Part shown: piece after piece, positions 1 through 64,000 of the stretch
How the letters are laid out: every line of letters starts with the position of its first letter
How positions within the stretch are numbered: the stretch's first letter is position 1
Assembly (NCBI RefSeq): GCF_017051705.1
Contig: NZ_JAFIDJ010000001.1
Span: 2,480,745-2,544,744, forward strand
Direction of reading: 5' to 3'
DNA: 64,000 bases
Source: Algoriphagus lutimaris
GTDB lineage: Bacteria; Bacteroidota; Bacteroidia; Cytophagales; Cyclobacteriaceae
Notes under the pieces: model-generated
The model's input: only the letters and a program-made list of their open reading frames with translations
The model's database searches: none
What the model was told of the DNA's origin: nothing
Position numbers and translations under genes: made by a program

Positions 1-249
1 GATTACCGGGATGAAATGGTTAAATTCCATAGCCCGCTTTTGTATCGGGATTTTTATGAGTTGGACGATCCCGTGGAACTGAGTTATTCTCCAACATACC
101 AGATCGATTGGAAAGGCATCCAGCAGAATGCGTATTTAAAAACTCAAGTGGGGATGATTGTGGCCTATAGACAGCAAATTCGAAAATTCCAGGAAGATCT
201 ACTTCAAAAAGCTCAGAAAGTAGTGGAGTATTTGGATCAAGAAAATTAA
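1..249 (+). CDS. C-terminal end of an unrecognised protein (partial)
   Basis: Frame 1 is open from the first base of the window to the TAA ending at 249, so this is most likely the 3' end of a longer gene; the ATG at 16 is probably internal. The visible 82 residues are soluble and mixed in charge, and end in a Gln/Lys/Glu-rich amphipathic helix (YRQQIRKFQEDLLQKAQKV). I do not recognise the family. It is followed by a terminator-like hairpin and then the CPBP protease gene on the same strand. It may be the leftmost member of the accessory array, but that needs the upstream sequence. Confidence 0.5.
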   Translation, partial: DYRDEMVKFHSPLLYRDFYELDDPVELSYSPTYQIDWKGIQQNAYLKTQVGMIVAYRQQIRKFQEDLLQKAQKVVEYLDQEN

Positions 250-275
250 GGAAAGCGCTTGGAGCAGTATTTGGT

Positions 276-297
276 GATCCTAAAAAGGGATCTTTTT
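276..297 (+). terminator. Possible intrinsic terminator
   Basis: GATCC (276-280) can pair with GGATC (288-292) around an A-rich loop, followed by TTTTT (293-297). It lies 27 bases after the first stop codon. The stem is only 5-6 bp, so the call is tentative. The remaining bases to 404 show nothing else clear. Confidence 0.4.
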
Positions 298-404
298 AGA
301 AAGAAAAACTTGTATACCCTGCGTGACCAAGCAGAATTGATGAAGGGGGGGATGAGTGGTTGCAGGGGATGATTCTATGAGCATCCATCTTTATTATAGC
401 TATC

Positions 405-1115
405 ATGAAACAACTCTCAAAAGCACAATCCATCCTGTATCATTTTTACCCTGGCGTGATCATTACTTTCTTTTTTATCTTGATCACCCCTATCCTATTG
501 GAAAAAGGATTTCCCCCTCAGTTTTCAATGCTCCTCGCCGGCGGCCTTGTGGTGGTCCCTGTTTTTCTGATCCATTTAAGAAGCGCAAAATCAAAGGAGG
601 GCGTTCCACGAATCAGCGACCTAATGGTTTACAAAGAGAAAATACCCACCAAAAAAATGGTGCTGTATACTGCCGGGTTGATCCTATTTGCTTTTTTGAT
701 CTACGGACTCACCCAGCCCCTCAATGTGCTGTTGACCGAAAAACTCTTGTTCTGGCTGCCCGACTGGTATCAGGTGAGAGACTTTGAAGGGTATTCGAAA
801 AAAATAATTCTGATCACCTTGTTGTTAAACCTCCTTCTCAACGGGCTATTGGCTCCCTTTTTTGAGGAGCTGTATTTTAGGGGATATTTATTGCCAAGAA
901 TGGAAACCTGGGGCAAGTATGCTCCGGTGCTGAGTGCTGTTTTATTTTCACTCTATCATTTTTGGCAGCCCCAAATCTATTTGACCTTGATCCTTGCGCT
1001 GCTTCCCATGACCTATTTGGTTTGGAAAACCCAGAGTTTACGATTGGCAATCTATGTTCACTGTGGGCTCAATATCATCGGGACTTTGTTATCCTTAGGA
1101 ATGCTTGGACAGTAG
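405..1115 (+). CDS. CPBP family intramembrane metalloprotease
   Basis: A 236-residue polytopic membrane protein of the CPBP (CaaX protease and bacteriocin-processing, formerly Abi) family. The three family motifs are present: EELYFRG at residues 154-160 (Glu154, Glu155, Arg159), the His of FSLYHF near 185, and HCGLN near 219-223. In the family these residues form the intramembrane active site. About six hydrophobic helices fit the usual topology. Bacterial members often process or confer immunity to peptides, or act as accessory proteases; no substrate gene is visible beside this one. The start at 405 gives a short basic N-terminus ahead of the first helix. It is a single gene followed by the first repeat-rich spacer. 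Confidence 0.85.
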   Translation: MKQLSKAQSILYHFYPGVIITFFFILITPILLEKGFPPQFSMLLAGGLVVVPVFLIHLRSAKSKEGVPRISDLMVYKEKIPTKKMVLYTAGLILFAFLIYGLTQPLNVLLTEKLLFWLPDWYQVRDFEGYSKKIILITLLLNLLLNGLLAPFFEELYFRGYLLPRMETWGKYAPVLSAVLFSLYHFWQPQIYLTLILALLPMTYLVWKTQSLRLAIYVHCGLNIIGTLLSLGMLGQ

Positions 1116-1555
1116 GAAACCACTAGGATTTTTTAATATTTGTCAGCCTTTGGATCTCTTTAGGTACCCCATCTGAGACTTCTCTGTTCCCGAATAATCG
1201 GGACTGGCAGTTCTCCTTCGAAAGGACCAACTTGCAACACAGAAAATCTAGCTTTAGTAGGGAAGTTGAACACCTGCTTCTGGGAGGCAGGCTACCTACT
1301 GAACACTGATCAAAATACCGTTTTCTACAAACCTTCGAGGAGCCCCTCTATCCTTTTTTTATTCGTAAACGGTCCGTCTAAACCTCCACGATTTTAATCC
1401 TTGAATTCCAAAACTTAATACAAGGATCAAGGAGAAAGTCCACGAAATCCTTAACTTAATTTTACCAAACCAAACCACGTGTGAGTCAATTGAATAAAAC
1501 CAGCGGGATCAGAATTGAACTGGAGCAAAGCAAGTGATTTACGACACCAACACCC
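1116..1555 (+). repeat. Spacer 1: repeat blocks, no gene
   Basis: This 440-base noncoding spacer carries a copy of block d, the TTCTCTGTTCCCGAATAATC segment (about 1174-1228), which recurs near 7226, 8741, 11191, 17993 and 20454. It also has a degenerate copy of the CCTTCGAGGAG...GTAAACGG segment (about 1333-1372), related to the strong hairpin at 7096-7165. Near its right end, CAATT (1488-1492) and AATTG can pair, as in a decayed hairpin, but no clear GTT end was found. Confidence 0.6.
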
Positions 1556-2338
1556 ATGATTAATTTCTTTAGAAAAATTCGCTATCGGCTTATGGAGCAT
1601 CAGTTAATCGGGAAGTATATGAAGTATGCGGTCGGGGAAATTATCCTGGTGGTGATCGGTATCCTGATCGCTTTCCAGTTGAATGAATGGAACGATCATC
1701 GCAAACAGGTAAAATTAGAACAGGAATATTATTGCCGGTTACTGGATGATGTCCGGTTGGATGAGAAACAAACACAAATTTTGTTAGAGCAAGCCGAAGA
1801 GCGTCTGGTAGCATCCAATCATGCTGTCCGATTACTCTTGGAAGACAACTCGGAAAAAATTGAAATTGCTTCTCAGATAACGCGCTCCACCAAAGCTGTA
1901 TTCTCTGATTTTAAGCCAAATAATTCGGCTTTTGACGATTTAAAATCTGGAGCTAATCTCAATATCATCAGCGATAAACTCATCATCAAGGCGCTAAACC
2001 GTTATTTCAATAGGTTTGAAGAGCTAAAGAGTATCATCATGGTAAATGGGAAGCATGCGGTAGATATTTTGTTTGCGCATGAGGATTACTTTGCAAATGG
2101 TGCTGTCCAAGCCTCTATTAGAGAGGGGAGATTCAAAGATGGGCTGGATGAAGACTTGAAAGAAGCTATTCTGGTCCTTGACGATGATATTCTTACATCC
2201 CAAATGAGAAGGAGATTACTCAATGAATCCTTAGAGTTTGTAAGCGTGAACACCCGGCAAATCGAACTTTATCAATTGCTACTTCAGGAAACCAACGCCT
2301 TGAAAGTGCAATTAGAAGTAAAATGTGCAGCGCAATAA
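1556..2338 (+). CDS. DUF6090 family membrane protein (paralogue 1)
   Basis: A 260-residue protein of the DUF6090 family, function unknown. The N-terminus is basic (FFRKIRYRL), then a conserved block GKYMKYAVGEII leads into one transmembrane helix ending near residue 45 at QLNEWND. The rest is a soluble, helix-rich, acidic domain. By the positive-inside rule the C-terminal part should lie outside the cytoplasmic membrane (inference). It is the most diverged of five paralogues in the array (others at 4395, 7605, 10216 and 19434) and lacks their shared leader sequence upstream. No enzyme motif is visible. Confidence 0.8.
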   Translation: MINFFRKIRYRLMEHQLIGKYMKYAVGEIILVVIGILIAFQLNEWNDHRKQVKLEQEYYCRLLDDVRLDEKQTQILLEQAEERLVASNHAVRLLLEDNSEKIEIASQITRSTKAVFSDFKPNNSAFDDLKSGANLNIISDKLIIKALNRYFNRFEELKSIIMVNGKHAVDILFAHEDYFANGAVQASIREGRFKDGLDEDLKEAILVLDDDILTSQMRRRLLNESLEFVSVNTRQIELYQLLLQETNALKVQLEVKCAAQ

Positions 2339-2742
2339 AGAAACCCGGTGATGCGATCATTCCGATCCAGGCTACTATAAACCTACCGCTGATAGGTAAG
2401 CTGCTGTTCGGGTTCCAATATCCTTCCTGGATGTAATCTTGAACCTAAATCATAGGATTTTAAATCCGCGTTATTGAAAGATCGGTATTATTCCTCTTAA
2501 ATGATTTAACCAAGAGGTTTACAAGACTTTGGATCCTAATTCAAGATTACAACTGCGATATTTATCAGGTCTCGAATAGCTACGAAAATCAAAATCTATA
2601 ATAACCGATTATAGTCAGTTGTTTTGATCAGTTATAATACTAAATTGATTGTCAAATACTTGAAAAATATACCAGTAGAGGTAGTTGACAACCAATACTG
2701 AAAAATAGCAGGATCTTTTTTAAACTTTTTTCATTTCAACTT
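2339..2742 (+). repeat. Spacer 2: hairpin plus repeat blocks, no gene
   Basis: AACCCG (2342-2347) and CGGGTT (2409-2414) form the ends of a 73-base hairpin-like unit just after the stop codon. It is followed by GGATGTAATCTTGAACC (2429-2445), which recurs at 4060 and 14256. Block b (GATTACAACTGCGATATTTATC, about 2538-2580) follows. The right 150 bases are AT-rich and probably carry the promoter of the next gene; I could not pick out a convincing -7 element. Confidence 0.55.
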
Positions 2743-3984
2743 ATGCAACGATTACTTTATGTTTTGCTGGCGGCATCACTTCTAGCATGCAATGGCAAAA
2801 ACAATGATAAAGCCCAAGAATCGGCTACATCTTCCTCTTCAAATATGGACACAATACATGTTGAGTTGGAAGAAGTAATCGGGGGATTGGAAAATCCTGT
2901 TCAACTAAAAAGCTTACAGGGTTCGGACAGATTATTCATTGTTTTGCAAGGGGGTAAAATCCTTCTTAAGGATAGAAATAGTCCTTCCCAAGAAGTGTTC
3001 TTGGATATTACTGACCGGGTAGATCATCAGCTCCCTGATTTCACAGAATTAGGGTTATTGGGATTGGAGTTTCACCCAAATTTTGAAGAAAACGGCCGAT
3101 TATTCGCATTCTACAGTCATCAAATCAATGATGACAAAAACGGAGTAAACGTTCGAATTTCAGAATTTACGCTTCAAAAAGACGATTCAGGACTTGCTGA
3201 TCCGGATTCGGAGCGAGTACTAATGGAATTGGATTACAGTGGTCTATTCATTATAGGGGGGAATTTATCCTTTGGGCCTGATGGGATGCTCTATATTGGG
3301 GTGGGCACAGGCAAAAGCGATGAAGCAAAATGGAATGCACAAAATTTAACTAATGTATTCGGCTCCATTTTAAGGATTGATGTAGACAAAGGGCAACCCT
3401 ATTCCATACCAGAAGATAATCCTTTTGTAAATGGAAAGGCACCTGAAATTTGGGCTTATGGCTTTAGAAATCCCTATCGATTTGATTTTGACTCTGAAAC
3501 AGGAGCTTTGGTTTGCATAGATGTTGGGGATAGACTCAAAGAAGAGGTGAACATCATTACCAAAGGTGGAAACTACGGTTGGCCTCTATATGAGGGCACC
3601 ATTCTAACTGAAAACCAATCCATTGATTCAATTAATGGAAAACTGATTTTACCTGCGATTGAATACGATCACATTCTGGGATGGGGCGAGGCAATAGTCG
3701 GTTCCTTTCAATATAGAGGGAATAATTTCCCCGTCTTTCAGGACAAAGTTTTGATTTCAGATTGGAGTGGGCAAATGTTTCTTGCCAGCGATTTCGAAAA
3801 TCCGAAGTTAGCTCCCATTGTATCAAACAGCATCAACATGCCCTCACAAGAAGATGTCAATCTAGGGGACAGATATTTTATCAATGGAATGATGGAATCC
3901 GAAGCTGGTGAAATTTATTTAACGGTACAAAAGGGTTTAGGTGATGGAAATGGTTTAGGGTCGATTTTTAGAATTAAGTATTAA
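2743..3984 (+). CDS. PQQ-dependent sugar dehydrogenase-like lipoprotein
   Basis: A 413-residue protein of the glucose/sorbosone dehydrogenase family (soluble GDH-like, six-bladed propeller). Residues 1-16 form a lipoprotein signal with lipobox LLAC (Cys16). Family landmarks follow in order: GLLGLEFHPNFEENGRLF, LSFGPDGMLYIGVGTG, GSILRIDVD, EIWAYGFRNPYRFDFD and GGNYGWPLYEG. The GFRNP and GNYGWP segments are characteristic of the cofactor-binding face. Family members oxidise sugars with PQQ as cofactor, but many bacterial paralogues have unknown substrates. It should be a lipid-anchored periplasmic or surface protein. No PQQ synthesis genes are nearby. It is a single-gene unit in the array. Confidence 0.85.
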   Translation: MQRLLYVLLAASLLACNGKNNDKAQESATSSSSNMDTIHVELEEVIGGLENPVQLKSLQGSDRLFIVLQGGKILLKDRNSPSQEVFLDITDRVDHQLPDFTELGLLGLEFHPNFEENGRLFAFYSHQINDDKNGVNVRISEFTLQKDDSGLADPDSERVLMELDYSGLFIIGGNLSFGPDGMLYIGVGTGKSDEAKWNAQNLTNVFGSILRIDVDKGQPYSIPEDNPFVNGKAPEIWAYGFRNPYRFDFDSETGALVCIDVGDRLKEEVNIITKGGNYGWPLYEGTILTENQSIDSINGKLILPAIEYDHILGWGEAIVGSFQYRGNNFPVFQDKVLISDWSGQMFLASDFENPKLAPIVSNSINMPSQEDVNLGDRYFINGMMESEAGEIYLTVQKGLGDGNGLGSIFRIKY

Positions 3985-4293
3985 CCCATCTCGATTTTAG
4001 GTAAATGGATTCTGAATCTATTAATCAGTTTCCGCTGTTCAGGTCCTGATGGCTATCGTGGATGAAATCCTGAACCTATATCATAGGATTTAAAATCCGA
4101 GTAAATAAGAAAGAGCGTAGTGTTGTCTTTAAGTGTTTTGATCGAGAAGATAAAAACCTTTTGATCATACTTCGGGATTACAACCGCGATATTTATCGGT
4201 TTGAGAAGAGCGGAGTTCAAAAGCCTTATGGTCAAAAACTTTTAAGATCGGATAAAGAAAGAAATCATTGAAATTCTTATTTTAAGTTCAATA
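3985..4293 (+). repeat. Spacer 3: repeat blocks b and f
   Basis: Noncoding. It holds GGATGAAATCCTGAACC (4060-4076), a good copy of block b with CTTCGGGATTACAACCGCG (about 4169-4212), and a shortened copy of block f (GTCAAAAACTTTTAAGATCGG, about 4205-4284). The order is the same as in the other spacers. Confidence 0.6.
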
Positions 4294-4369
4294 CCAACTA
4301 ACCCACTATCATCAAAACAACTAGTTAATCAATAGGATAGTTGTAATCGGGCTTTTTACTAAGTGTTGT
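4294..4369 (+). repeat. attC-like hairpin, GTGTTG type
   Basis: The left end CCAACT (4294-4299) is complementary to the right end AGTGTTG (4362-4368) with one bulged base. Inside, ACTATC (4305-4310) pairs with GATAGT (4336-4341). The AAC and GTT triplets sit where R'' and R' would be in an attC site. It lies 25 bases before the start of a DUF6090 gene. Confidence 0.4.
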
Positions 4370-4394
4370 GCTTCATTTTACCAACCAATAATCA

Positions 4395-5126
4395 ATGATA
4401 AAATTCTTCAGGAAAATTAGGCAAAACTTGCTGGAAAAGGGTCAGACTGGAAAGTACCTAAAATATGCGCTTGGGGAGATCGTACTTGTTGTTATTGGAA
4501 TCTTAATAGCACTTCAGATCAACAATGCGAATGAAAGCTTAAAGCAAAAACGCAAAGCTAAAAACTACGAAAAGACTTTAATTACTGAACTTAACGCTGA
4601 TTTGATGAGGATCAATCAGTTAGATACCTTATGTCAGAAAATGCAAAAAGACATCAATGATTACCTCTCCTATTTCAAAAATCCGGATAAGGAATATAAT
4701 GTAGTCATTCAAGAAATGGAAAAGGTGAACTATTACGGTGATTTCTACCAAAGTATTGCCTATACCATCGATGATATTATTAATACGGGCAACCTAGAGC
4801 TATTTAACAAAGAGATCAAAAATGCCATTTTAGAATATAAAGCCACGCAGGATTTTTATGAAAAAAACAGAGATGAAGTGGTACAAAAATATGTTTTGAG
4901 TGATCTTGAATTTGAAAATGCGGTAGATATACTTTCATTTAGCGATCTCCCATCTGATAAATCTAAAAACCTGAATGACTGGCTATTTGATTTCAAATCA
5001 GAACAATACAAATTGTTCAATAATCGAGCGCTTTCTATTTTACGGACTTACTATTTCCGGTCCGACCAAAACAATAAAATGAGACTTAGCATTGAAAACC
5101 TGCTAACAGAATTGGAAAAAGATTAA
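4395..5126 (+). CDS. DUF6090 family membrane protein (paralogue 2)
   Basis: 243 residues. It starts MIKFFRKIRQNLLEKGQTGKY and has one transmembrane helix (about residues 25-45, EIVLVVIGILIALQI), followed by NNANES instead of the usual NNWNE. The remaining 195 residues are helical and rich in Lys, Glu and Asp. Function is unknown. The start is supported by the shared leader GTTGTGCTTCATTTTACC at 4365 onward, also found before paralogues 3, 4 and 5. A small lipoprotein gene follows after 144 bases. Confidence 0.8.
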   Translation: MIKFFRKIRQNLLEKGQTGKYLKYALGEIVLVVIGILIALQINNANESLKQKRKAKNYEKTLITELNADLMRINQLDTLCQKMQKDINDYLSYFKNPDKEYNVVIQEMEKVNYYGDFYQSIAYTIDDIINTGNLELFNKEIKNAILEYKATQDFYEKNRDEVVQKYVLSDLEFENAVDILSFSDLPSDKSKNLNDWLFDFKSEQYKLFNNRALSILRTYYFRSDQNNKMRLSIENLLTELEKD

Positions 5127-5141
5127 ATAATGAAGCCATAA

Positions 5142-5186
5142 CAACCCTTAAAATGAATGTTCTTACAGAATATTTTGAAAGTGTTG
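5142..5186 (+). repeat. Short attC-like hairpin (weak)
   Basis: CAACcCTT (5142-5149) can pair with AAaGTGTTG (5178-5186), giving AAC and GTT ends about 40 bases apart, 16 bases after the DUF6090 stop codon. The middle is AT-rich and folds poorly, so this is a tentative member of the hairpin family. Confidence 0.3.
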
Positions 5187-5270
5187 CTGCAAAATTGATT
5201 TTATAAAGGAATAGCAGATGGGACATAACCTAATCTCAGTTAGACCTTGCAATTTGTAACTAAAACAGCT

Positions 5271-5606
5271 ATGAAGAGTAAATTAATTTTATTTTCCCTC
5301 CTCTTATTAGTTTCATGTTCCAGTAAAAAAATCGAGGCAGAATTTATTGAAATTGAGAATAACAATGCTCGATTTGAAATTGTGAATAACAGTGAGGAAG
5401 ATATTGGCAAAATCACATTTGAAATAAGATACTTAGACAGTTCAGATGGCATATTACTTTTAGACACGGTATCCTATCAAATGAGTAATGAGGGTCAAAA
5501 TGAGCCCCTTCCATTTTTAAAAGCGAATGATAGAACCTTTATCGTTCAACGTGCACCTGATCAATGCAATAAGGCAGAAATAATGGTATTGGAAATTGGT
5601 CATTGA
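5271..5606 (+). CDS. Small lipoprotein, unknown function
   Basis: 111 residues. MKSKLILFSLLLLVSCSS is a clear lipoprotein signal with Cys16 in the lipobox, which decides the start at 5271 over the in-frame ATG at 5247. The mature part is a short beta-rich domain (AEFIEIENNNARFEIVNNS), reminiscent of the small immunoglobulin-like FxLyD folds. That likeness is only an impression. No catalytic motif is seen. The gene sits between weak hairpin 5142-5186 and spacer 5, so it may be its own cassette. Confidence 0.65.
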   Translation: MKSKLILFSLLLLVSCSSKKIEAEFIEIENNNARFEIVNNSEEDIGKITFEIRYLDSSDGILLLDTVSYQMSNEGQNEPLPFLKANDRTFIVQRAPDQCNKAEIMVLEIGH

Positions 5607-5842
5607 GAAGCAGATAATACATATAAACTAGCTTCAATACGATAGAATGACCCTTGCGGTGAAACTCCCAAATTGACCACTGACCACTGACCACTGACCA
5701 CTGAAAACTAATTCAGGATACTACAAACCTAGCAATAGCTCTTTTTCATTCATTATGTGGAAGTTATAAACCTGGTGATCAAAATCTTTAGGGAATTGTA
5801 AAGATGGAATCCAATGAAATCCATAATTTGGGTGAAACAGCG
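5607..5842 (+). repeat. Spacer 5: heptamer repeats and block f
   Basis: Four tandem TGACCAC units (5674-5701) run into a copy of block f (about 5704-5830: AACTAATTCAGGATACTAC, then TGATCAAAATCTTTAGGG). There are no open frames of note. Confidence 0.7.
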
Positions 5843-5908
5843 ACACCCATATGGACATTGCAGATATATTCGCAATGGAATATTGTAGTTACGTATATAC
5901 ATGTGTTG
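5843..5908 (+). repeat. attC-like hairpin, GTGTTG type
   Basis: ACAC (5843-5846) pairs with GTGT (5903-5906), whose last T starts the GTTGG-like end. The perfect inner stem is CATTGC (5856-5861) / GCAATG (5872-5877). It lies 16 bases before the next gene start. Confidence 0.4.
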
Positions 5909-5923
5909 GAAAAATAGACAAAT

Positions 5924-7045
5924 ATGAAAATTAAGCTTTTGCTCATAACTGGAATTTGCATGCTCGCAATAGCATGCCAGAATCAAAAAGATGAATCACA
6001 GGCAGGTTCTGAAAGTGAGAATTCGGAAAATCAATTTGACTTACCTGATAGTTTGTCAACCAGAAGAATTTCTTTCGTTCTAAACCTGAAAAAATCTGTT
6101 GCTGAAAGGAATTGGCCTGAGTTTGGGGAAAAGAATAATGAAGGAACTTTAATTTACTTCGATGCAGATCGGTCTGAAGTGTTCTTCCCAGATTCACATG
6201 TAAATAAGAAATTGCACAACCCCAAAAAACACAGTGATAATTATTGGCTAACAGGAAGGATAGACAGCATTCCTTATCACATGGAGGTAATGATCAGTTT
6301 CAATGAAGAAGATTCTTTAGAGTTCTTTTTTAAAAACCCTGTAGAACAATATTCTTCTGTGGAGGAAATAGGGAAATACATCCCTTCCGTTGAAAGTACA
6401 GAAATGTGGTCAACTATGGTTATTCATGAAATGTTTCATCACTTTCAATACAACAATGAGAACTACTTGGAGTATGCTGAATCCGATATTGGAATTTTAC
6501 CTTTTGACATTAGAAACTTGGTGGCATTATGTCAGGAAGACAAGCAATTTCTAGCTATGATTCAGGATGAAAATAATATTCTAATGAAAGCCATTTCTGA
6601 GGATAGTAAAGATAATCGCGATTCTTTAATTACATCCTACTTGGACCAAAGGAAAAAGCGGATCACTAAATACGGTTCAGAACATCCCCATCTAGAACAG
6701 GTAGAAAACTATTATGTCATTCAAGAAGGATCGGCTAGGTACATTGAGTATTACAGCATGTTTTCCCTTAATAATTACTTCAATAATTCTGATGCTCCAA
6801 TAATCCATAACGATCCAAAGTTTATTTCTTATTCAGAATTTGAAGAAATTGATTTGGAAAATCATGCTTTTAATTATTTAGTCTATGCTGGTCCAACGGA
6901 CTATCATTATACGATTGGCTTTAACATCATGCGCCTTTTGGATGAATTGAAAATTGAGTACAAGAAATATCTGCTTAATAATCCAGAAAAAGGATTACAC
7001 CAATATTTAGAGGATTATATAACTACTTTGCCAAACAAAAGCTAA
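5924..7045 (+). CDS. Lipoprotein with HExxH metalloprotease motif
   Basis: 373 residues. The N-terminus is a lipoprotein signal (ITGICMLAIAC, Cys18). A zinc-protease motif HEMFHH lies at residues 168-173 (His168, Glu169, His172). About 95 residues further on, QEGSARYIEYY (Glu268) matches the third-ligand helix of gluzincin-type enzymes (E-G-x-A-x-Y). The region between is helical. This pattern supports a secreted or lipid-anchored zinc peptidase, but I do not recognise a named family and the fold outside the motifs is uncertain. It is a single-gene unit between two repeat spacers. Confidence 0.65.
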   Translation: MKIKLLLITGICMLAIACQNQKDESQAGSESENSENQFDLPDSLSTRRISFVLNLKKSVAERNWPEFGEKNNEGTLIYFDADRSEVFFPDSHVNKKLHNPKKHSDNYWLTGRIDSIPYHMEVMISFNEEDSLEFFFKNPVEQYSSVEEIGKYIPSVESTEMWSTMVIHEMFHHFQYNNENYLEYAESDIGILPFDIRNLVALCQEDKQFLAMIQDENNILMKAISEDSKDNRDSLITSYLDQRKKRITKYGSEHPHLEQVENYYVIQEGSARYIEYYSMFSLNNYFNNSDAPIIHNDPKFISYSEFEEIDLENHAFNYLVYAGPTDYHYTIGFNIMRLLDELKIEYKKYLLNNPEKGLHQYLEDYITTLPNKS

Positions 7046-7515
7046 TAGCAATATCGTCCTGCTGGACATTACTGTTCATAGACAGACCGTCATTGAAAAC
7101 CCTTTGAAGAGTTCCTGCTTACCGTTCTTATTTGTGAACGGAAAGGACATCCTTCAAAGGGTTTTATGTTTTACATCAGCCTTCGTCTCCGCTCAACCTG
7201 ATAGTTTTACTTTGATATTTCGAAAGAAGATTTCTCAGTTCTCGAATAATCAGGGCTGGCAATTCCTCCTTCGAAATGACCTAATCACTATAGCGCCAAC
7301 CTACCTCCGGCAGGCAAGCTGATCACTGATCACTGACCACTGACCACTGACCACTGACCACTGACCACTGAAAACTAATTCAGTATACTACAAACCTTTC
7401 AAAAATTCTTTTTCATCAAATGGGAGGAGATCATAAATCTTGTTATCATAAACTTTTGGGATAGGATAAAGATAGATTTCAATGAAATCCTTATATTAAA
7501 TAAGGCACTTCACCT
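7046..7515 (+). repeat. Spacer 6: long hairpin, block d, heptamers, block f
   Basis: A nested hairpin (7096-7165) is followed by block d (about 7226-7281). Next come two TGATCAC plus five TGACCAC units (7320-7368) and block f (about 7371-7500). The whole spacer is noncoding; an apparent 72-codon frame at 7104-7322 is made of repeat sequence and is not a credible gene. Confidence 0.7.
7096..7165 (+). repeat. 70-base nested inverted repeat
   Basis: AAAACCCTTTGAAG (7096-7109) is perfectly complementary to CTTCAAAGGGTTTT (7152-7165), and inside it CCGTTC (7122-7127) pairs with GAACGG (7136-7141). Related but decayed copies are visible near 1333-1372, 12233-12275 and 16795-16840. It could act as a terminator for the metalloprotease gene or be a recombination hairpin; no long U-run follows. 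Confidence 0.65.
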
Positions 7516-7577
7516 ACTTGTGGATAATTGTGATATATACGCAATAGATTTTTGGAGTTGTGTATATACAAGTGTTG
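7516..7577 (+). repeat. attC-like hairpin, GTGTTG type
   Basis: ACTTGT (7516-7521) pairs with ACAAGT (7568-7573), directly followed by GTTG (7574-7577). A GATAATTGTGATATATACGC core is shared almost unchanged with the elements at 10129, 16934 and 18258. It lies 28 bases before a DUF6090 gene. Confidence 0.45.
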
Positions 7578-7604
7578 TGCTTCATTATGACCAACCAATA
7601 ACCA

Positions 7605-8438
7605 ATGATTAAATTTTTTAGAAAAATTCGTCAAAACTTACTAATGGAAAACAAAACTGGAAAGTATTTAAAATATGCTGTCGGTGAGATCTTACTCGTA
7701 ATGGTCGGCATATTATTGGCTCTACAAGTAAACAATTGGAATGAAAAACAAAAGAATGTTAAACTCGAAGTACATTATCTTAATAGACTTTTGAAAGATT
7801 TAGAACTGGACCTTGAGGATCTTGGCACAGTAATTATTTCAAATACAGTTAACTTAGTTTTGGCTGAAGACGCCTTATTAAAATTAGGTGCGGATACTAC
7901 AATTTTGAGGCGTGATGCCCCTTCCGAGATTGCACATAAAGAAGCTACAATTATTGATCAATCAGTTATTTACTCAGGTTCAATTATTACGGACTACTCA
8001 TTTCGCTTGGAGTCATTTGGCCACCAATTAACCCGACTTTTGCAGACTAGAGGATTTGATCTAACCCAAACGACAATTAATGACCTCCTATCCACGGGTA
8101 AGATTGAAGTAATCAGAAATAAAAATTTAAGACAAAAAATTCAATCGTACTATGCTGTGATGCAAAGTAACATTGGAAATGAGGAAGATTTGATTAATCG
8201 ACACAGATACTACCTCCAGAGTGTTTTAAACGACGCTGGGATTCCACCTTGGAGTAAATTGACCCTGGAAGAAGTAAAGGATATTACTGGAGTAGATAAA
8301 AGTCTTAAAACAGCCTTATATAATATTTATGAGGGCACTCATATATCACTCAGAATCAACTACACAAATGATGGCTCGCTTTTTAAAAAAATACAACAAT
8401 TGAAGAAAGAAATTAACGCTGAATTGGACTTATTATAG
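7605..8438 (+). CDS. DUF6090 family membrane protein (paralogue 3)
   Basis: 277 residues, the longest paralogue. It has the shared start MIKFFRKIRQNLL, GKYLKYAVGEILLVMVGILL helix and QVNNWNE boundary near residue 48, then a diverged 230-residue helical domain. Single-pass topology with the basic N-terminus inside is expected. Function is unknown. The leader GTTGTGCTTCATTATGACC (7574-7592) precedes it. Just downstream is a clean 60-base attC-like site, so gene plus site form a textbook-sized cassette. Confidence 0.8.
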   Translation: MIKFFRKIRQNLLMENKTGKYLKYAVGEILLVMVGILLALQVNNWNEKQKNVKLEVHYLNRLLKDLELDLEDLGTVIISNTVNLVLAEDALLKLGADTTILRRDAPSEIAHKEATIIDQSVIYSGSIITDYSFRLESFGHQLTRLLQTRGFDLTQTTINDLLSTGKIEVIRNKNLRQKIQSYYAVMQSNIGNEEDLINRHRYYLQSVLNDAGIPPWSKLTLEEVKDITGVDKSLKTALYNIYEGTHISLRINYTNDGSLFKKIQQLKKEINAELDLL

Positions 8439-8498
8439 TTACTTTAAGTATGGCAACTTAAATAATAAATTGAATAAATAAATAAATAACGAAAGCAC

Positions 8499-8558
8499 AA
8501 CAAAGCATAAAATGCTAATGGCTCCCATTCTGTCGCCACGCCATTTATGCGGGGCGTT
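8499..8558 (+). repeat. attC-like hairpin, 60 bases, short type
   Basis: AAC (8499-8501) and GTT (8556-8558) mark the ends. GCATAAAATG (8505-8514) pairs with CATTTATGC (8542-8550) with one bulged A. Length, end triplets and bulged arms match short attC sites of integrons (R''-L''...L'-R'). The sister copy at 10944-11005 keeps the arms but has a different centre. Confidence 0.6.
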
Positions 8559-9011
8559 TATCCATTTTGAATAGATTTGATCAGGAGGGCAATTTTCTTT
8601 TGTTCTTACCTCGGGATTGTAACCTCGATATTTATCTGATTTCGAGGAGCACATCCCGAAGAGTGGATAGCCTAAATAAAAAACCTCCGATATCTTCTCG
8701 ACTCCGGAGGTTTACATTTTTCGGATATATTACGTTACTAGAGATTTCTCAGTTCCCGATAATCGGAACTTGAAGTTCCTCCTTCGAAATGACCTAATCA
8801 CTATAGCGCCAACCTACCTCCGGCAGCCAATCTGACCACTGACCACTGACCACTGACCACTGACCACTGACCACTGAAAACTAATTCAGTATACTACAAA
8901 CCTAGCAATAGTTCTTTTTCATTTATTGTGTGGAAGTTATAAACCTGGTGATCAAAAACTTTAAGGTATGGTAGAGATGGAAGCCAATGAAATCCTTATT
9001 TTGGATTACCC
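8557..9011 (+). repeat. Full-length noncoding module, copy 1
   Basis: It begins exactly at the TT of the previous GTT and carries all blocks in order. These are a (TATCCATTTTGAATAG, 8560-8575), b (TCGGGATTGTAACCTCG, about 8610-8660), c (AAACCTCCG 8681-8689 / CGGAGGTTT 8705-8713 hairpin), d (about 8741-8794), e (six TGACCAC units, 8833-8874) and f (about 8878-9004). With the closing hairpin 9012-9088 it makes a 530-base unit without a gene. Copies 2 and 3 are at 11003 and 17751. Confidence 0.7.
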
Positions 9012-9088
9012 AACACTGAACTAATACGGTTGAAGACCATGCAAATAGGTTTGCATAGGATATAGATTATTAGGTTTATACCCGTGTT
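9012..9088 (+). repeat. attC-like hairpin, GTGTTG type (best example)
   Basis: Three nested perfect stems: AACAC (9012-9016)/GTGTT (9084-9088), CTAATA (9021-9026)/TATTAG (9068-9073) and ATGCAAA (9039-9045)/TTTGCAT (9050-9056). The left end ACCCAAC (9008-9014) fits the attC R'' consensus RYYYAAC exactly. It closes noncoding module copy 1, and the esterase gene starts 21 bases later. Confidence 0.55.
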
Positions 9089-9108
9089 GTCTAAAATTAA
9101 TAAACGAT

Positions 9109-9918
9109 ATGAAAGGGTTACTTGTACTTGGATTGATTTTGATTTCTCAATTTTCGATGGCTCAAGACACGATCTGTATAAACAAAACCATTGAGCACAA
9201 AATATATTCTGAATACTTAGAAGAAGAACGAAGCTATTGGATTAGTTTACCGCTTAATTATTCAGATACATTAAGCTATCCTGTCATCTATGTCTTAGAT
9301 GCCGAATGGAGGTTTGACTTAATAAGAAATATCACTTTTTATTTAGGTGCAGACGGGAAAATTCAAAACTCAATCATTGTCGGTATTCCCCATATTGACT
9401 GGGAAGAAAAAAGAGGTCGAGACCTAACCTTTAGTCAATCAAGAAATGAATATGATGGAGAAAAAGTTGATTCAACCTGGTACAATGAGGCAAATTCAGG
9501 ACAGGGCATGAAATTCTATCATTATTTTATTCATGAATTGATTCCTGAAGTAAACAACAACTACCCCACCAATAGTTACGAAACATTGATCGGCCACTCT
9601 TATGGAGGTTATTTTGGAGGATATATCTTATCCTTAAATCATCCCTTCGAAGTGATTCATATGTACGATCCTTCAATTTGGTTTAGCAATGGAGAAGTTA
9701 TTAATAGGCTAAAAAACAATAATTTACAGAAGGAGGTAAAAATACATTTAACGTATCAGCCTATCCCAGAATTCCACAAAAGTAAAATTGAAGAATTCAT
9801 ATCAGAGCTAGAGAAGAACCAGAAAGTAAGTTTAACAACTGAATTTTATAGGGATGAAACCCACAATTCTTTGTTTCTGGATAGTTTTTACCAAGGAATT
9901 ACGAAAACTAATAAATGA
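9109..9918 (+). CDS. Secreted alpha/beta hydrolase, putative esterase D family
   Basis: 269 residues with a cleavable signal peptide (LVLGLILISQFSMAQ). It resembles the putative esterase family that includes S-formylglutathione hydrolase and enterochelin esterases: YPVIYVLDAEW early, GRDLTFSQSR, then the nucleophile elbow GHSYGG with Ser164, followed by AYD-like MYDPSIWF and a late DETHNS carrying the likely catalytic His. It probably hydrolyses esters in the periplasm; the substrate is unknown and no siderophore genes are near. The start follows 21 bases after an attC-like end. Confidence 0.75.
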   Translation: MKGLLVLGLILISQFSMAQDTICINKTIEHKIYSEYLEEERSYWISLPLNYSDTLSYPVIYVLDAEWRFDLIRNITFYLGADGKIQNSIIVGIPHIDWEEKRGRDLTFSQSRNEYDGEKVDSTWYNEANSGQGMKFYHYFIHELIPEVNNNYPTNSYETLIGHSYGGYFGGYILSLNHPFEVIHMYDPSIWFSNGEVINRLKNNNLQKEVKIHLTYQPIPEFHKSKIEEFISELEKNQKVSLTTEFYRDETHNSLFLDSFYQGITKTNK

Positions 9919-10128
9919 CCTGATTTCACCACTGCCAACCTCCCTCCGGCAAGCAAGCTGATCACTGTCCACTGATCACTTTGAACTCATTCAGTATCCT
10001 AAAAACCTTTCAAAAGTTATTTTTCATCAATTGGGAGGAGATCAAAAGCTTTTTGATCAAAAAAATTTTAGGATTGGATAAAGATAAATTTCAATGAAAT
10101 CCTTAAATTATTATAGTCGCTCCACCTT
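9919..10128 (+). repeat. Spacer 8: degenerate heptamers and block f
   Basis: It contains TGATCACTGTCCACTGATCAC (about 9959-9979), a decayed form of the heptamer block, and block f (about 9983-10110). Spacer 9 carries an almost identical stretch (about 11285-11435), pointing to recent duplication. Confidence 0.6.
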
Positions 10129-10187
10129 CTTGTGGATAATTGTGATATATACACAATAGATTTTCGGAGTTGTATATACAAGTGTTG
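10129..10187 (+). repeat. attC-like hairpin, GTGTTG type
   Basis: CTTGT (10129-10133) pairs with ACAAG (10178-10182), followed by GTGTTG ending at 10187. The perfect inner stem is ATTGTG (10139-10144)/CACAAT (10152-10157). It is nearly identical to the element at 7516-7577. Confidence 0.45.
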
Positions 10188-10215
10188 TGCTTCATTATGA
10201 CCAACCACTGAGCAT

Positions 10216-10932
10216 ATGATAAAATTCTTTAAAAAGATTCGACAAAGATTATTGACCGAAAATAAATTTAGTAAATACATCTTTTACGCGATAGGTGAAA
10301 TTATTTTGGTTGTGGTTGGTATTCTAATAGCATTACAGGTTAATACCTGGAATGAATGGAGAAAGGACAGAAAACAAGAAAAAGAGATTTTAATCGACCT
10401 AAAACTGAACCTTGAAAATAACATAACCATTTTTAGAGCAAGAATAGATTATTTTAATTTTGGTCAAAAATCAGGTAAGATTATTATGGACGTGATTGAT
10501 AATAAACTACCAAATCATGACTCACTGGGAATTTACTTTTTTAAGGCAACAGGAGGATATGGAGGAGCTGATGTAATTTCTTTCGTAGGCTATGAAGCAT
10601 TTAGAAACAATGGATTTAGTCTTGTCGCTAATAAATCTTTAAAAGATGAGATATTGAAGTTGTTCGAAAACACTTATAGTCATTTAATTTCTATTGATGG
10701 AACATTTGTTCAACACAACTCATATCAAAGAGAGATTTTAGGGCAACTCTTCTATCAGAACGAAGATGATTCACTTATGCCTTATGACTATGATATGATT
10801 CTGAAATCTCAAACATACTATTCTTCGCTGACTGATTTCTATCACAATTATGGATGGATGAAAGAGGAAACAAACAAAGGATTATCAGAAACTCGTAGAG
10901 TGCTAAAACTAATAAATGAAGAATTAGAATAA
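10216..10932 (+). CDS. DUF6090 family membrane protein (paralogue 4)
   Basis: 238 residues: MIKFFKKIRQRLLTENKFSKY, one helix (about residues 27-46, GEIILVVVGILIALQV), NTWNEWRKDRKQEKE, then a helical domain ending with the family-typical RRVLKLINEELE. Function is unknown. It has the shared leader GTTGTGCTTCATTATGACC (10184-10202). The downstream 62-base attC-like site begins 12 bases after the stop. Confidence 0.8.
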   Translation: MIKFFKKIRQRLLTENKFSKYIFYAIGEIILVVVGILIALQVNTWNEWRKDRKQEKEILIDLKLNLENNITIFRARIDYFNFGQKSGKIIMDVIDNKLPNHDSLGIYFFKATGGYGGADVISFVGYEAFRNNGFSLVANKSLKDEILKLFENTYSHLISIDGTFVQHNSYQREILGQLFYQNEDDSLMPYDYDMILKSQTYYSSLTDFYHNYGWMKEETNKGLSETRRVLKLINEELE

Positions 10933-10943
10933 AAACGAACCAC

Positions 10944-11005
10944 CAACAGTGCATAAAATGTTCATTGCGAGCAAAAGCTCGCAACGCCATTTATGCTAAC
11001 CGTTG
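10944..11005 (+). repeat. attC-like hairpin, 62 bases, short type (best short example)
   Basis: Ends CAAC (10944-10947)/GTTG (11002-11005), arms GCATAAAATG (10951-10960)/CATTTATGC (10988-10996), and a perfect inner stem TTGCGAGC (10965-10972)/GCTCGCAA (10977-10984) closing on AAAA. Size, symmetry and the bulged arms are those of an integron attC site. The arms are shared with 8499-8558 but the inner stem is not. Confidence 0.65.
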
Positions 11006-11450
11006 TATCCAATTTGAATAGCTTTGATAAAGAAGGTAATATTCCTTTTAATAATACTTCGGGATTGCAACCGCGATATTTTTCGGGTCCCGAAGAGCAC
11101 ATCCCGAAGAGTAGATAACCAAAATAAAAAAAACTCTGAAATCTTCCTGACTCAGGAGGTTTATATCTTTCAGCTTTTGTGCATTGCACAAGAGATTTCT
11201 CAGTTCCCAAATAACCGGGGCTGGCAGTTCCCCCTTCGAAATGACCCAATCACCATATTGTCAACCTCCCTCAGGCAAGCAAGCTGATCACTGTCCACTG
11301 ATCACTTTGAACTCATTCAGTATCCTACAAACCTTTCAAAAGTTATTTTTCATCAATTGGGAGGAGCTTATAACTCTTGTGATCAAAAAATTTTGGGCAA
11401 GGATAAAGATGGAAGTCGCTGAAAATCTTATTTTTATAAAAAGCACCATA
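11003..11450 (+). repeat. Full-length noncoding module, copy 2
   Basis: It starts at the TT of the preceding GTT. Block a is TTGTATCCAATTTGAATAG (11003-11021). Then come b (about 11055-11100), c (CTCTGAAATC...CAGGAGG, about 11127-11165), d (about 11191-11246), degenerate e (about 11285-11306) and f (about 11308-11435). It is closed by the hairpin at 11451-11516. No gene is present; short frames here are repeat artefacts. Confidence 0.7.
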
Positions 11451-11516
11451 CCAACTCGTGGCTAATTGGGGTGTATTCGCTAAAGCATATTGGTGTCACA
11501 TAAGTACAAGTGTTGG
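11451..11516 (+). repeat. attC-like hairpin, GTGTTG type
   Basis: CCAAC (11451-11455) pairs perfectly with GTTGG (11512-11516). The inner sequence, with GGGGTGTATTCGC and TTGGTGTCAC, is more diverged than in other copies. It is followed after 73 bases by a membrane protein gene. Confidence 0.4.
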
Positions 11517-11589
11517 CAGCAATCAGGATAGTTCGATAACAATAGCAAAACGATAAAAAGATTTTTAAAAATATTAGAGGCTTTAAAGG

Positions 11590-12153
11590 ATGAAAAGTAT
11601 GAGAAGCAAAAAAAAGGAAAATTTAATATTTATATGGCGAATTACTGTGGCGCATACCATTGCATATTTCTGCGCTGGAATTTTTGCACTATTCGTAATA
11701 GATTATAAATCCTGGTTTTCAGAAGGTGCTATTTCATCTTTCATGTTACCAACGGATACGCCAATTGTTGCACTCGGGCCTGCATTCCAAATTATTAGAG
11801 GACTTATAATGGCGATGGTGTTATTGCCTTTGAGAAAAATATTTATAGACGGGAATTACGGTTTTTTTAAGTTGTGGCTTTTGATATTAGGGCTTTCGGT
11901 ATTTTCTACTTTCGCAGCCGCCATGGGTTCACTTGACGGGTTCATCTATACAAATGTTCCAATTATTGAACAAATAATGGGTTATCCTGAAGCATTATTG
12001 TGGGTTACACTATTCGTCGGAATATTAAAAGCATTTTATAAATTGGAGAGCCGAGCGATCAACGTAATTGCCATCGTTTTTTTTGCTTTGATTATTTTCA
12101 TGAGCATTATGGGATATTTAGAAGGGTTGGGAATTCTTGATACACAACAATAA
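11590..12153 (+). CDS. Four-helix membrane protein, unknown function
   Basis: 187 residues. A basic N-terminus (MRSKKKENLI) is followed by four hydrophobic stretches at about residues 13-35, 65-85, 90-115 and 120-185 (the last can be read as two helices). The segment GPAFQIIRGLIMAMVLLPLRKIF is conserved-looking, but I do not recognise the family. It has no lipobox and no catalytic motif. A second in-frame ATG at 11599 is possible. It is a single gene between repeat spacers. Confidence 0.6.
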   Translation: MKSMRSKKKENLIFIWRITVAHTIAYFCAGIFALFVIDYKSWFSEGAISSFMLPTDTPIVALGPAFQIIRGLIMAMVLLPLRKIFIDGNYGFFKLWLLILGLSVFSTFAAAMGSLDGFIYTNVPIIEQIMGYPEALLWVTLFVGILKAFYKLESRAINVIAIVFFALIIFMSIMGYLEGLGILDTQQ

Positions 12154-12347
12154 AGGACATAAATGCCTGTTGCTAACATTTTGTATAGGTAATGTCCCTA
12201 TCATACCATTTTCTGCCCAACAGATACCTTCGAGGAGCTACTGTGTCCGGTTTTTACCAGTAAACGGAAAGGAACTTTTAACTCTTAGGTCAAAAACTTT
12301 TAGGATAAGGTAGAGATGAAAGTCATTGAAAATCTTAATTTGGATTG
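12154..12347 (+). repeat. Spacer 10: decayed hairpin and block f
   Basis: It includes GTATAGG (12184-12190) facing CCTATCATAC, a degenerate relative of the 7096-7165 inverted repeat (about 12233-12275), and a shortened block f (about 12274-12342). No gene is present. Confidence 0.5.
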
Positions 12348-12428
12348 AACAATAACCAATTCACTCTGAACCAATTGAATAGTCACGAAATAGACTAAGC
12401 AGAACTAGGCTCTTATAAGAAGCGTTGG
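12348..12428 (+). repeat. attC-like element, CACTCTGAACC type (weak)
   Basis: It starts at AAC (12348-12350) and ends at GTTGG (12424-12428). The internal TTCACTCTGAACCAATTGAA is shared with the element at about 14525-14600, with roughly four-fifths identity over 75 bases by eye. Pairing of the ends is poorer than in other elements. Confidence 0.3.
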
Positions 12429-12442
12429 CAAACTTTGCAAAA

Positions 12443-14185
12443 ATGAAATCAAAAAATGAAATCACTCCATCTGAACTATTAGAAATCATAAAGCATGGGG
12501 CTCAGGTATGGGAGGAATGGCTGAAAAAAAATGCGCTTACTGAAAATTTTGACGAATATTTTAACAGCAATTTTCTTGATTCGGATATTGAATATATATC
12601 TCAAAAGGAGATGTTGGAAAGGAGAGTCAAAATCAATGGGCTATGCGAACTTGATCTTAGTGGTTTTGACCTACAGGAGTTTGATTTAAGATTTTTTCTT
12701 TTGAGAGGAGTAAATTTGGAAGGAGCGAATCTCTCAAATGCCAACTTGGAAGGAGTAAATCTCGAAAAAGCAAACCTTAAGGGAGCAACTCTTAAAGGGG
12801 TTATTCTTAAAGGAGCTAACCTTAAAGGAGCAAATCTCGAAAGAGTTAATCCCACAAAGGCAAGTGATTTAGATGATCCTTTTTTTTCAGAAAATCTTAG
12901 ATCAAATCCAGGTAAAGCGGCAGATTTTTCAGGGGCAAATATGGAAGGGGCTATTCTTGCCCATGCAAATCTTTATGGAGACAATCTATATGAAGCAAAT
13001 CTAAAAGAGGCAATTCTCACAGAAGTCATTCTAACGGAAGCATCTCTCGGTTCAGTAGATTTTACAAAAGCAAATCTTGTAAAAGCAAATCTTTGTAAAG
13101 CAGGTATTGGGTATGCGAATTTCACAGAGGCAAATCTTTATAAAGCATATATCCCATATTCAAGTCTTTTTCATGTAGATCTTACAGGAGCAAATCTTCA
13201 AGAAGCAGATCTTGAAGAATCAGATCTTAAAGAAGCAAATCTATCAGGAGCAAACCTTGAAGGAGCAAACCTTGAAAAAACAAATCTTGAAAAAGCAAAT
13301 CTGGAAGGTGCTAATCTTACACAAGTCGTTCTTACTCAAGCAATTCTTTTGAGCGCAAATTTTACAGGTGCAACCATCAGAAATTCAATCCTGGCATATA
13401 CAGTCATGATTGATACGAATCTTTCTAATGCAGACTTAACTAATACCATCTTGACTGGATCTAATTTTACATATACTAAAATAGAGAACGCCATTTTTGA
13501 TGGATGCAATGTATATGGAATTTCAGTTTGGGATTTAATCGGAGAACCAGCTTCACAAAATAATTTGGTTATTACCAATCAACAAGAACCTAATGTTAAC
13601 CCTATTATTACGGTAGATGATATTGAAGTAGCTCAGTTTATTTATTTGATGCTGAATAACACTAAAATTCGAAAAATTTTGACCACGATAACAGGTAAGG
13701 GAGTGTTAATTCTAGGTCGATTTTCTCCAGAAAGAAAGAAAATATTAGATGCTATTCGTAATAAGTTAAGAGAATTGGATTTTGTCCCTATGATGTTTGA
13801 TTTTGAACAAGTGGAATCCAGAGATTATACGGAGACCATTCAAATTTTAGCAGGTATGTCCAGGTTTGTTATCGCAGATATTACTAGCCCTAAAAGTAGT
13901 CCTCTTGAACTTCAAGCTACAGTTCCCAATTTTAAAATCCCACTTATTCCAATTATTCAAGAAGATGAACAGGCGTTTGCCATGTTTTCAGATTTAAAAG
14001 GAAAATACAAATGGGTGCTGGAAGAATTAAAATATACAAGTGAAGTTGATTTAATTAAAGCATTTCAAAAAGGAATAATTGATCGTGCAATTGAAAAAGA
14101 GAAAGAATTATTTAAAGAGAAAGAGAAGCCAAAATTTGATGAAGATGTAAAGGATAATCGCCCCTCTACCTCTGATTATTTTTAA
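12443..14185 (+). CDS. Pentapeptide-repeat protein with TIR/deoxyribosyltransferase-like C-terminal domain
   Basis: 580 residues from the ATG at 12443; the in-frame TTG at 12425 is a less likely start. Residues 1-60 are a helical N-terminal region (LLEIIKHGAQVWEEWL). About residues 65-360 are pentapeptide repeats (runs of GANLEGANLEKANL and similar), which fold as a right-handed beta-helix. The C-terminal part, about 405-545, is an alpha/beta domain: VLILGRFSPERKKILDAIRN, LDFVPMMFDFEQ, SRDYTETIQILAGMSRFVIADIT, then SSPLELQATVP. The FVIADIT strand and following Glu resemble nucleoside deoxyribosyltransferase and TIR-type folds (inference). No signal peptide is seen, so it should be cytosolic. 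The tail is charged (KEKEKPKFDED). Confidence 0.75.
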   Translation: MKSKNEITPSELLEIIKHGAQVWEEWLKKNALTENFDEYFNSNFLDSDIEYISQKEMLERRVKINGLCELDLSGFDLQEFDLRFFLLRGVNLEGANLSNANLEGVNLEKANLKGATLKGVILKGANLKGANLERVNPTKASDLDDPFFSENLRSNPGKAADFSGANMEGAILAHANLYGDNLYEANLKEAILTEVILTEASLGSVDFTKANLVKANLCKAGIGYANFTEANLYKAYIPYSSLFHVDLTGANLQEADLEESDLKEANLSGANLEGANLEKTNLEKANLEGANLTQVVLTQAILLSANFTGATIRNSILAYTVMIDTNLSNADLTNTILTGSNFTYTKIENAIFDGCNVYGISVWDLIGEPASQNNLVITNQQEPNVNPIITVDDIEVAQFIYLMLNNTKIRKILTTITGKGVLILGRFSPERKKILDAIRNKLRELDFVPMMFDFEQVESRDYTETIQILAGMSRFVIADITSPKSSPLELQATVPNFKIPLIPIIQEDEQAFAMFSDLKGKYKWVLEELKYTSEVDLIKAFQKGIIDRAIEKEKELFKEKEKPKFDEDVKDNRPSTSDYF

Positions 14186-14524
14186 GAGACTGATTGTTAC
14201 TATTAAAAATGGCAATTATTTGATTTTATGATGTTCAAGTAATTATTGCCATTTTGGATGCAATCCTGAACCCAAATCATAGGATTTAAATCTGTATTTT
14301 AAAAGCCCAGTATTTTTTCATCTTAAATGATTTAACCAAGAAGTTTACCAGCCTTTTGATCATTCTTTGAGATTACAACCGCGATAATTATCAGACCTAG
14401 AAGTGGGGAGTGATCACTGCAAACTGACCACTGAAAACTAATTAAGGATACTATAAGCCTTATGATCAAAGACTTTTGGGATAGGGTAGAGATGGAAGTC
14501 ATTGAAATCCTTATTTTAGAATAA
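14186..14524 (+). repeat. Spacer 11: inverted repeat plus blocks b, e, f
   Basis: A perfect 11-bp inverted repeat (14206-14255) is followed by GGATGCAATCCTGAACC (14256-14272), block b (about 14363-14410), one TGATCAC and one TGACCAC unit, and block f (about 14433-14520). No gene is present. Confidence 0.6.
14206..14255 (+). repeat. Perfect 11-bp inverted repeat after the pentapeptide gene
   Basis: AAAATGGCAAT (14206-14216) and ATTGCCATTTT (14245-14255) are exact complements around a 28-base AT-rich loop, 20 bases after the stop codon. It occupies the place where 8499 and 10944 carry the short attC-like site, so it may be that cassette's recombination hairpin or a terminator. Confidence 0.55.
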
Positions 14525-14605
14525 ACAACAAGTAATTCACTCTGAACCAATTGAATAGTTATGAAATAGGCTAGCCCAACCCAGGCTTTTACAAGTAATA
14601 GCAGT
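14525..14605 (+). repeat. attC-like element, CACTCTGAACC type, decayed
   Basis: AACAAC near 14525 is followed by TTCACTCTGAACCAATTGAA and a GCTTTTACAAG right arm, parallel to 12348-12428 but without a clean GTT end (TAATAGCAG instead). It is possibly an inactive copy. The TolB-like gene begins about 40 bases downstream. Confidence 0.3.
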
Positions 14606-14645
14606 ACTGATAAATTTTATCCCTGTCATTTTAAAATTCGACGAT

Positions 14646-15773
14646 ATGTCCACAATAAAAAAAGCTTTTCCATTCCGAAATTTTCTCCTTTCATGCATTT
14701 TACTACAGAGCATTAATGCGTTTGGTCAAGGCCAGGAAAAAACAGAACCCCAGTTAATTAATGCCAGTCCAACAGATAATTTACCTCCCTATATAAAACT
14801 TGTAAGCGGCTTTGGAGAACGTCCGGATTGGTCTCATGATGGCCGGTTCATTTTGTTTTTAGACAAACCAATGGGCGAAGTATATGAAATGGAATTAGCA
14901 ACTGGAATAATCCGTCCAAAAACCAGACATTTCAATCATTACGGTTTTACCAGAGCCATGTATTTATCAAATGGGGACATTCTACTTTCAGGTCCCAATG
15001 CACCATTTGACCCTACCAACATTGAAGAAAGGGATAAAGCGCGTGACTTAACCTGGTTGTATGTCATGGATAAAAATGGAAATACACCCCCGGTTTCATT
15101 AAACACACTCTGTGCTGAAGGTCCAGCTGTTTCCAGAAATAGGATGAGAATAGCCTGGACTCACCGGGACCGGCAATTACCTGAGCTAGGAAAAAACAGG
15201 GCAAAGCTATTAATGGCCGAAATAATTTATCAGGATGGAATTCCTAAGCTAGCCAACGAAAGGGAGATTTTTGATTCAAAACAATTACCCTTTTCACTGG
15301 GTCATGCAAGTCTTGAAACACAAAGCCTTGTCCCTCCCGAAGATGTAAAAGTAACTTTCGCTGTTTATACCATTGATAATGGGAATAATACGGATGTTTA
15401 TATGGTTGACAGCGAAACCGGAGAATACAGGACGATCACTAATTCCCCTTGCTGCTACGATGAGCCCGAAGGAATATTCCCTGATGGGTTACACACCTTA
15501 GTCGAACACGGGAATTCTGAGAAAAATGCCTGGCCTTTGCTAGATCTGTATAAATTGAAATTAGATGGTTCAGGGGCAATGCAAAGATTAACGCATTTCA
15601 CTGACTACAAGGGATACAAGGCCAATCAAGGAGTAATTTCAGACGATGGAAGATATTTATGTTTTCAGATAGGAAAAGATAATACAGAACCTGGCGTAGG
15701 CTTTGGTTTTCTAATCATGGATTTGGAAGAAGCTTCAAAACACCTGGAAGATTTTAAAACATATGATAAATAA
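14646..15773 (+). CDS. Secreted TolB-like WD40/PD40 propeller protein
   Basis: 375 residues. An N-terminal signal (FLLSCILLQSINAFGQ) is followed by a beta-propeller-type sequence with PD40-like motifs: RPDWSHDGRFILFLDK, GPAVSRNRMRIAWTHRD, NTDVYMVDSETGEYRTIT, GYKANQGVISDDGRYLCFQIG. These resemble TolB C-terminal repeats, where S-x-D-G/N turns mark each blade. A CC pair occurs in NSPCCYDEPEGIFPDG. The family usually serves protein or ligand binding, or carries peptidase domains; no peptidase domain is present here. It is likely periplasmic. It is a single-gene unit of the array. Confidence 0.75.
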   Translation: MSTIKKAFPFRNFLLSCILLQSINAFGQGQEKTEPQLINASPTDNLPPYIKLVSGFGERPDWSHDGRFILFLDKPMGEVYEMELATGIIRPKTRHFNHYGFTRAMYLSNGDILLSGPNAPFDPTNIEERDKARDLTWLYVMDKNGNTPPVSLNTLCAEGPAVSRNRMRIAWTHRDRQLPELGKNRAKLLMAEIIYQDGIPKLANEREIFDSKQLPFSLGHASLETQSLVPPEDVKVTFAVYTIDNGNNTDVYMVDSETGEYRTITNSPCCYDEPEGIFPDGLHTLVEHGNSEKNAWPLLDLYKLKLDGSGAMQRLTHFTDYKGYKANQGVISDDGRYLCFQIGKDNTEPGVGFGFLIMDLEEASKHLEDFKTYDK

Positions 15774-16041
15774 TAGAACTACAGCTACCAGTGTATTTAA
15801 GTACATGCAGGTTCGGGGCTATATTGAAATATGAAAACTTAATTCAAAGGGCAGCATTCACTGATAAGTTGAGGAGTTAAAACCCAGGATTACATATAAA
15901 AGAACCCTCCTTTAAAAACTTTCAGTAGCTCCTTTCTTTAGATCTATTTCATAGACGAAAAGGAGATTTTAAATCTTGTGATCAAAAACCTTTTGGAATA
16001 GGATAGAGATGAAACCCGCCGAAATCCCTATTTTGTTTACC
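15774..16041 (+). repeat. Spacer 12: block f, no gene
   Basis: The first 130 bases show nothing I recognise. Then come AGAACCCTCCTTTAAAAAC, a remote relative of the 7096 hairpin, and block f (about 15950-16034, GTGATCAAAAACCTTTTGG). Confidence 0.5.
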
Positions 16042-16122
16042 ACAACACTGAATTAATACTTATAAAAACCTTGCGGAAATTTACCAAAAGGGTATAGATT
16101 ATTGAGTTTAAACAAGTGTTGT
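16042..16122 (+). repeat. attC-like hairpin, GTGTTG type
   Basis: ACAACACT (16042-16049) and AGTGTTGT (16115-16122) are perfect 8-bp complements with AAC and GTT placed symmetrically. The TGAATTAATAC left arm and GTATAGATTATTGAG right arm match those of 9012-9088. Confidence 0.5.
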
Positions 16123-16209
16123 ACTTATCACGGGGCAAGTCATTTTTAGCGAGAAAATCAGGAAAACCAATACGTTAATATAATTTAATAATCAACTAAC
16201 TATAAAATC

Positions 16210-16617
16210 ATGACCATTGAACAAAACATTGAAATTATTGAATCATTATACAACGCTTTCTCAACTGGTGATATGCCAACCGTATTGGGGCTAATGCATC
16301 CTGATATCGAATGGAATGAGGCCGAAAGTAATTCCCTTGCCGAAGGAAACCCATACATTGGGCCAGATGCAATTTTAGAAGGCGTATTTACTAACCTTGG
16401 AAATAAACATGAATACTTTGGATTACAGGATATAAAAATCCATGGCATGAATAATAATATGATCCTAGCTACTCTACGGTACGATGCTAAAGTAAAATCT
16501 ACAGGTAAGGCTTATAATGCACAGGCTGCACATTTATGGACCCTTAATGATGAAGGAAAAATTATTGCCTTTCAACAATATGTAGACACCAAGAAATTGG
16601 CGGATTCAGAAGTATAG
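16210..16617 (+). CDS. NTF2-like / SnoaL-like domain protein
   Basis: 135 residues forming a single NTF2-like alpha+beta barrel: IEIIESLYNAFSTGDMPTVLGLMHPDIEWNE is the characteristic opening helix pair and strand, followed by GPDAILEGVF and strands ILATLRYDAK and AQAAHLWTLNDEGKIIAFQQYVDT. SnoaL-like proteins bind small hydrophobic ligands or act as isomerases or hydratases; the ligand cannot be predicted here. It is cytosolic, with no signal peptide. NTF2-like proteins are common cargo in integron cassettes (general knowledge), which fits the context. A leader of 88 bases separates it from the upstream hairpin. Confidence 0.85.
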   Translation: MTIEQNIEIIESLYNAFSTGDMPTVLGLMHPDIEWNEAESNSLAEGNPYIGPDAILEGVFTNLGNKHEYFGLQDIKIHGMNNNMILATLRYDAKVKSTGKAYNAQAAHLWTLNDEGKIIAFQQYVDTKKLADSEV

Positions 16618-16652
16618 GATTGATTAAGGCTACTGCCTAGAAATTTTATATT

Positions 16653-16784
16653 AACAATAGCTCAATATTGTATAACCGTAATTATTTCGGGTTCGACTAT
16701 GTCCGAATCCACATGGAGTTGCTATGGTCTGTGCCTGACAGATAAGCCGTATCTTAAAACCCGTAACTGACGGTTACACAATCC
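16653..16784 (+). repeat. Long attC-like hairpin, VCR-sized, right end altered
   Basis: GTATAACCG (16670-16678) pairs with CGGTTACAC (16771-16779) with one mismatch. The inner GGGTTCGACTATGTCCGAATCC and the CCCGTAACTGACGGTTA right arm are shared with 19281-19410. Left AAC is at 16653-16655. After ...ATCCG, where the sister copy continues TTAGGC, this copy continues CCCTAA, so the GTT end is lost exactly at the expected crossover point. Confidence 0.45.
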
Positions 16785-16933
16785 GCCCTAAAAAATCCTT
16801 CGAGCCCCCAGCACCCCTTTATTTATCGAGGGCTAAAAAGGAGATCATCAGCCTTGTGATCAAAAAAATTAAGGGTAGGAAAAAGATAGAAGTCACTGAA
16901 ATCCTTAATTTTATACGAAGCACTGCTCCTATC
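16785..16933 (+). repeat. Spacer 13: hairpin remnant and block f
   Basis: It holds a relative of the 7096 hairpin (CCTTCGAGCCCCCAGCACC, about 16795-16840) and block f (about 16850-16914). No gene is present. Confidence 0.5.
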
Positions 16934-16988
16934 TTGTGGATAATTGTGATATAAACGCAATTGATTTTTGGAGTTTCTTATACAAGTG
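16934..16988 (+). repeat. attC-like hairpin, GTGTTG type, right end altered
   Basis: CTTGT (16934-16938) pairs with ACAAG (16982-16986). The GATAATTGTGATATAAACGC core matches 7516 and 10129. The right end reads GTGCTACC instead of GTGTTG, so the GTT triplet is missing. Confidence 0.4.
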
Positions 16989-17010
16989 CTACCTATCACC
17001 AATCTTAACT

Positions 17011-17730
17011 ATGAAAAAAATCCTTCTTGCATTTATCTTTTTTACCTGTTGCTATTCATCAAAACTTTCTGCTCAAAATGGAATAGATTCCACGTTATTA
17101 AAAGAATTAGAGCGAATGTTTGAAATTGATCAGTTAGCAGCATCTAAGTCCAGAAGCTCTTCGAGTTTATCGACTACTGAGTGGGCTGACAGTGTTTACC
17201 AGGCTCATCAAATATTTCTTGAAAATACTCTTAATAAGTTTGGCTATCCTGGTTATGACAAGTTGGGTAAAAGAGGCTCTAATCTTTATTGGGTGATGGT
17301 TCAACATTCTGATTTTGATACAAATTTTCAGAAACGAGTTCTCGATTCGTTGTATCAAGAAGTACAGATTAACAATGCTGACCCTGTTAACTATGCCTAT
17401 TTATTGGATAGAATTAAGATGAACTTGGGTGAAAAGTTGGTTTATGGCACGCAAGTAACTTATCATTGGTTTACAGGAAAAGCTCGCATTAGGCCTACAA
17501 TTGACCCTGAAAATCTAAATAGTAGAAGAGCTGAGATTGGTCTAGAACCAATTGAAGTATATCTGGAAGAAATGAACGAGGTAAATAATTTACAGGGCAA
17601 CTCAATTATAGGCGGAATAACAAATTTGGGGTTATTGTTGATAATCACCTTAATAGTAATATCAACTTTAGTTGTACTCTTACTTTTTAAAAGGAAAAGA
17701 GCAATAGATAAAAAACCTAAACTGAATTAA
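17011..17730 (+). CDS. DUF6624 domain protein with C-terminal membrane anchor
   Basis: 239 residues from the ATG at 17011, where MKKILLAFIFFTCCYSSKLSAQ is a clear signal peptide; an upstream in-frame GTG at 16936 lies inside the hairpin element. The middle part matches DUF6624 by its landmarks: LERMFEIDQLAASK, NKFGYPGYDKLGKRGSNLYWVMVQHSDFD, FQKRVLDSLY, AYLLDRIKMNLG and YGTQV. Residues about 205-230 form a transmembrane helix followed by KRKRAIDKK, so the domain should be periplasmic and anchored at its C-terminus. Function of DUF6624 is unknown. The last codons and stop lie inside a perfect 8-bp inverted repeat (17717-17742). Confidence 0.75.
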   Translation: MKKILLAFIFFTCCYSSKLSAQNGIDSTLLKELERMFEIDQLAASKSRSSSSLSTTEWADSVYQAHQIFLENTLNKFGYPGYDKLGKRGSNLYWVMVQHSDFDTNFQKRVLDSLYQEVQINNADPVNYAYLLDRIKMNLGEKLVYGTQVTYHWFTGKARIRPTIDPENLNSRRAEIGLEPIEVYLEEMNEVNNLQGNSIIGGITNLGLLLIITLIVISTLVVLLLFKRKRAIDKKPKLN

Positions 17731-17742
17731 TACGCAGTTTAG
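17717..17742 (+). repeat. Inverted repeat spanning a stop codon
   Basis: CTAAACTG (17717-17724) and CAGTTTAG (17735-17742) are perfect complements, and the TAA stop (17728-17730) sits in the loop. It is followed by CCAAACCG and then block a, with the same AAACCG junction as at 20278-20284. Confidence 0.55.
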
Positions 17743-17750
17743 CCAAACCG

Positions 17751-18257
17751 CTGTATCCAATTTGAATAGATTTAATCAGGAAAGTTATATTCTTTTTGAT
17801 CATACTTTGGGGTTACATCCGCTATCAGATCCCGAAGAGCGGTTAATTGGTCTTTGATATTTTGAAAGAGATTTCTCAGTTGTTCCTCCTTCGAAATGAC
17901 CTTTCTACTACTCTGCATGATGATCACAGATCATTGCCCCTAATTACTGCAACTGCCTACTTGTTTCAGATTCAGCTATTATGAATTGCCAAAGAGATTT
18001 ATCAGTTCACGAATAATCGGGATCGGCAGTTCCTTCTTCGAAATTACCTGATCACTATTCTGCAAGCTGATCACTGATCACTGACCACTGACCACTGACC
18101 ACTGACCACTGAAAACTAATTCAGTATCCTGCAAACCTTTCAAAAGTTATTTTTCATCAATTGGAAGGAGATTATAAATCTTGTGCTCAAAAACTTTTGG
18201 GATAGGGTAGAGATGAAAGTCACTGAAAACCTTAATTTTATAACAAGGACTCCACCT
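17751..18257 (+). repeat. Full-length noncoding module, copy 3
   Basis: It starts CTGTATCCAATTTGAATAG (17751-17769). It then has block b (about 17801-17843), two block d copies (short at about 17868-17901, full at about 17993-18048), block e as two TGATCAC plus four TGACCAC units (18068-18109), and block f (about 18113-18240). It is closed by the hairpin 18258-18318. Block c is missing and block d is duplicated. Confidence 0.65.
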
Positions 18258-18318
18258 ACTTGTGGATAATTGCGATTTATACGCAATAGATTTTTGGAGC
18301 AGCGTATGTACAAGTGTT
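18258..18318 (+). repeat. attC-like hairpin, GTGTTG type
   Basis: ACTTGT (18258-18263)/ACAAGT (18310-18315), then GTT (18316-18318). The perfect inner stem is ATTGCG (18269-18274)/CGCAAT (18282-18287), a compensated variant of the ATTGTG/CACAAT stem at 10139-10157. The next gene starts 20 bases on. Confidence 0.5.
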
Positions 18319-18337
18319 TCCACACATTTAAAAAAAG

Positions 18338-19267
18338 ATGATGACAAGAAAAGTATACTTCACAATATTTGTTTTGATTGTGTCCTGTAATTTGACTTTT
18401 GGACAATGGCCAATGTCAAACGACCCTGAATTTAACTCTGAAGTAAAAGAGCCAACTTATAAAAAGGGGAAAGGACCAAAAATACTCTTAGATGGTGCTC
18501 ACCATAACTTTTTTATTCAATGGGATTTTATAAAACCTTTCTCTGACCTGGCAAAAGCTGATGGATACCAAACAATAGTAGATAGTTCAAAATTTACACC
18601 TGAATATTTAAAACGCTTTGACGTTGTAATGATTATTACGTCTCTTCCATTCAACTTCACCACTAAAAATCAGGTAACAGATGAATCTACGTTCTCTAAA
18701 GACGAGATAAATAGCTTGTATGATTGGGTTAACAACGGTGGTTCACTTTTAGTTTTTAGTGAACATGCACCATTTGACCAAGCAATCAACCCACTTCTAA
18801 ATCAGTTTGGAATTGAGTCGAGTATTGGAACAACAATTGACAGTTTGAACTATAACAAAGAAATTGGAAGAACAGGATGGATAGAATTTACCAAGGATAA
18901 TGGACTTCTAAATATTGAACATCCAATAGTTAAAGGGAGAACACCGTCGAATCAAGTTAATCGCTTGCTGACATTTGGAGGTAGTGGACTTAATGGAAAG
19001 AATTATACCAACCTGTTAAGGTTGTCTGAATCATCAGAAAACGTAGTTCATAGTACAGGAGTTGGGCCAATTGGAAAAGGTAATTCACAGGCTTTGGCAG
19101 GAAATGTCGGTAAAGGAAAAGTAGTTGCTCTTGGAGATTCGAACGGATTTACAGCAATGGTTTTTGACCAAAATGATGGAACAAAACAAAAAGCTGGTAT
19201 GAATTTAGAAAATTACGATTGGAAACAATTTGTATTGAATACTTTATACTGGCTATCAACTGAATAA
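18338..19267 (+). CDS. Secreted DUF4350-like protein
   Basis: 309 residues with a signal peptide (VYFTIFVLIVSCNLTFGQ). The body resembles the DUF4350 / glutamine-amidotransferase-like (GIFT) fold: ILLDGAHHNFF near the start, FDVVMIITSLPFN, EINSLYDWVNNGGSLLVFSEHAPFD, and GKVVALGDSNGFTA near the end. This arrangement is seen in bacterial proteins that bind sugars or lie in gliding and transport operons, but no catalytic Cys is obvious. It is likely periplasmic. A second ATG at 18341 would only drop one residue. It is followed 13 bases later by the cleanest long attC-like site, so gene plus site make a complete cassette. Confidence 0.65.
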   Translation: MMTRKVYFTIFVLIVSCNLTFGQWPMSNDPEFNSEVKEPTYKKGKGPKILLDGAHHNFFIQWDFIKPFSDLAKADGYQTIVDSSKFTPEYLKRFDVVMIITSLPFNFTTKNQVTDESTFSKDEINSLYDWVNNGGSLLVFSEHAPFDQAINPLLNQFGIESSIGTTIDSLNYNKEIGRTGWIEFTKDNGLLNIEHPIVKGRTPSNQVNRLLTFGGSGLNGKNYTNLLRLSESSENVVHSTGVGPIGKGNSQALAGNVGKGKVVALGDSNGFTAMVFDQNDGTKQKAGMNLENYDWKQFVLNTLYWLSTE

Positions 19268-19280
19268 AAAAAACGTGTGG

Positions 19281-19410
19281 TAACAATGTATAACCGCAAT
19301 TACGGTGGATTCGACTACGTCCGAATCCACTAGGAATTGCTAAAGTCAGTGCCATACCGAAAATTACCGCATATTAACCCGTAACTGACAGTTATACGAG
19401 ACCGTTAGGC
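19281..19410 (+). repeat. Long attC-like hairpin, 130 bases (best long example)
   Basis: Four nested perfect stems: TAAC (19281-19284)/GTTA (19404-19407), GTATAAC (19288-19294)/GTTATAC (19391-19397), GCAATT (19296-19301)/AATTGC (19335-19340) and GTGGATTCG (19305-19313)/CGAATCCAC (19322-19330). The right end GTTAGGC (19404-19410) fits the attC R' consensus GTTRRRY. Length and layout resemble the long Vibrio-type attC repeats. A DUF6090 gene starts 23 bases after it, with no noncoding module between. Confidence 0.65.
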
Positions 19411-19433
19411 TTCATTATGACCTACCTTTAGCA

Positions 19434-20153
19434 ATGATAAAATTGTTTAGAAATATTCGTCAAAATTTGCTTTCCGAGGGAAAAACTGGAAAGTATATGA
19501 AATACGCCATTGGAGAAATTATTTTGGTAGTTATTGGTATTTTGATTGCATTAGCGATAAACAATTGGAATGAGGCAAGAAAAAATAGGGTTAAAGAAAA
19601 AGACATTCTTTTTGAAATTGCAGAAACCCTAGAAGTTAATGCAAAAACACTCGATTCTAGTATTTTTTGGGGAAATAGATTTATTAAAGAGCGGCAAAAC
19701 TATCTTAAATCAGTTAGGGAGAAAAAACCTTATAATGACACAATGCAACAAGGTTTTCAACGTATGAATTTGGGATTTTCTCGTACAGCTCTTTCAAAAT
19801 CTGGATATGAAATGCTAAAGATTAGTGGATTTGATTTATTACAATCAAAGTCCTTAAAAAAAGAAATACTTAATTTATTTGAAGTTACTTATCCTAATTT
19901 AGAACTCAGAGAAAATGATAATCGCCTAAATATTATACTAGAAAATGTCCAATTATACTATTGGCAAAATTTCATGGATACAGACAGTGGCAAATTTCCT
20001 ATTAATTATGAGCAGCTTTTAAATGATAACTACTTTTATGAACTGATAAATGCTTATCTGGAAAGGGAGACTTTATTACGTAATTGGAAAACGGAAACCT
20101 TCGATGAAAATAACCGAGTTCTACAATTAATTAATGATGAATTAAAAAATTAA
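19434..20153 (+). CDS. DUF6090 family membrane protein (paralogue 5)
   Basis: 239 residues: MIKLFRNIRQNLLSEGKTGKYMKYAIGEII, one helix (VVIGILIALAI), NNWNEARKNR at residues 46-55, and a helical C-terminal domain ending RVLQLINDELKN. Function is unknown. The leader is GTTAGGCTTCATTATGACC, the same as before paralogues 3 and 4 apart from the first bases, which here come from a different attC-like end. This is the last gene of the accessory array; the next gene is core and on the other strand. Confidence 0.8.
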   Translation: MIKLFRNIRQNLLSEGKTGKYMKYAIGEIILVVIGILIALAINNWNEARKNRVKEKDILFEIAETLEVNAKTLDSSIFWGNRFIKERQNYLKSVREKKPYNDTMQQGFQRMNLGFSRTALSKSGYEMLKISGFDLLQSKSLKKEILNLFEVTYPNLELRENDNRLNIILENVQLYYWQNFMDTDSGKFPINYEQLLNDNYFYELINAYLERETLLRNWKTETFDENNRVLQLINDELKN

Positions 20154-20569
20154 CGAAAGCACAATACCGGCTATAATTCATTGCTTCTGACTTTCCTCGC
20201 TGAAAGTCCTTGCAAATTTGCTATCCTCAGTTTACGGTTGAAAATCCTTGCGGATTTTATCGCAGCGAAACCCTTGCCAAACCGCTGTATCCAATTTGAA
20301 TAGATTTAATCAGGAAAGTTATATTCTTTTCATACTTTGGAATTACAACCGCGATATTTATGGGGTCCCCAAAAGCGGGAAGTCTACATAAAAACCCTCC
20401 GAAATCTTCACGACTCCGGAGGTTTATATCTTTCAGCTATTGCGTATTACCTAAGAGATTTCTCAGTCCCCGATAATCGAGACTTGTAGTACCTCCTTCG
20501 AAATGGCCTGACTACTACGCAGCTTGCTGATCACTGAGACTGCCCACAGCGATTATCTAATTCAAATAA
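20154..20569 (+). repeat. Terminal spacer: hairpin remnants and truncated noncoding module
   Basis: It has two perfect small inverted repeats: GACTTTC/GAAAGTC (about 20190-20211) and AAAATCC/GGATTTT (about 20244-20261). Then AAACCG and block a (CTGTATCCAATTTGAATAG, 20284-20302), b (about 20331-20380), c (CCCTCCG...CCGGAGG, about 20391-20425) and d (about 20454-20508) follow. Blocks e and f and the closing hairpin are missing except for a TGATCACTGA scrap near 20528. This looks like the decayed right end of the array. Confidence 0.6.
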
Positions 20570-20600
20570 AACCTTCGAGGTCCCAAAGACCTCAAAGGTT
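20570..20600 (-). terminator. Intrinsic terminator of ettA
   Basis: On the minus strand AACCTTTGAGGTC pairs with GACCTCGAAGGTT around a 5-base loop, followed by TTATTT. The hairpin overlaps the last base pair or two of the ettA stop codon. It may also stop transcription leaving the array. Confidence 0.75.
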
Positions 20601-22278
20601 ATCTTAGATTTTTATATCGAATTCGCTTCGGTGTCACATCACCCAGACGCTTTTTCTTGTTCTCTTCATAGTCGGAGAAGTTACCCTCAAACCAGACCAC
20701 CTGAGAATCGCCTTCGAATGCCAGGATATGCGTACAGATCCTATCCAGGAACCATCTGTCGTGGGAAATTACTACGGCACAACCTCCAAAGTTCTCCAGA
20801 GCTTCTTCTAAGGCTCTTAGCGTATTTACATCCAAATCGTTGGTAGGCTCATCGAGTAACAGCAAGTTACCACCTTCTTTTAGCGTTAAAGCCAGATGAA
20901 CCCGGTTCCGTTCTCCACCAGAAAGTACTCCTACCTTCTTCTCCTGGTCTCCTCCTCCGAAGTTAAATTTGGAAACATAAGCTCTTGAATTCACTTCCTT
21001 GTTGCCCAGCTTCATCAATTCATTTCCTTCAGAAATCGTCTGGTATACGGTTTTATTCGGATCCAGAATATCATGTCCCTGATCCACATAGGCAAGTTGA
21101 ACGGTCTCCCCTACTTCGAAATTCCCAGCATCTGGTTTTTCCTGTCCTGTGATCAGCTTGAAAAGCGTGGATTTACCTGCACCATTCGGTCCGATCACAC
21201 CGACAATCCCACCTTGTGGCAAGGCAAAAGATAAGTTTTCGAACAAAAGCTTATCGCCATAGGCTTTGGATACGCCGTTTACCTCTATCACCTTAGCTCC
21301 CAATCGTGGCCCCGGTGGAATAAACAACTCCAATTTTGCTTCTCTTTCCTTAGACTCCTCTCCGACTAATTTATCATAGGCGCTCAAACGGGCTTTTCCT
21401 TTTGCCTGTCGGGCTTTCGGAGTCATTCTGATCCATTCCAGCTCTCGTTCCAAGGTCTTCTGACGCTTGGACTCCGTTTTTTCCTCCTGCTTCAATCGGT
21501 TTTGTTTCTGATCCAACCAAGAAGAGTAATTGCCTTTCCATGGAATCCCTTCCCCACGGTCCAGTTCCAAAATCCATCCCGCCACATTATCCAAGAAATA
21601 ACGGTCGTGCGTCACGGCAATGACAGTACCTTTGTAATTCTGTAAATGTTGCTCCAACCAATGTACAGATTCCGCATCCAGGTGGTTGGTCGGTTCGTCG
21701 AGTAACAAGACATCCGGTTCCTGTAATAAAAGTCGACAAAGTGCCACTCTTCTTTTTTCACCACCGGAAAGGTTTGCCACGTTGGCATCACTAGGGGGAA
21801 GTCGCAAAGCATCCATGGCTTTGTCCAGCATGACATCGAGTTCCCAGGCGTTGGCAGCATCCAGTTTTTCCTGTACTTCTCCTTGCTTGGTGATCAGTTT
21901 ATCCATGGCATCCGGGTCCTCCATCAAGGCAGGATCCATGAACTTCTCATTGATCTCTTCAAATTCTTTCAGCAAAGCAACCGTCTCGGCTACAGCCTCT
22001 TCAACCACCTCTTTTACGGTCTTAGAAGGGTCTAATTGAGGTTCTTGCTCCAGCATTCCCACGGAATACCCGGGAGACCAAACTACTTCACCTTGGTATT
22101 CTTTGTCCTTCCCAGCGATGATTTTCAGCAAGGAAGACTTACCGGAACCATTGAGTCCGAGAACCCCAATTTTGGCTCCATAAAAAAATGAGAGATAGAT
22201 ATCCTTTAATACTTTTTTCTGCGGCGGATAGATTTTTGAGACTCCAGCCATAGAAAAGATGATTTTTTCTGCACTCAT
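20599..22278 (-). CDS. ettA: Energy-dependent translational throttle protein EttA (ABC-F ATPase)
   Basis: 559 residues, close to the usual 555. It has two ABC cassettes: Walker [10 protein letters not shown] near residue 40 and GPNGAGKST near 360, signatures LSGGEKRR and LSGGERNR, and Walker [12 protein letters not shown] and [11 protein letters not shown]. The insert between [17 protein letters not shown] is the EttA-type Arm region, and the linker has the charged [16 protein letters not shown] helix. EttA binds the ribosomal E site and gates the first elongation step according to the ATP/ADP ratio. It is cytosolic, monocistronic and ended by a strong terminator. It is the first core gene right of the accessory array and the first on the minus strand. 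Confidence 0.95.
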
Positions 22279-22408
22279 GTGGTATATTTTGCGTTACAAT
22301 TTCACTAAATGGTAAAGATGGCAAAAAAACCCCTTTCTTAGGATAAGTGCTTTTGAATTAATTAATTTGCCAAAAATTGGAAACGACCACCTAACCTACT
22401 GTAGAGCA

Positions 22409-23656
22409 ATGGAGCATCCGTATGGATATATAAAGGATAACAAAGTTTATTTAAAAGGATTTTTAGGTCAGGATGACAGGGTGATTGGAGAGGTTAAGGA
22501 AGACGAAGCCTCCACAATCAGCTATTTTGAAACAAGGTTCGATCAACTCAAAGAGAAGGTCGAAAAGCTAAAATCCGATATTCAAGAAAACCAAAACAAA
22601 GGTTCTTTTTTGATGAAGTTGATTCATCTGAGAGATTCTTTGATGCAAGCGGATGCCTTAGGCGATTTTATTCCGCTGATTGAGGAGCTCAATAAGGAAG
22701 AAGAATACCTGAGTGAAATTATCCAGTCCAATCGTGCCAAAAACCTGGAAGTGAAAAAAGCATTGATTCTGGAAGCAGAGGAAATGAAGGATAACACGGA
22801 TTGGAGAGAAACCACGGAGGCTTACAAAGACCTGAAAATGCGTTGGATCAAAACAGGTCCAGTGGAGAAGGAGTTGGAAGAAGAGATTGAAAAGAAATTC
22901 AACGACGCCGTACAGCATTTCTTCGAGAATAGAAGACATTATTACGAAGGACTCGCTTTACAGGCTGAAGAAAATATTAAAGTATATGAGGCCTTGGTGG
23001 TGCAAGCCAGAGAGGCGCATGATTTCCCAGATGCCAAAGTTGCTTTTGAAATCAGTAAAAAAATTCAAAAGGAATGGAAAGCATCCGGAAAAGTCCCCGC
23101 TGAAAAACGTCAACCTTTATGGGATGAATTTTCTAGACTTAACAACCGAATTTTCTCCAGGTACAAACGGACTTTGAATCCAGGGCCATCGATGCACCCT
23201 AGAGAGATCATTCGAAAGGCGGAGCAGCTGACGGACGAAATCAAGAAGCTGGCAGGTCAGCCTACATCCTATGAGTTGATCGGTCAAGCCAAAAAAATTC
23301 AGGAAGAATGGAAGAAACTTCCGATGAGAAAGCCGAAAGAAGTGAATTTGACGGCAAGATCATACCAATTCTTTATGGATATCGTTTTCGAAAAAGCCTT
23401 TTTGGAAAAACTCGTACACGGTAAATACGAGGGTTTTGACGAAAAACCTGCAGAAGAGCAAAAACAAATAAAAATTGCTTTATTAAAGGATCTGCTTCAT
23501 AGAGATCAGACTGAATTGGACACGGCTCAGAGTAATTCTGATAATTTCCGCGTTCAGACTCAGGATTTTGAGATTATGATGCGAAAAAAACTTTCAGGAC
23601 TGAAAAGAAAAGTGGATGTAAAAAATTATATTTTGAGACAACTTTCTTTTAAATAA
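22409..23656 (+). CDS. DUF349 repeat protein
   Basis: 415 residues from the ATG at 22409; the in-frame TTG at 22367 is too close to the divergent ettA region to be preferred. The protein is almost wholly helical and rich in Lys and Glu, with several DUF349 units of about 70 residues. Each carries a conserved Trp in a W+..G.. pattern: MRWIKTGPVEKELEEEIEKKFN, KEWKASGKVPAEKRQPLWDEF, EEWKKLPMRKPKEVN. N-terminally EHPYGYIKDNKVYLKGFLGQDDRVIGEV forms a small beta domain. DUF349 proteins are widespread in Bacteroidota and thought to be cytosolic; their role is not established. It is transcribed divergently from ettA. Confidence 0.8.
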   Translation: MEHPYGYIKDNKVYLKGFLGQDDRVIGEVKEDEASTISYFETRFDQLKEKVEKLKSDIQENQNKGSFLMKLIHLRDSLMQADALGDFIPLIEELNKEEEYLSEIIQSNRAKNLEVKKALILEAEEMKDNTDWRETTEAYKDLKMRWIKTGPVEKELEEEIEKKFNDAVQHFFENRRHYYEGLALQAEENIKVYEALVVQAREAHDFPDAKVAFEISKKIQKEWKASGKVPAEKRQPLWDEFSRLNNRIFSRYKRTLNPGPSMHPREIIRKAEQLTDEIKKLAGQPTSYELIGQAKKIQEEWKKLPMRKPKEVNLTARSYQFFMDIVFEKAFLEKLVHGKYEGFDEKPAEEQKQIKIALLKDLLHRDQTELDTAQSNSDNFRVQTQDFEIMMRKKLSGLKRKVDVKNYILRQLSFK

Positions 23657-23663
23657 TCAGTAC

Positions 23664-23696
23664 TTGATTACATATTTCAAAAAAAATATAATTTTG
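23664..23696 (+). promoter_or_regulatory. Bacteroidota-type promoter of the DUF2795 gene
   Basis: TTG (23664-23666), 22 bases, then TAATTTTG (23689-23696), matching the TTG-N19-23-TAnnTTTG pattern of the Bacteroidota housekeeping sigma factor. The start codon lies 44 bases downstream. Confidence 0.65.
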
Positions 23697-23740
23697 CAAC
23701 CCAATTAAAATCCGGAACACCTATTAATTAAATAAACACT

Positions 23741-23962
23741 ATGTACTGGACACTTGAACTTGCCTCTTATTTAGAAGATGCTCCCTGGCCTGCGACCAAG
23801 GATGAGTTAATTGATTACGGCATCAGATCTGGCGCGCCACTTGAAGTGGTCGAGAACCTCCAGGAATTAGAAGATGACGGCGAGCCTTATGAAACTATTG
23901 AGGAAATTTGGCCTGATTATCCGACCAAAGACGACTTCTTCTTTAACGAGGACGAATATTAA
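23741..23962 (+). CDS. DUF2795 domain protein
   Basis: 73 residues, very acidic. It begins MYWTLELASYLEDAPWPATKDELIDYGIRSGAP and ends with ETIEEIWPDYPTKDDFFFNEDEY. The pattern of a short helical domain with PWPATKDELIDY matches the DUF2795 family, common as a single small gene in Cytophagales and Flavobacteria. Function is unknown; the acidic tail suggests a protein or nucleic-acid mimic interface (speculative). Strong promoter upstream and a terminator hairpin right after it suggest a highly expressed single gene. Confidence 0.8.
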   Translation: MYWTLELASYLEDAPWPATKDELIDYGIRSGAPLEVVENLQELEDDGEPYETIEEIWPDYPTKDDFFFNEDEY

Positions 23963-23968
23963 ATTGAG

Positions 23969-23996
23969 AGCCCTGGCTAGCCTGGGGCTTTCTACT
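23969..23996 (+). terminator. Intrinsic terminator
   Basis: AGCCCTGG (23969-23976) pairs with CCTGGGGCT through mainly G-C pairs, then TTTCTACTTTTC. It lies between convergent genes (DUF2795 on + and the LytTR regulator on -) and could serve both. Confidence 0.55.
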
Positions 23997-23998
23997 TT

Positions 23999-24718
23999 TC
24001 ATAATCCTAGTACCTGCCTAAGTCGAGAATAACCCGATTTACTGACTGGCACTTGCTTCCCATTTCTGAGCTTAATCAAGAAATTCTCCCGCTCATAGGG
24101 TTCAATTTGGGTCACTTCATTTAAGTTGACCATAAAAGACCTATGCACTCTTGAAAATTTGGAGGGGTCCAACACCTCTTCCAGGGATTTCATGGTCATC
24201 TTTTTCAAGTATTTCCCATCCTTCACATGGATGGCGATGTAATCGTCTTCTGCTTCAAAATACAGCACCTCTTTGATCGGAACGATTTTAATTTCGTTCT
24301 TTACCCGCACCACCAATCGCGTGCTTTTCTCCGCCAATTGATTTACCCCCTCCTGTATCACCTCTGGAGATTGGTTCAGGTATTTCTCAATCGCTTGATT
24401 AAATCGAGCCTGAGAAAATGGTTTTAGGAGGTAATCGATCGCTTTTGAATCAAAAGCCTTTAGAGCATATTGATCAAATGCAGTAGTAAATATGACTACC
24501 GGTGGTTCCTCCAATAACTCCAACATTTCAAACCCAGTGATTTTAGGCATCTGAACGTCCAAAAAAATCAGATCAGGCTGATAGGTTTGAATTGCTTTTA
24601 ATCCCTGAAAACCATCCTGACATATTTCCAACACTTCAAATTGTGGAAATGCTTTTAAATATTCCTCTACGATGGAAGCAGCCAATGGCTCGTCATCTAT
24701 GATTAATGTTTTGATCAT
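23999..24718 (-). CDS. LytTR family response regulator
   Basis: 239 residues: receiver domain (MIKTLIIDDEPLAASIVEEYL, phospho-acceptor Asp in LIFLDVQMPK, then the TTAFDQYALKAFDSKAIDYLLKPF stretch), and a C-terminal LytTR DNA-binding domain from about residue 140 (YFEAEDDYIAIHVKDGKYLKKMTMKSLEE, FSRVHRSFMVNLNEV). It is the output partner of the adjacent histidine kinase: its ATG overlaps the kinase stop by four bases (ATGA). Target promoters cannot be read from the window. Confidence 0.9.
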   Translation of the reverse strand: MIKTLIIDDEPLAASIVEEYLKAFPQFEVLEICQDGFQGLKAIQTYQPDLIFLDVQMPKITGFEMLELLEEPPVVIFTTAFDQYALKAFDSKAIDYLLKPFSQARFNQAIEKYLNQSPEVIQEGVNQLAEKSTRLVVRVKNEIKIVPIKEVLYFEAEDDYIAIHVKDGKYLKKMTMKSLEEVLDPSKFSRVHRSFMVNLNEVTQIEPYERENFLIKLRNGKQVPVSKSGYSRLRQVLGL

Positions 24719-25755
24719 TTCAATTGTGGAATTTTAAGGGTTACCGTAAATCTCCCTGCATTGGAATCTGTCTTCAGTAAATCAGATCTTCCAAATAGTA
24801 ATTCAAGTCTTCTTTTGACAGAACTCAGTCCAAATCCCACACCTGAAGAGGGAGTGCTTTCTTCATCAAAAGGGTTAACAATCTGGATCATCAGGTAATT
24901 CTGATCCTTGAAGGCTTTGATCTGAATACCCACGTCTCCTGTAAGACCATATAAACCATGTTTAATGGCGTTTTCTAATAAAGGCTGAACAAGGAGCTGC
25001 GGAAGCCTTAACCCCTCTGAGAACTCCCCAGAATCGATCTCTACATGCAAGCGATGTCCGAACCTGACCCGTTCGATGTCCAGGTACATTTTCAGATAAC
25101 CCAACTCCTCATCCAGGCTTACCCATTCTTTATGATCTTTTCGAATGGTCCCTCTTAAAAAATCGGAGAGTTGGAGCACCATTTCCCGGGCCTTTTGGGG
25201 TTGGGAAACCACAAGTGCACTGATAGAATTCAAACTATTGAACAAGAAGTGGGGCTGCAATTGCTGCCTGATGGAAGTCAACTCTGCTTCCCTGGAAAGC
25301 TGGTTAATTGTAGCTTCTCTTTTTTGCGTTTCCTCCTGTAGCTCCAGCTTAGAGATCACCAAGGCAATGACCGCGACCAGAATTTCAGGCACCGCCAAAA
25401 AAGCCCAACGGAGGTAAAAACTTTCCTGAAGCATTTCTAAGTAAAGAATCTCTTCACTGAAGAGCCATTGAAGGATCATTTTATGTGCTAGGACTTCCAC
25501 TAAGCTTAATACGAAAGGAATACTGAAGAGCAACCAACTGTTTCTTCCTTTGGGTATGTAAAAGCCAAAAATGATTTCCAGTACAAATACCCCTGCTAAA
25601 AACACACCTGTATATGCCAAGGCATCAGGCCAGGCAAGATTTACTTCCACTCCAAAATTTCTCAAAATAAAAAAGCATCCCAGAAACCAGCCAGTAGCGG
25701 TCCCTGAGATGATGTATTTGATAAGCTGGGGTTTTGTAAACGCCTTAAAAATCAA
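24715..25755 (-). CDS. LytS-type sensor histidine kinase
   Basis: 346 residues from a TTG at 25755; no ATG or GTG lies between the upstream in-frame stop and this codon. There are four hydrophobic segments in the first 135 residues. A short coiled linker (EEETQKREATINQLSREAELTSIR) leads into the His_kinase domain with QQLQPHFLFNSLNSISA (phospho-accepting His) and an ATPase with LLENAIKHGL and SGVGFGLSSVKRRLEL. The lack of a large periplasmic loop suggests it senses the membrane or a membrane partner, fitting the LiaF-like gene upstream. It is translationally coupled to the LytTR regulator. Confidence 0.9.
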   Translation of the reverse strand: MIFKAFTKPQLIKYIISGTATGWFLGCFFILRNFGVEVNLAWPDALAYTGVFLAGVFVLEIIFGFYIPKGRNSWLLFSIPFVLSLVEVLAHKMILQWLFSEEILYLEMLQESFYLRWAFLAVPEILVAVIALVISKLELQEETQKREATINQLSREAELTSIRQQLQPHFLFNSLNSISALVVSQPQKAREMVLQLSDFLRGTIRKDHKEWVSLDEELGYLKMYLDIERVRFGHRLHVEIDSGEFSEGLRLPQLLVQPLLENAIKHGLYGLTGDVGIQIKAFKDQNYLMIQIVNPFDEESTPSSGVGFGLSSVKRRLELLFGRSDLLKTDSNAGRFTVTLKIPQLK

Positions 25756-25786
25756 AATTTCTATGCTTTAGTTGGACCGAATTTCA

Positions 25787-26614
25787 TTAATAAGATTTGA
25801 TTTCCAAACCTCCGAAGAGTACAGTCCCTTTTAAAATCAGCACTTTCTCTGGATCGATCATTGAATCTCTGTATACACGCTTGTCGTCAATGCCAGCAGC
25901 AATATTGCTTACCTCGGATCTGACATCCCAATGAGGAGGCACCACCAATTTCATTCCTCCAAAAATAACATCCACCTGAATGGTTACAGGCCCCTGAATA
26001 TCTGCTTGGGTTAAATCCAAATCAATCCCGCCGAAGGCAGCAGTCAATTTACCTCCTTTGAGGTTCTTGGTCAAGATTCTCTTATTGACTCCGCTCAAAA
26101 TGGCATCTATGTTTAGCGTATCTGAAAAGGAAGCACCGGACATGTTTCCAAAACTTGATTTAGCACCAGTCCCAGAATATGTTTTGGAATCAGAAGGATC
26201 TTCAATAACCTCTTCACCGGACGTCCCCATAGAACTTTTCTTTTGATTGACTTGCCATTTGGCCTGAATATCCCGGATCAAATCCTGCTCTTTCTTCTTT
26301 TTGGTAATCAGGTACACTCCTAGCAAAATCAAGGCAATAGGAAAAATGTATCGGTCCAAGGCAAGGTTAAATCCGAACTCATTTCTCAATAAGAAATAGG
26401 AACCCAAAAAAAGCATGAAGCCACCAAACAGGCTTTTAAACTCGTGCTTAATCAGGGTAAACAAACCGATTGCGATTAATATCATCGGCCAGGTGAGAAC
26501 CCAAGAAGGAATGAAAATGCCTACTTTTTTCAGTAAAAGAAGTACACCGATTATCAGAATAACAAATCCAAATATGATGCCTCCATCGTTTCGTGGGGAA
26601 GAATAATTTTTCAT
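25787..26614 (-). CDS. LiaF-like membrane protein (DUF5668 + LiaF C-terminal domain)
   Basis: 275 residues. Four transmembrane helices lie in the first 110 residues (GIIFGFVILIIGVLLLLKK, then WPMILIAIGLF, LFGGFMLFLGSYFLL, FPIALILLGVYLI), followed by a KKKK stop and a cytosolic linker. The C-terminal 90 residues form the LiaF/DUF2154 beta domain with repeated FGG motifs (AAFGGIDLDLTQADI, VIFGGMKLVVPPHW, VLFGGLEIKSY). In Firmicutes LiaF inhibits the LiaS kinase under no-stress conditions. Here it is first in an operon with a LytS-type kinase and a LytTR regulator, so a similar regulatory role is inferred. Confidence 0.85.
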   Translation of the reverse strand: MKNYSSPRNDGGIIFGFVILIIGVLLLLKKVGIFIPSWVLTWPMILIAIGLFTLIKHEFKSLFGGFMLFLGSYFLLRNEFGFNLALDRYIFPIALILLGVYLITKKKKEQDLIRDIQAKWQVNQKKSSMGTSGEEVIEDPSDSKTYSGTGAKSSFGNMSGASFSDTLNIDAILSGVNKRILTKNLKGGKLTAAFGGIDLDLTQADIQGPVTIQVDVIFGGMKLVVPPHWDVRSEVSNIAAGIDDKRVYRDSMIDPEKVLILKGTVLFGGLEIKSY

Positions 26615-26639
26615 GAGTGCATTGATTAAAATTGATAAT

Positions 26640-26647
26640 CAAATGTA
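26640..26647 (-). promoter_or_regulatory. -7 element of the LiaF-like operon
   Basis: CAAATGTA on the + strand reads TACATTTG on the minus strand, an exact TAnnTTTG, 26 bases before the LiaF-like start. A TTG equivalent lies 26 bases further upstream, slightly outside the usual spacing. Confidence 0.45.
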
Positions 26648-26737
26648 TCTCTATCCACTTTATCCAGAAACGACAAATAGGTCAGGTGAAGCCAAGGGTC
26701 GGTAAGCGACCCTAAAAAGTCGGTAAAAATGGTAAGA

Positions 26738-27421
26738 TCATTTTTCTTTTCCCTGAGAAAGCAAAAATTCCCCATAGGCCAAGTCTTCCGGGGTAGTGAT
26801 TTTGATGTTCTCCAAATTTCCCGCAATCAAAGACACTTGCCAGCCCTGATGCTCGTAAACAGTGGCATCGTCTGTAAACTGTGGGATTTCTTTTACTTGA
26901 AAAGCTTTTTTGATTTTGGACAGCAAGAAGGTCTGTGGCGTTTGTACCAACCTAAAATCCTGTCTTTCCTGATAACAAGACTTGCCATCATCTCCTAGCT
27001 TTCTAATGGAGTCTTTCAGTGCAATGACAGCGATACCACTCCCGGATTGCCGGGCTTCATGAAAGGAATGTTCAATGACCTCTTTTTTCACAAAAGGACG
27101 AACCCCGTCATGGATTGCTACCAATCCTTCTTTCCATGTCAGAGTATCCAAGCCATTTCGTACCGATTGAAAACGTGAATTTCCTCCAGCCACCAGTTCA
27201 TGTGGTATTTGGAATTGGTATTGGTCGCACAAGGCTTCCCAATAAGAAAAGTCAGCTCCAGGAATTACAAGAATCAATTTGATGGAGGAATCTACCTCAT
27301 GAAAAACCCGGAGTGTCCGCATCAATACCGGCTCTCCACCAATGGGCAAATATTGCTTTGAAATCGGTGCTCCCATGCGGGTGCCTTTTCCTCCTGCAAC
27401 AATAACCGCTGCTTTGTTCAT
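26738..27421 (-). CDS. ispD: 2-C-methyl-D-erythritol 4-phosphate cytidylyltransferase
   Basis: 227 residues, the usual size. It transfers CMP from CTP to methylerythritol phosphate in the MEP isoprenoid pathway. The N-terminal nucleotide-binding loop AAVIVAGGKGTRMG is at residues 4-17, with the catalytic Arg and Lys (KQYLPIGGEPVLMRTL) next. IHDGVRPFV and TPQTFLLSKIKKAF, and the C-terminal TDDATVYEHQGWQVSLIAGNLENIKITTPEDL, match the IspD signature. It is cytosolic. It runs in the same direction as queA but is separated by a terminator, so it has its own promoter. Confidence 0.95.
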   Translation of the reverse strand: MNKAAVIVAGGKGTRMGAPISKQYLPIGGEPVLMRTLRVFHEVDSSIKLILVIPGADFSYWEALCDQYQFQIPHELVAGGNSRFQSVRNGLDTLTWKEGLVAIHDGVRPFVKKEVIEHSFHEARQSGSGIAVIALKDSIRKLGDDGKSCYQERQDFRLVQTPQTFLLSKIKKAFQVKEIPQFTDDATVYEHQGWQVSLIAGNLENIKITTPEDLAYGEFLLSQGKEK

Positions 27422-27437
27422 TTTGTGAATTTTGTGA

Positions 27438-27445
27438 CAAAAATA
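27438..27445 (-). promoter_or_regulatory. -7 element of ispD
   Basis: CAAAAATA on + reads TATTTTTG on minus, an exact TAnnTTTG, 17 bases before the ispD ATG. No well-spaced TTG was found. Confidence 0.4.
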
Positions 27446-27502
27446 TCTAATTCAGTCCGATTAGATTTTCACTGCAAATTATCAAACCCTCAAGAAATAA
27501 AA

Positions 27503-27523
27503 AAAGCTCCCTGAGGGAGCTTT
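27503..27523 (-). terminator. Intrinsic terminator of queA
   Basis: AAAGCTCCC (27503-27511) and GGGAGCTTT (27515-27523) are perfect complements around TGA. On the minus strand they are followed by a T-run (TTTTTATT), 8 bases after the queA stop codon. Confidence 0.85.
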
Positions 27524-27530
27524 CAATTTA

Positions 27531-28580
27531 TTAGAGGATCAACATGGCGTCTCCGTAAGAGAAGAAGCGATATTTTTCTTTAATGGCTTCTTTATAAGCT
27601 TTCATAACCAAATCATAGCCTCCAAATGCTGCTGCAGTCATCAACAAGGTAGACTCAGGTAAATGGAAGTTTGTGATCAAGGCATTTGCAATTTTGAACT
27701 CGTAAGGAGGAATGATGAATTTATCTGTCCATCCAGCGCTAGCTTTCAATCGACCATTTGCAGTTACTGAGGATTCTACCGTCTTCAAAGAAGTAGTACC
27801 TACTGCTACCACACGCTTTTTCTCATCCAAAGCTCTATTTACCAATGCTACTGTCTCATCAGGAATGCTGTAATTCTCTGAATCCATTTTATGCTTGGTC
27901 AAATCTTCCACATCAACTTGACGGAAAGTACCTAGCCCCACGTGTAAGGTAATCGGAGTTACGTCTACGCCCTGAAGCTCCAATCTCTTCAACAAATGTG
28001 GGGTAAAGTGCAAGCCTGCAGTAGGTGCTGCCACCGCTCCTACATTCTTTGCAAATACAGTTTGATACCTCTCTCTATCTTCTGCTTCTACTTTTCTTTC
28101 GATAAACTCTTTCAACAATGGAGTTTCACCTAAAGAATCAATGGTCTTGTGGAATTCTTCTTCTGTTCCATCAAAAAGGAAACGAATGGTTCTTCCTCTG
28201 GAAGTCGTATTGTCGATGACTTCTGCCACGAGGTCAGAATCTCCAAAATACAATTTATTTCCTACTCTGATTTTTCGAGCAGGATCCACTAGAACATCCC
28301 AAAGTCTAAGTTCAGCATTCAGTTCTCTCAACAAGAAAACTTCAATTTCTGCACCTGTTTTTTCTTTGTTTCCGTACAATCTGGCAGGAAATACCCTGGT
28401 GTCGTTGGTGACGAAAACATCACCTTCACCGAAGTATTCTACAATATCTTTGAAAACTCTGTGTTCGATCTCCCCCGTGTCGCGGTGCAATACCATCAGA
28501 CGGGATTCGTCTCTGTTTTCAGTTGGATAAAGGGAAACCAGTTTTTTTGGAACGTCAAATTTGAAATCCGATAATTTCAT
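27531..28580 (-). CDS. queA: S-adenosylmethionine:tRNA ribosyltransferase-isomerase
   Basis: 349 residues, typical length. QueA moves the ribosyl part of SAM onto preQ1 at tRNA position 34, making epoxyqueuosine. The opening [31 protein letters not shown] and the core motifs [44 protein letters not shown] and the C-terminal [19 protein letters not shown] are all family hallmarks. It is cytosolic and monocistronic, ending in a strong terminator. No other queuosine genes are in the window. Confidence 0.95.
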
Positions 28581-28638
28581 AGGAAAGCTTTAGTAGTCTG
28601 AGCTTGATTTGTTTATTTTAGATTAACTCTAAAAAATG

Positions 28639-28646
28639 CAAAGATA
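28639..28646 (-). promoter_or_regulatory. -7 element of queA
   Basis: CAAAGATA on + reads TATCTTTG on minus, an exact TAnnTTTG, 59 bases before the queA ATG. The -33 match is unclear. Confidence 0.4.
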
Positions 28647-28706
28647 ATAACAATAATGCCCAATTTCAGCTATCTTAACAAATTGTTTTAACCAACTATT
28701 CTAAAC

Positions 28707-29954
28707 ATGCTCTTTTTCCAATTGACTTGGGAGAGTTTTCGGTTCGCAGTAACTGCCTTAAAAGCCAATATAACCAGAACTATCCTCTCTCTTTTAGGGG
28801 TTACCATCGGCATCTTTGCCATCATCGCAGTATTTACATTAGTAGATTCTCTAGAGAATAATATCAAGTCTTCTTTTTCATTTTTGGGAACCAACGTCAT
28901 GCGGGTGGATCGCTTTCCTTTTGCCAGTGGACCTCAGGATTACCCCTGGTGGAAATATTTCCGTAGACCTCCGGGAACCCTTTCGGAATATCGATTTCTA
29001 CAAGATCGCTTGAAATCCGCAGAAGCAGTAACTATCTCAGCGTCTGCAAGTACTACTGTTCAAGCAGGTAGCAATGCTTATCAAGGCATGCAGTTGACAG
29101 GAGTGGAATACACCTATCCTGACGTATATGACCTACCTCTAGAGGAAGGAAGATTTTTTCTGGAATCCGAGATCAATGCTTCCAGAAACCTGGCCATTGT
29201 AGGAAGAGAAATTGCCAATACCCTTTATCCCAACCTTCCTATTTTAGGAAAGGAAATAAAGATCAAAGGAATCAAATTTACAGTGATTGGAGTTTTTGAA
29301 GAGGAAGGCGAAGGGCTTTTTGATGCCCCATCCAAAGACGAAGCTTGTGTGATCCCCTATGGAGCATTCAGCAAAATGTTTTATACAGGGAAAAATGGAA
29401 TTGAACCTACGATAGCCGCAAAAGGCAAAGAAGATGACATAGGTTTGGTTGCTTTGGAAAATGAGTTAACAGGATTAGTCAGAGCCAAAAGAGGTCTGAA
29501 ACCTACCGAAGAAGATAACTTCGCTTTAAATAAGACCGAGTTTATTCAAAATGCCATCGGATCCATTTTCGATGTGATTTCCATTGCCGGATGGGTGATT
29601 GGAGGATTTTCCATTTTGGTCGGAGGATTTGGGATCGCTAACATCATGTTTGTGTCTGTGAGAGAGCGAACCAACATCATTGGAATTCAAAAATCTTTGG
29701 GTGCCAAAAACTATTTTATCCTTTTCCAATTTCTATTTGAATCTGTATTCCTCAGTTTAATTGGTGGGGCCACCGGAATCTTGATCGTGTTTGGCCTGAG
29801 CTTTATTCAGCTAGGGAGTTTAGAATTGATATTATCCTTTAAAAATATTGTACTTGGACTAGGAGTCTCCTCCATTATTGGGGTAGTTTCAGGGATTGTC
29901 CCAGCCACACTTGCTGCTAGAATGGATCCAGTGGAAGCTATCAGAACGACATAA
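28707..29954 (+). CDS. MacB/FtsX-type ABC transporter permease
   Basis: 415 residues with the MacB layout: one N-terminal helix (RTILSLLGVTIGIFAIIAVFTLV, residues 28-50), a large extracytoplasmic MacB_PCD domain (about 55-285), and three C-terminal helices in the FtsX domain (GWVIGGFSILVGGFGIANIMFVSVRERTNIIGIQKSLGA, then SVFLSLIGGATGILIVFG and IVLGLGVSSIIGVVSGIVPATLAARMDPVEAIR). No ATPase gene is adjacent, so its partner must be encoded elsewhere. Likely role: lipoprotein or small-molecule export, or mechanotransmission; the substrate is unknown. Confidence 0.85.
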   Translation: MLFFQLTWESFRFAVTALKANITRTILSLLGVTIGIFAIIAVFTLVDSLENNIKSSFSFLGTNVMRVDRFPFASGPQDYPWWKYFRRPPGTLSEYRFLQDRLKSAEAVTISASASTTVQAGSNAYQGMQLTGVEYTYPDVYDLPLEEGRFFLESEINASRNLAIVGREIANTLYPNLPILGKEIKIKGIKFTVIGVFEEEGEGLFDAPSKDEACVIPYGAFSKMFYTGKNGIEPTIAAKGKEDDIGLVALENELTGLVRAKRGLKPTEEDNFALNKTEFIQNAIGSIFDVISIAGWVIGGFSILVGGFGIANIMFVSVRERTNIIGIQKSLGAKNYFILFQFLFESVFLSLIGGATGILIVFGLSFIQLGSLELILSFKNIVLGLGVSSIIGVVSGIVPATLAARMDPVEAIRTT

Positions 29955-29976
29955 GAAGCATGAATTAGGCCAAAAA

Positions 29977-30001
29977 AAAGGGAAGCTTGAAGCTTCCCTT
30001 T
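29977..30001. terminator. Bidirectional terminator between permease gene and recA
   Basis: AAAGGGAAGCT (29977-29987) pairs with AGCTTCCCTTT (29991-30001). The minus-strand reading is followed by a run of eight T, making a strong recA terminator; the + reading has a weaker T tract. Confidence 0.8.
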
Positions 30002-30024
30002 CTCATATTGTGAGTTTATTCCAC

Positions 30025-31047
30025 TTATTCTTTTATTTCTTCAGCCACAGCGACTAATCCTGCTGCTGCTTTAATTTTAACTTCCAATTCTTCCATTAAC
30101 TCCGGATTGTCCAATAGAAGACTCTTCACAGAATCTCTTCCCTGTCCCAACTTCTCACCATTGTAAGAGAACCAAGATCCCGCCTTCTTAATAATATCGA
30201 ATTCCACTCCCAAGTCGATGATCTCTCCCACTTTGGAAATTCCTTGACCATACATAATGTCAAACTCCACTACTTTGAATGGAGGAGCCACTTTGTTTTT
30301 CACCACCTTTACTCGAGTACGATTTCCTAAAATATTGTCTGCGCTTTCTTTGATTTGGCCAATTCTTCGGATATCCAATCTAACAGATGCATAGAATTTC
30401 AGGGCATTACCCCCAGTAGTGGTTTCAGGATTCCCAAACATCACCCCGATTTTCTCTCTCAGCTGGTTAATGAAGATACAGGAACATCCTGTTTTATTGA
30501 TCGCTCCAGTTAATTTTCTCAAGGCTTGAGACATTAATCTAGCTTGCAATCCCATTTTGGAATCTCCCATGTCTCCTTCCAGCTCTCCCTTAGGAACCAA
30601 GGCAGCAACAGAGTCAATTACAATAATGTCGATGGCGCCAGAACGAATTAAATGCTCGGCAATTTCCAAGGCTTGTTCCCCATTGTCCGGCTGAGAAATC
30701 AACAAGTTTTCTGTGTCAATACCCAATTTTTCGGCATAGGTTTTGTCGAATGCATGTTCAGCATCAATAAACGCAGCTAAACCTCCGGCCTTTTGGGCTT
30801 CAGCGATACAATGCATGGTGAGTGTGGTTTTACCAGAAGATTCCGGTCCATAAATTTCGATCACTCGGCCACGCGGAATCCCTCCCACACCTAATGCCAT
30901 ATCCAATCCAAGAGAGCCTGTGGAAATAGCAGGAATATCCAGCACCTTGTTGTCGCTAAGCTTCATCACAGTACCTTTTCCATAGGTTTTCTCCAATTTA
31001 TCGATGGTAAGTTGGAGCGCTTTTAGTTTTTCTGCGTTATTACTCAT
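30025..31047 (-). CDS. recA: Recombinase RecA
   Basis: 340 residues. It forms filaments on single-stranded DNA, catalyses strand exchange and triggers the SOS co-protease activity. Walker [10 protein letters not shown] (about residue 66), Walker [13 protein letters not shown], loop motifs [20 protein letters not shown] and the N-terminal [24 protein letters not shown] are diagnostic. The C-terminus is short and ends AEEIKE. It is monocistronic with a strong terminator. I found no clear TAnnTTTG or SOS box in the 177 bases before it. Confidence 0.97.
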
Positions 31048-31224
31048 GAGTTTTATTTTAAGAATCTATTGTAGGTGAATTTAGTTAAACAACATGCGAT
31101 AACCAAAGAAGGATCAGCCATTGTTTTCGATGAGCAAATTCGTAATTTTATTCACCAAACGACGCTTTTTTCCGTAATACCTTATGAAAAACTTAATTTT
31201 TGTCAGGTATTGTCAATAAAATTT

Positions 31225-32016
31225 ATGAGAAAACTATCCGGAATTTTTTTCTTGACCCTAATTCTGTGGAGTTCCAATTCATTTTCCCAACAATACCCAA
31301 CAAATGATGCGTTCACTTTTGGCGAAGAACTCAACTTTGAAGTGAGCTATGGCTGGTTGAATCTTGCGGATGCCAAGTTGCAAATCAATAGACGTTCCCA
31401 AACCCAAAACAACCGGCCCCATTATAAAATAGACGTGTATGGCAAGACCAAAGGAGCCGCTACGATATTCGGGAGAGTCAATGACAATTGGGGCACTTAC
31501 CTAGATACCAATACCATCCAGCCTTCGGTATCTTACCGCCATATTGAAGAGGGAAAGTACAGAAAGCATGAAAAAGTGTTCTTTGACCAGTTGAATAATA
31601 AAGCATTGGTTGAACTCTATGAAAAGGACAACAGGACGCTCAAGAGCGTGAAAGAATATGATTTGCCAGGAACAGTCCAGGATTTGGTCAGTGGATTTTA
31701 CTATTTAAGAACACTGGATTTAAGAAAGCTCAAGCCCGGAGAAACGGTTTTAATCCAAGGTTTCTTTGACAAAGAGATATATAACATAAAGTTAATATAT
31801 GAGGGAACGGAAAAACTGGAAACCGAAATTGGAGAGAAAGAAACTTATATATTCTCTCCCCAATTACCCAAAAACAAATTGTTTCGAGGAGAGTATCCGG
31901 TAAAAGTATGGGTTACTAAGGATCAGAATAAAATTCCTGTTAAAATTAAGGCCAATTTATTTTTAGGGTCATTGAATTTTGACATCATCAATGCAAAAGG
32001 ATTAAGAAACAATTAA
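31225..32016 (+). CDS. DUF3108 domain secreted protein
   Basis: 263 residues from the ATG at 31225, where MRKLSGIFFLTLILWSSNSFSQ is a clear signal peptide; an upstream in-frame GTG at 31075 would place this signal internally. The mature part starts TFGEELNFEVSYGWLNLADAKLQI and continues with SYRHIEEGKYRKHEKVFFDQ, the DUF3108 pattern (DUF3108 is a beta-rich, lipocalin-like periplasmic or outer-membrane domain of unknown function). It precedes the PhoB/PhoR-like pair by 150 bases, but a PHO-box-like site lies between, so it is probably a separate unit. Confidence 0.8.
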   Translation: MRKLSGIFFLTLILWSSNSFSQQYPTNDAFTFGEELNFEVSYGWLNLADAKLQINRRSQTQNNRPHYKIDVYGKTKGAATIFGRVNDNWGTYLDTNTIQPSVSYRHIEEGKYRKHEKVFFDQLNNKALVELYEKDNRTLKSVKEYDLPGTVQDLVSGFYYLRTLDLRKLKPGETVLIQGFFDKEIYNIKLIYEGTEKLETEIGEKETYIFSPQLPKNKLFRGEYPVKVWVTKDQNKIPVKIKANLFLGSLNFDIINAKGLRNN

Positions 32017-32026
32017 ATAAGATTCA

Positions 32027-32045
32027 CTTAACCTTTGCTTAACCT
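32027..32045 (+). promoter_or_regulatory. Putative PHO box (two CTTAACCT direct repeats)
   Basis: CTTAACCT (32027-32034) and CTTAACCT (32038-32045) are identical 8-mers separated by TTG, an 11-bp period. This is the layout and almost the wording of the cyanobacterial Pho box (8-bp repeats spaced by 3), and PhoB-type regulators bind 11-bp direct repeats. It sits upstream of a PhoB/PhoR-like operon, suggesting autoregulation. Confidence 0.55.
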
Positions 32046-32167
32046 CTCCTTTTGAAAACAGAATAATTCATTGGAAAACATAAAAAACGCCACCATATCC
32101 CGCTTTTTATTTGGCTTCAATCTTCAAATATTCCTTATTTTTAAGCGAATTATTAAGAAATGCTAGC

Positions 32168-32857
32168 ATGAGCGATAAGCAAAAGATAAAAGTTCTCGTA
32201 GTAGATGATGAGCCGGACATTGTAGAAATCTTAAAATACAATTTGCAAAAGGAGGGCTACGAAGTGGCTACCGCAGAAGATGGTATTAAAGCAGTGAAGG
32301 TAGCATCCAAATTTTTACCTGATGTCATTCTTTTGGACATCATGATGCCAGGACAAGATGGCGTGGAGACCTGTTTACAGATTCGTCAAATTCCCGAGTT
32401 AAAAAACGCATTTGTAATCTTCTTGACGGCCCGAATGGAAGAATACTCAGAAGTGGCTGCTTTTGATGTGGGTGCAGATGACTACATCACCAAACCTATT
32501 AAACCTAGAGCCTTAATGAGTAGGATTGCTGCCTTATTCAGGAGAGAATCCAAAAAAGAGCAAGAACAGACTCAAATCAAAATCAAAGACTTGATTATTG
32601 ACAGAGGAAGTTATACGATCGATAAATCAGGAAAAACCATCATCTTACCGAAGAAGGAATTTGAATTATTGTATTTCCTTGCTAAAAACCCTAATATGGT
32701 CTTCAGTAGAGATGAACTTCTTCAAAATATCTGGGGAGCAGATGTGTTTGTCCTCGCTCGAACCGTGGATGTACATATTCGGAAAGTCAGAGAAAAAATT
32801 GGAGAGGACTATATCACTACTGTAAAAGGAGTAGGATACAAGTTCGATCTAGGCTAA
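32168..32857 (+). CDS. PhoB/OmpR-family response regulator
   Basis: 229 residues from the ATG at 32168; the in-frame TTG at 32111 is unlikely. Receiver domain: KVLVVDDEPDIVEILKYNL with Asp in VILLDIMMPGQDG and Lys in DYITKPI. Winged-helix Trans_reg_C domain from about residue 135 (LIIDRGSYTIDKSGKTIILPKKEFELLYFLAKNPN, SRDELLQNIWGADV, RTVDVHIRKVREKIG, VKGVGYKF). It is followed after one base by its kinase. PhoB assignment rests on domain type, kinase partner and the PHO-box-like repeat; it could be another OmpR-type regulator. Confidence 0.85.
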   Translation: MSDKQKIKVLVVDDEPDIVEILKYNLQKEGYEVATAEDGIKAVKVASKFLPDVILLDIMMPGQDGVETCLQIRQIPELKNAFVIFLTARMEEYSEVAAFDVGADDYITKPIKPRALMSRIAALFRRESKKEQEQTQIKIKDLIIDRGSYTIDKSGKTIILPKKEFELLYFLAKNPNMVFSRDELLQNIWGADVFVLARTVDVHIRKVREKIGEDYITTVKGVGYKFDLG

Positions 32858-32858
32858 T

Positions 32859-33920
32859 ATGCTAACTAATTCCCGGGGTATTGCGTTAATTCTTGCTTTG
32901 GCCATCTCTGCGATGGTCGTTGCTTTCCTATCCTTATTAAACACAGTTGACACGACCATCTTGCTGGTGGCTGGAGCGATATCTTTTTCCGTGGCTTTTT
33001 TATTGACCAATATCACCTTTGAATTTCTAGTCTTTAAAGAGATCGGAAATATTTATTCCTTATTGGAAAAAATACAAAAGAAGGATTTTTCCGAAATCAG
33101 CGACAAATATTCAAAATCCTCCATTTCTCCTTTACGGAGAATCAATAAGGTGATCAACTCCTATGCCTTGACCAAGCAGAAGGAAATCGAAACCCTTCAA
33201 AAAAACGAGGCGTTTCGAAGGGAGTTCATTGCAGATATTTCCCACGAATTAAAAACCCCGATTTTTGCTACCCAAGGATATATTCTCACGTTATTGGATG
33301 GAGCTATTGATGATAAGCAGGTGCGGATGAAATTTCTGAAACGTGCCGCAAAGAGTTTGGATTCCTTGGATGTATTGGTTCAGGATTTATTAACTCTAAA
33401 CCAAATGGAAAGCGGAGTGATTAAATTCACCTTTACCCAATTTGATTTAAAGGATCTCATCCTGGAAGTAATCGATCAATTGGAACATAAAGCCTCCAAA
33501 AGAGATGTGGAGATCAAATTCAATTACGAGGAAGGCAAAAATTACATTACGACCGCTGACAGGCAAAAAATTTATCGGGTTTGCCAAAACCTGATTTTCA
33601 ATGCTGTCAAATACAATAATAATAAAGGAGAGGTTAAGGTAACGTTGAAGACCAGCAAGAACAGTATTCAGGTGGACATCAAGGATGATGGACAAGGAAT
33701 CCCGCCTGAGGACCTCAAGCGAATCTTCGAGCGATTCTATCGAGTCGAAAAAAGCCGATCCAAAAAAGAGGGGGGAACCGGTCTGGGCTTGGCAATTGTC
33801 AAGCATATTCTAGAGGGACATAAAAGCAAAATATCTGTGAGCTCTACGGTGGGCAAGGGGTCGATATTTAGTTTTTCACTTCCTTTAGTAAAAGAAACCG
33901 TATCTACAGTTAAGGCTTGA
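32859..33920 (+). CDS. PhoR-like sensor histidine kinase
   Basis: 353 residues: two N-terminal helices (GIALILALAISAMVVAFLSLL and TTILLVAGAISFSVAFLLTNI) with almost no loop between, a linker (about 60-115), then HisKA (FRREFIADISHELKTPIFATQGYI, phospho-His) and HATPase (NLIFNAVKYNN, DDGQGIPPEDLKRIFERFYRVEKSRSKKEGGTGLGLAIVKHIL). The small sensor region resembles PhoR types that sense through the membrane or a transporter. Spacing of one base to the regulator shows a two-gene operon. Confidence 0.85.
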   Translation: MLTNSRGIALILALAISAMVVAFLSLLNTVDTTILLVAGAISFSVAFLLTNITFEFLVFKEIGNIYSLLEKIQKKDFSEISDKYSKSSISPLRRINKVINSYALTKQKEIETLQKNEAFRREFIADISHELKTPIFATQGYILTLLDGAIDDKQVRMKFLKRAAKSLDSLDVLVQDLLTLNQMESGVIKFTFTQFDLKDLILEVIDQLEHKASKRDVEIKFNYEEGKNYITTADRQKIYRVCQNLIFNAVKYNNNKGEVKVTLKTSKNSIQVDIKDDGQGIPPEDLKRIFERFYRVEKSRSKKEGGTGLGLAIVKHILEGHKSKISVSSTVGKGSIFSFSLPLVKETVSTVKA

Positions 33921-34007
33921 TTCCCATTACAATGAAAATATTTTTAATTATACACTTTGGATTTTAGTTATTTTTTTTAAACTTCATTTCACTAAAAATA
34001 GTTTACA

Positions 34008-34214
34008 ATGAAGAATTTAATTTCAACTTTTATGCTTTTTGGCATCTTTAGCCTAACGGGAATTGTAAATGCTCAGATTTATAAGCAACCGGATATTTGT
34101 GGGGAATATATAAAAGGGTGTAGAAGTGTTGTGGAGAAATGCAGGTTCACTGGAACAGCCTATTGTGTGATCTCGGATCAAGTTCCTTGTGAAGAGGCTT
34201 GTCAAATAGCTTAA
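34008..34214 (+). CDS. Small secreted six-cysteine peptide
   Basis: 68 residues. The signal region MKNLISTFMLFGIFSLTGIVNAQ leaves about 45 residues holding six cysteines (DICGEYIKGCRSV, EKCRF, YCV, PCEEACQ), enough for three disulfides. It ends one base before the beta-propeller lipoprotein gene. Position and size recall the NVEAL-type small peptides paired with six-bladed propeller lipoproteins in Bacteroidales, but the sequence lacks an obvious NVEAL motif. Function is unknown; a secreted or surface peptide is inferred. Confidence 0.7.
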   Translation: MKNLISTFMLFGIFSLTGIVNAQIYKQPDICGEYIKGCRSVVEKCRFTGTAYCVISDQVPCEEACQIA

Positions 34215-34215
34215 T

Positions 34216-35346
34216 ATGCGGTTTAGTTATTTGTCCATATTCATATTATTGATTTCTTGTCAAGAATCGGACAATGACTCCTTGGAGCGGATTCAAATTG
34301 AATTTGGGAATGAAATTGAAAATCTTAGTGAGATAGCTTCCACAATTGAATATATTCCGCTCCAAGATCAACCTCCTCATTTTTTAGGGAATATTGATAA
34401 AATGATTTTAACCGATAACCTTATTATTGCTGGGGATATTTCGACTAGACCAAGCATTAATATATACGATACATTAGGGAATTTTCTTTCATCCATTGAT
34501 TATTATGGAGATGGACCAGGTGAATATACTCATATCTCAGATTTTGGTTTTGATCCAATAAAAAAGATAATTTCTGTTAGCTTGGTCAGTAAAATCATTT
34601 TTTATGACCTGAAAGGAAATTTCCTGGGCGAACATCGTACAGATGTAGTTTATTATAAGCATATTCCTTTAGATGATGGTAAATTTCTGATCTATATTCC
34701 ACAGGTATCAGCACCTGAATTAATTGGCACGGGATATAAAGAAGGCATCCTATTTTTAGAAGATCCTGTTCAAGAAACATCAAAGCAAATATTAAAACAC
34801 ACGTTTCCTAAGGGTATAAATACACCTTACCTTTTTGAACGAAATGTTTTTCAAATCGGAAAAAATGAAAAATTAGCTTTTTCGCATAGCTTTAATGATA
34901 CGGTTTATGTTTTTGACAAAAACTACAATTTAGAGAAGAAGATTTTAATTGAACTAGGAGACTTTAAATTAGAAAATAAACATTTTGATAAATTTGACGA
35001 GGCTGTGGAAGCACTAAATAATGTAGGGGAAAAAGCATTTAACCAAAATTACCTTATGTTTAATGGAGATTATTTATCCGGTAAAATCCGAAAGGATGGG
35101 TATTCTTATTTTTTTATAAATAACATTAGAAATAAAAAGACATGGCTGGTAGGGGAATATGTCAATAATATTGATGGAATGCTATCCTACTTCCAACTTA
35201 GAGGAATGAAAAACAATACAATATTTAGTATTCATAGGTATGAAGAACTAGATCAAGAAATCTCTAAAAGGATAATTAATCCAGCATTAAAAAAGAAAAT
35301 AGAAGACAACTTATTTTTTATAGCCAAATACAAATTAAAGGATTAA
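34216..35346 (+). CDS. Six-bladed beta-propeller lipoprotein
   Basis: 376 residues with lipoprotein signal MRFSYLSIFILLISC (Cys15). It follows the pattern of the Bacteroidota 6-bladed beta-propeller family (BF3164-like): IASTIEYIPLQD, NLIIAGDISTRPSINIYDTLGNFLSSIDYYGDGPGEYTHISDFGFDPIKKI, and several blades with KIIFYDLKGNFLGE and GSI-like turns. Likely outer-membrane or periplasmic; such proteins are thought to be binding proteins of unknown ligand. It is coupled to the six-Cys peptide gene one base upstream. Confidence 0.75.
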   Translation: MRFSYLSIFILLISCQESDNDSLERIQIEFGNEIENLSEIASTIEYIPLQDQPPHFLGNIDKMILTDNLIIAGDISTRPSINIYDTLGNFLSSIDYYGDGPGEYTHISDFGFDPIKKIISVSLVSKIIFYDLKGNFLGEHRTDVVYYKHIPLDDGKFLIYIPQVSAPELIGTGYKEGILFLEDPVQETSKQILKHTFPKGINTPYLFERNVFQIGKNEKLAFSHSFNDTVYVFDKNYNLEKKILIELGDFKLENKHFDKFDEAVEALNNVGEKAFNQNYLMFNGDYLSGKIRKDGYSYFFINNIRNKKTWLVGEYVNNIDGMLSYFQLRGMKNNTIFSIHRYEELDQEISKRIINPALKKKIEDNLFFIAKYKLKD

Positions 35347-35413
35347 TGAAAGAAACATTAAATTTAAGTTACTCAAATCCTTTTGAATACTTTTCTTCAC
35401 AATGTTTTTTACC

Positions 35414-35421
35414 TACTTTTG
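35414..35421 (+). promoter_or_regulatory. -7 element deciding the pseudouridine synthase start
   Basis: TACTTTTG is an exact TAnnTTTG. Transcription would begin near 35428, after the in-frame ATG at 35402, so the ATG at 35450 (preceded by AGGAGA) is the true start. Confidence 0.5.
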
Positions 35422-35449
35422 CACCCTCTTTGAAGAGGCAGGAGAATCC

Positions 35450-36160
35450 ATGAAGAAAATTGATTTTCAAAAACTTATTCTGTTTGAAAATGCGGATTAC
35501 CTGGTAATCAACAAACCACCGTACCTATCGAGCTTAGACGATCGGCACGAAGCGCAGAACATACTTGACCTTGCCAAGGCACACACTCCCGATGCCCAAC
35601 TGTGCCATCGACTGGACAAGGAAACGTCAGGCTGCCTGGTGATTGCCAAGAATCCGGAGGCCTACAGGCATTTGGCTATTCAGTTTGAAAACAGAAAAGT
35701 GGACAAAGTCTATCATGCGGTAGTGGAAGGGATTAAGGATTTCCAGAATGAACTGGTAGATCGAAACCTGGCAGCTACTAAAAAAGGAATCGCCAAAGTC
35801 ACTAAAGATGGAAAGCCTGCGCAGACCTATTTCAATACGTTGAAAACATATTATGCGCATACGCTGGTAGAATGCAAACCTGTCACGGGCAGATTGCATC
35901 AGATCCGTGTTCATTTGGCTTACCTGAAGTCACCAATATGTGGGGACACTTTATATGGAGGCAAGCCTTTATTACTTTCTTCACTCAAGCGCCGATTCAA
36001 TCTTAAGAAGGACACAGAAGAGTTACCTATCATGCAGCGGGTTTCTCTCCATGCCTTTTCTATTGGATTTGAGGGATTGGATGGTAAAAAGCTGAAAATT
36101 GAAGCACCTTATCCGAAAGATTTTCAGGTATTGGTCAAACAATTAGCTAAAACCGCTTAA
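35450..36160 (+). CDS. RluA-family pseudouridine synthase
   Basis: 236 residues. It converts uridine to pseudouridine in rRNA or tRNA. The catalytic motif CHRLDKETSGCLVIAKN contains the Asp of the HRLD signature; the C-terminal KPVTGRLHQIRVHLAYLKSPICGDTLYGG is the family RNA-binding core. There is no S4 domain, so it belongs to the short RluA-like subgroup, target unknown. A start at 35402 would overlap its own promoter. It stands alone, with the ribosomal protein operon following. Confidence 0.85.
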   Translation: MKKIDFQKLILFENADYLVINKPPYLSSLDDRHEAQNILDLAKAHTPDAQLCHRLDKETSGCLVIAKNPEAYRHLAIQFENRKVDKVYHAVVEGIKDFQNELVDRNLAATKKGIAKVTKDGKPAQTYFNTLKTYYAHTLVECKPVTGRLHQIRVHLAYLKSPICGDTLYGGKPLLLSSLKRRFNLKKDTEELPIMQRVSLHAFSIGFEGLDGKKLKIEAPYPKDFQVLVKQLAKTA

Positions 36161-36256
36161 CCCAATTAATTCAAAATAAAAAGTATGGAAAATCGATCTC
36201 TAGAAGGGGATTTTGGGCTAAGCCAATGAAAATTAGGACTTAGTATTCAAAATATT

Positions 36257-36287
36257 TTGCATGAAAAATAAAATACTTCTATCTTTG
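36257..36287 (+). promoter_or_regulatory. Promoter of the rplM-rpsI operon
   Basis: TTG (36257-36259), 20 bases, TATCTTTG (36280-36287): a textbook Bacteroidota promoter. The 56-base leader carries a small CCC/GGG hairpin (about 36291-36303). Confidence 0.75.
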
Positions 36288-36343
36288 TGTCCCTTTTTGA
36301 GGGTGAAATAAATTTAACAAGCTAAAAATTAAACAGTTACACA

Positions 36344-36787
36344 GTGGATACTTTGAGCTATAAGACCGTATCAGCCAATGCCGCGACTGTAGAAAAGCAA
36401 TGGGTCGTAGTGGATGCCCAAGCTGCAGTTTTGGGTAGATTGGCAAGTGAGGTCGCAAAAATCTTAAGAGGTAAGACAAAGCCAAGCTTTACTCCTCACG
36501 TGGATTGTGGTGACAATGTCATCGTAATCAACGCAGACAAAGTCCGTTTGACTGGTGATAAGTGGAACTCCAAAGTTTATGTGAGACACACTGGATACCC
36601 AGGAGGACAACGCATTTCTACACCAAGATTATTGAAGGAAAAGTCTGCTTCTATCTTGGTTGAGAAAGCTGTAAGAGGCATGCTACCTAAGAATAGATTA
36701 GGAAGAAAATTATACGGCAACTTGTACGTGTATAACGGATCTGAACATCCGCACGAAGCACAGCAGCCTAAAACTATCACTCTTTAA
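36344..36787 (+). CDS. rplM: 50S ribosomal protein L13
   Basis: 147 residues from a GTG start. MDTLSYKTVSANAATVEKQWVVVDAQ is the N-terminus usual in Cytophagales L13, and VLGRLASEVAKILRGKTKPSFTPHVDCGD, VRHTGYPGG, VRGMLPKNRLGRK and LYVYNGSEHPHEAQQPK cover the family. L13 is an early-assembly protein of the large subunit. It is first in an operon with rpsI (10-base gap). Confidence 0.97.
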   Translation: MDTLSYKTVSANAATVEKQWVVVDAQAAVLGRLASEVAKILRGKTKPSFTPHVDCGDNVIVINADKVRLTGDKWNSKVYVRHTGYPGGQRISTPRLLKEKSASILVEKAVRGMLPKNRLGRKLYGNLYVYNGSEHPHEAQQPKTITL

Positions 36788-36797
36788 TCGCTAAATC

Positions 36798-37184
36798 ATG
36801 GAAATGATCAATACAATCGGTAGAAGAAAGACCTCTGTAGCCAGAATTTATATGGCTCCAGGAAGCGGTCAAATCTCCGTAAACAATCAGTCAATCGAAG
36901 TTTACTTCCCATTTGATCTTCACCAGATCGTTGTGAAGCAGCCGTTGGCTCTTGTTGGCGTGGAGGGTAATTATGATATTAAGATCAATGTAGACGGTGG
37001 TGGTATCAAAGGGCAAGCGGAAGCTGCTCGTATGGCTATCTCTAGAGCTTTATGTCAATTTGACGAAGAGCACAGACCAGCATTGAAAAAAGAAGGTTTC
37101 TTGACTCGTGACCCTAGAATGGTTGAACGTAAGAAGCCAGGACGTAGAAAAGCAAGAAGAAAATTCCAGTTCTCTAAACGTTAA
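36798..37184 (+). CDS. rpsI: 30S ribosomal protein S9
   Basis: 128 residues. INTIGRRKTSVARIYMAPGSG at the N-terminus, VDGGGIKGQAEAARMAISRAL in the middle, and the basic C-terminal tail VERKKPGRRKARRKFQFSKR reaching the P-site tRNA are diagnostic. It is co-transcribed with rplM, and rpsB follows after 33 bases, probably in the same operon. Confidence 0.97.
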   Translation: MEMINTIGRRKTSVARIYMAPGSGQISVNNQSIEVYFPFDLHQIVVKQPLALVGVEGNYDIKINVDGGGIKGQAEAARMAISRALCQFDEEHRPALKKEGFLTRDPRMVERKKPGRRKARRKFQFSKR

Positions 37185-37217
37185 TCCGGAAGTTCTTCCT
37201 TTTATAAAAATATTATT

Positions 37218-37979
37218 ATGGCCAAATTAGAATATAAAGACTTACTAGATGCTGGTGTTCACTTCGGACACTTGACGAGAAAGTGGGATCCAAGAATGGC
37301 TCCATACATTTTCATGGAGAAAAATGGTATCCACATCATCGATCTAAATAAAACGCTTGCTTGCCTCGACGAAGCATCTAACGCAATCAAGCAAGTAGTA
37401 CGCTCAGGCAAAAAAGTGATGTTCGTAGCTACTAAGAAACAAGCAAAAGACCTAGTAGCAGCAGAAGCTCAGCGTCTTAACATGCCTTATGTAACCGAAA
37501 GATGGTTAGGCGGTATGTTGACCAACTTCGCTACTATCCGTAAATCATTGAAGAAAATGTCCGGTTTGGACAAATTGATGAAGGAAGAGTCCTATGCTAA
37601 CTTAGCTAAGAAGGAGCGCTTGATGATCTCCCGTCAGAAAGACAAAATGGAAGATGTACTTGGTGGTATCTCAGACTTGAGCAGACTTCCAGCAGCACTT
37701 TTCATTGTTGACATCAAGAGAGAACACATTGCAATTGCTGAAGCAAAGAAGCTTGGTATCCCTGTTTTCGCATTGGTTGATACGAACTCTAACCCGAACG
37801 AGGTTGATTTCCCAATCCCTGCCAATGACGATGCATTCAAATCCGTATCCTTGCTAGTGAAAGCGTTTGGTGCAGCTATCGAAGAAGGTCTTTCAGAAAG
37901 AAAGAAGGACAAAGAAGAAGCTAAACTTTCTGAAGAGGAAGAAGCTAAAAAAGCTGTGGACACTGAAACTAAAGGATAA
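37218..37979 (+). CDS. rpsB: 30S ribosomal protein S2
   Basis: 253 residues. YKDLLDAGVHFGHLTRKWDPRMAPYIF, VMFVATKKQAKDLV, ERWLGGMLTNFATIRKS and PNEVDFPIPANDDAFKSVSLLVKAF are all conserved S2 motifs. The C-terminal tail is acidic and lysine-rich (DKEEAKLSEEEEAKKA). In many bacteria rpsB and tsf are one operon; here a strong hairpin lies between them. Confidence 0.97.
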   Translation: MAKLEYKDLLDAGVHFGHLTRKWDPRMAPYIFMEKNGIHIIDLNKTLACLDEASNAIKQVVRSGKKVMFVATKKQAKDLVAAEAQRLNMPYVTERWLGGMLTNFATIRKSLKKMSGLDKLMKEESYANLAKKERLMISRQKDKMEDVLGGISDLSRLPAALFIVDIKREHIAIAEAKKLGIPVFALVDTNSNPNEVDFPIPANDDAFKSVSLLVKAFGAAIEEGLSERKKDKEEAKLSEEEEAKKAVDTETKG

Positions 37980-38000
37980 TCCACACTTGATTTGAAATAT

Positions 38001-38041
38001 AAAAAATTGAACATGTGGTTTCGGCCTATGTTCAATTTTTT
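38001..38041 (+). terminator. Strong terminator between rpsB and tsf
   Basis: AAAAAATTGAACAT (38001-38014) and ATGTTCAATTTTTT (38028-38041) are perfect 14-bp complements around a 13-base loop, ending in six T. It is 21 bases after the rpsB stop. Confidence 0.85.
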
Positions 38042-38162
38042 GTTTAAAAGATAATTAGAGCCAATCTAATCGTCAAACAATAATAGTACAACCTTCACCC
38101 TACTTGAAAGGAAAGGTTCTCCAAATAAAAATATTCTGTTTACTATTTAAACCGATAATACA

Positions 38163-38993
38163 ATGGCAATTACTGCACAAGAAGTAAATAAACTGAGACA
38201 AATGACCGGTGCCGGTATGATGGATTGCAAGAAAGCTTTGACTGAAGCTGAAGGCGATTTTGAAAAAGCTGTGGACATCCTTAGAAAAAAAGGTCAAAAA
38301 GTATCAGCTTCTAGAGCTGATCGTGAAACTAAAGAAGGTGTAGTTGTAACAAGCGTTTCTGACAACGGTGCAAAAGGAACTTTGCTTTCTTTGACTTGCG
38401 AAACTGACTTCGTTGCCAAAAACGAAGAGTATGTTGCATTTGCCAACACACTTCTTGACATGGCTGTTGCTGCTGGAGCTTCTTCTATTGAAGAAATCCA
38501 TGCATTACCTTTCGAAAACATCACTGTTGCTGAGAAAATCGTTGAGATGACAGGTAAAATCGGTGAGAAAATCGAAATCTCTAACTACGAAGTGATCAAC
38601 GCTGAGACTGTAGTTCCTTACATCCACTCTAATGGTAAATTAGGTGTATTGGTAGGATTGGTTAATACTTCCGGTGCTGATGTAGAAGATGCTGGTAAAG
38701 ATGTTGCGATGCAGATTGCAGCAATGAACCCAGTTGCCGTTGATAAAGACGGTGTAGATTCTTCTGTAGTAGAAAGAGAAATCGAAGTAGGTAAAGAGCA
38801 AGCTAGAGCTGAAGGTAAGCCTGAAGAAATGCTTGAGAAAATTGCTTTAGGTAAACTGAACAAATTCTACAAAGAAAACACCTTGTTGAGCCAAGTATTC
38901 GTTAAAGATAGCAGCAAAACTATTGCTCAATACCTTGACAGCGTAAGCAAAGGTTTGACAGTTTCTGCCTTCAAGAGAATCTCTATCGGATAA
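38163..38993 (+). CDS. tsf: Elongation factor Ts
   Basis: 276 residues. It is the nucleotide exchange factor for EF-Tu. The N-terminal ITAQEVNKLRQMTGAGMMDCKKALTEAEGDFEKAVDILRKKG and the core LSLTCETDFVAKNEEYVAFA are diagnostic; a coiled-coil region and the C-terminal module follow. The 120 bases between the rpsB terminator and this start should hold its own promoter, though no exact TAnnTTTG is seen. Confidence 0.97.
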   Translation: MAITAQEVNKLRQMTGAGMMDCKKALTEAEGDFEKAVDILRKKGQKVSASRADRETKEGVVVTSVSDNGAKGTLLSLTCETDFVAKNEEYVAFANTLLDMAVAAGASSIEEIHALPFENITVAEKIVEMTGKIGEKIEISNYEVINAETVVPYIHSNGKLGVLVGLVNTSGADVEDAGKDVAMQIAAMNPVAVDKDGVDSSVVEREIEVGKEQARAEGKPEEMLEKIALGKLNKFYKENTLLSQVFVKDSSKTIAQYLDSVSKGLTVSAFKRISIG

Positions 38994-39015
38994 TTCATCC
39001 CGATTCTAGATCATA

Positions 39016-39053
39016 AAAAAATCCTCTTCAATTAATTTTGAAGGGGATTTTTT
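39016..39053. terminator. Bidirectional terminator between tsf and the aminopeptidase gene
   Basis: AAAAATCCtCTTCAA pairs with TTGAAGgGGATTTTT across a TTAATT loop, with A- and T-runs on both flanks, between convergent genes. Confidence 0.85.
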
Positions 39054-39069
39054 ATTTCTCCGTTTGAAC

Positions 39070-40359
39070 TTAAGAGTTCATCAACTCCTCTATCTCCTCC
39101 GCCTCTATCGGAATATCTCCCATCAAGTCAAGATATCCATTCTCCTGAACAACAATATTGTTCTCCAATCGAATTCCCATTCCTTCGGCAGGAATATAAA
39201 TTCCAGGCTCCACAGTAAAGACCATTCCTGGCTTGATCGGTCCATGCATCGTCCCCACATCATGCACATCCAATCCCAAATGATGGGAAGTCCCATGCAT
39301 AAAGTACTTTTTAAAGGCTGGCCAATTTGGGTCTTGGTTTTTCACATCCGTCTGATCAATCAACCCCAACCCAATCAATTCGCTTTGCATGATCAACCCC
39401 ACTTCCTTATGATAATCCTGTATATTTTGGCCAGGTATAAGCATACTGGAAGCTTGATTCTTCACCCTTAAAACCGCATCATACACCGCTCTTTGTCTCT
39501 TGGTAAATCTTCCGTTCACAGGAATGGTTCGCGTCATGTCTGCATTGTAGTTTCCATACTCTGCTCCCACATCCATCAAAATCAATTCACCATCCTTACA
39601 CTCTTTGTTATTTTCCAAATAATGCAACACACAGGCACTACCGCCTGAGGCAATGATCGGTTCGTATGCAAAACCTTTGCTTCGATTTCTGACGAATTCA
39701 TGCAGATACTCCGCCTCAATTTCATATTCCGTTACCCCAGGCTTTACAAAAGACAATATCCTTCTGAATCCTTTGTTGGTGATATCACAAGCAATCTGCA
39801 GCTGATCGATCTCCTCCTGCTCTTTCACCCCTCTTAATTCATGCATAATAGGGGCGGCTCGCTCGTATTCATGCAAAGGAAATTGGGCCTTACAAGTCTT
39901 GATGAATCGCGCATCTCTGGTTTCTACCACTACACCGGCTCTCAAATGCTCATTGGTATTCAAATACACTTGATCAGAAAGCGCCATGACTGTTCCAAAA
40001 ATTTGATCAAAACTGGAAAGCCACTGGATATTTTGAATCCCAGAAGCCGCTTCAGCCTCCTCTTTGGTGTACTTATGCCCTTCCCAAATAGCAATCAGCT
40101 CGCTGGTTTCACGAAGGAACAAAACCTCTCTCATGGCTGGATTGGGACAATCAGGAGCCAATAACAAAATCGTTTCTTCCTGGTCTATTCCACAGAGATA
40201 AAATAGGTCGTTATTCTGGCGGAATTTCATCGTCCCATCTGCATTGGTAGGCATGATGTCATTTGCATTGAAAATGGCTACACTGTTCTTTTTCAGTTTA
40301 GCTGCAAATTTGGCTCTATTTTTTATGTATAAACTCTGGGGTAATGGTTGATATTTCAT
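39070..40359 (-). CDS. Xaa-Pro aminopeptidase (M24, aminopeptidase P)
   Basis: 429 residues. An N-terminal AMP_N domain (residues 1-140) is followed by an M24 pita-bread domain. Metal ligands are visible as GELILMDVGAEYGNYNADMTRTIPV (two Asp), HGTSHHLGLDVHDVG (His), and FTVEPGIYIP (Glu) plus the final GIRLENNIVV (Glu). It removes N-terminal residues before proline, using two Mn or Zn ions. It is probably cytosolic, with no signal peptide. It is convergent with tsf. Confidence 0.93.
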   Translation of the reverse strand: MKYQPLPQSLYIKNRAKFAAKLKKNSVAIFNANDIMPTNADGTMKFRQNNDLFYLCGIDQEETILLLAPDCPNPAMREVLFLRETSELIAIWEGHKYTKEEAEAASGIQNIQWLSSFDQIFGTVMALSDQVYLNTNEHLRAGVVVETRDARFIKTCKAQFPLHEYERAAPIMHELRGVKEQEEIDQLQIACDITNKGFRRILSFVKPGVTEYEIEAEYLHEFVRNRSKGFAYEPIIASGGSACVLHYLENNKECKDGELILMDVGAEYGNYNADMTRTIPVNGRFTKRQRAVYDAVLRVKNQASSMLIPGQNIQDYHKEVGLIMQSELIGLGLIDQTDVKNQDPNWPAFKKYFMHGTSHHLGLDVHDVGTMHGPIKPGMVFTVEPGIYIPAEGMGIRLENNIVVQENGYLDLMGDIPIEAEEIEELMNS

Positions 40360-40478
40360 AAATCCTTTCTGATTTTTTCAAAGCCGAAGTTACTAAAATC
40401 TGCTTCAAAAGGAGAGGAAAACAAGGTGGGAAACAAATTGATGCTTTTCTTTGTATTTTACCGAGAAGGTATTCAAAA

Positions 40479-41708
40479 ATGGATTTAAACATCAAGGAAT
40501 TAAAGAACGGAATCCGGATCGTTCATCAGGAAGTCACACATACCCGATTGGTACATTGCGGCTTTATCTTGAACATAGGCAGCAGAGATGAAACGAAAGA
40601 GCAGGAAGGCCTAGCCCACTTCTGGGAACACATGGCCTTCAAAGGAACCAAGAAAAGAAAAACATTCCATATCCTCAATAGACTGGAATCGCTGGGTGGA
40701 GAGTTAAATGCCTATACCACCAAAGAGAAAGTTTGCTTCTATGCTTCTACCTTGAAGGAGCATTATTCCAAAGCAGCTGATTTGCTTTATGACATCACTT
40801 TTAACAGTACCTTCCCTCAAAAACAGATAGAAAAGGAACGGCAGGTCATTTTAGAAGAAATGGCCATGTATCGGGATTCTCCAGAAGATTCTATTCAAGA
40901 TGAATTGGACGAATTGGTGTTTGAAAATCATTCTCTTGGTAGAAATATTCTGGGAAATGAAGAGACAGTCGGAAGTTTTTCACATTTGGACTTCATCGAT
41001 TTTATTTCTACCCAGCTGGATACCCATCAGATCATATTTTCGGTAGTTGGGAATATATCCTTTTCCAAAGTTTTAAAATCCATTGAAGGCCCTTTAAATG
41101 AAATTCAGGAAAAGCGAAGCCTCTATGTGCGAAATGGTTTCCATACCTACCTGCCAAAAACCAAAATCATTGAGCGTGAAATTTCTCAGTCTCTTTGTGC
41201 CATAGGAAGACCTGCGTATTCCTTACATGACCCCAACCGGTACAAGTTGTTTTTACTTAACAATATTCTAGGTGGGCCCAGTATGAACAGCCGATTGAAT
41301 TTGACTCTGAGAGAACGGTATGGCTATGTGTACAACATCGAGTCTACCTACTCACCTTTTTCGGATACCGGTTTTTTTGGGGTGTATTTCGGAACAGAAG
41401 AGAAAACCTTGAAAAAAGCCCAAAGTCTGGTCATGAAAGAAATGGCGACGCTTCAAAAGAAGAAACTTGGGAAAATCCAGCTTCAAATGGCCAAGGAACA
41501 AGCCATCGGGCAAATGGCAATGGCCGAAGAGAATTATGCAGGTTTGATGCTGGTATATGGAAAAAGCCTTCTAGATCATGATAAAGTAGATCCTTTAGAA
41601 AGTATCTTTGAAAAAATAAAGAACACGACAGCTGATGAACTTCAGGAGATTGCCAATGAGATTTTCAATCCTGAAAACATGAGTTTTCTAACGTATAAGC
41701 CCCAATAA
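40479..41708 (+). CDS. M16 family zinc peptidase
   Basis: 409 residues. The inverted zinc motif HFWEHMAFKGT (HxxEH) lies at about residues 46-56, with the distal Glu in EKERQVILEEMAMY. The C-terminal half is the catalytically inactive M16 domain containing GGPSMNSRLNLTLRERYGYVYNIESTY, the R/Y pair needed for substrate binding. It is similar to mitochondrial-processing-peptidase-like bacterial enzymes. No signal peptide is seen. It is followed after two bases by an O-methyltransferase gene, so a two-gene operon. Confidence 0.92.
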   Translation: MDLNIKELKNGIRIVHQEVTHTRLVHCGFILNIGSRDETKEQEGLAHFWEHMAFKGTKKRKTFHILNRLESLGGELNAYTTKEKVCFYASTLKEHYSKAADLLYDITFNSTFPQKQIEKERQVILEEMAMYRDSPEDSIQDELDELVFENHSLGRNILGNEETVGSFSHLDFIDFISTQLDTHQIIFSVVGNISFSKVLKSIEGPLNEIQEKRSLYVRNGFHTYLPKTKIIEREISQSLCAIGRPAYSLHDPNRYKLFLLNNILGGPSMNSRLNLTLRERYGYVYNIESTYSPFSDTGFFGVYFGTEEKTLKKAQSLVMKEMATLQKKKLGKIQLQMAKEQAIGQMAMAEENYAGLMLVYGKSLLDHDKVDPLESIFEKIKNTTADELQEIANEIFNPENMSFLTYKPQ

Positions 41709-41710
41709 TC

Positions 41711-42355
41711 ATGGAATTTATCTCCGATGACTTATTACAATATTGCGAAAATCACACCAGCGAAGAGGATTTATTGCTTCAAAAAATCACCAGAGAGACC
41801 CAGCTGAAAGTCTTGAAACCGAGAATGCTTTCCGGTCAACTTCAAGGAAAAATGCTGGAACTATTTACCAAAATGATCAATCCAAAAATCGCTTTGGAAG
41901 TAGGAACTTATACAGGTTATTCAGCCATCTGTATAGCCAGGGGATTAAGCAAATCCTGTAAACTCATCACTATGGACATCAATGATGAGTTGGAAACGAT
42001 GGTCAGAGGATTTTTTGATGAAAGTGGCCTAGCAGATCAAATTGATTACCGTTTAGGAAATGCATTGGACCTACTTCCGGAAGTGGAAGGACCGATTGAT
42101 ATGGCTTTTATCGATGCGGATAAAATCAATAATGAAAAATATTACGAGCTGATTCTGGAAAAAATGAATCCCGGAGGGATTATCATGGCAGACAATGTCC
42201 TTTGGTCGGGCAAGGTATTGACAGAAGAAGGAAAGAAAATCGATAAAGATACCCAGGCAATTCTTGACTTTAATTCAAAAATAACTCAGGATCCAAGGGT
42301 AGAAAATGTGCTTTTACCAATTCGGGATGGCATCATGATGGCGAGAAAATTATAG
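41711..42355 (+). CDS. Class I SAM-dependent O-methyltransferase (CCoAOMT-like)
   Basis: 214 residues. The SAM site shows LEVGTYTGYSAICIARGL, followed by LITMDINDE, and the metal/catalytic region MAFIDADKINNEKYYELILEKMNPGGIIMADNVLWSGKV. These are hallmarks of the cation-dependent O-methyltransferase family 3 (caffeoyl-CoA OMT-like); bacterial members methylate catechol-type compounds, substrate unknown here. It is coupled to the M16 peptidase gene by a two-base gap. Confidence 0.9.
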   Translation: MEFISDDLLQYCENHTSEEDLLLQKITRETQLKVLKPRMLSGQLQGKMLELFTKMINPKIALEVGTYTGYSAICIARGLSKSCKLITMDINDELETMVRGFFDESGLADQIDYRLGNALDLLPEVEGPIDMAFIDADKINNEKYYELILEKMNPGGIIMADNVLWSGKVLTEEGKKIDKDTQAILDFNSKITQDPRVENVLLPIRDGIMMARKL

Positions 42356-42420
42356 CATATTCAAAAAGGGAATCATTTTTGCTAAAAAGAGGCTGAGCAC
42401 TAGATTAAAGCCTTTTTGGA

Positions 42421-44004
42421 ATGAGTAAATACATATTTTCAACCCTTCTTTTCATCCTCACGCTCTTCAGCAGCTTTTCTTTGCATGCACAGATTCCGCA
42501 AGTACCTGCTGAATTGGAGTTTGCAGATTTAATTGTAAGAATTAATCCACAAGCGAGAAGGGAAATTCAACTGGATGTAGACGCTCAATACAGAAACCCT
42601 GAATATTTCAAAATCAAGCGGGAACGGGTCAATTTATATATGCCGATTATCGAAGATATACTTCGAGACAATCAGGTTCCTGAGGATTTAAAATACCTGG
42701 TAATCCAGGAAAGCTCCCTCATAGCCGATGCGGTTTCTACCTCCAATGCGGTTGGATTTTGGCAATTCAAACAGGGTACTGCAGAGGAAGTATTTCTTCG
42801 CGTGGACAATCAGATCGATGAACGAAAGAATATTGTTTCCTCTACCCGTGGTGCGGCTTTGTATTTAAAAAAGCATAACAACACTTTTGACAATTGGATG
42901 TGTGCTTTGGTTTCCTATCAAATGGGACTAGGTGGTGCAAAAGCCTATTTTGGAACAAGATATAATGGAAAGCGTGTGGTGGATGTAGACAGGAATACGC
43001 ATTGGTATTTCAAAAAGTTCTTGGCCCATAAAATTGCCTTTGAAAACCAACTAGGTGTACTCACTTCCAATTCTAGAATGGTAGAAGTCCCTATTCAAGG
43101 TCCAACTACCCTAGCTGCCTTGGCCAAAAAATATGGAGTATCTGAGTCGCATTTAAAAGAATACAATAAATGGACCTCCAATGGTAAAATCCCAGGCGAT
43201 AGAACCTATGGACTAGTCTATATCCAAGATGGCACGCTACCGGTACAACCAGCCATTATTAAAAGTAGTCCATCCAAAAACAGTTCTAACAGTAACAATT
43301 CGTTAGCCAATTCACCAGCTTATAAGCAGGCTAACTCCTATCCAAGGATCAACGGAAATACGACCAAAGCGAGTCAGCCAGACCAAATTACTGTCAATGA
43401 CATCGAAGGGGTTCAAGCCTCACAGACCACTACTCAAAGTAACTTCACTGATAAGATTGGAATCAAGGAGAAGAAATTTAGAAGACTCAATGATCTTGAT
43501 CCTGGAGAAAGAATTGAAGCGGGAGAATACTATTATACCAAGAAAAAGAAATCCAAAGCTGAAGTTGAGCACCATATAGTGATGCCGGGAGAAACACTTT
43601 GGAGCATTTCTCAAAAGTATGGACTCAAGCTTTCTTCTTTGAAATCTAAAAACCGCATCAGAAAAGACTCTGACCTGAAAGTAGGTATGGTATTGAATCT
43701 TCAAGATCACAGGAAACGTGGGGAGGATATCCGGGTTGTCAATATCAAGAAAGCTCCTCCAGCCCAGAAGGCGGTAGTTGCCAGTAGCTCAAGATCCAAA
43801 GGACCTTCACAGCAAGCTAAAACCTCCACTGCATCAAATCTAAGTTCTGAGGGAAAGATTACTCACGTGGTAAGCAAAGGTGACACGCTTTTTGCGATCA
43901 GTAAAAAATATGGGGTTACAGTCAATGACTTAAAATCCTGGAACAACATTGGCAGTCAAAACATCATTAGCATCGGTCAGAAATTGGTTATCTTCACGCC
44001 TTGA
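42421..44004 (+). CDS. MltD-like lytic transglycosylase with LysM domains
   Basis: 527 residues. Signal peptide (FSTLLFILTLFSSFSLHAQ). The SLT domain occupies about residues 70-200 with catalytic Glu in LVIQESSL, then SNAVGFWQFKQGTAEEV and ALVSYQMGLGGA. A LysM-like segment (TTLAALAKKYGVSESHLKEYNKWTS) and two clear LysM domains (GETLWSISQKYGLKLSSLKSKN and GDTLFAISKKYGVTVNDLKSWNNI, the last at the C-terminus) bind peptidoglycan; Ser/Asn-rich linkers separate them. It cleaves glycan strands with anhydro-MurNAc formation (known for the family) and acts in the periplasm. It is followed closely by a DUF3078 outer-membrane protein. Confidence 0.92.
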   Translation: MSKYIFSTLLFILTLFSSFSLHAQIPQVPAELEFADLIVRINPQARREIQLDVDAQYRNPEYFKIKRERVNLYMPIIEDILRDNQVPEDLKYLVIQESSLIADAVSTSNAVGFWQFKQGTAEEVFLRVDNQIDERKNIVSSTRGAALYLKKHNNTFDNWMCALVSYQMGLGGAKAYFGTRYNGKRVVDVDRNTHWYFKKFLAHKIAFENQLGVLTSNSRMVEVPIQGPTTLAALAKKYGVSESHLKEYNKWTSNGKIPGDRTYGLVYIQDGTLPVQPAIIKSSPSKNSSNSNNSLANSPAYKQANSYPRINGNTTKASQPDQITVNDIEGVQASQTTTQSNFTDKIGIKEKKFRRLNDLDPGERIEAGEYYYTKKKKSKAEVEHHIVMPGETLWSISQKYGLKLSSLKSKNRIRKDSDLKVGMVLNLQDHRKRGEDIRVVNIKKAPPAQKAVVASSSRSKGPSQQAKTSTASNLSSEGKITHVVSKGDTLFAISKKYGVTVNDLKSWNNIGSQNIISIGQKLVIFTP

Positions 44005-44025
44005 TCCTATTATCTTCATTTTTGA

Positions 44026-45018
44026 ATGCGTAATTACCTCCTTTTTATAGGATTTCTTTTGTTTGGAATGAGTCATCAGGTATTGGCTCAAGACCGACTG
44101 ATTATCCCAGATACTGTATTGATCAATGGGGACACCTTATTAATGCTTGGCGACTCCTTGTTGGTGGAAGAACCTAAAAAAGAAATCTTTTGGGAGACCG
44201 GAGGTAATTATAACTTAAATATTCAACAAGTGACAATAAGCAATTGGGCAGCGGGTGGAGCTAGCTCTTTTGCACTCAATTCAGGGATTACCATTTTCGC
44301 GAATTATAAGAAGGATAAAAAAGTCTGGGACACACAAGTCACCATTAACTTAGGAATGAACCGTCAAGATGACCGTGATTTTAGAACGCGGAAAAGTAAT
44401 GACAACTTCATTTTCGTCAGTAATTATGGCCGGGAGCTTTCGGAAAAATTTTACCTATCTACCCAATTGGATGCTCGTACGCAATTGCTGGCAGGTTATA
44501 AATATTCCAGACCCTCCGGAAGTGATCAAGATGTAAGAACCAAAATATCGGATTTACTCTCTCCAGGTTATGTTCAATCTTCGACAGGTTTGAACTATAG
44601 AAGAACCTATTCTGATAAAAGCAAGTTGTCGGTCATCCTATCTCCATTTACGGGACGTTTTACGATTGTGATGGACGATTCTTTGAGTCGTGCGGGGGCA
44701 TTTGGGGTAGTTCCTGGAGAAAATGTCCGTGCCGAAGCAGGTATGTCATTAGCAACTTCCGTAGCAGATATTCAGCTCATGGAAAATATCACCTGGAAAG
44801 CAGATCTCAACCTTTTCTCGAATTACGAACGGTTTGGTAACATGGTCGTGAATTTCAACTCCACCATTCGGATGAAAGTGAACAAGTACATTTCTACCAG
44901 GATGGAAACCAGAATTATCTATGATGAGGAGGTGTTTATCAAACAAGATGACGGCAGTTCAAAACAGGCAGTTCAGCTCCAGAATTTGATAAATTTTGGG
45001 ATATCCCTGGATTTCTAG
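44026..45018 (+). CDS. DUF3078 outer-membrane beta-barrel protein
   Basis: 330 residues. Signal peptide (LLFIGFLLFGMSHQVLAQ). The DUF3078 signature is near the start of the barrel: WETGGNYNLNIQQVTISNWAAGGASSFALNSG. Alternating amphipathic strands (FIFVSNYGREL, FYLSTQLDARTQLLAGYKY, KLSVILSPFTGRFTIV) end with a C-terminal aromatic (GISLDF), usual for outer-membrane barrels. Function unknown; common in Cytophagales. It starts 21 bases after the transglycosylase gene and is convergent with dnaX (4-base overlap of coding ends). Confidence 0.85.
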   Translation: MRNYLLFIGFLLFGMSHQVLAQDRLIIPDTVLINGDTLLMLGDSLLVEEPKKEIFWETGGNYNLNIQQVTISNWAAGGASSFALNSGITIFANYKKDKKVWDTQVTINLGMNRQDDRDFRTRKSNDNFIFVSNYGRELSEKFYLSTQLDARTQLLAGYKYSRPSGSDQDVRTKISDLLSPGYVQSSTGLNYRRTYSDKSKLSVILSPFTGRFTIVMDDSLSRAGAFGVVPGENVRAEAGMSLATSVADIQLMENITWKADLNLFSNYERFGNMVVNFNSTIRMKVNKYISTRMETRIIYDEEVFIKQDDGSSKQAVQLQNLINFGISLDF

Positions 45019-45593
45019 TAGTCTGTTTCCAGACCAAATCTTTTTTGGAACTCGGCTAATGCCGCATGCTTTTCCTTTAGGAATCGAAGCTTATCGGAAC
45101 TAGTATAAAGTTTATTGGTAGCGGATTCCAGCTCCTCTTTTACCACTAATTTTATAGCCAGTTTACCCGCTCCTGTCAGATCTCTGATTAAGGACAATAA
45201 CTCCGGCTTCATTTTCTGCGCAATTTCTTCCTGAACATGCCCCATAACTTCCAAACAAATTTCATGTCCTTCCAACTTGATTGGTTGGTTCAAAATCGCA
45301 TGTTCCAATACTTTACCTTGCACCCTAAAATGATCCAATACCTTTGGTATTACCTCATCCAACATGGTTTGAGTTAATTGAAGCGTATTAACAGGCTCAA
45401 CTACTTTTGCCTCCGCTTTCCGCTGCTCAATTCTTTTTTCCTCATCCTTCGCTTTCTCCTCCAAAATCTTTTTGGTATGAGACAAGCTGGTAGGAATAGA
45501 CATGGTCCTTTGAACAGGAACAGACTTAGCTTTAGTTATTGGGGTAGAATTTGAATCGGAAGGAGCTGCTTTAGACTCTGATTTACTCAGACT
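45015..45593 (-). CDS. dnaX: dnaX tau-specific C-terminal segment (-1 frame after the A10 tract)
   Basis: An open frame of 192 codons that has no separate start near a ribosome site and runs back unbroken to the A10 tract ending the gamma frame. The sequence after the shift reads SLSKSESKAAPSDSN, a Ser/Lys-rich linker, then a folded tail (LQLTQTMLDEVIPKVLDHFRVQGK, EICLEVMGHVQEEIAQKMKPELLSLIRDLTG, LYTSSDKLRFLKEKHAALAEFQKRFGLETDY). That ending is the usual C-terminus of Bacteroidota tau subunits. Gamma part plus this segment by a -1 shift gives about 572 residues, normal for tau. An ATG at 45503 exists but I do not think it is a separate gene. Confidence 0.75.
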   Translation of the reverse strand, partial: SLSKSESKAAPSDSNSTPITKAKSVPVQRTMSIPTSLSHTKKILEEKAKDEEKRIEQRKAEAKVVEPVNTLQLTQTMLDEVIPKVLDHFRVQGKVLEHAILNQPIKLEGHEICLEVMGHVQEEIAQKMKPELLSLIRDLTGAGKLAIKLVVKEELESATNKLYTSSDKLRFLKEKHAALAEFQKRFGLETDY

Positions 45594-45602
45594 TTTTTTT
45601 TT
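45577..45602 (-). promoter_or_regulatory. A10 slippery tract with stop codon and small hairpin in dnaX
   Basis: On the minus strand TC is followed by ten A (45602-45593), then GTC TGA. A 5-bp hairpin TCTGA/TCAGA (45577-45591) follows at once and GAGGA lies 3 bases before the tract. These are the ingredients of programmed slippage, ribosomal or transcriptional. Confidence 0.65.
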
Positions 45603-46732
45603 GATTCCTCGGCAGCCAGAGTTGCTAATTTGAAGACCTGAGGCAGTTTGGCCATTTTCATCAATGCCAGTTCTACATGGAGGCGTTGATTTTTGGAGGT
45701 CTTATAATTGATATCGCATTGGTTGGCAATATTTAGAGCTGACAACAAAAAGGATACGGAAGTTGCTCCCGTCTGTTGTAAGTATCTTTCTTTTGCACTT
45801 TCAGAAACCTGGATTAATTCCACGGTAGCGGGATCCTTTGCCACCAACAAATCTCTAAAATGCTCACAGAGGCCAACAATGAAATTATGACCATCAAAGC
45901 CTTTCTTCAGGATCTCATCGAATATCAACAATGCCTTGGATAAATCTTCCTCAATCAAGGCATCTACTACTTTGAAATAGTAATCGTAATCAAGGATATG
46001 AAGATTGTCGATGGTTTCCAGATAGGTGACTTTCTTGCCCGCAGAATAGGTGACGATCAAATCAAAAATAGATAAGGCATCACGGAGCGCACCATCCGCT
46101 TTGGTGGCTATCAATCTCAAGGCTTCCTCTTCGTAGTCTACCTGTTCCTTCTCTGCAATGTATTTTAGATGCTCAGCAATATGTTTGATCTGAATTCTGT
46201 TGAAATCAAAAATCTGGCATCGGGAAAGTATCGTCGGGATGATCTTATGCTTCTCTGTAGTAGCAAGAATGAAAATCGCATATTTCGGAGGCTCTTCCAA
46301 AGTTTTCAGAAAGGCATTGAAGGCCTGATTGGAAAGCATATGAACCTCATCAATAATATATACCTTGTATTGACCTTTTTGAGGCGCATAGCGCACTTGG
46401 TCCACCAGGTTTCTAATATCATCTACCGAGTTATTGGATGCTGCATCCAGCTCATAGATATTAAAAGAACTGTTATTTTTGAAAGAAACACAGGATTCAC
46501 ATTCCCCGCATGCTTCCTGATCTGCTTGCCGATTTTCGCAGTTAATGGTTTTAGCCAAAATCCGGGCACAGGTAGTTTTACCTACACCACGAGGTCCACA
46601 AAATAGGAAAGCCTGAGCTAAGTGATTGTTTTTAATCGCATTTTGAAGAGTCGTGGTAATGTGCTGCTGCCCAACCACACTCTTGAAATCTGCTGGTCTG
46701 TATTTTCTTGCCGAAACGACGAAGTTTTCCAT
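45587..46732 (-). CDS. dnaX: DNA polymerase III clamp-loader subunit, gamma form
   Basis: 381 residues in the zero frame, from the ATG at 46732 (a GTG directly upstream is also possible). Clamp-loader ATPase: VVGQQHITTTLQNAI, Walker A GPRGVGKTTCARI, zinc-binding CENRQADQEACGECESC, Walker B IDEVHMLS and sensor TILSRCQIFDF, with collar domain III (KNQRLHVELALMKMA) near the end. It loads the beta clamp. The frame ends ESKKKV-TGA at an A10 run; the tau tail is in the -1 frame. As dnaX is essential, the split more likely reflects slippage (or a sequencing slip) than decay. Confidence 0.93.
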   Translation of the reverse strand: MENFVVSARKYRPADFKSVVGQQHITTTLQNAIKNNHLAQAFLFCGPRGVGKTTCARILAKTINCENRQADQEACGECESCVSFKNNSSFNIYELDAASNNSVDDIRNLVDQVRYAPQKGQYKVYIIDEVHMLSNQAFNAFLKTLEEPPKYAIFILATTEKHKIIPTILSRCQIFDFNRIQIKHIAEHLKYIAEKEQVDYEEEALRLIATKADGALRDALSIFDLIVTYSAGKKVTYLETIDNLHILDYDYYFKVVDALIEEDLSKALLIFDEILKKGFDGHNFIVGLCEHFRDLLVAKDPATVELIQVSESAKERYLQQTGATSVSFLLSALNIANQCDINYKTSKNQRLHVELALMKMAKLPQVFKLATLAAEESKKKV

Positions 46733-46891
46733 CACCGCAAGATATAAAAAACTCCATATTCGGGAAGCCTAAATGTATGTGATCTGCGACAATTTCTGAT
46801 AAAATATTGATTTCCAATTCAAGAATTTTAAAAAAGCCCAATTGGAGGAGGAGAAACAAAAAACTATGTACTCTTGGAACCAAAAATCTAT

Positions 46892-46899
46892 TACTTTTG
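46892..46899 (+). promoter_or_regulatory. -7 element of ssrA
   Basis: TACTTTTG is an exact TAnnTTTG placed 15 bases before the mature 5' end of the tmRNA. The nearest TTG (46874-46876) is only 15 bases upstream, shorter than usual. Confidence 0.6.
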
Positions 46900-46914
46900 T
46901 CATCCTTATCAAAT

Positions 46915-47312
46915 GGGGCTGACCGGTATTGACAGTAAGTGTAAAGATCGGGCTCGCATGCAGGCTGGAGTATGTACGGCCTTGAAAGATTCATACGAAC
47001 TATAATTGGCGAAAATTCTTACGCCATGGCTGCCTAATCTACCCTCTTAGGATAGATCGCTTAAAGGGTTGAGTTACTAGAGTAATTCCCCAGCCACATC
47101 TCACCGTCCGTTATCTGGTCCGGACGGATTTGAGGTGTCGACTTGATCAGGTTGCGGCTTGTGATGCTATTAAGCAAGTCTAAGATCAATAGCTAAGCCG
47201 GAACAAGGTGTGTCATCCAGCATATTTCGGTCGAAAACCTAACAGGTGACTAAGCATGTAGACGGTACGGTGTTTCCTTATCTGGACGCGAGTTCGAATC
47301 TCGCCAGCTCCA
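46915..47312 (+). ncRNA. ssrA: Transfer-messenger RNA (tmRNA)
   Basis: About 398 nt. The 5' end GGGGCTGACCGGTATTGACAG and the 3' end GGACGCGAGTTCGAATCTCGCC followed by AGCTCCA form the tRNA-like domain: GGGGCTG pairs with CAGCTCC, and the T-arm GCGAG/CTCGC with TTCGAAT is intact. No CCA is encoded after the discriminator A (47312), so it must be added. The tag reading frame (47008-47037) encodes GENSYAMAA then TAA; Bacteroidota tags are usually GENNYALAA-like. tmRNA with SmpB rescues stalled ribosomes and marks nascent chains for proteolysis. A GTCCGTTATCTGGTCCGGAC pseudoknot-like stem lies at about 47107-47126. Confidence 0.95.
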
Positions 47313-47314
47313 CA

Positions 47315-47347
47315 AAAAGCCTTCAGATCTTTTCTGAAGGCTTTTTT
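47315..47347 (+). terminator. Intrinsic terminator of ssrA
   Basis: AAAAGCCTTCAGA (47315-47327) pairs with TCTGAAGGCTTTT, ending in a six-T run, three bases after the mature tmRNA 3' end. Confidence 0.9.
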
Positions 47348-47396
47348 GTTGATGCCCCCATTTATTTGTTTAACGCTACCACCCTGCCCAATTTTT

Positions 47397-48413
47397 TCAA
47401 CCTTCGAGCTGATCCAAATAGCTAACAAACAATGAAAAATACTTATTAAAGGCATTTAGGTAGAGCTTCTTATCCTTTTTCTCTCTTGCCTGGGAAATCT
47501 CGATGGCGAAAACTTTTGCTCGAATATTGGCTCTTAAACACTTGTAATAATTGAACAATTTTTCTTCTTGTTCAGAAACGGTCTCCCCTTGTTGCTCAAA
47601 ATAGGTAGTCAAAAAAATCCTCGACAAATCTTCTCGTCCCCAACTTTCCAAATCCATACAAAGGAAAGCCACTTCATACAACACATCGATCTGTCTGAAG
47701 TCTTCTTTAAATTCTATGCAATCAAAAAGTACAGGATTTTCCATCAAAAATACATTCCCTCCATGCAAATCCCCATGAACATCTCTTACAAACCCTTCTG
47801 TAGATCTCTTTTCTAGGAGTTTTGAGTTGCTCGTCAAAAACAAGTCGCTCAACCTAACTGCCCTATGTAATTGCTCTTTGAGTTCCTCATAATTAGGGAG
47901 CTCTTCCAATACTTTTTTTATACTCAAAATATCATTGAAGGTCTCTTTCGATTTTTGTAAGTCAAAAGACCGATGGATCACTCGGGCTTTTTTGTGGAAA
48001 CTCGCCACCTGATGGGCTAATTTTTCTATGGCTTCTGAAGACACCTCTGCTTTCTCCAAAAGTCGATCCATCCGCATATCCTCATCCATTCTCTTCATCA
48101 CCACAGCGAAATCCCGAGGCAATCCTTTTTCCCCTCCAATGGACCAATGGCCTTCTTCAAAATAAACTGGTTCCACCCCCAAGTAGATATCAGTAAACCT
48201 TGCATTCAGGTACACTTCCTGCTCACAGTAATACCGCCGCTTTTCCAAACTGGAGAAATCAACAAAAGACAAGTGAACGGGTTTCTTGATTTTAAAAGCA
48301 CGGTCCCCGGATAGGATGACCCAAGAAATATGAGTCTCTACCAATTTTCCCTTTAGGAGCTGCCCTTTAAAATTTCCGGACCGGAATAAACTTTTTATTT
48401 CGGAAGAATTCAT
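47397..48413 (-). CDS. Aminoglycoside phosphotransferase-like kinase
   Basis: 338 residues, APH/choline-kinase fold. Lys in AFKIKKPVHLSFVDFSSLEKRRYYCEQEV, Brenner motif HGDLHGGNVFL (catalytic Asp), and the metal Asp in LFDCIEFKEDFRQIDVLYEVAFLCMDLES. It is cytosolic. In Proteobacteria the same kinase is often fused to a P-loop ATPase domain in one protein; here the two parts are separate genes overlapping by four bases (ATGA). The natural substrate is unknown; a resistance function should not be assumed. Confidence 0.85.
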   Translation of the reverse strand: MNSSEIKSLFRSGNFKGQLLKGKLVETHISWVILSGDRAFKIKKPVHLSFVDFSSLEKRRYYCEQEVYLNARFTDIYLGVEPVYFEEGHWSIGGEKGLPRDFAVVMKRMDEDMRMDRLLEKAEVSSEAIEKLAHQVASFHKKARVIHRSFDLQKSKETFNDILSIKKVLEELPNYEELKEQLHRAVRLSDLFLTSNSKLLEKRSTEGFVRDVHGDLHGGNVFLMENPVLFDCIEFKEDFRQIDVLYEVAFLCMDLESWGREDLSRIFLTTYFEQQGETVSEQEEKLFNYYKCLRANIRAKVFAIEISQAREKKDKKLYLNAFNKYFSLFVSYLDQLEG

Positions 48414-48910
48414 TGGTCAGGGTTAATATAGTCCATCGCCTGCTGAAGCATCTTATCCAGATTTGATTCTCCAGAAGTTACAGAAAGGAAAGGCGGACGA
48501 ACAGGATCAAAATCTTTTTTCAGTTTCAAATACACCTCATAGTTTGCCTCACTAGTTTTTCTTGGTTTTTTCAGCCTTTTTTTCACCAATGATTCATTTG
48601 CTTCCACCAAAATGGTGCTCAAAGGAACTTCATACCTGGATGAAAGTTGATAAATCAACTCTCGATATTCCTTCAATTGAAAGGTAGCATCCACTACCAC
48701 CGATTTCTCTTCTAGGACTAACGCTTCCGTGCGTCGGCACAATTCTCGATACACCTCCATTTTATCCTCTTTCGAATAGCTCCCCATTTTATGAAGTTCT
48801 TTTCGGATCACATCATTTTCCAAATGGACTGCCTTGAGCTGTGCTGACAGCTTAGATGCAAAATAGCTTTTCCCGGAACCGGGAAGTCCCATGACCATGA
48901 TCAACAACAT
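48410..48910 (-). CDS. P-loop AAA-type ATPase/kinase, partner of the phosphotransferase
   Basis: 166 residues. Walker A MVMGLPGSGKSYFASKL at the N-terminus, then ENDVIRKELHKMG and VVVDATFQLKEYRELI, typical of the gluconate-kinase/zeta-toxin-like AAA_33 family with substrate Asp. Its stop overlaps the start of the phosphotransferase gene by four bases, so it is translated first and coupled. The pair is the unfused form of a protein known in other phyla. Confidence 0.85.
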   Translation of the reverse strand: MLLIMVMGLPGSGKSYFASKLSAQLKAVHLENDVIRKELHKMGSYSKEDKMEVYRELCRRTEALVLEEKSVVVDATFQLKEYRELIYQLSSRYEVPLSTILVEANESLVKKRLKKPRKTSEANYEVYLKLKKDFDPVRPPFLSVTSGESNLDKMLQQAMDYINPDQ

Positions 48911-49093
48911 ATCTCCTACTTATTTTTCTAACTCCTGATGTATAATCCAATGTGTAAAAGGAAGGAATCTAGACTAATTTAAAAAAAAGAAGCTGCCTAA
49001 ACCGCTTTTCTAACTGGTTCTCTTACTCCAAGTTGAAATCGCAAGGGTCTTAGCAGCCTCTATAAATCCTTAACTTCTCTTACTTACTGATGG

Positions 49094-50353
49094 CTAATTT
49101 GATTGGGAAGAAAGCCACTGCATAATAGTCACTGGAACTCCATTTACTTTTACAGGGCTTCCGTCAAAATCAGTTTGACTCAAATTAGCATGTGAATAAA
49201 TCCATGACCAGTGCCCCGGATAATGGTAATCCTCTCCTCCTAATAAGCCTGTGATATCTACCACATGTTCATAAAAAGTCAAGTGAACATCTTTTGCTCC
49301 AGCTTTGATTAGTTTATCATACACTGGTAATACAGTCTGATCCGCGACAGTGGTCGAATCATCTTTGGAGTGCACAAACCAGATCGGTACATTTTTGATA
49401 CTTTTAGCTTGGTCATCTGATAAATAGGCCGCCCTGTAGGCCAAGGCACTTATATATCCTCCGGCAAAGTAATCAGGGTATTCCAAGATCAGTTTTAAAC
49501 TCATATATCCTCCATTGCTACATCCCCCGACATAAATCCGATCTATATCTACATTGGGATTTTTTGCCACAAAATCATCAAATAAGGCCTTCAAAGCTTT
49601 AAAATAAATATCATCTACCTGACCACTAGTAGAACCATCTCCGCTATCCATCCATCGAGTAGGTGTTTGTGGTACTAACACGTAGGCTCCATCAAAATAT
49701 TGTTGAATTTCGGGTGAGGCATAATTGGCGGCCCGATTCCCTAGCAAAGGAATCGTGGTATCTGTTCCTCCTTCTCCTCCACCATGTAACCAAATAATCA
49801 ATGGAACCTTCTCTTGGTCCGTTTCCGGTGTAAATGAAGCATAGGTGAGTTCAACATTGGAATGAGTGAATTTACCATCCAAATCAAATTCATCGATCAA
49901 AGGCATGATCCGGTCACTTTCTTTATTCCAGATTTCCAAGGTCTCTGTATTGGTAATTAACAATTGATAGTCTACCCAGACGTTGCCATGACCACGCATG
50001 TATTGAAAGGGTGAACTCACACGAATTGTAGGAGCTACTGCCAGGTTCAGGGTCACATAATTTCCATCTTCCTGCCTGTTTCCTTGAGCATCCGAAGGAT
50101 AAGCAGATAGTACTGTCCTTTCTCCTCCAGAAGGATTAATAGGACTTTCTGAAAGTTCAGAACTTCTTGTAGCATAAACCTGGTAAACTGATGGATCTAC
50201 ACTTAAATCAGTGCTGCCTTTGGACAAAATCACTTTGTTCACCGCCGGACCCCAGTCAAAGCCTTCCACGACAAGATTGTACGTATTTTGTGCCATCACC
50301 TGAAAGGAGGCTAGCACCATACAAAAAATTAGAAATAAGGGTTTATTGTTCAC
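49094..50353 (-). CDS. Secreted CE1-like alpha/beta hydrolase
   Basis: 419 residues from a GTG start. Signal peptide (FLIFCMVLASFQVMAQ); a beta-sandwich-like N-terminal domain (about 22-165); then an esterase domain: PLIIWLHGGGEGG (oxyanion loop), VLVPQTPTRWMDSGDGS, nucleophile elbow GGCSNGGYMS with Ser279, Asp in VHSKDDSTT, and late His in GHWSW. It resembles PHB-depolymerase/feruloyl-esterase type (CE1) carbohydrate esterases. Secreted; the likely substrate is an ester-decorated polysaccharide or polyester (inference). A divergent intergenic region with a strong palindrome lies upstream. Confidence 0.8.
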   Translation of the reverse strand: MNNKPLFLIFCMVLASFQVMAQNTYNLVVEGFDWGPAVNKVILSKGSTDLSVDPSVYQVYATRSSELSESPINPSGGERTVLSAYPSDAQGNRQEDGNYVTLNLAVAPTIRVSSPFQYMRGHGNVWVDYQLLITNTETLEIWNKESDRIMPLIDEFDLDGKFTHSNVELTYASFTPETDQEKVPLIIWLHGGGEGGTDTTIPLLGNRAANYASPEIQQYFDGAYVLVPQTPTRWMDSGDGSTSGQVDDIYFKALKALFDDFVAKNPNVDIDRIYVGGCSNGGYMSLKLILEYPDYFAGGYISALAYRAAYLSDDQAKSIKNVPIWFVHSKDDSTTVADQTVLPVYDKLIKAGAKDVHLTFYEHVVDITGLLGGEDYHYPGHWSWIYSHANLSQTDFDGSPVKVNGVPVTIMQWLSSQSN

Positions 50354-50851
50354 GATTTATTGGCATTTACAGAATCTTCAATTTAACAATCTATCCTATT
50401 CATTTACTGCTAATTATATAAACGTGATGATTTTTTTTATGGAATCACTATATAACGCTCATTTGTAAACCACTTTTTTTTAATCTTAAAAGTGGTTTAC
50501 AAAATCAGCTAATTTGAGATAGGGATCATTCTTCTTTTTCATATTGGTAAAATGACTTGTTATAGATGAAGTAAAAACCTTTTCTAGCAAAGCAAAAACT
50601 ACATTACTCGCCTCGTCAAATAAAAAAACAAAAATAATTGACCGAAATAATTTGAAGATTCTCAATAAAATATATAATTTTATAAAAAAATGTTAAGCAT
50701 GGCACCAAACCAAAATAAAATTTGATTTAGTACCATTGATTCAAAAGCCTTTTAATTTTTGTATTGAATTGAGAGGAACAGTTGAGTCGTTAACAGGATT
50801 TAACTGAAGTTTTCTTGACTGAGAGAAAAACTTTTTTTATTTCGCACCCTG
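50354..50851. other. Divergent intergenic region with a 16-bp palindrome
   Basis: 498 AT-rich bases between the esterase gene (-) and a small membrane protein gene (+). The only structure I see is the perfect inverted repeat at 50462-50503. No tRNA, small gene or clear TAnnTTTG promoter was found. Confidence 0.5.
50462..50503. repeat. Perfect 16-bp inverted repeat
   Basis: TTTGTAAACCACTTTT (50462-50477) and AAAAGTGGTTTACAAA (50488-50503) are exact complements around TTTTAATCTT. In a divergent promoter region it could be an operator for a dimeric regulator, or a bidirectional terminator for a small RNA. Confidence 0.75.
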
Positions 50852-51265
50852 ATGACAAAGTTGATTACAAGAATTGTACTTTCATTTTGCATCCTACTTT
50901 CAAGCGGGTATAGTCAACTATACGCCCATGAAATGGAGGAGGGTCATCAGTATGTTCAGGAAGAAAATTTTTCGGGGTTAGAAAATTCTCACATAGCCCA
51001 AAGCAACTCCGACCAAGTCCCAATCATTCAAACTCACGAGTCCGGTAAAATCAAGTTAGATCCTACTGAAATCGAGGAGGAAGATGACATCCTTTTTTCA
51101 TTTAAAAAGTATGTAGAAAACAGCAATTACTTTATTGCTATTTTTTGCACCCTAATTCTCGGATTTTTATTCCGGTTTATTCAAAGACGCTTATTCCTTA
51201 GTAAGCATTTCTACCATATATCGTCCTATAGGGTGCACCTCATCAACCAGGTGTTTACTATATGA
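50852..51265 (+). CDS. Small membrane-anchored protein upstream of the RND operon
   Basis: 137 residues. Signal peptide (VLSFCILLSSGYSQLYAH), a His/Glu-rich mature segment (HEMEEGHQYVQEEN, PTEIEEEDDILFS), then one transmembrane helix (NYFIAIFCTLILGFLFRFI, about residues 95-113) and a basic tail (RRLFLSKHFYH). I do not recognise a family. The acidic, His-containing periplasmic part and the position 153 bases before an RND efflux operon suggest a small accessory or metal-related protein, but this is only context. Confidence 0.6.
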   Translation: MTKLITRIVLSFCILLSSGYSQLYAHEMEEGHQYVQEENFSGLENSHIAQSNSDQVPIIQTHESGKIKLDPTEIEEEDDILFSFKKYVENSNYFIAIFCTLILGFLFRFIQRRLFLSKHFYHISSYRVHLINQVFTI

Positions 51266-51418
51266 TACTACTTTTTAAGTAGGCTATATAATCCATAGCT
51301 CTTCTTACCCTACCCTTCTTGTGTTGCTTCAATTTCCAAAATGAAGGACGCAATCCCGTGTATCAATTCTTTACACGTTTCTAAAATTCAAGAATAAATA
51401 CCGTTTAACATCTATTTT

Positions 51419-52507
51419 ATGAAATCGAGAATTATCATGCTCGCAGGCTTGTGTGCATTACTATTCCATACAGGCTGTAACTCTCACGGAGAGGAGCACC
51501 ATGAAGCAGAAACCACCTTTCAGGTAACCAGTCCATTACCCATGGACACAACTATCACCAAGCAATATGTGTCTCAGGTCCATGCGATCCAGCACATTGA
51601 GCTTAGAGCCCTAGAAAGAGGCTACTTACAAAAAATCTATGTAGATGAAGGTCAGTTCGTTAAAAAAGGCACCTTGCTTTTCAAAATCATGCCGAATGTC
51701 TACGAGGCAGAGCTAGCAAGAGCAAAAGCAGAAGCTGAATTTGCGAGAATTGAATATGAAAACACCAAATCTTTGGCAGATAGAAATATTGTTGCACCCA
51801 ATGAATTGGCCATGGCCAAAGCAAAAGTTGACAAAGCCAATGCCGAACGACTATTGGCAGAAACCCATTTACAGTTTACTGAAATCAGAGCTCCTTTTGA
51901 CGGAATTATTGACAAGTTCCTGGTAAGGGAAGGTAGTCTGCTAGAAGAAGGAGAGTTATTGACCAACTTCTCTGACAACAGTAAAATGTGGATTTATTAC
52001 AACGTGCCTGAAGCGGAATACCTAGATTATAAAGCTCAGGTCAAATCCAATGAAAAAGTGCAAGTGGCCTTCCAAATGGCCAATCACAAAATGTTTGAAT
52101 ACCCAGGAGTAGTGGAAACTATTGAAGCGGATTTCAACAATGAAACTGGTAACATCGCTTTTAGAGCGACTTTTCCGAATCCTGATGCTTTGTTAAGACA
52201 TGGGGAAACTGGAAACATCCAAATGACAATCCCTCTCGAAAATACCTTATTAATCCCTCAAAAGGCAACCTTCGAAGTGTTGGATAAGAAGTATGTATTT
52301 GTCATTGATGAAGATCATGTAATCCACTCTAGAGAAATCGAAATCTCTGCAGAGTTACCACACATTTACGCAGTAGTAGGAGGATTAGAGCCTACAGATA
52401 AAATACTATTGGAAGGTCTTCGACTAGTAAAAGAAAACGAAGAAATCCAGTATGATTTTCTAGAGCCGAAATCAGTGATTTCGAGTCTGGATCTGTATGC
52501 CGAGTAA
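51419..52507 (+). CDS. RND efflux periplasmic adaptor lipoprotein
   Basis: 362 residues of the HlyD/AcrA membrane-fusion family. Lipoprotein signal MLAGLCALLFHTGC. Barrel-sandwich (lipoyl) halves LRALERGYLQKIYVDEGQFVKKGTLLFKI and TEIRAPFDGIIDKFLVREGS flank a helical hairpin with heptads (EAELARAKAEAEFARIEYENTKSL); beta-barrel and membrane-proximal domains follow. It links the inner-membrane pump and outer-membrane channel encoded next. The adaptor-pump gap is 24 bases. Confidence 0.93.
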   Translation: MKSRIIMLAGLCALLFHTGCNSHGEEHHEAETTFQVTSPLPMDTTITKQYVSQVHAIQHIELRALERGYLQKIYVDEGQFVKKGTLLFKIMPNVYEAELARAKAEAEFARIEYENTKSLADRNIVAPNELAMAKAKVDKANAERLLAETHLQFTEIRAPFDGIIDKFLVREGSLLEEGELLTNFSDNSKMWIYYNVPEAEYLDYKAQVKSNEKVQVAFQMANHKMFEYPGVVETIEADFNNETGNIAFRATFPNPDALLRHGETGNIQMTIPLENTLLIPQKATFEVLDKKYVFVIDEDHVIHSREIEISAELPHIYAVVGGLEPTDKILLEGLRLVKENEEIQYDFLEPKSVISSLDLYAE

Positions 52508-52531
52508 TTCCAATCCTAAAACAACAAACTG

Positions 52532-55500
52532 ATGTTTACAAAATTCATAAAAAGACCAGTTTTAGCGATTGTAATCTCCATTATCATTGTGTTTGTAGGT
52601 TCTCTGGCCATGAAGCAGATGCCTATTTCCCAGTTTCCGGAAATCGCTCCAACAACGGTAAGTATATTTATCGCCTATCCAGGTTCCAGTGCCGACGTGC
52701 TGGTAAAGTCCACGCTTATTACGCTTGAAAACTCCATCAACGGGGTACAAGGTATGCGATACATGGCCACAGATGCAACTAGTGCGGGTGAGGCAACCAT
52801 TAACGTAATCTTCGAACCAGGCACCGACCCCAATCAGGCCGTCATACGAGTCAAGACCAGAGTGGATCAGGTTATGCCTCTCTTACCAGAATTGGTACAA
52901 AGAGAAGGTGTGATTATCACCCCTATCCAGCCAAGTATGTTGATGTACGTCAACCTTTTCTCGACGAGTGAAAGCATGGATGAAAAATTCTTGTACAACT
53001 ATGCAAACGTGAATATGATTCCGGAAATCAACCGGATCAAAGGGGTAGCAAGGTCTCAAATTTTGGGCAGTAGAACTTATGCCATGCGGGTATGGTTAAA
53101 TCCAGACCGTATGCGTGCCTACAACCTTTCTGTAGAAGATGTCATGGAAGCGATGCAAGAGCAAAGTATCGTAGGACGCCCCGGAAGAATCGGTCAAAGT
53201 TCCGGTATCGCAGCCCAGTCTCTTGAATATGTTTTGACCTACAAGGGTCGTTTCAATACCTCTGAACAATACGATAACATCATCATCCGGGCAAATCCTG
53301 ATGGTGAAAGCATCAAACTCAAAGACATCGCTAGAACTGAGTTAGGAAGTGAATTCTTTGATATTTATTCCAACCTAGACGGTCATCCTTCCGCGGCTAT
53401 TGTATTGAAGCAAAACTATGGTAGTAATGCTAGTGATGTAATCGCTGAAGTGAAAGCAAGACTGGAAGTCATGAAAGAATCCTTCCCTCCAGGAATGGAT
53501 TATCAAATCAGTTATGACGTTTCTCAATTCCTAGATGCATCTATCGAACAGGTAGTTCATACATTACGCGACGCATTCATTCTCGTAGCCCTCGTTGTAT
53601 TTATTTTCTTAGGGGATTGGAGGTCTACTTTAATTCCTATTCTAGCTGTACCGGTTTCGCTTGTTGGAGCTTTCTTTGTGATCCAATTCTTTGGTCTCTC
53701 GATCAATTTGGTCACTTTATTTGCACTGGTGTTGGCGATAGGAATTGTGGTCGATGATGCGATCGTAGTGGTGGAAGCTGTCCACGCCAAAATGGAGGAT
53801 TTCCCACACCTGACTCCATACCAAGCGGTAAAAAGAGTATTGGGAGAAATCAGTGGAGCCATCATCGCCATTACAGCGGTTATGGTTTCAGTATTCCTTC
53901 CTATATCCTTCATGTCTGGTCCAGTAGGCACCTTCTATCGACAGTTCTCTATCACTATGGCTAGTTCCATTGTGATTTCAGCGGTCATAGCCTTGACCTT
54001 GACTCCTGTACTTTGCGCCATGTTGCTCAAAAATCACCATGGACATGAAAGAAAGCAGAACTTCCTGACCAAATCACTGGATAGCTTTAACAGCGTTTTC
54101 GATAAGCTGACAGGTAAATATGTTGGACTATTGAAATCCATGGTGAGTAGAAGGTGGTTAACCTTTGGAATCCTTCTACTATTCGGAGCTGGAATTTTCT
54201 TCGAAAACCAGATTCTTCCAGCAGGATTTATTCCTAGTGAAGACCAGGGAACCATCTATGCAATTATCCAGACACCTCCAGGAGCAACTTTGGAAAGAAC
54301 CAATCAGGTTTCCCAAAAGCTTCAAAAGATTTGCGAGGAAATTGATGGAGTGGAATCTGTTTCTTCATTGGCAGGATACGAGATCATGACTGAGGGCCGT
54401 GGATCCAACGCTGGTACTTGTTTGATCAACTTGAAGCCTTGGGGTGAGCGTAAGCACACGGTGAAAGAAATCATGGAAGAACTAGAAGAAGAATCTAAGG
54501 GGCTTGGAGCAATTGTAGAGTTCTTCGAACCACCAGCAATTCCGGGTTTCGGTTCATCTGGCGGTTTCTCCATGAGATTATTGGATCAAACTACCAATAC
54601 AGATTATCAGGAGTTTGATAAGATCAACAAAGACTTCATGGATCACCTTAGAGAACGTAAAGAGATCACTGGTCTATTTACTTTCTTCGCGGCCAACTAT
54701 CCACAATATGAACTGGAGATAGACAATAATAAAGCCATGCAGAAAGGGGTATCCATTGGTAAGGCCATGGAGAACTTAAACATTCTGATTGGAAGTACCT
54801 ATGAACAAGGTTTTATCCGATTTGGCCGATTCTTCAAAGTCTATGTGCAATCTGATCCAAGTTTCAGACGATTACCTTCTGATGTTCTGAATCTCTTTGT
54901 TAAAAATGAAGCGGGCGAAATGGTGCCTTATTCTGCCTTCATGACGATGAAGAAAACACAAGGTCCTAATGAGGTTACCCGTTTCAACATGTATAACTCT
55001 GCGGCAATCAGAGGTCTTCCGGCTCCAGGCTATACTACGGCTGATGCCATTCAAGCCATTCGTGAAGTGGCCACTGAAACATTACCGAGAGGATATGATA
55101 TTGCATGGGAAGGCTTGTCTTATGATGAAGCTAGCAGAGGTAATGAAGCACTCTATGTATTTATCATCGTTTTGGTGTTCGTTTACTTCGTGTTAGCAGC
55201 ACAATACGAAAGCTTTATCATTCCACTTGCGGTAGTCTTCTCTTTACCTGTCGGGGTTTTTGGATCCTTCTTCTTGCTGAAGATGATGGGACTTGACAAT
55301 GATATTTATGCCCAGATTGGTTTGATCATGTTAGTGGGGCTGTTGGGTAAAAACGCGGTATTGATTGTGGAATTTGCTGTACAAAAGAGACAGGAAGGTG
55401 CGACCATCCTTGCGGCAGCAATAGAAGGTGCTAAGGTTCGATTTAGACCTATCCTCATGACTTCCTTTGCCTTTATTGCTGGATTGGTTCCATTGATACT

Positions 55501-55699
55501 AGCAACCGGAGCAGGTGCAATTGGAAACAGAACCATCGGTGCTTCTGCCATGGGAGGAATGCTATTCGGTACCATATTCGGGGTAATCATTGTCCCTGGC
55601 CTTTATTACATTTTCGGGTCTTTAGCAGATGGCCGTCATTTAATTAAGAATGAAGACGAAAGTCCATTATCCGAACAAACTCACCACAAACATGCTTAA
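52532..55699 (+). CDS. RND efflux pump permease (HAE1/AcrB type)
   Basis: 1055 residues, full length. N-terminal TM1 (RPVLAIVISIIIVFVGSLAMKQMPISQFPEIAPTTVSI), two large periplasmic loops, and twelve TM helices. Proton-relay aspartates are seen in GIVVDDAIVVVEAV (TM4); the HAE1-type GLVGKNAVLIVEFA motif appears as GLLGKNAVLIVEFAV. It exports drugs, detergents or similar amphiphiles, driven by protons; substrate unknown. The last three codons overlap the start of the outer-membrane channel gene by eight bases. Confidence 0.95.
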   Translation: MFTKFIKRPVLAIVISIIIVFVGSLAMKQMPISQFPEIAPTTVSIFIAYPGSSADVLVKSTLITLENSINGVQGMRYMATDATSAGEATINVIFEPGTDPNQAVIRVKTRVDQVMPLLPELVQREGVIITPIQPSMLMYVNLFSTSESMDEKFLYNYANVNMIPEINRIKGVARSQILGSRTYAMRVWLNPDRMRAYNLSVEDVMEAMQEQSIVGRPGRIGQSSGIAAQSLEYVLTYKGRFNTSEQYDNIIIRANPDGESIKLKDIARTELGSEFFDIYSNLDGHPSAAIVLKQNYGSNASDVIAEVKARLEVMKESFPPGMDYQISYDVSQFLDASIEQVVHTLRDAFILVALVVFIFLGDWRSTLIPILAVPVSLVGAFFVIQFFGLSINLVTLFALVLAIGIVVDDAIVVVEAVHAKMEDFPHLTPYQAVKRVLGEISGAIIAITAVMVSVFLPISFMSGPVGTFYRQFSITMASSIVISAVIALTLTPVLCAMLLKNHHGHERKQNFLTKSLDSFNSVFDKLTGKYVGLLKSMVSRRWLTFGILLLFGAGIFFENQILPAGFIPSEDQGTIYAIIQTPPGATLERTNQVSQKLQKICEEIDGVESVSSLAGYEIMTEGRGSNAGTCLINLKPWGERKHTVKEIMEELEEESKGLGAIVEFFEPPAIPGFGSSGGFSMRLLDQTTNTDYQEFDKINKDFMDHLRERKEITGLFTFFAANYPQYELEIDNNKAMQKGVSIGKAMENLNILIGSTYEQGFIRFGRFFKVYVQSDPSFRRLPSDVLNLFVKNEAGEMVPYSAFMTMKKTQGPNEVTRFNMYNSAAIRGLPAPGYTTADAIQAIREVATETLPRGYDIAWEGLSYDEASRGNEALYVFIIVLVFVYFVLAAQYESFIIPLAVVFSLPVGVFGSFFLLKMMGLDNDIYAQIGLIMLVGLLGKNAVLIVEFAVQKRQEGATILAAAIEGAKVRFRPILMTSFAFIAGLVPLILATGAGAIGNRTIGASAMGGMLFGTIFGVIIVPGLYYIFGSLADGRHLIKNEDESPLSEQTHHKHA

Positions 55700-57125
55700 A
55701 AAAATCCTTTATATAAGTCTTGGAGTAGCAAGCCTTTCCTTTGCGGTGACCTCTTGTAAGACTCCAGAATTGGCCGAAAAAGCCATAAATGATACAGTTC
55801 CAGAAAGCTTTAATGGCTCTCAGGACACCACGAATACCGCTACTTTGGATTGGAGAGAATATTTTTCCGATCCATACCTTCGAACACTGATTGATACGGC
55901 TCTGAGCAACAATCAGGAGTTGAATATTACCTTGCAAGAGATACAGATTGCTCAAAATGAAGTCCGTATCCGAAAGGGTGAAATTTTACCCTCTGTGAAT
56001 ATCGGAGTAGGTGCAGGTGTGGATAAAGTGGGTCGGTACACCAGTCAAGGCGCCAATGATGCCAATACTGAAATCAAACCTGGGGAAGAAATGCCAGATC
56101 CGTTGCAAGATTATGTGGTCGGTGCATTTGCTACCTGGGAAGTGGATATTTGGAAAAAGCTGAGAAATGCGAAAAAATCAGCCTTGACTCGATATCTAGG
56201 TAGTGTAGAGGGTAAAAATTTCATGGTTACCAACTTGATCGCTGAAATTGCCAATTCTTACTACGAACTACTGGCGTTGGATAATCAATTGGAGATTGTT
56301 CAACAGAACATCGAGATCCAAAACAATGCCTTGGAAATTGTCAAGTATCAGAAAAATGCTGCGAGAGTCACCGAACTCGCAGTAAAACGATTTGAAGCAC
56401 AAGTGCTAGACACCAAAAGTCTTCAATACGAAATTCAGCAGCAAATTATAGAAACTGAAAATCGGATCAATTTCTTGGTAGGTAGATTCCCTCAAAGAGT
56501 GGAAAGAGATCACCGTATATTCACGGACTTAGTCCCTGAAATGGTTCATTCAGGGATTCCTTCCCAGTTATTACAAAACAGACCGGATATCAGACAAGCA
56601 GAGCTTGAATTGACAGCATCGAAGATTGACATTCAAGTGGCCAAAGCAGACTTCTATCCTAAATTGGAGATTTCTGCTGGATTAGGTTTTAATGCATTCA
56701 ATCCCTCTTATTTATTCACTACTCCTCAATCCCTGATCTATTCGCTCGCGGGTGAGTTGGTAGCTCCATTGATCAATCGAAATGCGATCAAAGCCAGGTA
56801 CCTCACTGCCAATGCCATGCAGATTCAGGCGATTTATAATTACGAGCAAACGATTTTGAATGCATACATCGAAGTAGCAAATCAGCTTTCCAACATTAAC
56901 AACTTAGAAAAAACCTATGATTTGAAAACGCAACAAGTACTTGCATTGACTCAATCTGTAGATATTTCCAATGACCTGTTTAAATCAGCAAGAGCTGATT
57001 ACATGGAAGTGTTATTGACACAGAGAGATGCCTTAGAATCAAGATTTGATCTGATAGAAACTAAAATGAAACAAATGCATGCCAAAGTGAATATATATCA
57101 AGCACTTGGTGGCGGTTGGCACTAG
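55692..57125 (+). CDS. TolC/NodT-family outer-membrane efflux lipoprotein
   Basis: 477 residues from the ATG at 55692, chosen because MLKKILYISLGVASLSFAVTSC is a lipoprotein signal; an in-frame ATG at 55650 would hide it. Two OEP repeats (about 60-265 and 270-465) with long helices, including ELNITLQEIQIAQNEVRIRKGEILPSVNIG and LQNRPDIRQAELELTASKIDIQVAKADFYPKLEISAG, the usual NodT hallmark. It is the third gene of the RND operon, overlapping the pump gene by eight bases. Confidence 0.93.
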   Translation: MLKKILYISLGVASLSFAVTSCKTPELAEKAINDTVPESFNGSQDTTNTATLDWREYFSDPYLRTLIDTALSNNQELNITLQEIQIAQNEVRIRKGEILPSVNIGVGAGVDKVGRYTSQGANDANTEIKPGEEMPDPLQDYVVGAFATWEVDIWKKLRNAKKSALTRYLGSVEGKNFMVTNLIAEIANSYYELLALDNQLEIVQQNIEIQNNALEIVKYQKNAARVTELAVKRFEAQVLDTKSLQYEIQQQIIETENRINFLVGRFPQRVERDHRIFTDLVPEMVHSGIPSQLLQNRPDIRQAELELTASKIDIQVAKADFYPKLEISAGLGFNAFNPSYLFTTPQSLIYSLAGELVAPLINRNAIKARYLTANAMQIQAIYNYEQTILNAYIEVANQLSNINNLEKTYDLKTQQVLALTQSVDISNDLFKSARADYMEVLLTQRDALESRFDLIETKMKQMHAKVNIYQALGGGWH

Positions 57126-57185
57126 TTAAAGTTGAATAAAGGTTGAATTGCTATCCTTAATAGAGAGTATGGGATAGGCTTACAG

Positions 57186-57219
57186 AAAAGCCCCTCAGGA
57201 TGTTCCTAAGGGGCTTTCT
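57186..57219 (+). terminator. Terminator of the RND operon
   Basis: AAAGCCCC and GGGGCTTT pair around a short inner TCAGGA/TTCCTAA stem, followed by CTTTT. The reverse strand (AAAGCCCC...GGGGCTTTTC) could also serve the convergent ABC exporter operon. Confidence 0.8.
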
Positions 57220-57239
57220 TTTAGGACATGTATTCTAAA

Positions 57240-57935
57240 TCAACCTGTGAAATACGCTTTTAATTCAGACATCATCGCTGATTTATCCCTCAGATCATTG
57301 ATGATTTTTCCCTTTTCCAACAAGACGATGCGATCGCAAATTTCCGTCACATGGTTCAAATCATGACTGGAAATCAGGAATGTCACTTGAGAGTTTTCCT
57401 TTTCCTGAAGCACCAATTTCTTTAATCGGATTTGCGAACTCGGGTCCAGGTTTTCAAAGGGTTCATCCAAAAACACATATTGAGGATTTCCCATCAAAGC
57501 AGCAGCTATTCCTACCTTCTTCAAATTTCCTTTGGACAAATCCCGGATGTATTTCTTTTTTCCAATGATTTCTTCATTAAACAGATCCGTGAATTTGGCT
57601 AAGTGGTTTTGGAGATCGACCTCCGACATTCCATAAATTTTTCTTAGCGTCTCAAAGTATTCATCTGGAGTTAGGTAGGCCATAAGCGTATGCTCATCTA
57701 AATAGGCACCTGTCAAACTTTTCCAAGCTTCACTTTTGCTCACATCCTCTTCGTCAATCGTCACATTTCCTGTAGTGGCCCGAACCAGGTCCAGCATGAT
57801 CCTAAACAAGGTAGTTTTTCCGGCTCCATTATTACCTACCAATCCAAAGCATTCCGACTTAGGAATTTCTAAACTTGGAACATCCAGGACAACCGCTTCT
57901 TTATATTGTTTTTTAAGGTCTTTTACTTGAATCAT
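57240..57935 (-). CDS. ABC exporter ATP-binding protein
   Basis: 231 residues: Walker A FGLVGNNGAGKTTLFRIML, a Q-loop, signature DLSKGNLKKVGIAAAL, Walker B YVFLDEPFENLDP, and H-loop LISSHDLNHVTEIC. The signature LSKGN instead of LSGGQ is seen in the ABC-2 export subgroup. Its ATG overlaps the stop of the permease gene by four bases, so the two form one transporter. Confidence 0.93.
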   Translation of the reverse strand: MIQVKDLKKQYKEAVVLDVPSLEIPKSECFGLVGNNGAGKTTLFRIMLDLVRATTGNVTIDEEDVSKSEAWKSLTGAYLDEHTLMAYLTPDEYFETLRKIYGMSEVDLQNHLAKFTDLFNEEIIGKKKYIRDLSKGNLKKVGIAAALMGNPQYVFLDEPFENLDPSSQIRLKKLVLQEKENSQVTFLISSHDLNHVTEICDRIVLLEKGKIINDLRDKSAMMSELKAYFTG

Positions 57936-59422
57936 AACTCTTGACGGAATGAAGATGAAATCTCGTATCTATTGGAAAGCACTCGATTAATATTGATTTG
58001 GGATAATTTTTTAAATGAAAGAATTCCAATGATTCCAATGGTAGCCAGGGCAGCTAGGCCTGCATATTCATTGACCCACAAAGCAAAAGGCAGATATACT
58101 GCGTATGGTGCTAACATCATAGGTATGACCATCAAAAACTGAGCAGCTCCCATTCCTTCGTAATTGAACATGGCTCCTTTATTTAAATCCATTGGTTTGG
58201 GTTTCCACAAGGCTAAATAGACAATTAAATGAATCAACACTCCTGCATTGAAAAGCCATGTAGCCAAATGGATCAGTAAAAACTTCCAACCAAAATACAC
58301 ATAGGGCACTGACAACAAGAAACTAAGGCAAGATACGGCGATGAGCAACAAATACTTGCCTCGGATCAGAGCCGCTATTCCATCCTCTTGATTGACGAAA
58401 AAATCAAAATTTCCCGAGTTCCAGCTTAAAAACAACTGTCCGTATTGAATCATAAATATCCCTGTGATAAATATTCCCACAAAAATAAAAATGAAGCTAA
58501 AGCCTCCGCCCTCTGTCTGATATTGGGGATTATCATAGAAAATCATTCCGTACAGCAAAAAGAAAGCACTGAGCATTAAAAATGTCCTACTCTTCTTATG
58601 ACGAATAATTAATTTCCATTCAAGATTTGCCATCTCCCCTGCCAAGCCAAACCTTGAAAAGAAACCAAAGCTTTTATTGGCGAATTTAACTTCCTCCTCT
58701 TTGGATAAATCTTCTAGGTAAGCATTGTTTAGATAAAATTTATAGGCTATGTAATAGAGCCACACACATAAGATGGTAGTAATTAGCAATGGAACCACAC
58801 TCGTAAGTGACCAAGTGAAAAATGGCGACACCATATCCCCAAGGTTAAACCACCCCATATAGGTGGAGCCTGCACCAAGTAATAAAACAGCGAAGACTAT
58901 AAATACTCCTATCAGGCTATCTTCAAAACGCTGCTTAAACCAAAGCATAAACCAATGAAGCGACCAACTGATCATCAAGATATTACCGATCCAGAAAATT
59001 AAAGAAGCCATCCCCATAGTTGGCAAAATCACCTGAATCCCAAATGGCAGAAATAGTAATAAAGCGATCACACTGATAGGTGAAATAAATGATCTCACCA
59101 GTAGCATGTGTATAATCTTCCTTTTACCTATGGGCAAATGTAAGAGGCTTTCTAGTTCGATTACTGGGAGATTTTGCAGGAAATAACGATACATAAACTC
59201 CGTCAAAAAGAAAAAGATCAGCCCTGAACAAAGTACCTCTAATGGATCTTGTCCTTCTGCTAATACTCCAAGGATTCTTTGTAAGAAAATCCCTGCCATC
59301 AATATGTAACTGAGTAAGAGTAACGCCAGAAAAGCCAGAAATATGGTGATCAATAAACTCTTGGCAAAAGAGGTAGATCGAACACTCTTTAAGAATTGTA
59401 GCCTAATTAATTCAAAAATCAT
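57932..59422 (-). CDS. DUF5687 family ABC-2 type permease
   Basis: 496 residues with about twelve hydrophobic segments (for example LLITIFLAFLALLLLSYILM, ISVIALLLFLPFGIQVIL, VPLLITTILCVWLYYIAYKFYL, FIFIFVGIFITGIFMIQYGQLF). It matches the Bacteroidota-specific DUF5687 membrane family, found beside ABC ATPases as here. It is the membrane part of an exporter of unknown substrate, translationally coupled to the ATPase by a four-base overlap. Confidence 0.85.
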   Translation of the reverse strand: MIFELIRLQFLKSVRSTSFAKSLLITIFLAFLALLLLSYILMAGIFLQRILGVLAEGQDPLEVLCSGLIFFFLTEFMYRYFLQNLPVIELESLLHLPIGKRKIIHMLLVRSFISPISVIALLLFLPFGIQVILPTMGMASLIFWIGNILMISWSLHWFMLWFKQRFEDSLIGVFIVFAVLLLGAGSTYMGWFNLGDMVSPFFTWSLTSVVPLLITTILCVWLYYIAYKFYLNNAYLEDLSKEEEVKFANKSFGFFSRFGLAGEMANLEWKLIIRHKKSRTFLMLSAFFLLYGMIFYDNPQYQTEGGGFSFIFIFVGIFITGIFMIQYGQLFLSWNSGNFDFFVNQEDGIAALIRGKYLLLIAVSCLSFLLSVPYVYFGWKFLLIHLATWLFNAGVLIHLIVYLALWKPKPMDLNKGAMFNYEGMGAAQFLMVIPMMLAPYAVYLPFALWVNEYAGLAALATIGIIGILSFKKLSQININRVLSNRYEISSSFRQEL

Positions 59423-59514
59423 TTAAATGGTAGTTGGTAATTCTTTCTAAATTTGTTTCAAAATAATCAATCAACATAAATTTTTGTTGTTTGAATAAAA
59501 AATATAGTTAATTG

Positions 59515-60243
59515 ATGGAATTACTTAAAGAGTTAGGTTTTTTTGAAACTGTAGAGGCAAGAAGGTCGGTGAGAATTTTTGATCAAGAAAGCCCATTCGA
59601 TCACCAAATAGTCAAAAAATGCTTGGAAGCAGCTATCCTCTCTCCAAACAGCTCCAATCTACAACTCTATCAATTTATCCGTATCCCGGAATCCTCTTCC
59701 CTTAAAACTCCACTAGCCAACCTATGCATGCGCCAAAAGGCAGCAGTCACTGCCAGAGAGTTAGTCGTAGTGGTAACCCGCAGAGACTTATGGAAATCAA
59801 GAGCTGTGGCCAATTACAATTACATCAAAACCACGGTTCAAAACCAATCTGAAAAGAAACAAAAACAGGCATTGAGTTATTATGGAAACTTGATCCCCAA
59901 ATTATATGCCCGCTACCCTGGCTGGACAATGATCAAAAAAATTATTGCTTGGTGGGTAGGTTTAAGGAGACCGATGGTCCGTGAAGTCAGCGAAACTGAT
60001 GTACGAATCTCTGTTCATAAATCCGCTGCTTTGGCCTCCATGACTTTTATGCTGGGAATGAAAGCCTCCGGCTATGACACTTGCCCGATGGAAGGCTATG
60101 ACTCCAAACGAGTATCGAATCTTCTAAACCTTCCCAAAGGATCCGAAATCTGCATGATTATCGGCTGCGGCAAAGGACTTCCAGAAGGAGTTTATGGGGA
60201 AAGATTTCGGGTTGAATCGGAACTACTGATTTCAGAGTGGTGA
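59515..60243 (+). CDS. Nitroreductase family protein
   Basis: 242 residues from the ATG at 59515; a TTG directly upstream at 59512 is less likely. FMN-binding fold: VEARRSVRIFDQE (the RRSxR start motif), AAILSPNSSNLQLYQF and the C-terminal MLGMKASGYDTCPMEGYDSKRVSNLLNLPKGSEICMIIGCGKG. Members reduce nitro groups, quinones or flavins with NAD(P)H; the substrate is unknown. It is divergent from the ABC exporter and monocistronic. Confidence 0.88.
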   Translation: MELLKELGFFETVEARRSVRIFDQESPFDHQIVKKCLEAAILSPNSSNLQLYQFIRIPESSSLKTPLANLCMRQKAAVTARELVVVVTRRDLWKSRAVANYNYIKTTVQNQSEKKQKQALSYYGNLIPKLYARYPGWTMIKKIIAWWVGLRRPMVREVSETDVRISVHKSAALASMTFMLGMKASGYDTCPMEGYDSKRVSNLLNLPKGSEICMIIGCGKGLPEGVYGERFRVESELLISEW

Positions 60244-60679
60244 TTAAAACACTACACGATCTAAGAGCATCACTCGCTCTACCGAAATCTCACCGAATCG
60301 GTCATTTGGTTAAATTATACCAAGCTTTACATAATTTTTTTTGTTTTTTTTTAAACCATTTTTTCTGTAATAGCTTTTATTTTTGCCGCTAGGTCAAGCA
60401 AAATTTTGCATTGGCTATTTGGTTTGAATTCAAAAAAAAGATTTTGAAATACAGTTTTATGTTCTTTTTTTGTCTAAACCCCAATTTATAATTAAAAAAA
60501 ATAAGCTAAATCTCCCTTAATTTTAGCTTCATTTATTCATAAAATACAGATCAACAGATACTTATATTATTTGTAAAAGGGCTTTGTATTAAATCGGAAG
60601 GACTAATGGAATAATTTATGCCGAAGGTGAAAGATCCTAGCTTAAATTTTACCCATATAGAATTACAATTTTACCCAAA
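60244..60679 (+). promoter_or_regulatory. AT-rich intergenic region with a -7 element
   Basis: 436 bases without a gene. TATTTTTG (60378-60385) is an exact TAnnTTTG and would give a leader of about 290 bases for the CHU_C protein gene. Long T-runs occur at 60335-60352. I see no riboswitch or small RNA signature. Confidence 0.4.
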
Positions 60680-62245
60680 ATGACTCGAAGCTTATTATAT
60701 CAGTGTTTACCGGTTTTTGTAGGACTTTTGTGCTGCGGCCAAACTGTTTTTGCACAATTCGTCAATACGGGTAAACTATCCGTCAAGGAAGGAGCAATTA
60801 TTTGGTCTGCTCTTCCATTTGAAAATCGTACTAATGCCTCATTTATAAACGATGGGACTGTAATATTCTTGTCTGATGTAGCCAATGAAGGAGAGTTTAC
60901 TTTTAGCCAGTCCGAAGAAACCGGACTGCTTCGATTAGAAGGGCTTAGTGGCCAAAGTTTAACAGGCTCTTCACAGATCAACACTCGGAATCTATTATTA
61001 AGCAACAATTCCGACTTCATCCTTTCCAATGATCTGCAGGTATCTGGCTTAGCCGACTTTCAGGCAGGGGTAGTTAGGGCCTCTTCAGCTGACGATATTT
61101 TTGGTTTTGCAGTGGGTGCAAATTCTGAGAATTCCTCTGATGAAAGCTTTGTAGATGGAAAAGTTGGTGCGGCCATAGAGAGGGAGCTTCTTTTTCCTAC
61201 AGGAGACGCAGCATTTCGTCGGATTCTTTTTGCTTCTCCAATTCCGGCGGGGAATAAATTGAATGTCACTGCTCGATATTTTTTAGAAGATCCAGGCAAC
61301 CTTTATCCTAGAGATCAAACGGCCCTAAACGTTGTTTTAGTAGATGATGCTGAATATTGGGAACTAGAAAATCTTGAGGAAAGTAAACGCGACTTAAGCC
61401 TAACTCTCTCTTGGCGTGATGTAACCACTCCTCCTTTTATCCTAGGAGATCTCAACAAAATTGGGATTGTAAGATGGGACGAAACTGATTCTCAATGGGT
61501 CAGTGAAGGTGGAGAAATAGATTTACCAGGACAACTTGTAAGCTCGGCTGTCACGCTTAGTGGCACTTCTGTTTATACATTAGGGGTCCTCACTGGGTTT
61601 ACTAATTTGGGGCTAACAAAAACCTCATTCGACCTTTCCATTTGGGAGGGCGATCAATTTGACTATCAAATCACCCTTCAAAACAATAGCCAAGTTGCGG
61701 CCACAGACGTGGTTCTGGTTGATAACCTTCCTAGAGAGCTTGAGTTTGTGAGCGTAGAAGGAGAATCGATTTTTGGCCTACTTGAGTTTGACGTAGAGGT
61801 CGTCGGCCAGTCTGTTATCATCCGTATCCCCGAGTTTATCGGCGGCGATGAGGCCACTTTTACACTGCGAGTAAGGGCAGCTGATCCAGGCCGAATCATC
61901 AATGTGGCTGAGGTAAGCTCTTTTGAACCAGATGAAGATCCTATTGACAACCTAGATACAGATGAAAATGAGGTGAAATCATTCTTCATTCCAAATGTCA
62001 TCACACCAAATTCTGATGGATTCAATGATCAATTTGAAATAAAGGGACTCAAAAAATTTGTCTCTAACAAGCTTACTATTTTCTCGCGTTGGGGGGATAG
62101 CATCCTTGAAGAAGATAATTATTCGAACAACTGGGAAGCAGAAGGGCTTGTGGCAGGCACCTACTTCTACATCTTAGATGTAGTAGAAGAAGATGGAAGT
62201 ACTCAGTCATTTAAGGGTTGGATCCAAGTAATTAAGAAAGATTAA
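60680..62245 (+). CDS. Surface protein with DUF11-like and CHU_C (gliding-type) domains
   Basis: 521 residues. Signal peptide (QCLPVFVGLLCCGQTVFAQ). After a beta-rich region (about 20-300), a DUF11-like repeat begins at NLGLTKTSFDLSIWEGDQFDYQITLQNNSQVAATDVVLVDNLPRELEFVSVEG. The C-terminal 85 residues are the CHU_C domain (IPNVITPNSDGFNDQFEIKG, NKLTIFSRWGDSILEEDNY, LVAGTYFYILDVV), the sorting-type C-terminus for the type IX secretion system. It is exported to the cell surface. It is followed 63 bases later by the collagen-like protein, possibly the same operon. Confidence 0.88.
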   Translation: MTRSLLYQCLPVFVGLLCCGQTVFAQFVNTGKLSVKEGAIIWSALPFENRTNASFINDGTVIFLSDVANEGEFTFSQSEETGLLRLEGLSGQSLTGSSQINTRNLLLSNNSDFILSNDLQVSGLADFQAGVVRASSADDIFGFAVGANSENSSDESFVDGKVGAAIERELLFPTGDAAFRRILFASPIPAGNKLNVTARYFLEDPGNLYPRDQTALNVVLVDDAEYWELENLEESKRDLSLTLSWRDVTTPPFILGDLNKIGIVRWDETDSQWVSEGGEIDLPGQLVSSAVTLSGTSVYTLGVLTGFTNLGLTKTSFDLSIWEGDQFDYQITLQNNSQVAATDVVLVDNLPRELEFVSVEGESIFGLLEFDVEVVGQSVIIRIPEFIGGDEATFTLRVRAADPGRIINVAEVSSFEPDEDPIDNLDTDENEVKSFFIPNVITPNSDGFNDQFEIKGLKKFVSNKLTIFSRWGDSILEEDNYSNNWEAEGLVAGTYFYILDVVEEDGSTQSFKGWIQVIKKD

Positions 62246-62308
62246 ACCACAAAAAGCCGTCTTCACGGTCAAAATCAACGCATTAAAAGTTTAGTAAATA
62301 TAGAGGTT

Positions 62309-64000
62309 ATGAAAAAGGTATTACTTGTAAGTTTCTTGGCGCTATTTGTCGGTGTAGCCCATGCGCAGGTAGGGATTGGGACAGAAAATCCCCATCCATC
62401 TACTATTCTGCATATTGAATCTTCCAATCTTGGGATTCTGATCCCAAGACTCTCACTTAATTCCCCAGAGGATGCGGCATTGCTTCCTGGAGGACCTGTG
62501 GATGGCCTTTTGGTTTTCAACATCACTCAAAGTGAAACTATTGAGCCCGGCTTCTATTTCTGGCGAGATGGGAGTTGGAATCGAGTATTGGATTCAGATA
62601 ACCTCGACAATATCGAAGATCAACTTGCCGTAGTAGACGCAGAACTGGAGGATATCCGTATGAAGATGCAAGGGAGCCTAGTTTTGAATGAAGATGGTAC
62701 GATAGGTTATTTTGATGAAAATGGCGATTTCATTGCCTTAGACCTCGAAGAAATTGTACAAAACTTACAAACCATTACCACACTTACCGACAATGGGAAT
62801 GGCACTTTTACTTACACCTCTGAAGACGGTACCGCAGTTACCTTTAATGCAAATAATGACCTTCTAGACAACGGAAACGGGACTTTTACATTTACCAATG
62901 CCGCAGGAATTAGTCTAAACTTTGATGCCAGGCGTACTCAAATTGTAGATAATGGAAATGGAACCTTTACCATAAATGATGATTTTGGGAATAGTGCCAT
63001 AGTTGACGGATCAGTGACGAATGAACTTCAAAATTTATCTATTGTCGGTGACCAGCTTTCCATTTCCGATGGAAATACTGTGACTCTCCCTACTTCCACG
63101 GGGCCTCAAGGTCCAAAGGGTGACCAAGGAGATGTAGGACCTCAAGGACCTGTTGGAACCCCAGGTGCTGATGGCGACTCCGCATATGAAGTAGCAGCAG
63201 CTAATGGGTTTGTAGGAACTGAAACCGAATGGCTCGCATCTCTTGAAGGAACAGATGGAGCGGACGGTGCAGACGGCGCTGATGGCGACTCCGCATATGA
63301 AGTCGCAGTAGCCAATGGGTTTGTAGGAACTGAAACCGAATGGCTCGCATCTCTTGAAGGTGCTGATGGAGCCAATGGATTAGATGGTGCTGATGGTGCA
63401 GACGGTGCTGATGGCGACTCCGCATATGAAGTAGCAGTAGCTAATGGGTTTGTAGGAACTGAAGCCGAATGGCTCGCATCTCTTGAAGGTGCTGATGGAG
63501 CCAATGGATTAGATGGTGCAGACGGTGCTGATGGCGACTCCGCATATGAAGTCGCGGTAGCCAATGGATTTGTAGGAACTGAAGCCGAATGGCTCGCATC
63601 TCTTGAAGGTGCTGATGGAGCCAATGGATTAGATGGTGCCCCAGGTGCAGACGGTGCTGATGGCGACTCCGCATATGAAGTCGCAGTAGCTAATGGGTTT
63701 GTAGGAACTGAAGCCGAATGGCTCGCATCTCTTGAAGGAACAGATGGAGCGGACGGTGCAGACGGTGCAGACGGTGCTGATGGCGACTCCGCATATGAAG
63801 TCGCGGTAGCCAATGGATTTGTAGGAACTGAAGCAGAATGGCTCGCATCTCTTGAAGGTGCTGATGGAGCCAATGGATTAGATGGTGCCCCAGGTGCAGA
63901 CGGTGCTGATGGCGACTCCGCATATGAAGTCGCAGTAGCTAATGGGTTTGTAGGAACTGAAGCCGAATGGCTCGCATCTCTTGAAGGAACAGATGGAGCT
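62309..64000 (+). CDS. Large collagen-like repeat surface protein (5' part, runs off the window)
   Basis: Open for 564 codons from the ATG at 62309 to the right edge without a stop. Signal peptide (KVLLVSFLALFVGVAHAQ), then VGIGTENPHPSTILHIESSNLGILIPRLSL, the usual start of Bacteroidota surface proteins with phage-tail-like adhesin architecture. Four NGNGTFTxT segments (from about residue 150) come next, then GPQGPKGDQGDVGPQGPVG (collagen triplets), and seven copies of a 37-43 residue unit with DGDSAYEVAVANGFVGTE and EWLASLEG, starting at 63170, 63281, 63410, 63530, 63659, 63779 and 63908. Between units lie GADGANGLDGADGADGA-type collagen triplets of variable number. The minus strand frames here are low-complexity shadows. 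Likely a secreted adhesin or fibre; the C-terminus is needed. Confidence 0.9.
   Translation, partial: MKKVLLVSFLALFVGVAHAQVGIGTENPHPSTILHIESSNLGILIPRLSLNSPEDAALLPGGPVDGLLVFNITQSETIEPGFYFWRDGSWNRVLDSDNLDNIEDQLAVVDAELEDIRMKMQGSLVLNEDGTIGYFDENGDFIALDLEEIVQNLQTITTLTDNGNGTFTYTSEDGTAVTFNANNDLLDNGNGTFTFTNAAGISLNFDARRTQIVDNGNGTFTINDDFGNSAIVDGSVTNELQNLSIVGDQLSISDGNTVTLPTSTGPQGPKGDQGDVGPQGPVGTPGADGDSAYEVAAANGFVGTETEWLASLEGTDGADGADGADGDSAYEVAVANGFVGTETEWLASLEGADGANGLDGADGADGADGDSAYEVAVANGFVGTEAEWLASLEGADGANGLDGADGADGDSAYEVAVANGFVGTEAEWLASLEGADGANGLDGAPGADGADGDSAYEVAVANGFVGTEAEWLASLEGTDGADGADGADGADGDSAYEVAVANGFVGTEAEWLASLEGADGANGLDGAPGADGADGDSAYEVAVANGFVGTEAEWLASLEGTDGA
63170..64000 (+). repeat. Tandem 111-129 base coding repeats
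   Basis: Seven units with start-to-start spacings of 111, 129, 120, 129, 120 and 129 bases. All differences are multiples of nine, meaning whole Gly-X-Y triplets are gained or lost. Near-identical DNA over most of each unit shows recent unequal recombination. Confidence 0.9.

Follow-up and report, generated by a model that had tools for sequence, protein, structure and literature searches.

The window, the 64,000-nucleotide stretch of Algoriphagus lutimaris DNA analyzed here, is filled from position 1 to 20569 by a row of 17 genes, all on the + strand in the list of open reading frames (Table 1). A phosphoesterase gene flanks this array on the left and ettA on the right, where the coding strand switches, as the preliminary description of the sequence had reported. 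Its further statement that the units are unrelated did not hold: six of the 17 genes are DUF6090-like, five by PF19578 and the edge-cut first gene by likeness only. At gathering thresholds, an Rfam scan of the window returned tmRNA only. The genome's only Phage_integrase matches are those of C8 and of C1:1.66-1.67 Mb, with none in the window, in agreement with the earlier statement that the 64 kb hold no integrase; the nearest match on the array's contig is 811 kb off.

Table 1. Genes, attC-like sites and spacer repeats of the array and its right edge (window coordinates).
Feature	Position	Strand	Basis and remarks
DUF6090-like gene, 3' part	16..249	+	Start outside window at L021:19460; family by likeness only
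CPBP/Rce1-like protease gene	405..1115	+	PF02517, E 1.2e-18
12 array-specific spacer repeats ahead of genes	1325..18338	+	Each 200-240 nt, with a weak hairpin and a conserved block; 12 spacers aligned in A5
DUF6090 gene	1556..2338	+	PF19578
Glucose/sorbosone dehydrogenase-like gene	2743..3984	+	PF07995
DUF6090 gene	4395..5126	+	PF19578; also in G018 (93% aa)
Small lipoprotein-like gene	5271..5606	+	ORF 5247-5606, ATG at 5271 picked; no Pfam match; also in G018 (92% aa, 72/111)
373-aa gene	5924..7045	+	ORF; no Pfam match
DUF6090 gene	7605..8438	+	PF19578
attC-like site, short, AAC and GTT intact, after DUF6090 gene 7605-8438	8494..8562	+	R3 38.4 bits, E 3.5e-5; by-eye pick, R3 seed
Esterase gene	9109..9918	+	PF00756; also in G018 (95% aa), order differs
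DUF6090 gene	10216..10932	+	PF19578
attC-like site, short, AAC and GTT intact, after DUF6090 gene 10216-10932	10940..11010	+	R2 35.2 bits, E 4.9e-6, not R2 training site; R3 39.5 bits, R3 seed
187-aa hydrophobic protein gene	11590..12153	+	ORF; no Pfam match
Pentapeptide-repeat gene	12425..14185	+	PF00805; also in G018 (89% aa), order differs
375-aa gene	14646..15773	+	ORF; no Pfam match
attC-like site, partial (inner part only), after 375-aa gene	15810..15884	+	R2 23.4 bits, E 0.0036, model positions 29-103; not training site
SnoaL/NTF2-like gene	16210..16617	+	PF12680
attC-like site, long, decayed, outer R boxes unmatched, after SnoaL gene	16670..16781	+	R2 30.5 bits, E 6.9e-5, model positions 12-122; R2 training site
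DUF6624 gene	17011..17730	+	ORF 16936-17730, ATG at 17011 picked; PF20329
attC-like site, decayed, CCGCTG for CCGTTG, overlaps DUF6624 gene 3' end	17705..17758	+	R3 31.5 bits, E 0.001; not seed
DUF4350-like gene	18338..19267	+	PF14258/PF09960 matches, sub-threshold
attC-like site, long, intact, between DUF4350-like and last DUF6090 genes	19277..19412	+	R2 86 bits, E 2.4e-18; R1 and R2 training site
DUF6090 gene, directly after attC GTT at 19404	19434..20153	+	PF19578; sequence
ettA, array's right edge	20599..22278	-	ORF

Covariance models R2 or R3 supported six attC-like sites in the array at E < 0.01, all on the + strand. Of the 14 R3 seeds, two were window sites, one of them picked by eye, and the others were short matches. 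The preliminary description had seen a cassette array here, with a hairpin family in short and long forms that attC covariance models should recognize. The + strand genes, the hairpin family and both its forms (69-71 nt and 112-136 nt) stood, and R2 and R3 did match in the array; the number of sites did not stand, since at least a dozen AAC/GTT hairpins had been claimed and just three of the six supported sites (8494, 10940 and 19277) keep both AAC and GTT, the other three being decayed with R boxes not intact. The bottom strand of site 10940-11010 folded with a z score of -5.9, and site 19277-19412 was 87% identical over 119 aligned columns to the integron-locus site L018:19440-19558. The array extends beyond base 1, with an attC-like site about 1.9 kb upstream (L021:18005-18133). 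At positions 20600-64000 of the window, R3 had no match at E ≤ 1, and R2 matched only twice, at chance level (E 4.5 and 5.6). A simple scan for AAC/GTT mirror hairpins found no clear excess: the + strand of the array had 3, where shuffles averaged 1.4, and the control part had 5, where they averaged 2.8. The claim for these sites therefore rests on the covariance models. With six sites in 1-20600 and one just upstream, all attC-like by the R2/R3 models, the window array has the composition of a CALIN (at least two attC, no integrase).

Spacer hairpins had been treated as one family; 12 array-specific repeats, which the preliminary description had not told apart from attC hairpins, form a second kind. 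A BLAST search with one composite spacer found 12 places (itself counted), every one inside the window array, and the 12 copies of the conserved block lie within 17 kb. The idea of a classical attC at the end of each window spacer lost support: R2 with filters off matched no gene-start hairpin at E ≤ 10, the nearest match being 11366-11444 (E 4.9), just ahead of one of them, and the sole gene-start hairpin that was folded (11447-11520) was no better than shuffles. By reading, some window spacers hold a separate terminator-like stem.

Between the same flanking genes, gene content differed among relatives, as the preliminary description had anticipated for a cassette array. We regard it as possible, at somewhat less than even odds, that the present order in the window arose mainly by homologous recombination between the repeated spacers, the cassettes having been delivered long ago by an integrase. 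Such a history would suit the 12 conserved spacer copies in 17 kb, the decay of half of the window sites and the block edges seen between G000 and G018. The esterase and pentapeptide blocks, reordered in G018, start within the repeated spacer module and finish past the stop codon rather than at GTT, and because these edges lie away from GTT, homologous recombination may have moved both blocks. The last DUF6090 gene speaks against it: this gene directly follows an intact attC GTT, and its 5' leader is common to three DUF6090 genes that stand behind a spacer GTGTT, so that the 3' end of the spacer resembles a cassette edge.

A candidate integrase lies on the same contig, 811 kb upstream of the window. 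It is a 453-aa tyrosine recombinase (C1:1668675-1670036, equal to L018:8675-10036), downstream of which come an attI-like site and then cassettes. The R-K-H-R-H-Y active site of tyrosine recombinases was present in its family, with R304, K329, K332, H398, R401 and H424 in 36/36 aligned relatives and Y433 in 35/36. The preliminary description had looked to a genome search for a tyrosine recombinase with the IntI-specific extra domain; the recombinase was found and the domain was not. The K-to-H spacing was 64 to 69 residues in 35 of the 36 members of A7 (one unmeasured) and in 3 further members, compared with 106 residues in 11 of 12 canonical IntI (one unmeasured), and the alignment of IntI4 with the genome's integrase splits into two pieces, 16-188 and 246-320. 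This integrase scored below the TIGR02249 integron-integrase cut-off (219.8 versus 265 bits) and below the Xer equivalog cut-offs (XerD 172/329.6, XerC 161/335 and XerA 211/220 bits), and the search of the genome for IntI returned none above the cut-off. Other members of the family may pass the XerA cut-off (best E 1.8e-73). In a tree with long branches and possibly false joins, unrooted save for four Xer rows and with one of the 12 IntI loci (L180) left out, the integrase family formed a separate group beside IntI, and four XerC/D-like genes, two of them from this genome, fell apart from it. Many members carry N-terminal repeats, recognized by eye, with a weak HARP likeness (best E 0.0027, below the Pfam cut-off).

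We then considered 80 named integrase loci, the best 80 of 226 relatives. Directly 3' of the integrase stop, a conserved stretch ending in GTT and followed by species-specific sequence was present in 17 of 18 named loci and in L018, and was absent from L034, as judged from sequence; L030 was set at the wrong GTT in this comparison. R2 gave 135 matches in 81 sources (E ≤ 0.1), all 135 on the integrase strand and downstream of it, with 0 sites upstream (676 kb searched upstream versus 370 kb downstream). Eighty-nine of these matches were not training sites; since 46 of the 53 R2 training sites lie in loci counted again, the 135/135 is only partly independent. To seed R1, whole loci were scanned with a + strand pattern; 10 of the 11 sites obtained were used, one having a wrong start, and the reverse-strand control gave 2 matches. 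Mostly single-gene arrays in one orientation occurred at L083, with 13 R2 sites, and L096, with 12. No R2 site was found at 10 of the 43 integrase loci having at least 2 kb downstream, both cyanobacterial loci included.

The arms of the 135 sites covaried, with a score of 0.683; none of 500 shuffles reached it (shuffled score, 0.161), and slid arms scored no higher than 0.099. Two of five covariation measures were not above shuffles (18 versus 18.3 for pairs with both sides changed, and 57 versus 62.1 for further pair types). AAC and GTT were paired in 132 to 133 of the 135 sites, in an alignment fitted to the model and with seeds picked for having AAC and GTT. The sites accord with the description of attC as an imperfect palindrome with RYYYAAC and GTTRRRY ends, the pairing of their R boxes extending over about 4 positions, compared with 7 in classical R boxes. 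Arm mismatches on A4 comprised 225 top A-C (bottom G-T), 118 of them from one position, and 38 top G-T, a bias toward pairing of the bottom strand.

Homology between loci frequently broke at GTT. In 5 locus pairs, the integrase-holding blocks finished on GTT or at most 3 nt beyond, whereas others stopped before GTT or overran it by 24 to 54 nt (L023/L027, L031/L033 and L042/L061). Across 65 homologous blocks, many of them chromosomal flank, only 7 ends and 2 starts lay 25 nt or less from the GTT of a site, for which the chance is 1.7% per end, in a comparison with 141 sites, attI included, that have a GTT near the expected place. A 277-aa cassette gene common to L027 and L096 (86% DNA identity) gave one alignment that begins on the G of GTT in both, and the same cassette was seen behind different neighbors. 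On tet(X) plasmids, the 18 nt from GTT onward were identical in 6/6, with 20 to 47% identity over the preceding 40 nt in 14 of 15 plasmid pairs. R2 sites flank tet(X) on both sides in four of the six plasmids and on one side in a fifth. Upstream of tet(X3) lies a recombinase fragment 69% identical to the genome's integrase (residues 211-453), followed by an attI-like repeat. In this setting tet(X) would fit the first cassette of an integron-like system.

These observations bear on the possibility that transcription terminators or REP-like repeats, placed between genes by chance, account for the hairpins, which we consider extremely improbable. Hairpins just behind genes, several of which fold, and the separate terminator-like stems in some spacers are what such a reading would predict; it is at odds with arms that covary over 135 sites, with a strand and side fixed relative to one integrase family, and with sites at the edges of mobile cassettes, tet(X) included. 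The preliminary description had set its integron reading against terminators and transposon ends, and covarying sites that bracket whole cassettes are unexpected for either.

We extended the comparison to 296 genomes, a sample that includes G000 and is otherwise fresh as far as known, the controls for R2 all coming from within the phylum. The integrase family (counted in 94 genomes) and R2 sites co-occurred strongly: 84 genomes had both, 10 the integrase only, 66 sites only and 136 neither (odds ratio, 17.3), the family being missing at the threshold used in 66 of the 150 site-bearing genomes. Among the best 150 R2 matches listed, with at most 11 candidates scored per genome, 51 lay within 20 kb of an integrase of this family, compared with about 1.4 expected for uniform placement in 4-Mb genomes; 38 were on the same strand and downstream and 13 on the opposite strand and upstream. 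This count took 107 of 120 integrase rows, leaving out the 13 weakest, 4 of which are canonical IntI genes (G160, G223, G259 and G317). Adding the remaining 9 brought in 3 more sites, all in G233, that lie less than 20 kb from weak relatives and are arranged in a third way, on the opposite strand and downstream; these sites also lie 26 to 39 kb down the array side of G233's strong integrase. R2 sites were present in 53 of the 142 genomes with neither the integrase family nor IntI.

The survey also bears on a rival origin of the window array, in which an ordinary IntI integron that has since disappeared supplied the cassettes of a CALIN and the contig's XerA/IntI-like recombinase is unrelated. 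Canonical IntI is indeed common elsewhere in the phylum, above the cut-off in 85/296 genomes, which lends this account some plausibility; we nonetheless judge it very unlikely, given that this genome has no IntI above the cut-off and that IntI and R2 sites did not co-occur (counts 37, 48, 113 and 98; odds ratio, 0.67). None of the 150 listed R2 sites lay within 20 kb of an above-cut-off IntI, although 23 were in IntI-bearing genomes. In the 73 genomes of the window's class or closer, R2 sites were found in 54, the integrase in 42 and IntI in 1, which lacked R2 sites.

At the sequence level, the putative integrase, attI-like site and attC-like sites co-occur in fixed layouts. We conclude with a probability of about 0.9 that the genome carries an integron-like cassette system and that the window array is probably a second, partly decayed cluster of the same kind with no integrase of its own. 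This supports the preliminary reading of a chromosomal integron or an attC cluster with its integrase elsewhere or of another type, the candidate being 811 kb upstream, near IntI and without the insert. Without the IntI-specific insert, the recombinase would cut attI and folded attC at G^TT, and would insert and shuffle cassettes. The strand that folds as its substrate might be the bottom one of attC, and the window array might have been seeded from the integrase 811 kb away. The enzyme presumably acts like an integron integrase, yet it is not IntI by definition. More broadly, we lean toward the view that a sister lineage of IntI, lacking the IntI-specific domain, recombines folded attC in true integron style, perhaps with its N-terminal HARP-like repeats reading the hairpin, and that it constitutes the native Bacteroidota cassette system and the tet(X) route to Acinetobacter plasmids. 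If so, folded-site recombination predates the IntI-specific domain or arose twice. An insert-less integrase lineage with covarying attC-like arrays makes a question tied to Escudero et al. testable.

Our literature search returned no description of the present system; an earlier report may exist. Set against the R-box and G^TT details of classical integrons, the system resembles a chromosomal integron, the reverse-orientation kind of Spirochaetota included, in its tyrosine recombinase by an attI-like site, its mostly one-gene, one-direction cassettes with breaks at GTT, and its attC-like sites, which end in YAAC...GTTR and have two paired arms and a variable center. It differs in a recombinase that lacks the IntI-specific insert and forms its own group, many members having N-terminal repeats weakly like HARP. 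In most loci, integrase and array are codirectional, as the consulted part of one paper describes for typical Spirochaetota IntI (PMC9668308). The integron-like tyrosine recombinase subgroup of Smyshlyaev et al. 2021 (PMC8138268), as presented in the sections consulted, shares insert-less members with the present integrase, the IntI insertion being not fully conserved there. The same sections call the insertion essential for integron function, and the term attC is absent from the paper's text.

Adjacency of xerD to tet(X) has been described, with its part in tet(X) movement left open in the portion consulted (PMC7473080), and the attI-like repeat with flanking attC-like sites offers a concrete reading of that neighborhood. 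In Riemerella, aph(3')-IVb with a 140-bp 3' flank folding like attC showed homology-independent insertion (PMC13148043); the consulted text names no recombinase and contains neither the word recombinase nor integrase, and from its likeness the present system may be a candidate for such gene uptake. Such arrays may escape surveys built around IntI and classical models of attC. As a CALIN is characterized in the consulted part of the IntegronFinder 2 paper (PMC9024848), the window array is like one in its several attC-like sites, with the nearest Phage_integrase 811 kb away, and unlike one in that the matching integrase is not IntI and the spacers carry extra array-specific repeats. For Bacteroidetes proper, the same part of that paper gives one complete integron, that of Salinibacter ruber, in addition to Chlorobi and Ignavibacteriae; in the present sample, R2 sites occur in 54/73 and the integrase in 42/73 genomes of the window's class or closer.

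A search of the whole A. lutimaris genome (G000) with the integron-integrase profile TIGR02249 placed no gene above the cut-off and gave one strong two-piece match. It lies in a tyrosine recombinase gene of 453 aa that scored 219.8 bits as an integron integrase, below the cut-off of 265, and whose best solved relatives by sequence were IntI4 and XerA. The window is on the same contig, 811 kb beyond this integrase. In the integrase locus (L018), the 3′ end of the gene and its flanks are present a second time, in decayed form, upstream of the intact gene; a similar site ending in GTT and a CPBP gene follow this copy. A gene set resembling type I restriction-modification, larger than the usual one-gene cassette, stands directly behind the intact integrase, before the first attC-like site found by covariance model R2. 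Further attC-like sites on two other contigs make at least one additional cassette cluster in this genome probable.

Coordinates of the features discussed (window positions unless a locus or contig is named)
Feature	Position	Strand	Remark
Gene row	1-20569	+	17 genes, cut first gene included
Composite spacer repeat	1325-18338		12 places, none elsewhere in the genome
ettA	starts at 20599		strand switch; right edge of the + strand gene row
Long Ala-Pro-Ser repeat frame	63142-63873	-	right end of the window
Integrase gene	L018:8675-10036 (C1:1668675-1670036)
TIGR02249 match	C1:1669203-1670027		two pieces
Decayed integrase copy and intact counterpart	L018:4489-4976 and 8457-10074
Type I restriction-modification-like set	L018:10212-17960
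Further attC-like sites	G000:C8:659203-680849 and C30:143120-143258
R2 sites behind aadS and estT	L199:741-875 and L200:2249-2386

We compared the loci of the best 80 of 226 integrase relatives and read the sequence after the integrase stop in L018 and 18 of these loci. L018 and 17 of the 18 had an attI-like site there, a stretch ending in GTT, the presumed exchange point, beyond which the sequence was species-specific; L034 had no such stretch. Between Cognataquiflexum nitidum and C. rubidum (L031 and L033), the 100 nt through GTT were identical, the first 12 nt past it were 83% alike, and the following 85 nt were 35% alike. Alignments of the integrase-holding DNA ended on GTT or at most 3 nt beyond it in five locus pairs (L024/L025, L041/L042, L041/L061, L035/L036, and L023/L024), and in other pairs they ended earlier or 24 to 54 nt farther on.

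Covariance models of the attC-like sites were trained on 10 sites (R1), 53 sites (R2), and 14 short sites (R3). Across the 80 loci and one plasmid, R2 gave 135 matches (E ≤ 0.1; 46 training sites and 89 others), all of them downstream on the integrase strand, with none in 676 kb upstream; the 32 matches of R3 in the same sources were likewise all on the + strand and downstream. Among the 43 loci with 2 kb or more of DNA beyond the integrase, 33 had an R2 site and 10 had none. Over the 135 sites, standard pairs filled 86.9% of pair cells (shuffled, 56.9%), 878 pair cells were changed on both sides (shuffled, 301), and the covariation score was 0.683 (shuffled, 0.161). Both-sided change occurred in 17 of 18 inner pairs; across the 135 sites, neither the number of pairs with two-sided change nor the number of pair types exceeded the shuffles. 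AAC and GTT were almost invariant, in a set whose seeds had been picked with AAC/GTT. Arm mismatches read on the top strand comprised 225 A-C, 118 of them at one position, and 38 G-T, so that pairing is better on the bottom strand, where A-C becomes G-T; this bias is consistent with bottom-strand use without proving it.

Next, we looked at how integrase and sites co-occurred across 296 genomes of the phylum (E ≤ 1e-60 for the integrase family, E ≤ 1e-4 for R2 sites). The family was matched in 98 genomes, of which 94 were counted, as four matched solely via canonical IntI; R2 sites occurred in 150 and canonical IntI above the cut-off in 85. Family and sites occurred together in 84 genomes, the integrase alone in 10, sites alone in 66, and neither in 136 (odds ratio, 17.3). 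Canonical IntI did not co-occur with R2 sites in the 296 genomes (37, 48, 113, and 98; odds ratio, 0.67), and sites were present in 53 of the 142 genomes with neither integrase. Of the best 150 sites listed, 51 (about 1.4 expected) had one of 107 integrase rows within 20 kb, a count that left out 13 weaker rows, and none had an IntI that close. Among the 51, 38 were downstream on the integrase strand, 13 were upstream on the opposite strand, and none had the other two arrangements; both layouts known from integrons are therefore present. Including the weaker non-IntI rows added three sites, all in G233; they lay near weak relatives and showed a third arrangement. The integrases of the 13 divergent sites had match lengths of 810 to 861 nt and open frames of 280 to 335 aa. 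Short integrases divergent from their own arrays, the classical integron layout, were seen in G075, G083, G091, G211, G218, and G231.

Traces that fit cassette movement were found between chromosomes and on plasmids. A cassette gene of 277 aa from Algoriphagus chordae (L027) is present in two copies, with 86% DNA identity, on a chromosome of the Flavobacteriales (L096); one alignment begins at the G of GTT in the two sequences, the other 11 to 12 nt earlier, and they end 36 and 106 nt before the next GTT. L083 and L096 each hold one duplicated cassette gene. On an Acinetobacter plasmid, the “tyrosine recombinase” fragment upstream of tet(X3) was 69% identical to residues 211 to 453 of the L018 integrase and had behind it an attI-like repeat that ends in GTT. 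The stretch occurred in 65 plasmid records, with most of it in 50. The integrase part was missing in 7 of the 30 records shown, and in six of these the shared DNA started on the G of GTT (8 nt earlier in Bacteroides fragilis). In six tet(X) plasmids, the 18 nt from GTT onward were identical, and the 40 nt preceding it were 20 to 47% alike in 14 of 15 pairs (93% in the other). R2 sites flanked tet(X) on both sides in four of the six (L196 to L199) and on the left only in L200; L135 had none beside tet(X), and R3 marked no site on these plasmids. R2 sites were also seen behind aadS and estT, so that this cassette type may extend to other resistance genes.

The preliminary description had taken the gene row left of ettA for an integron-like array with no integrase in view. 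Five of its genes carry DUF6090, which a sixth, cut gene resembles; the others include a CPBP protease, a sugar dehydrogenase, an esterase, a pentapeptide protein, SnoaL, DUF6624, and some without a firm family. The spacers hold attC-like sites and a long composite repeat, whose conserved block lies about 100 to 200 nt upstream of genes. Within the composite repeats we noted a block around GATCAAAAACTTTTGGGATAGGATAAAGATGGAAGTCA, tandem TGACCAC units, and terminator-like stems. The DNA adjoining ettA differed among 12 same-genus genomes: a phosphoesterase gene lay within 20 kb in six (at about 0.7 to 17 kb; the region spans about 27 kb in G000), the next flank gene without it in three, and neither in three. 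This comparison shows a variable hotspot. R2 found only two sites in the 12 stretches, both in G015, and R3 found none. The arrays of G000 and its congener G018 share DUF6090_b, small lipoprotein, pentapeptide, and esterase genes (89 to 95% aa identity), the last two in reverse order. These two rearranged blocks start within the repeated spacer block and end past the gene, edges that speak against simple GTT-to-GTT movement. Because these edges are off GTT and three of the six attC-like sites in the window are decayed, the array probably consists of cassettes of this system, partly worn out and now possibly shuffled by homologous recombination.

Relatives of the integrase also occurred in records titled Xenococcus, Adonisia, Spirochaetales, Neomarinimicrobiota, and Desulfurellales (L071, L076, L064, L080, and L099), in which R2 found no site, three of the five having little downstream DNA. 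Family open frames measured about 280, 350 to 390, 455, and 540 to 570 aa. N-terminal repeats were visible by eye in many members, and the length classes suggest zero to three of them; Pfam HARP matched two of four segments weakly, below the cut-off (E = 0.0027 and 0.04). Our literature search, which covered a minority of subscription journals and no bioRxiv preprints, found no description of this integrase/attC-like cassette system, and a prior report is possible. The IntegronFinder 2 paper (PMC9024848) reports Salinibacter ruber as a member of the Bacteroidetes with a complete integron, and a Riemerella paper (PMC13148043) describes how aph(3′)-IVb is taken up without homology and with attC-like folding, and names no recombinase. 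In a tree of 54 rows, 39 members formed one group (98/94), 11 IntI another (100/99), and four Xer rows stood apart (100/98), with the deep branching order unsure because of long branches. The active-site lysine region and histidine were 64 to 69 residues apart in 35 of 36 aligned members and in 3 further members, whereas the spacing was 106 in 11 of 12 canonical IntI (the spacing was unmeasurable in the remaining one of each set); the IntI-specific insert is therefore absent, and on its sequence the family is not IntI by definition. A tyrosine recombinase survey (PMC8138268) calls that insertion essential for integron function and not fully conserved in an integron-like subgroup, and the attC-and-domain paradox is laid out by Escudero et al.
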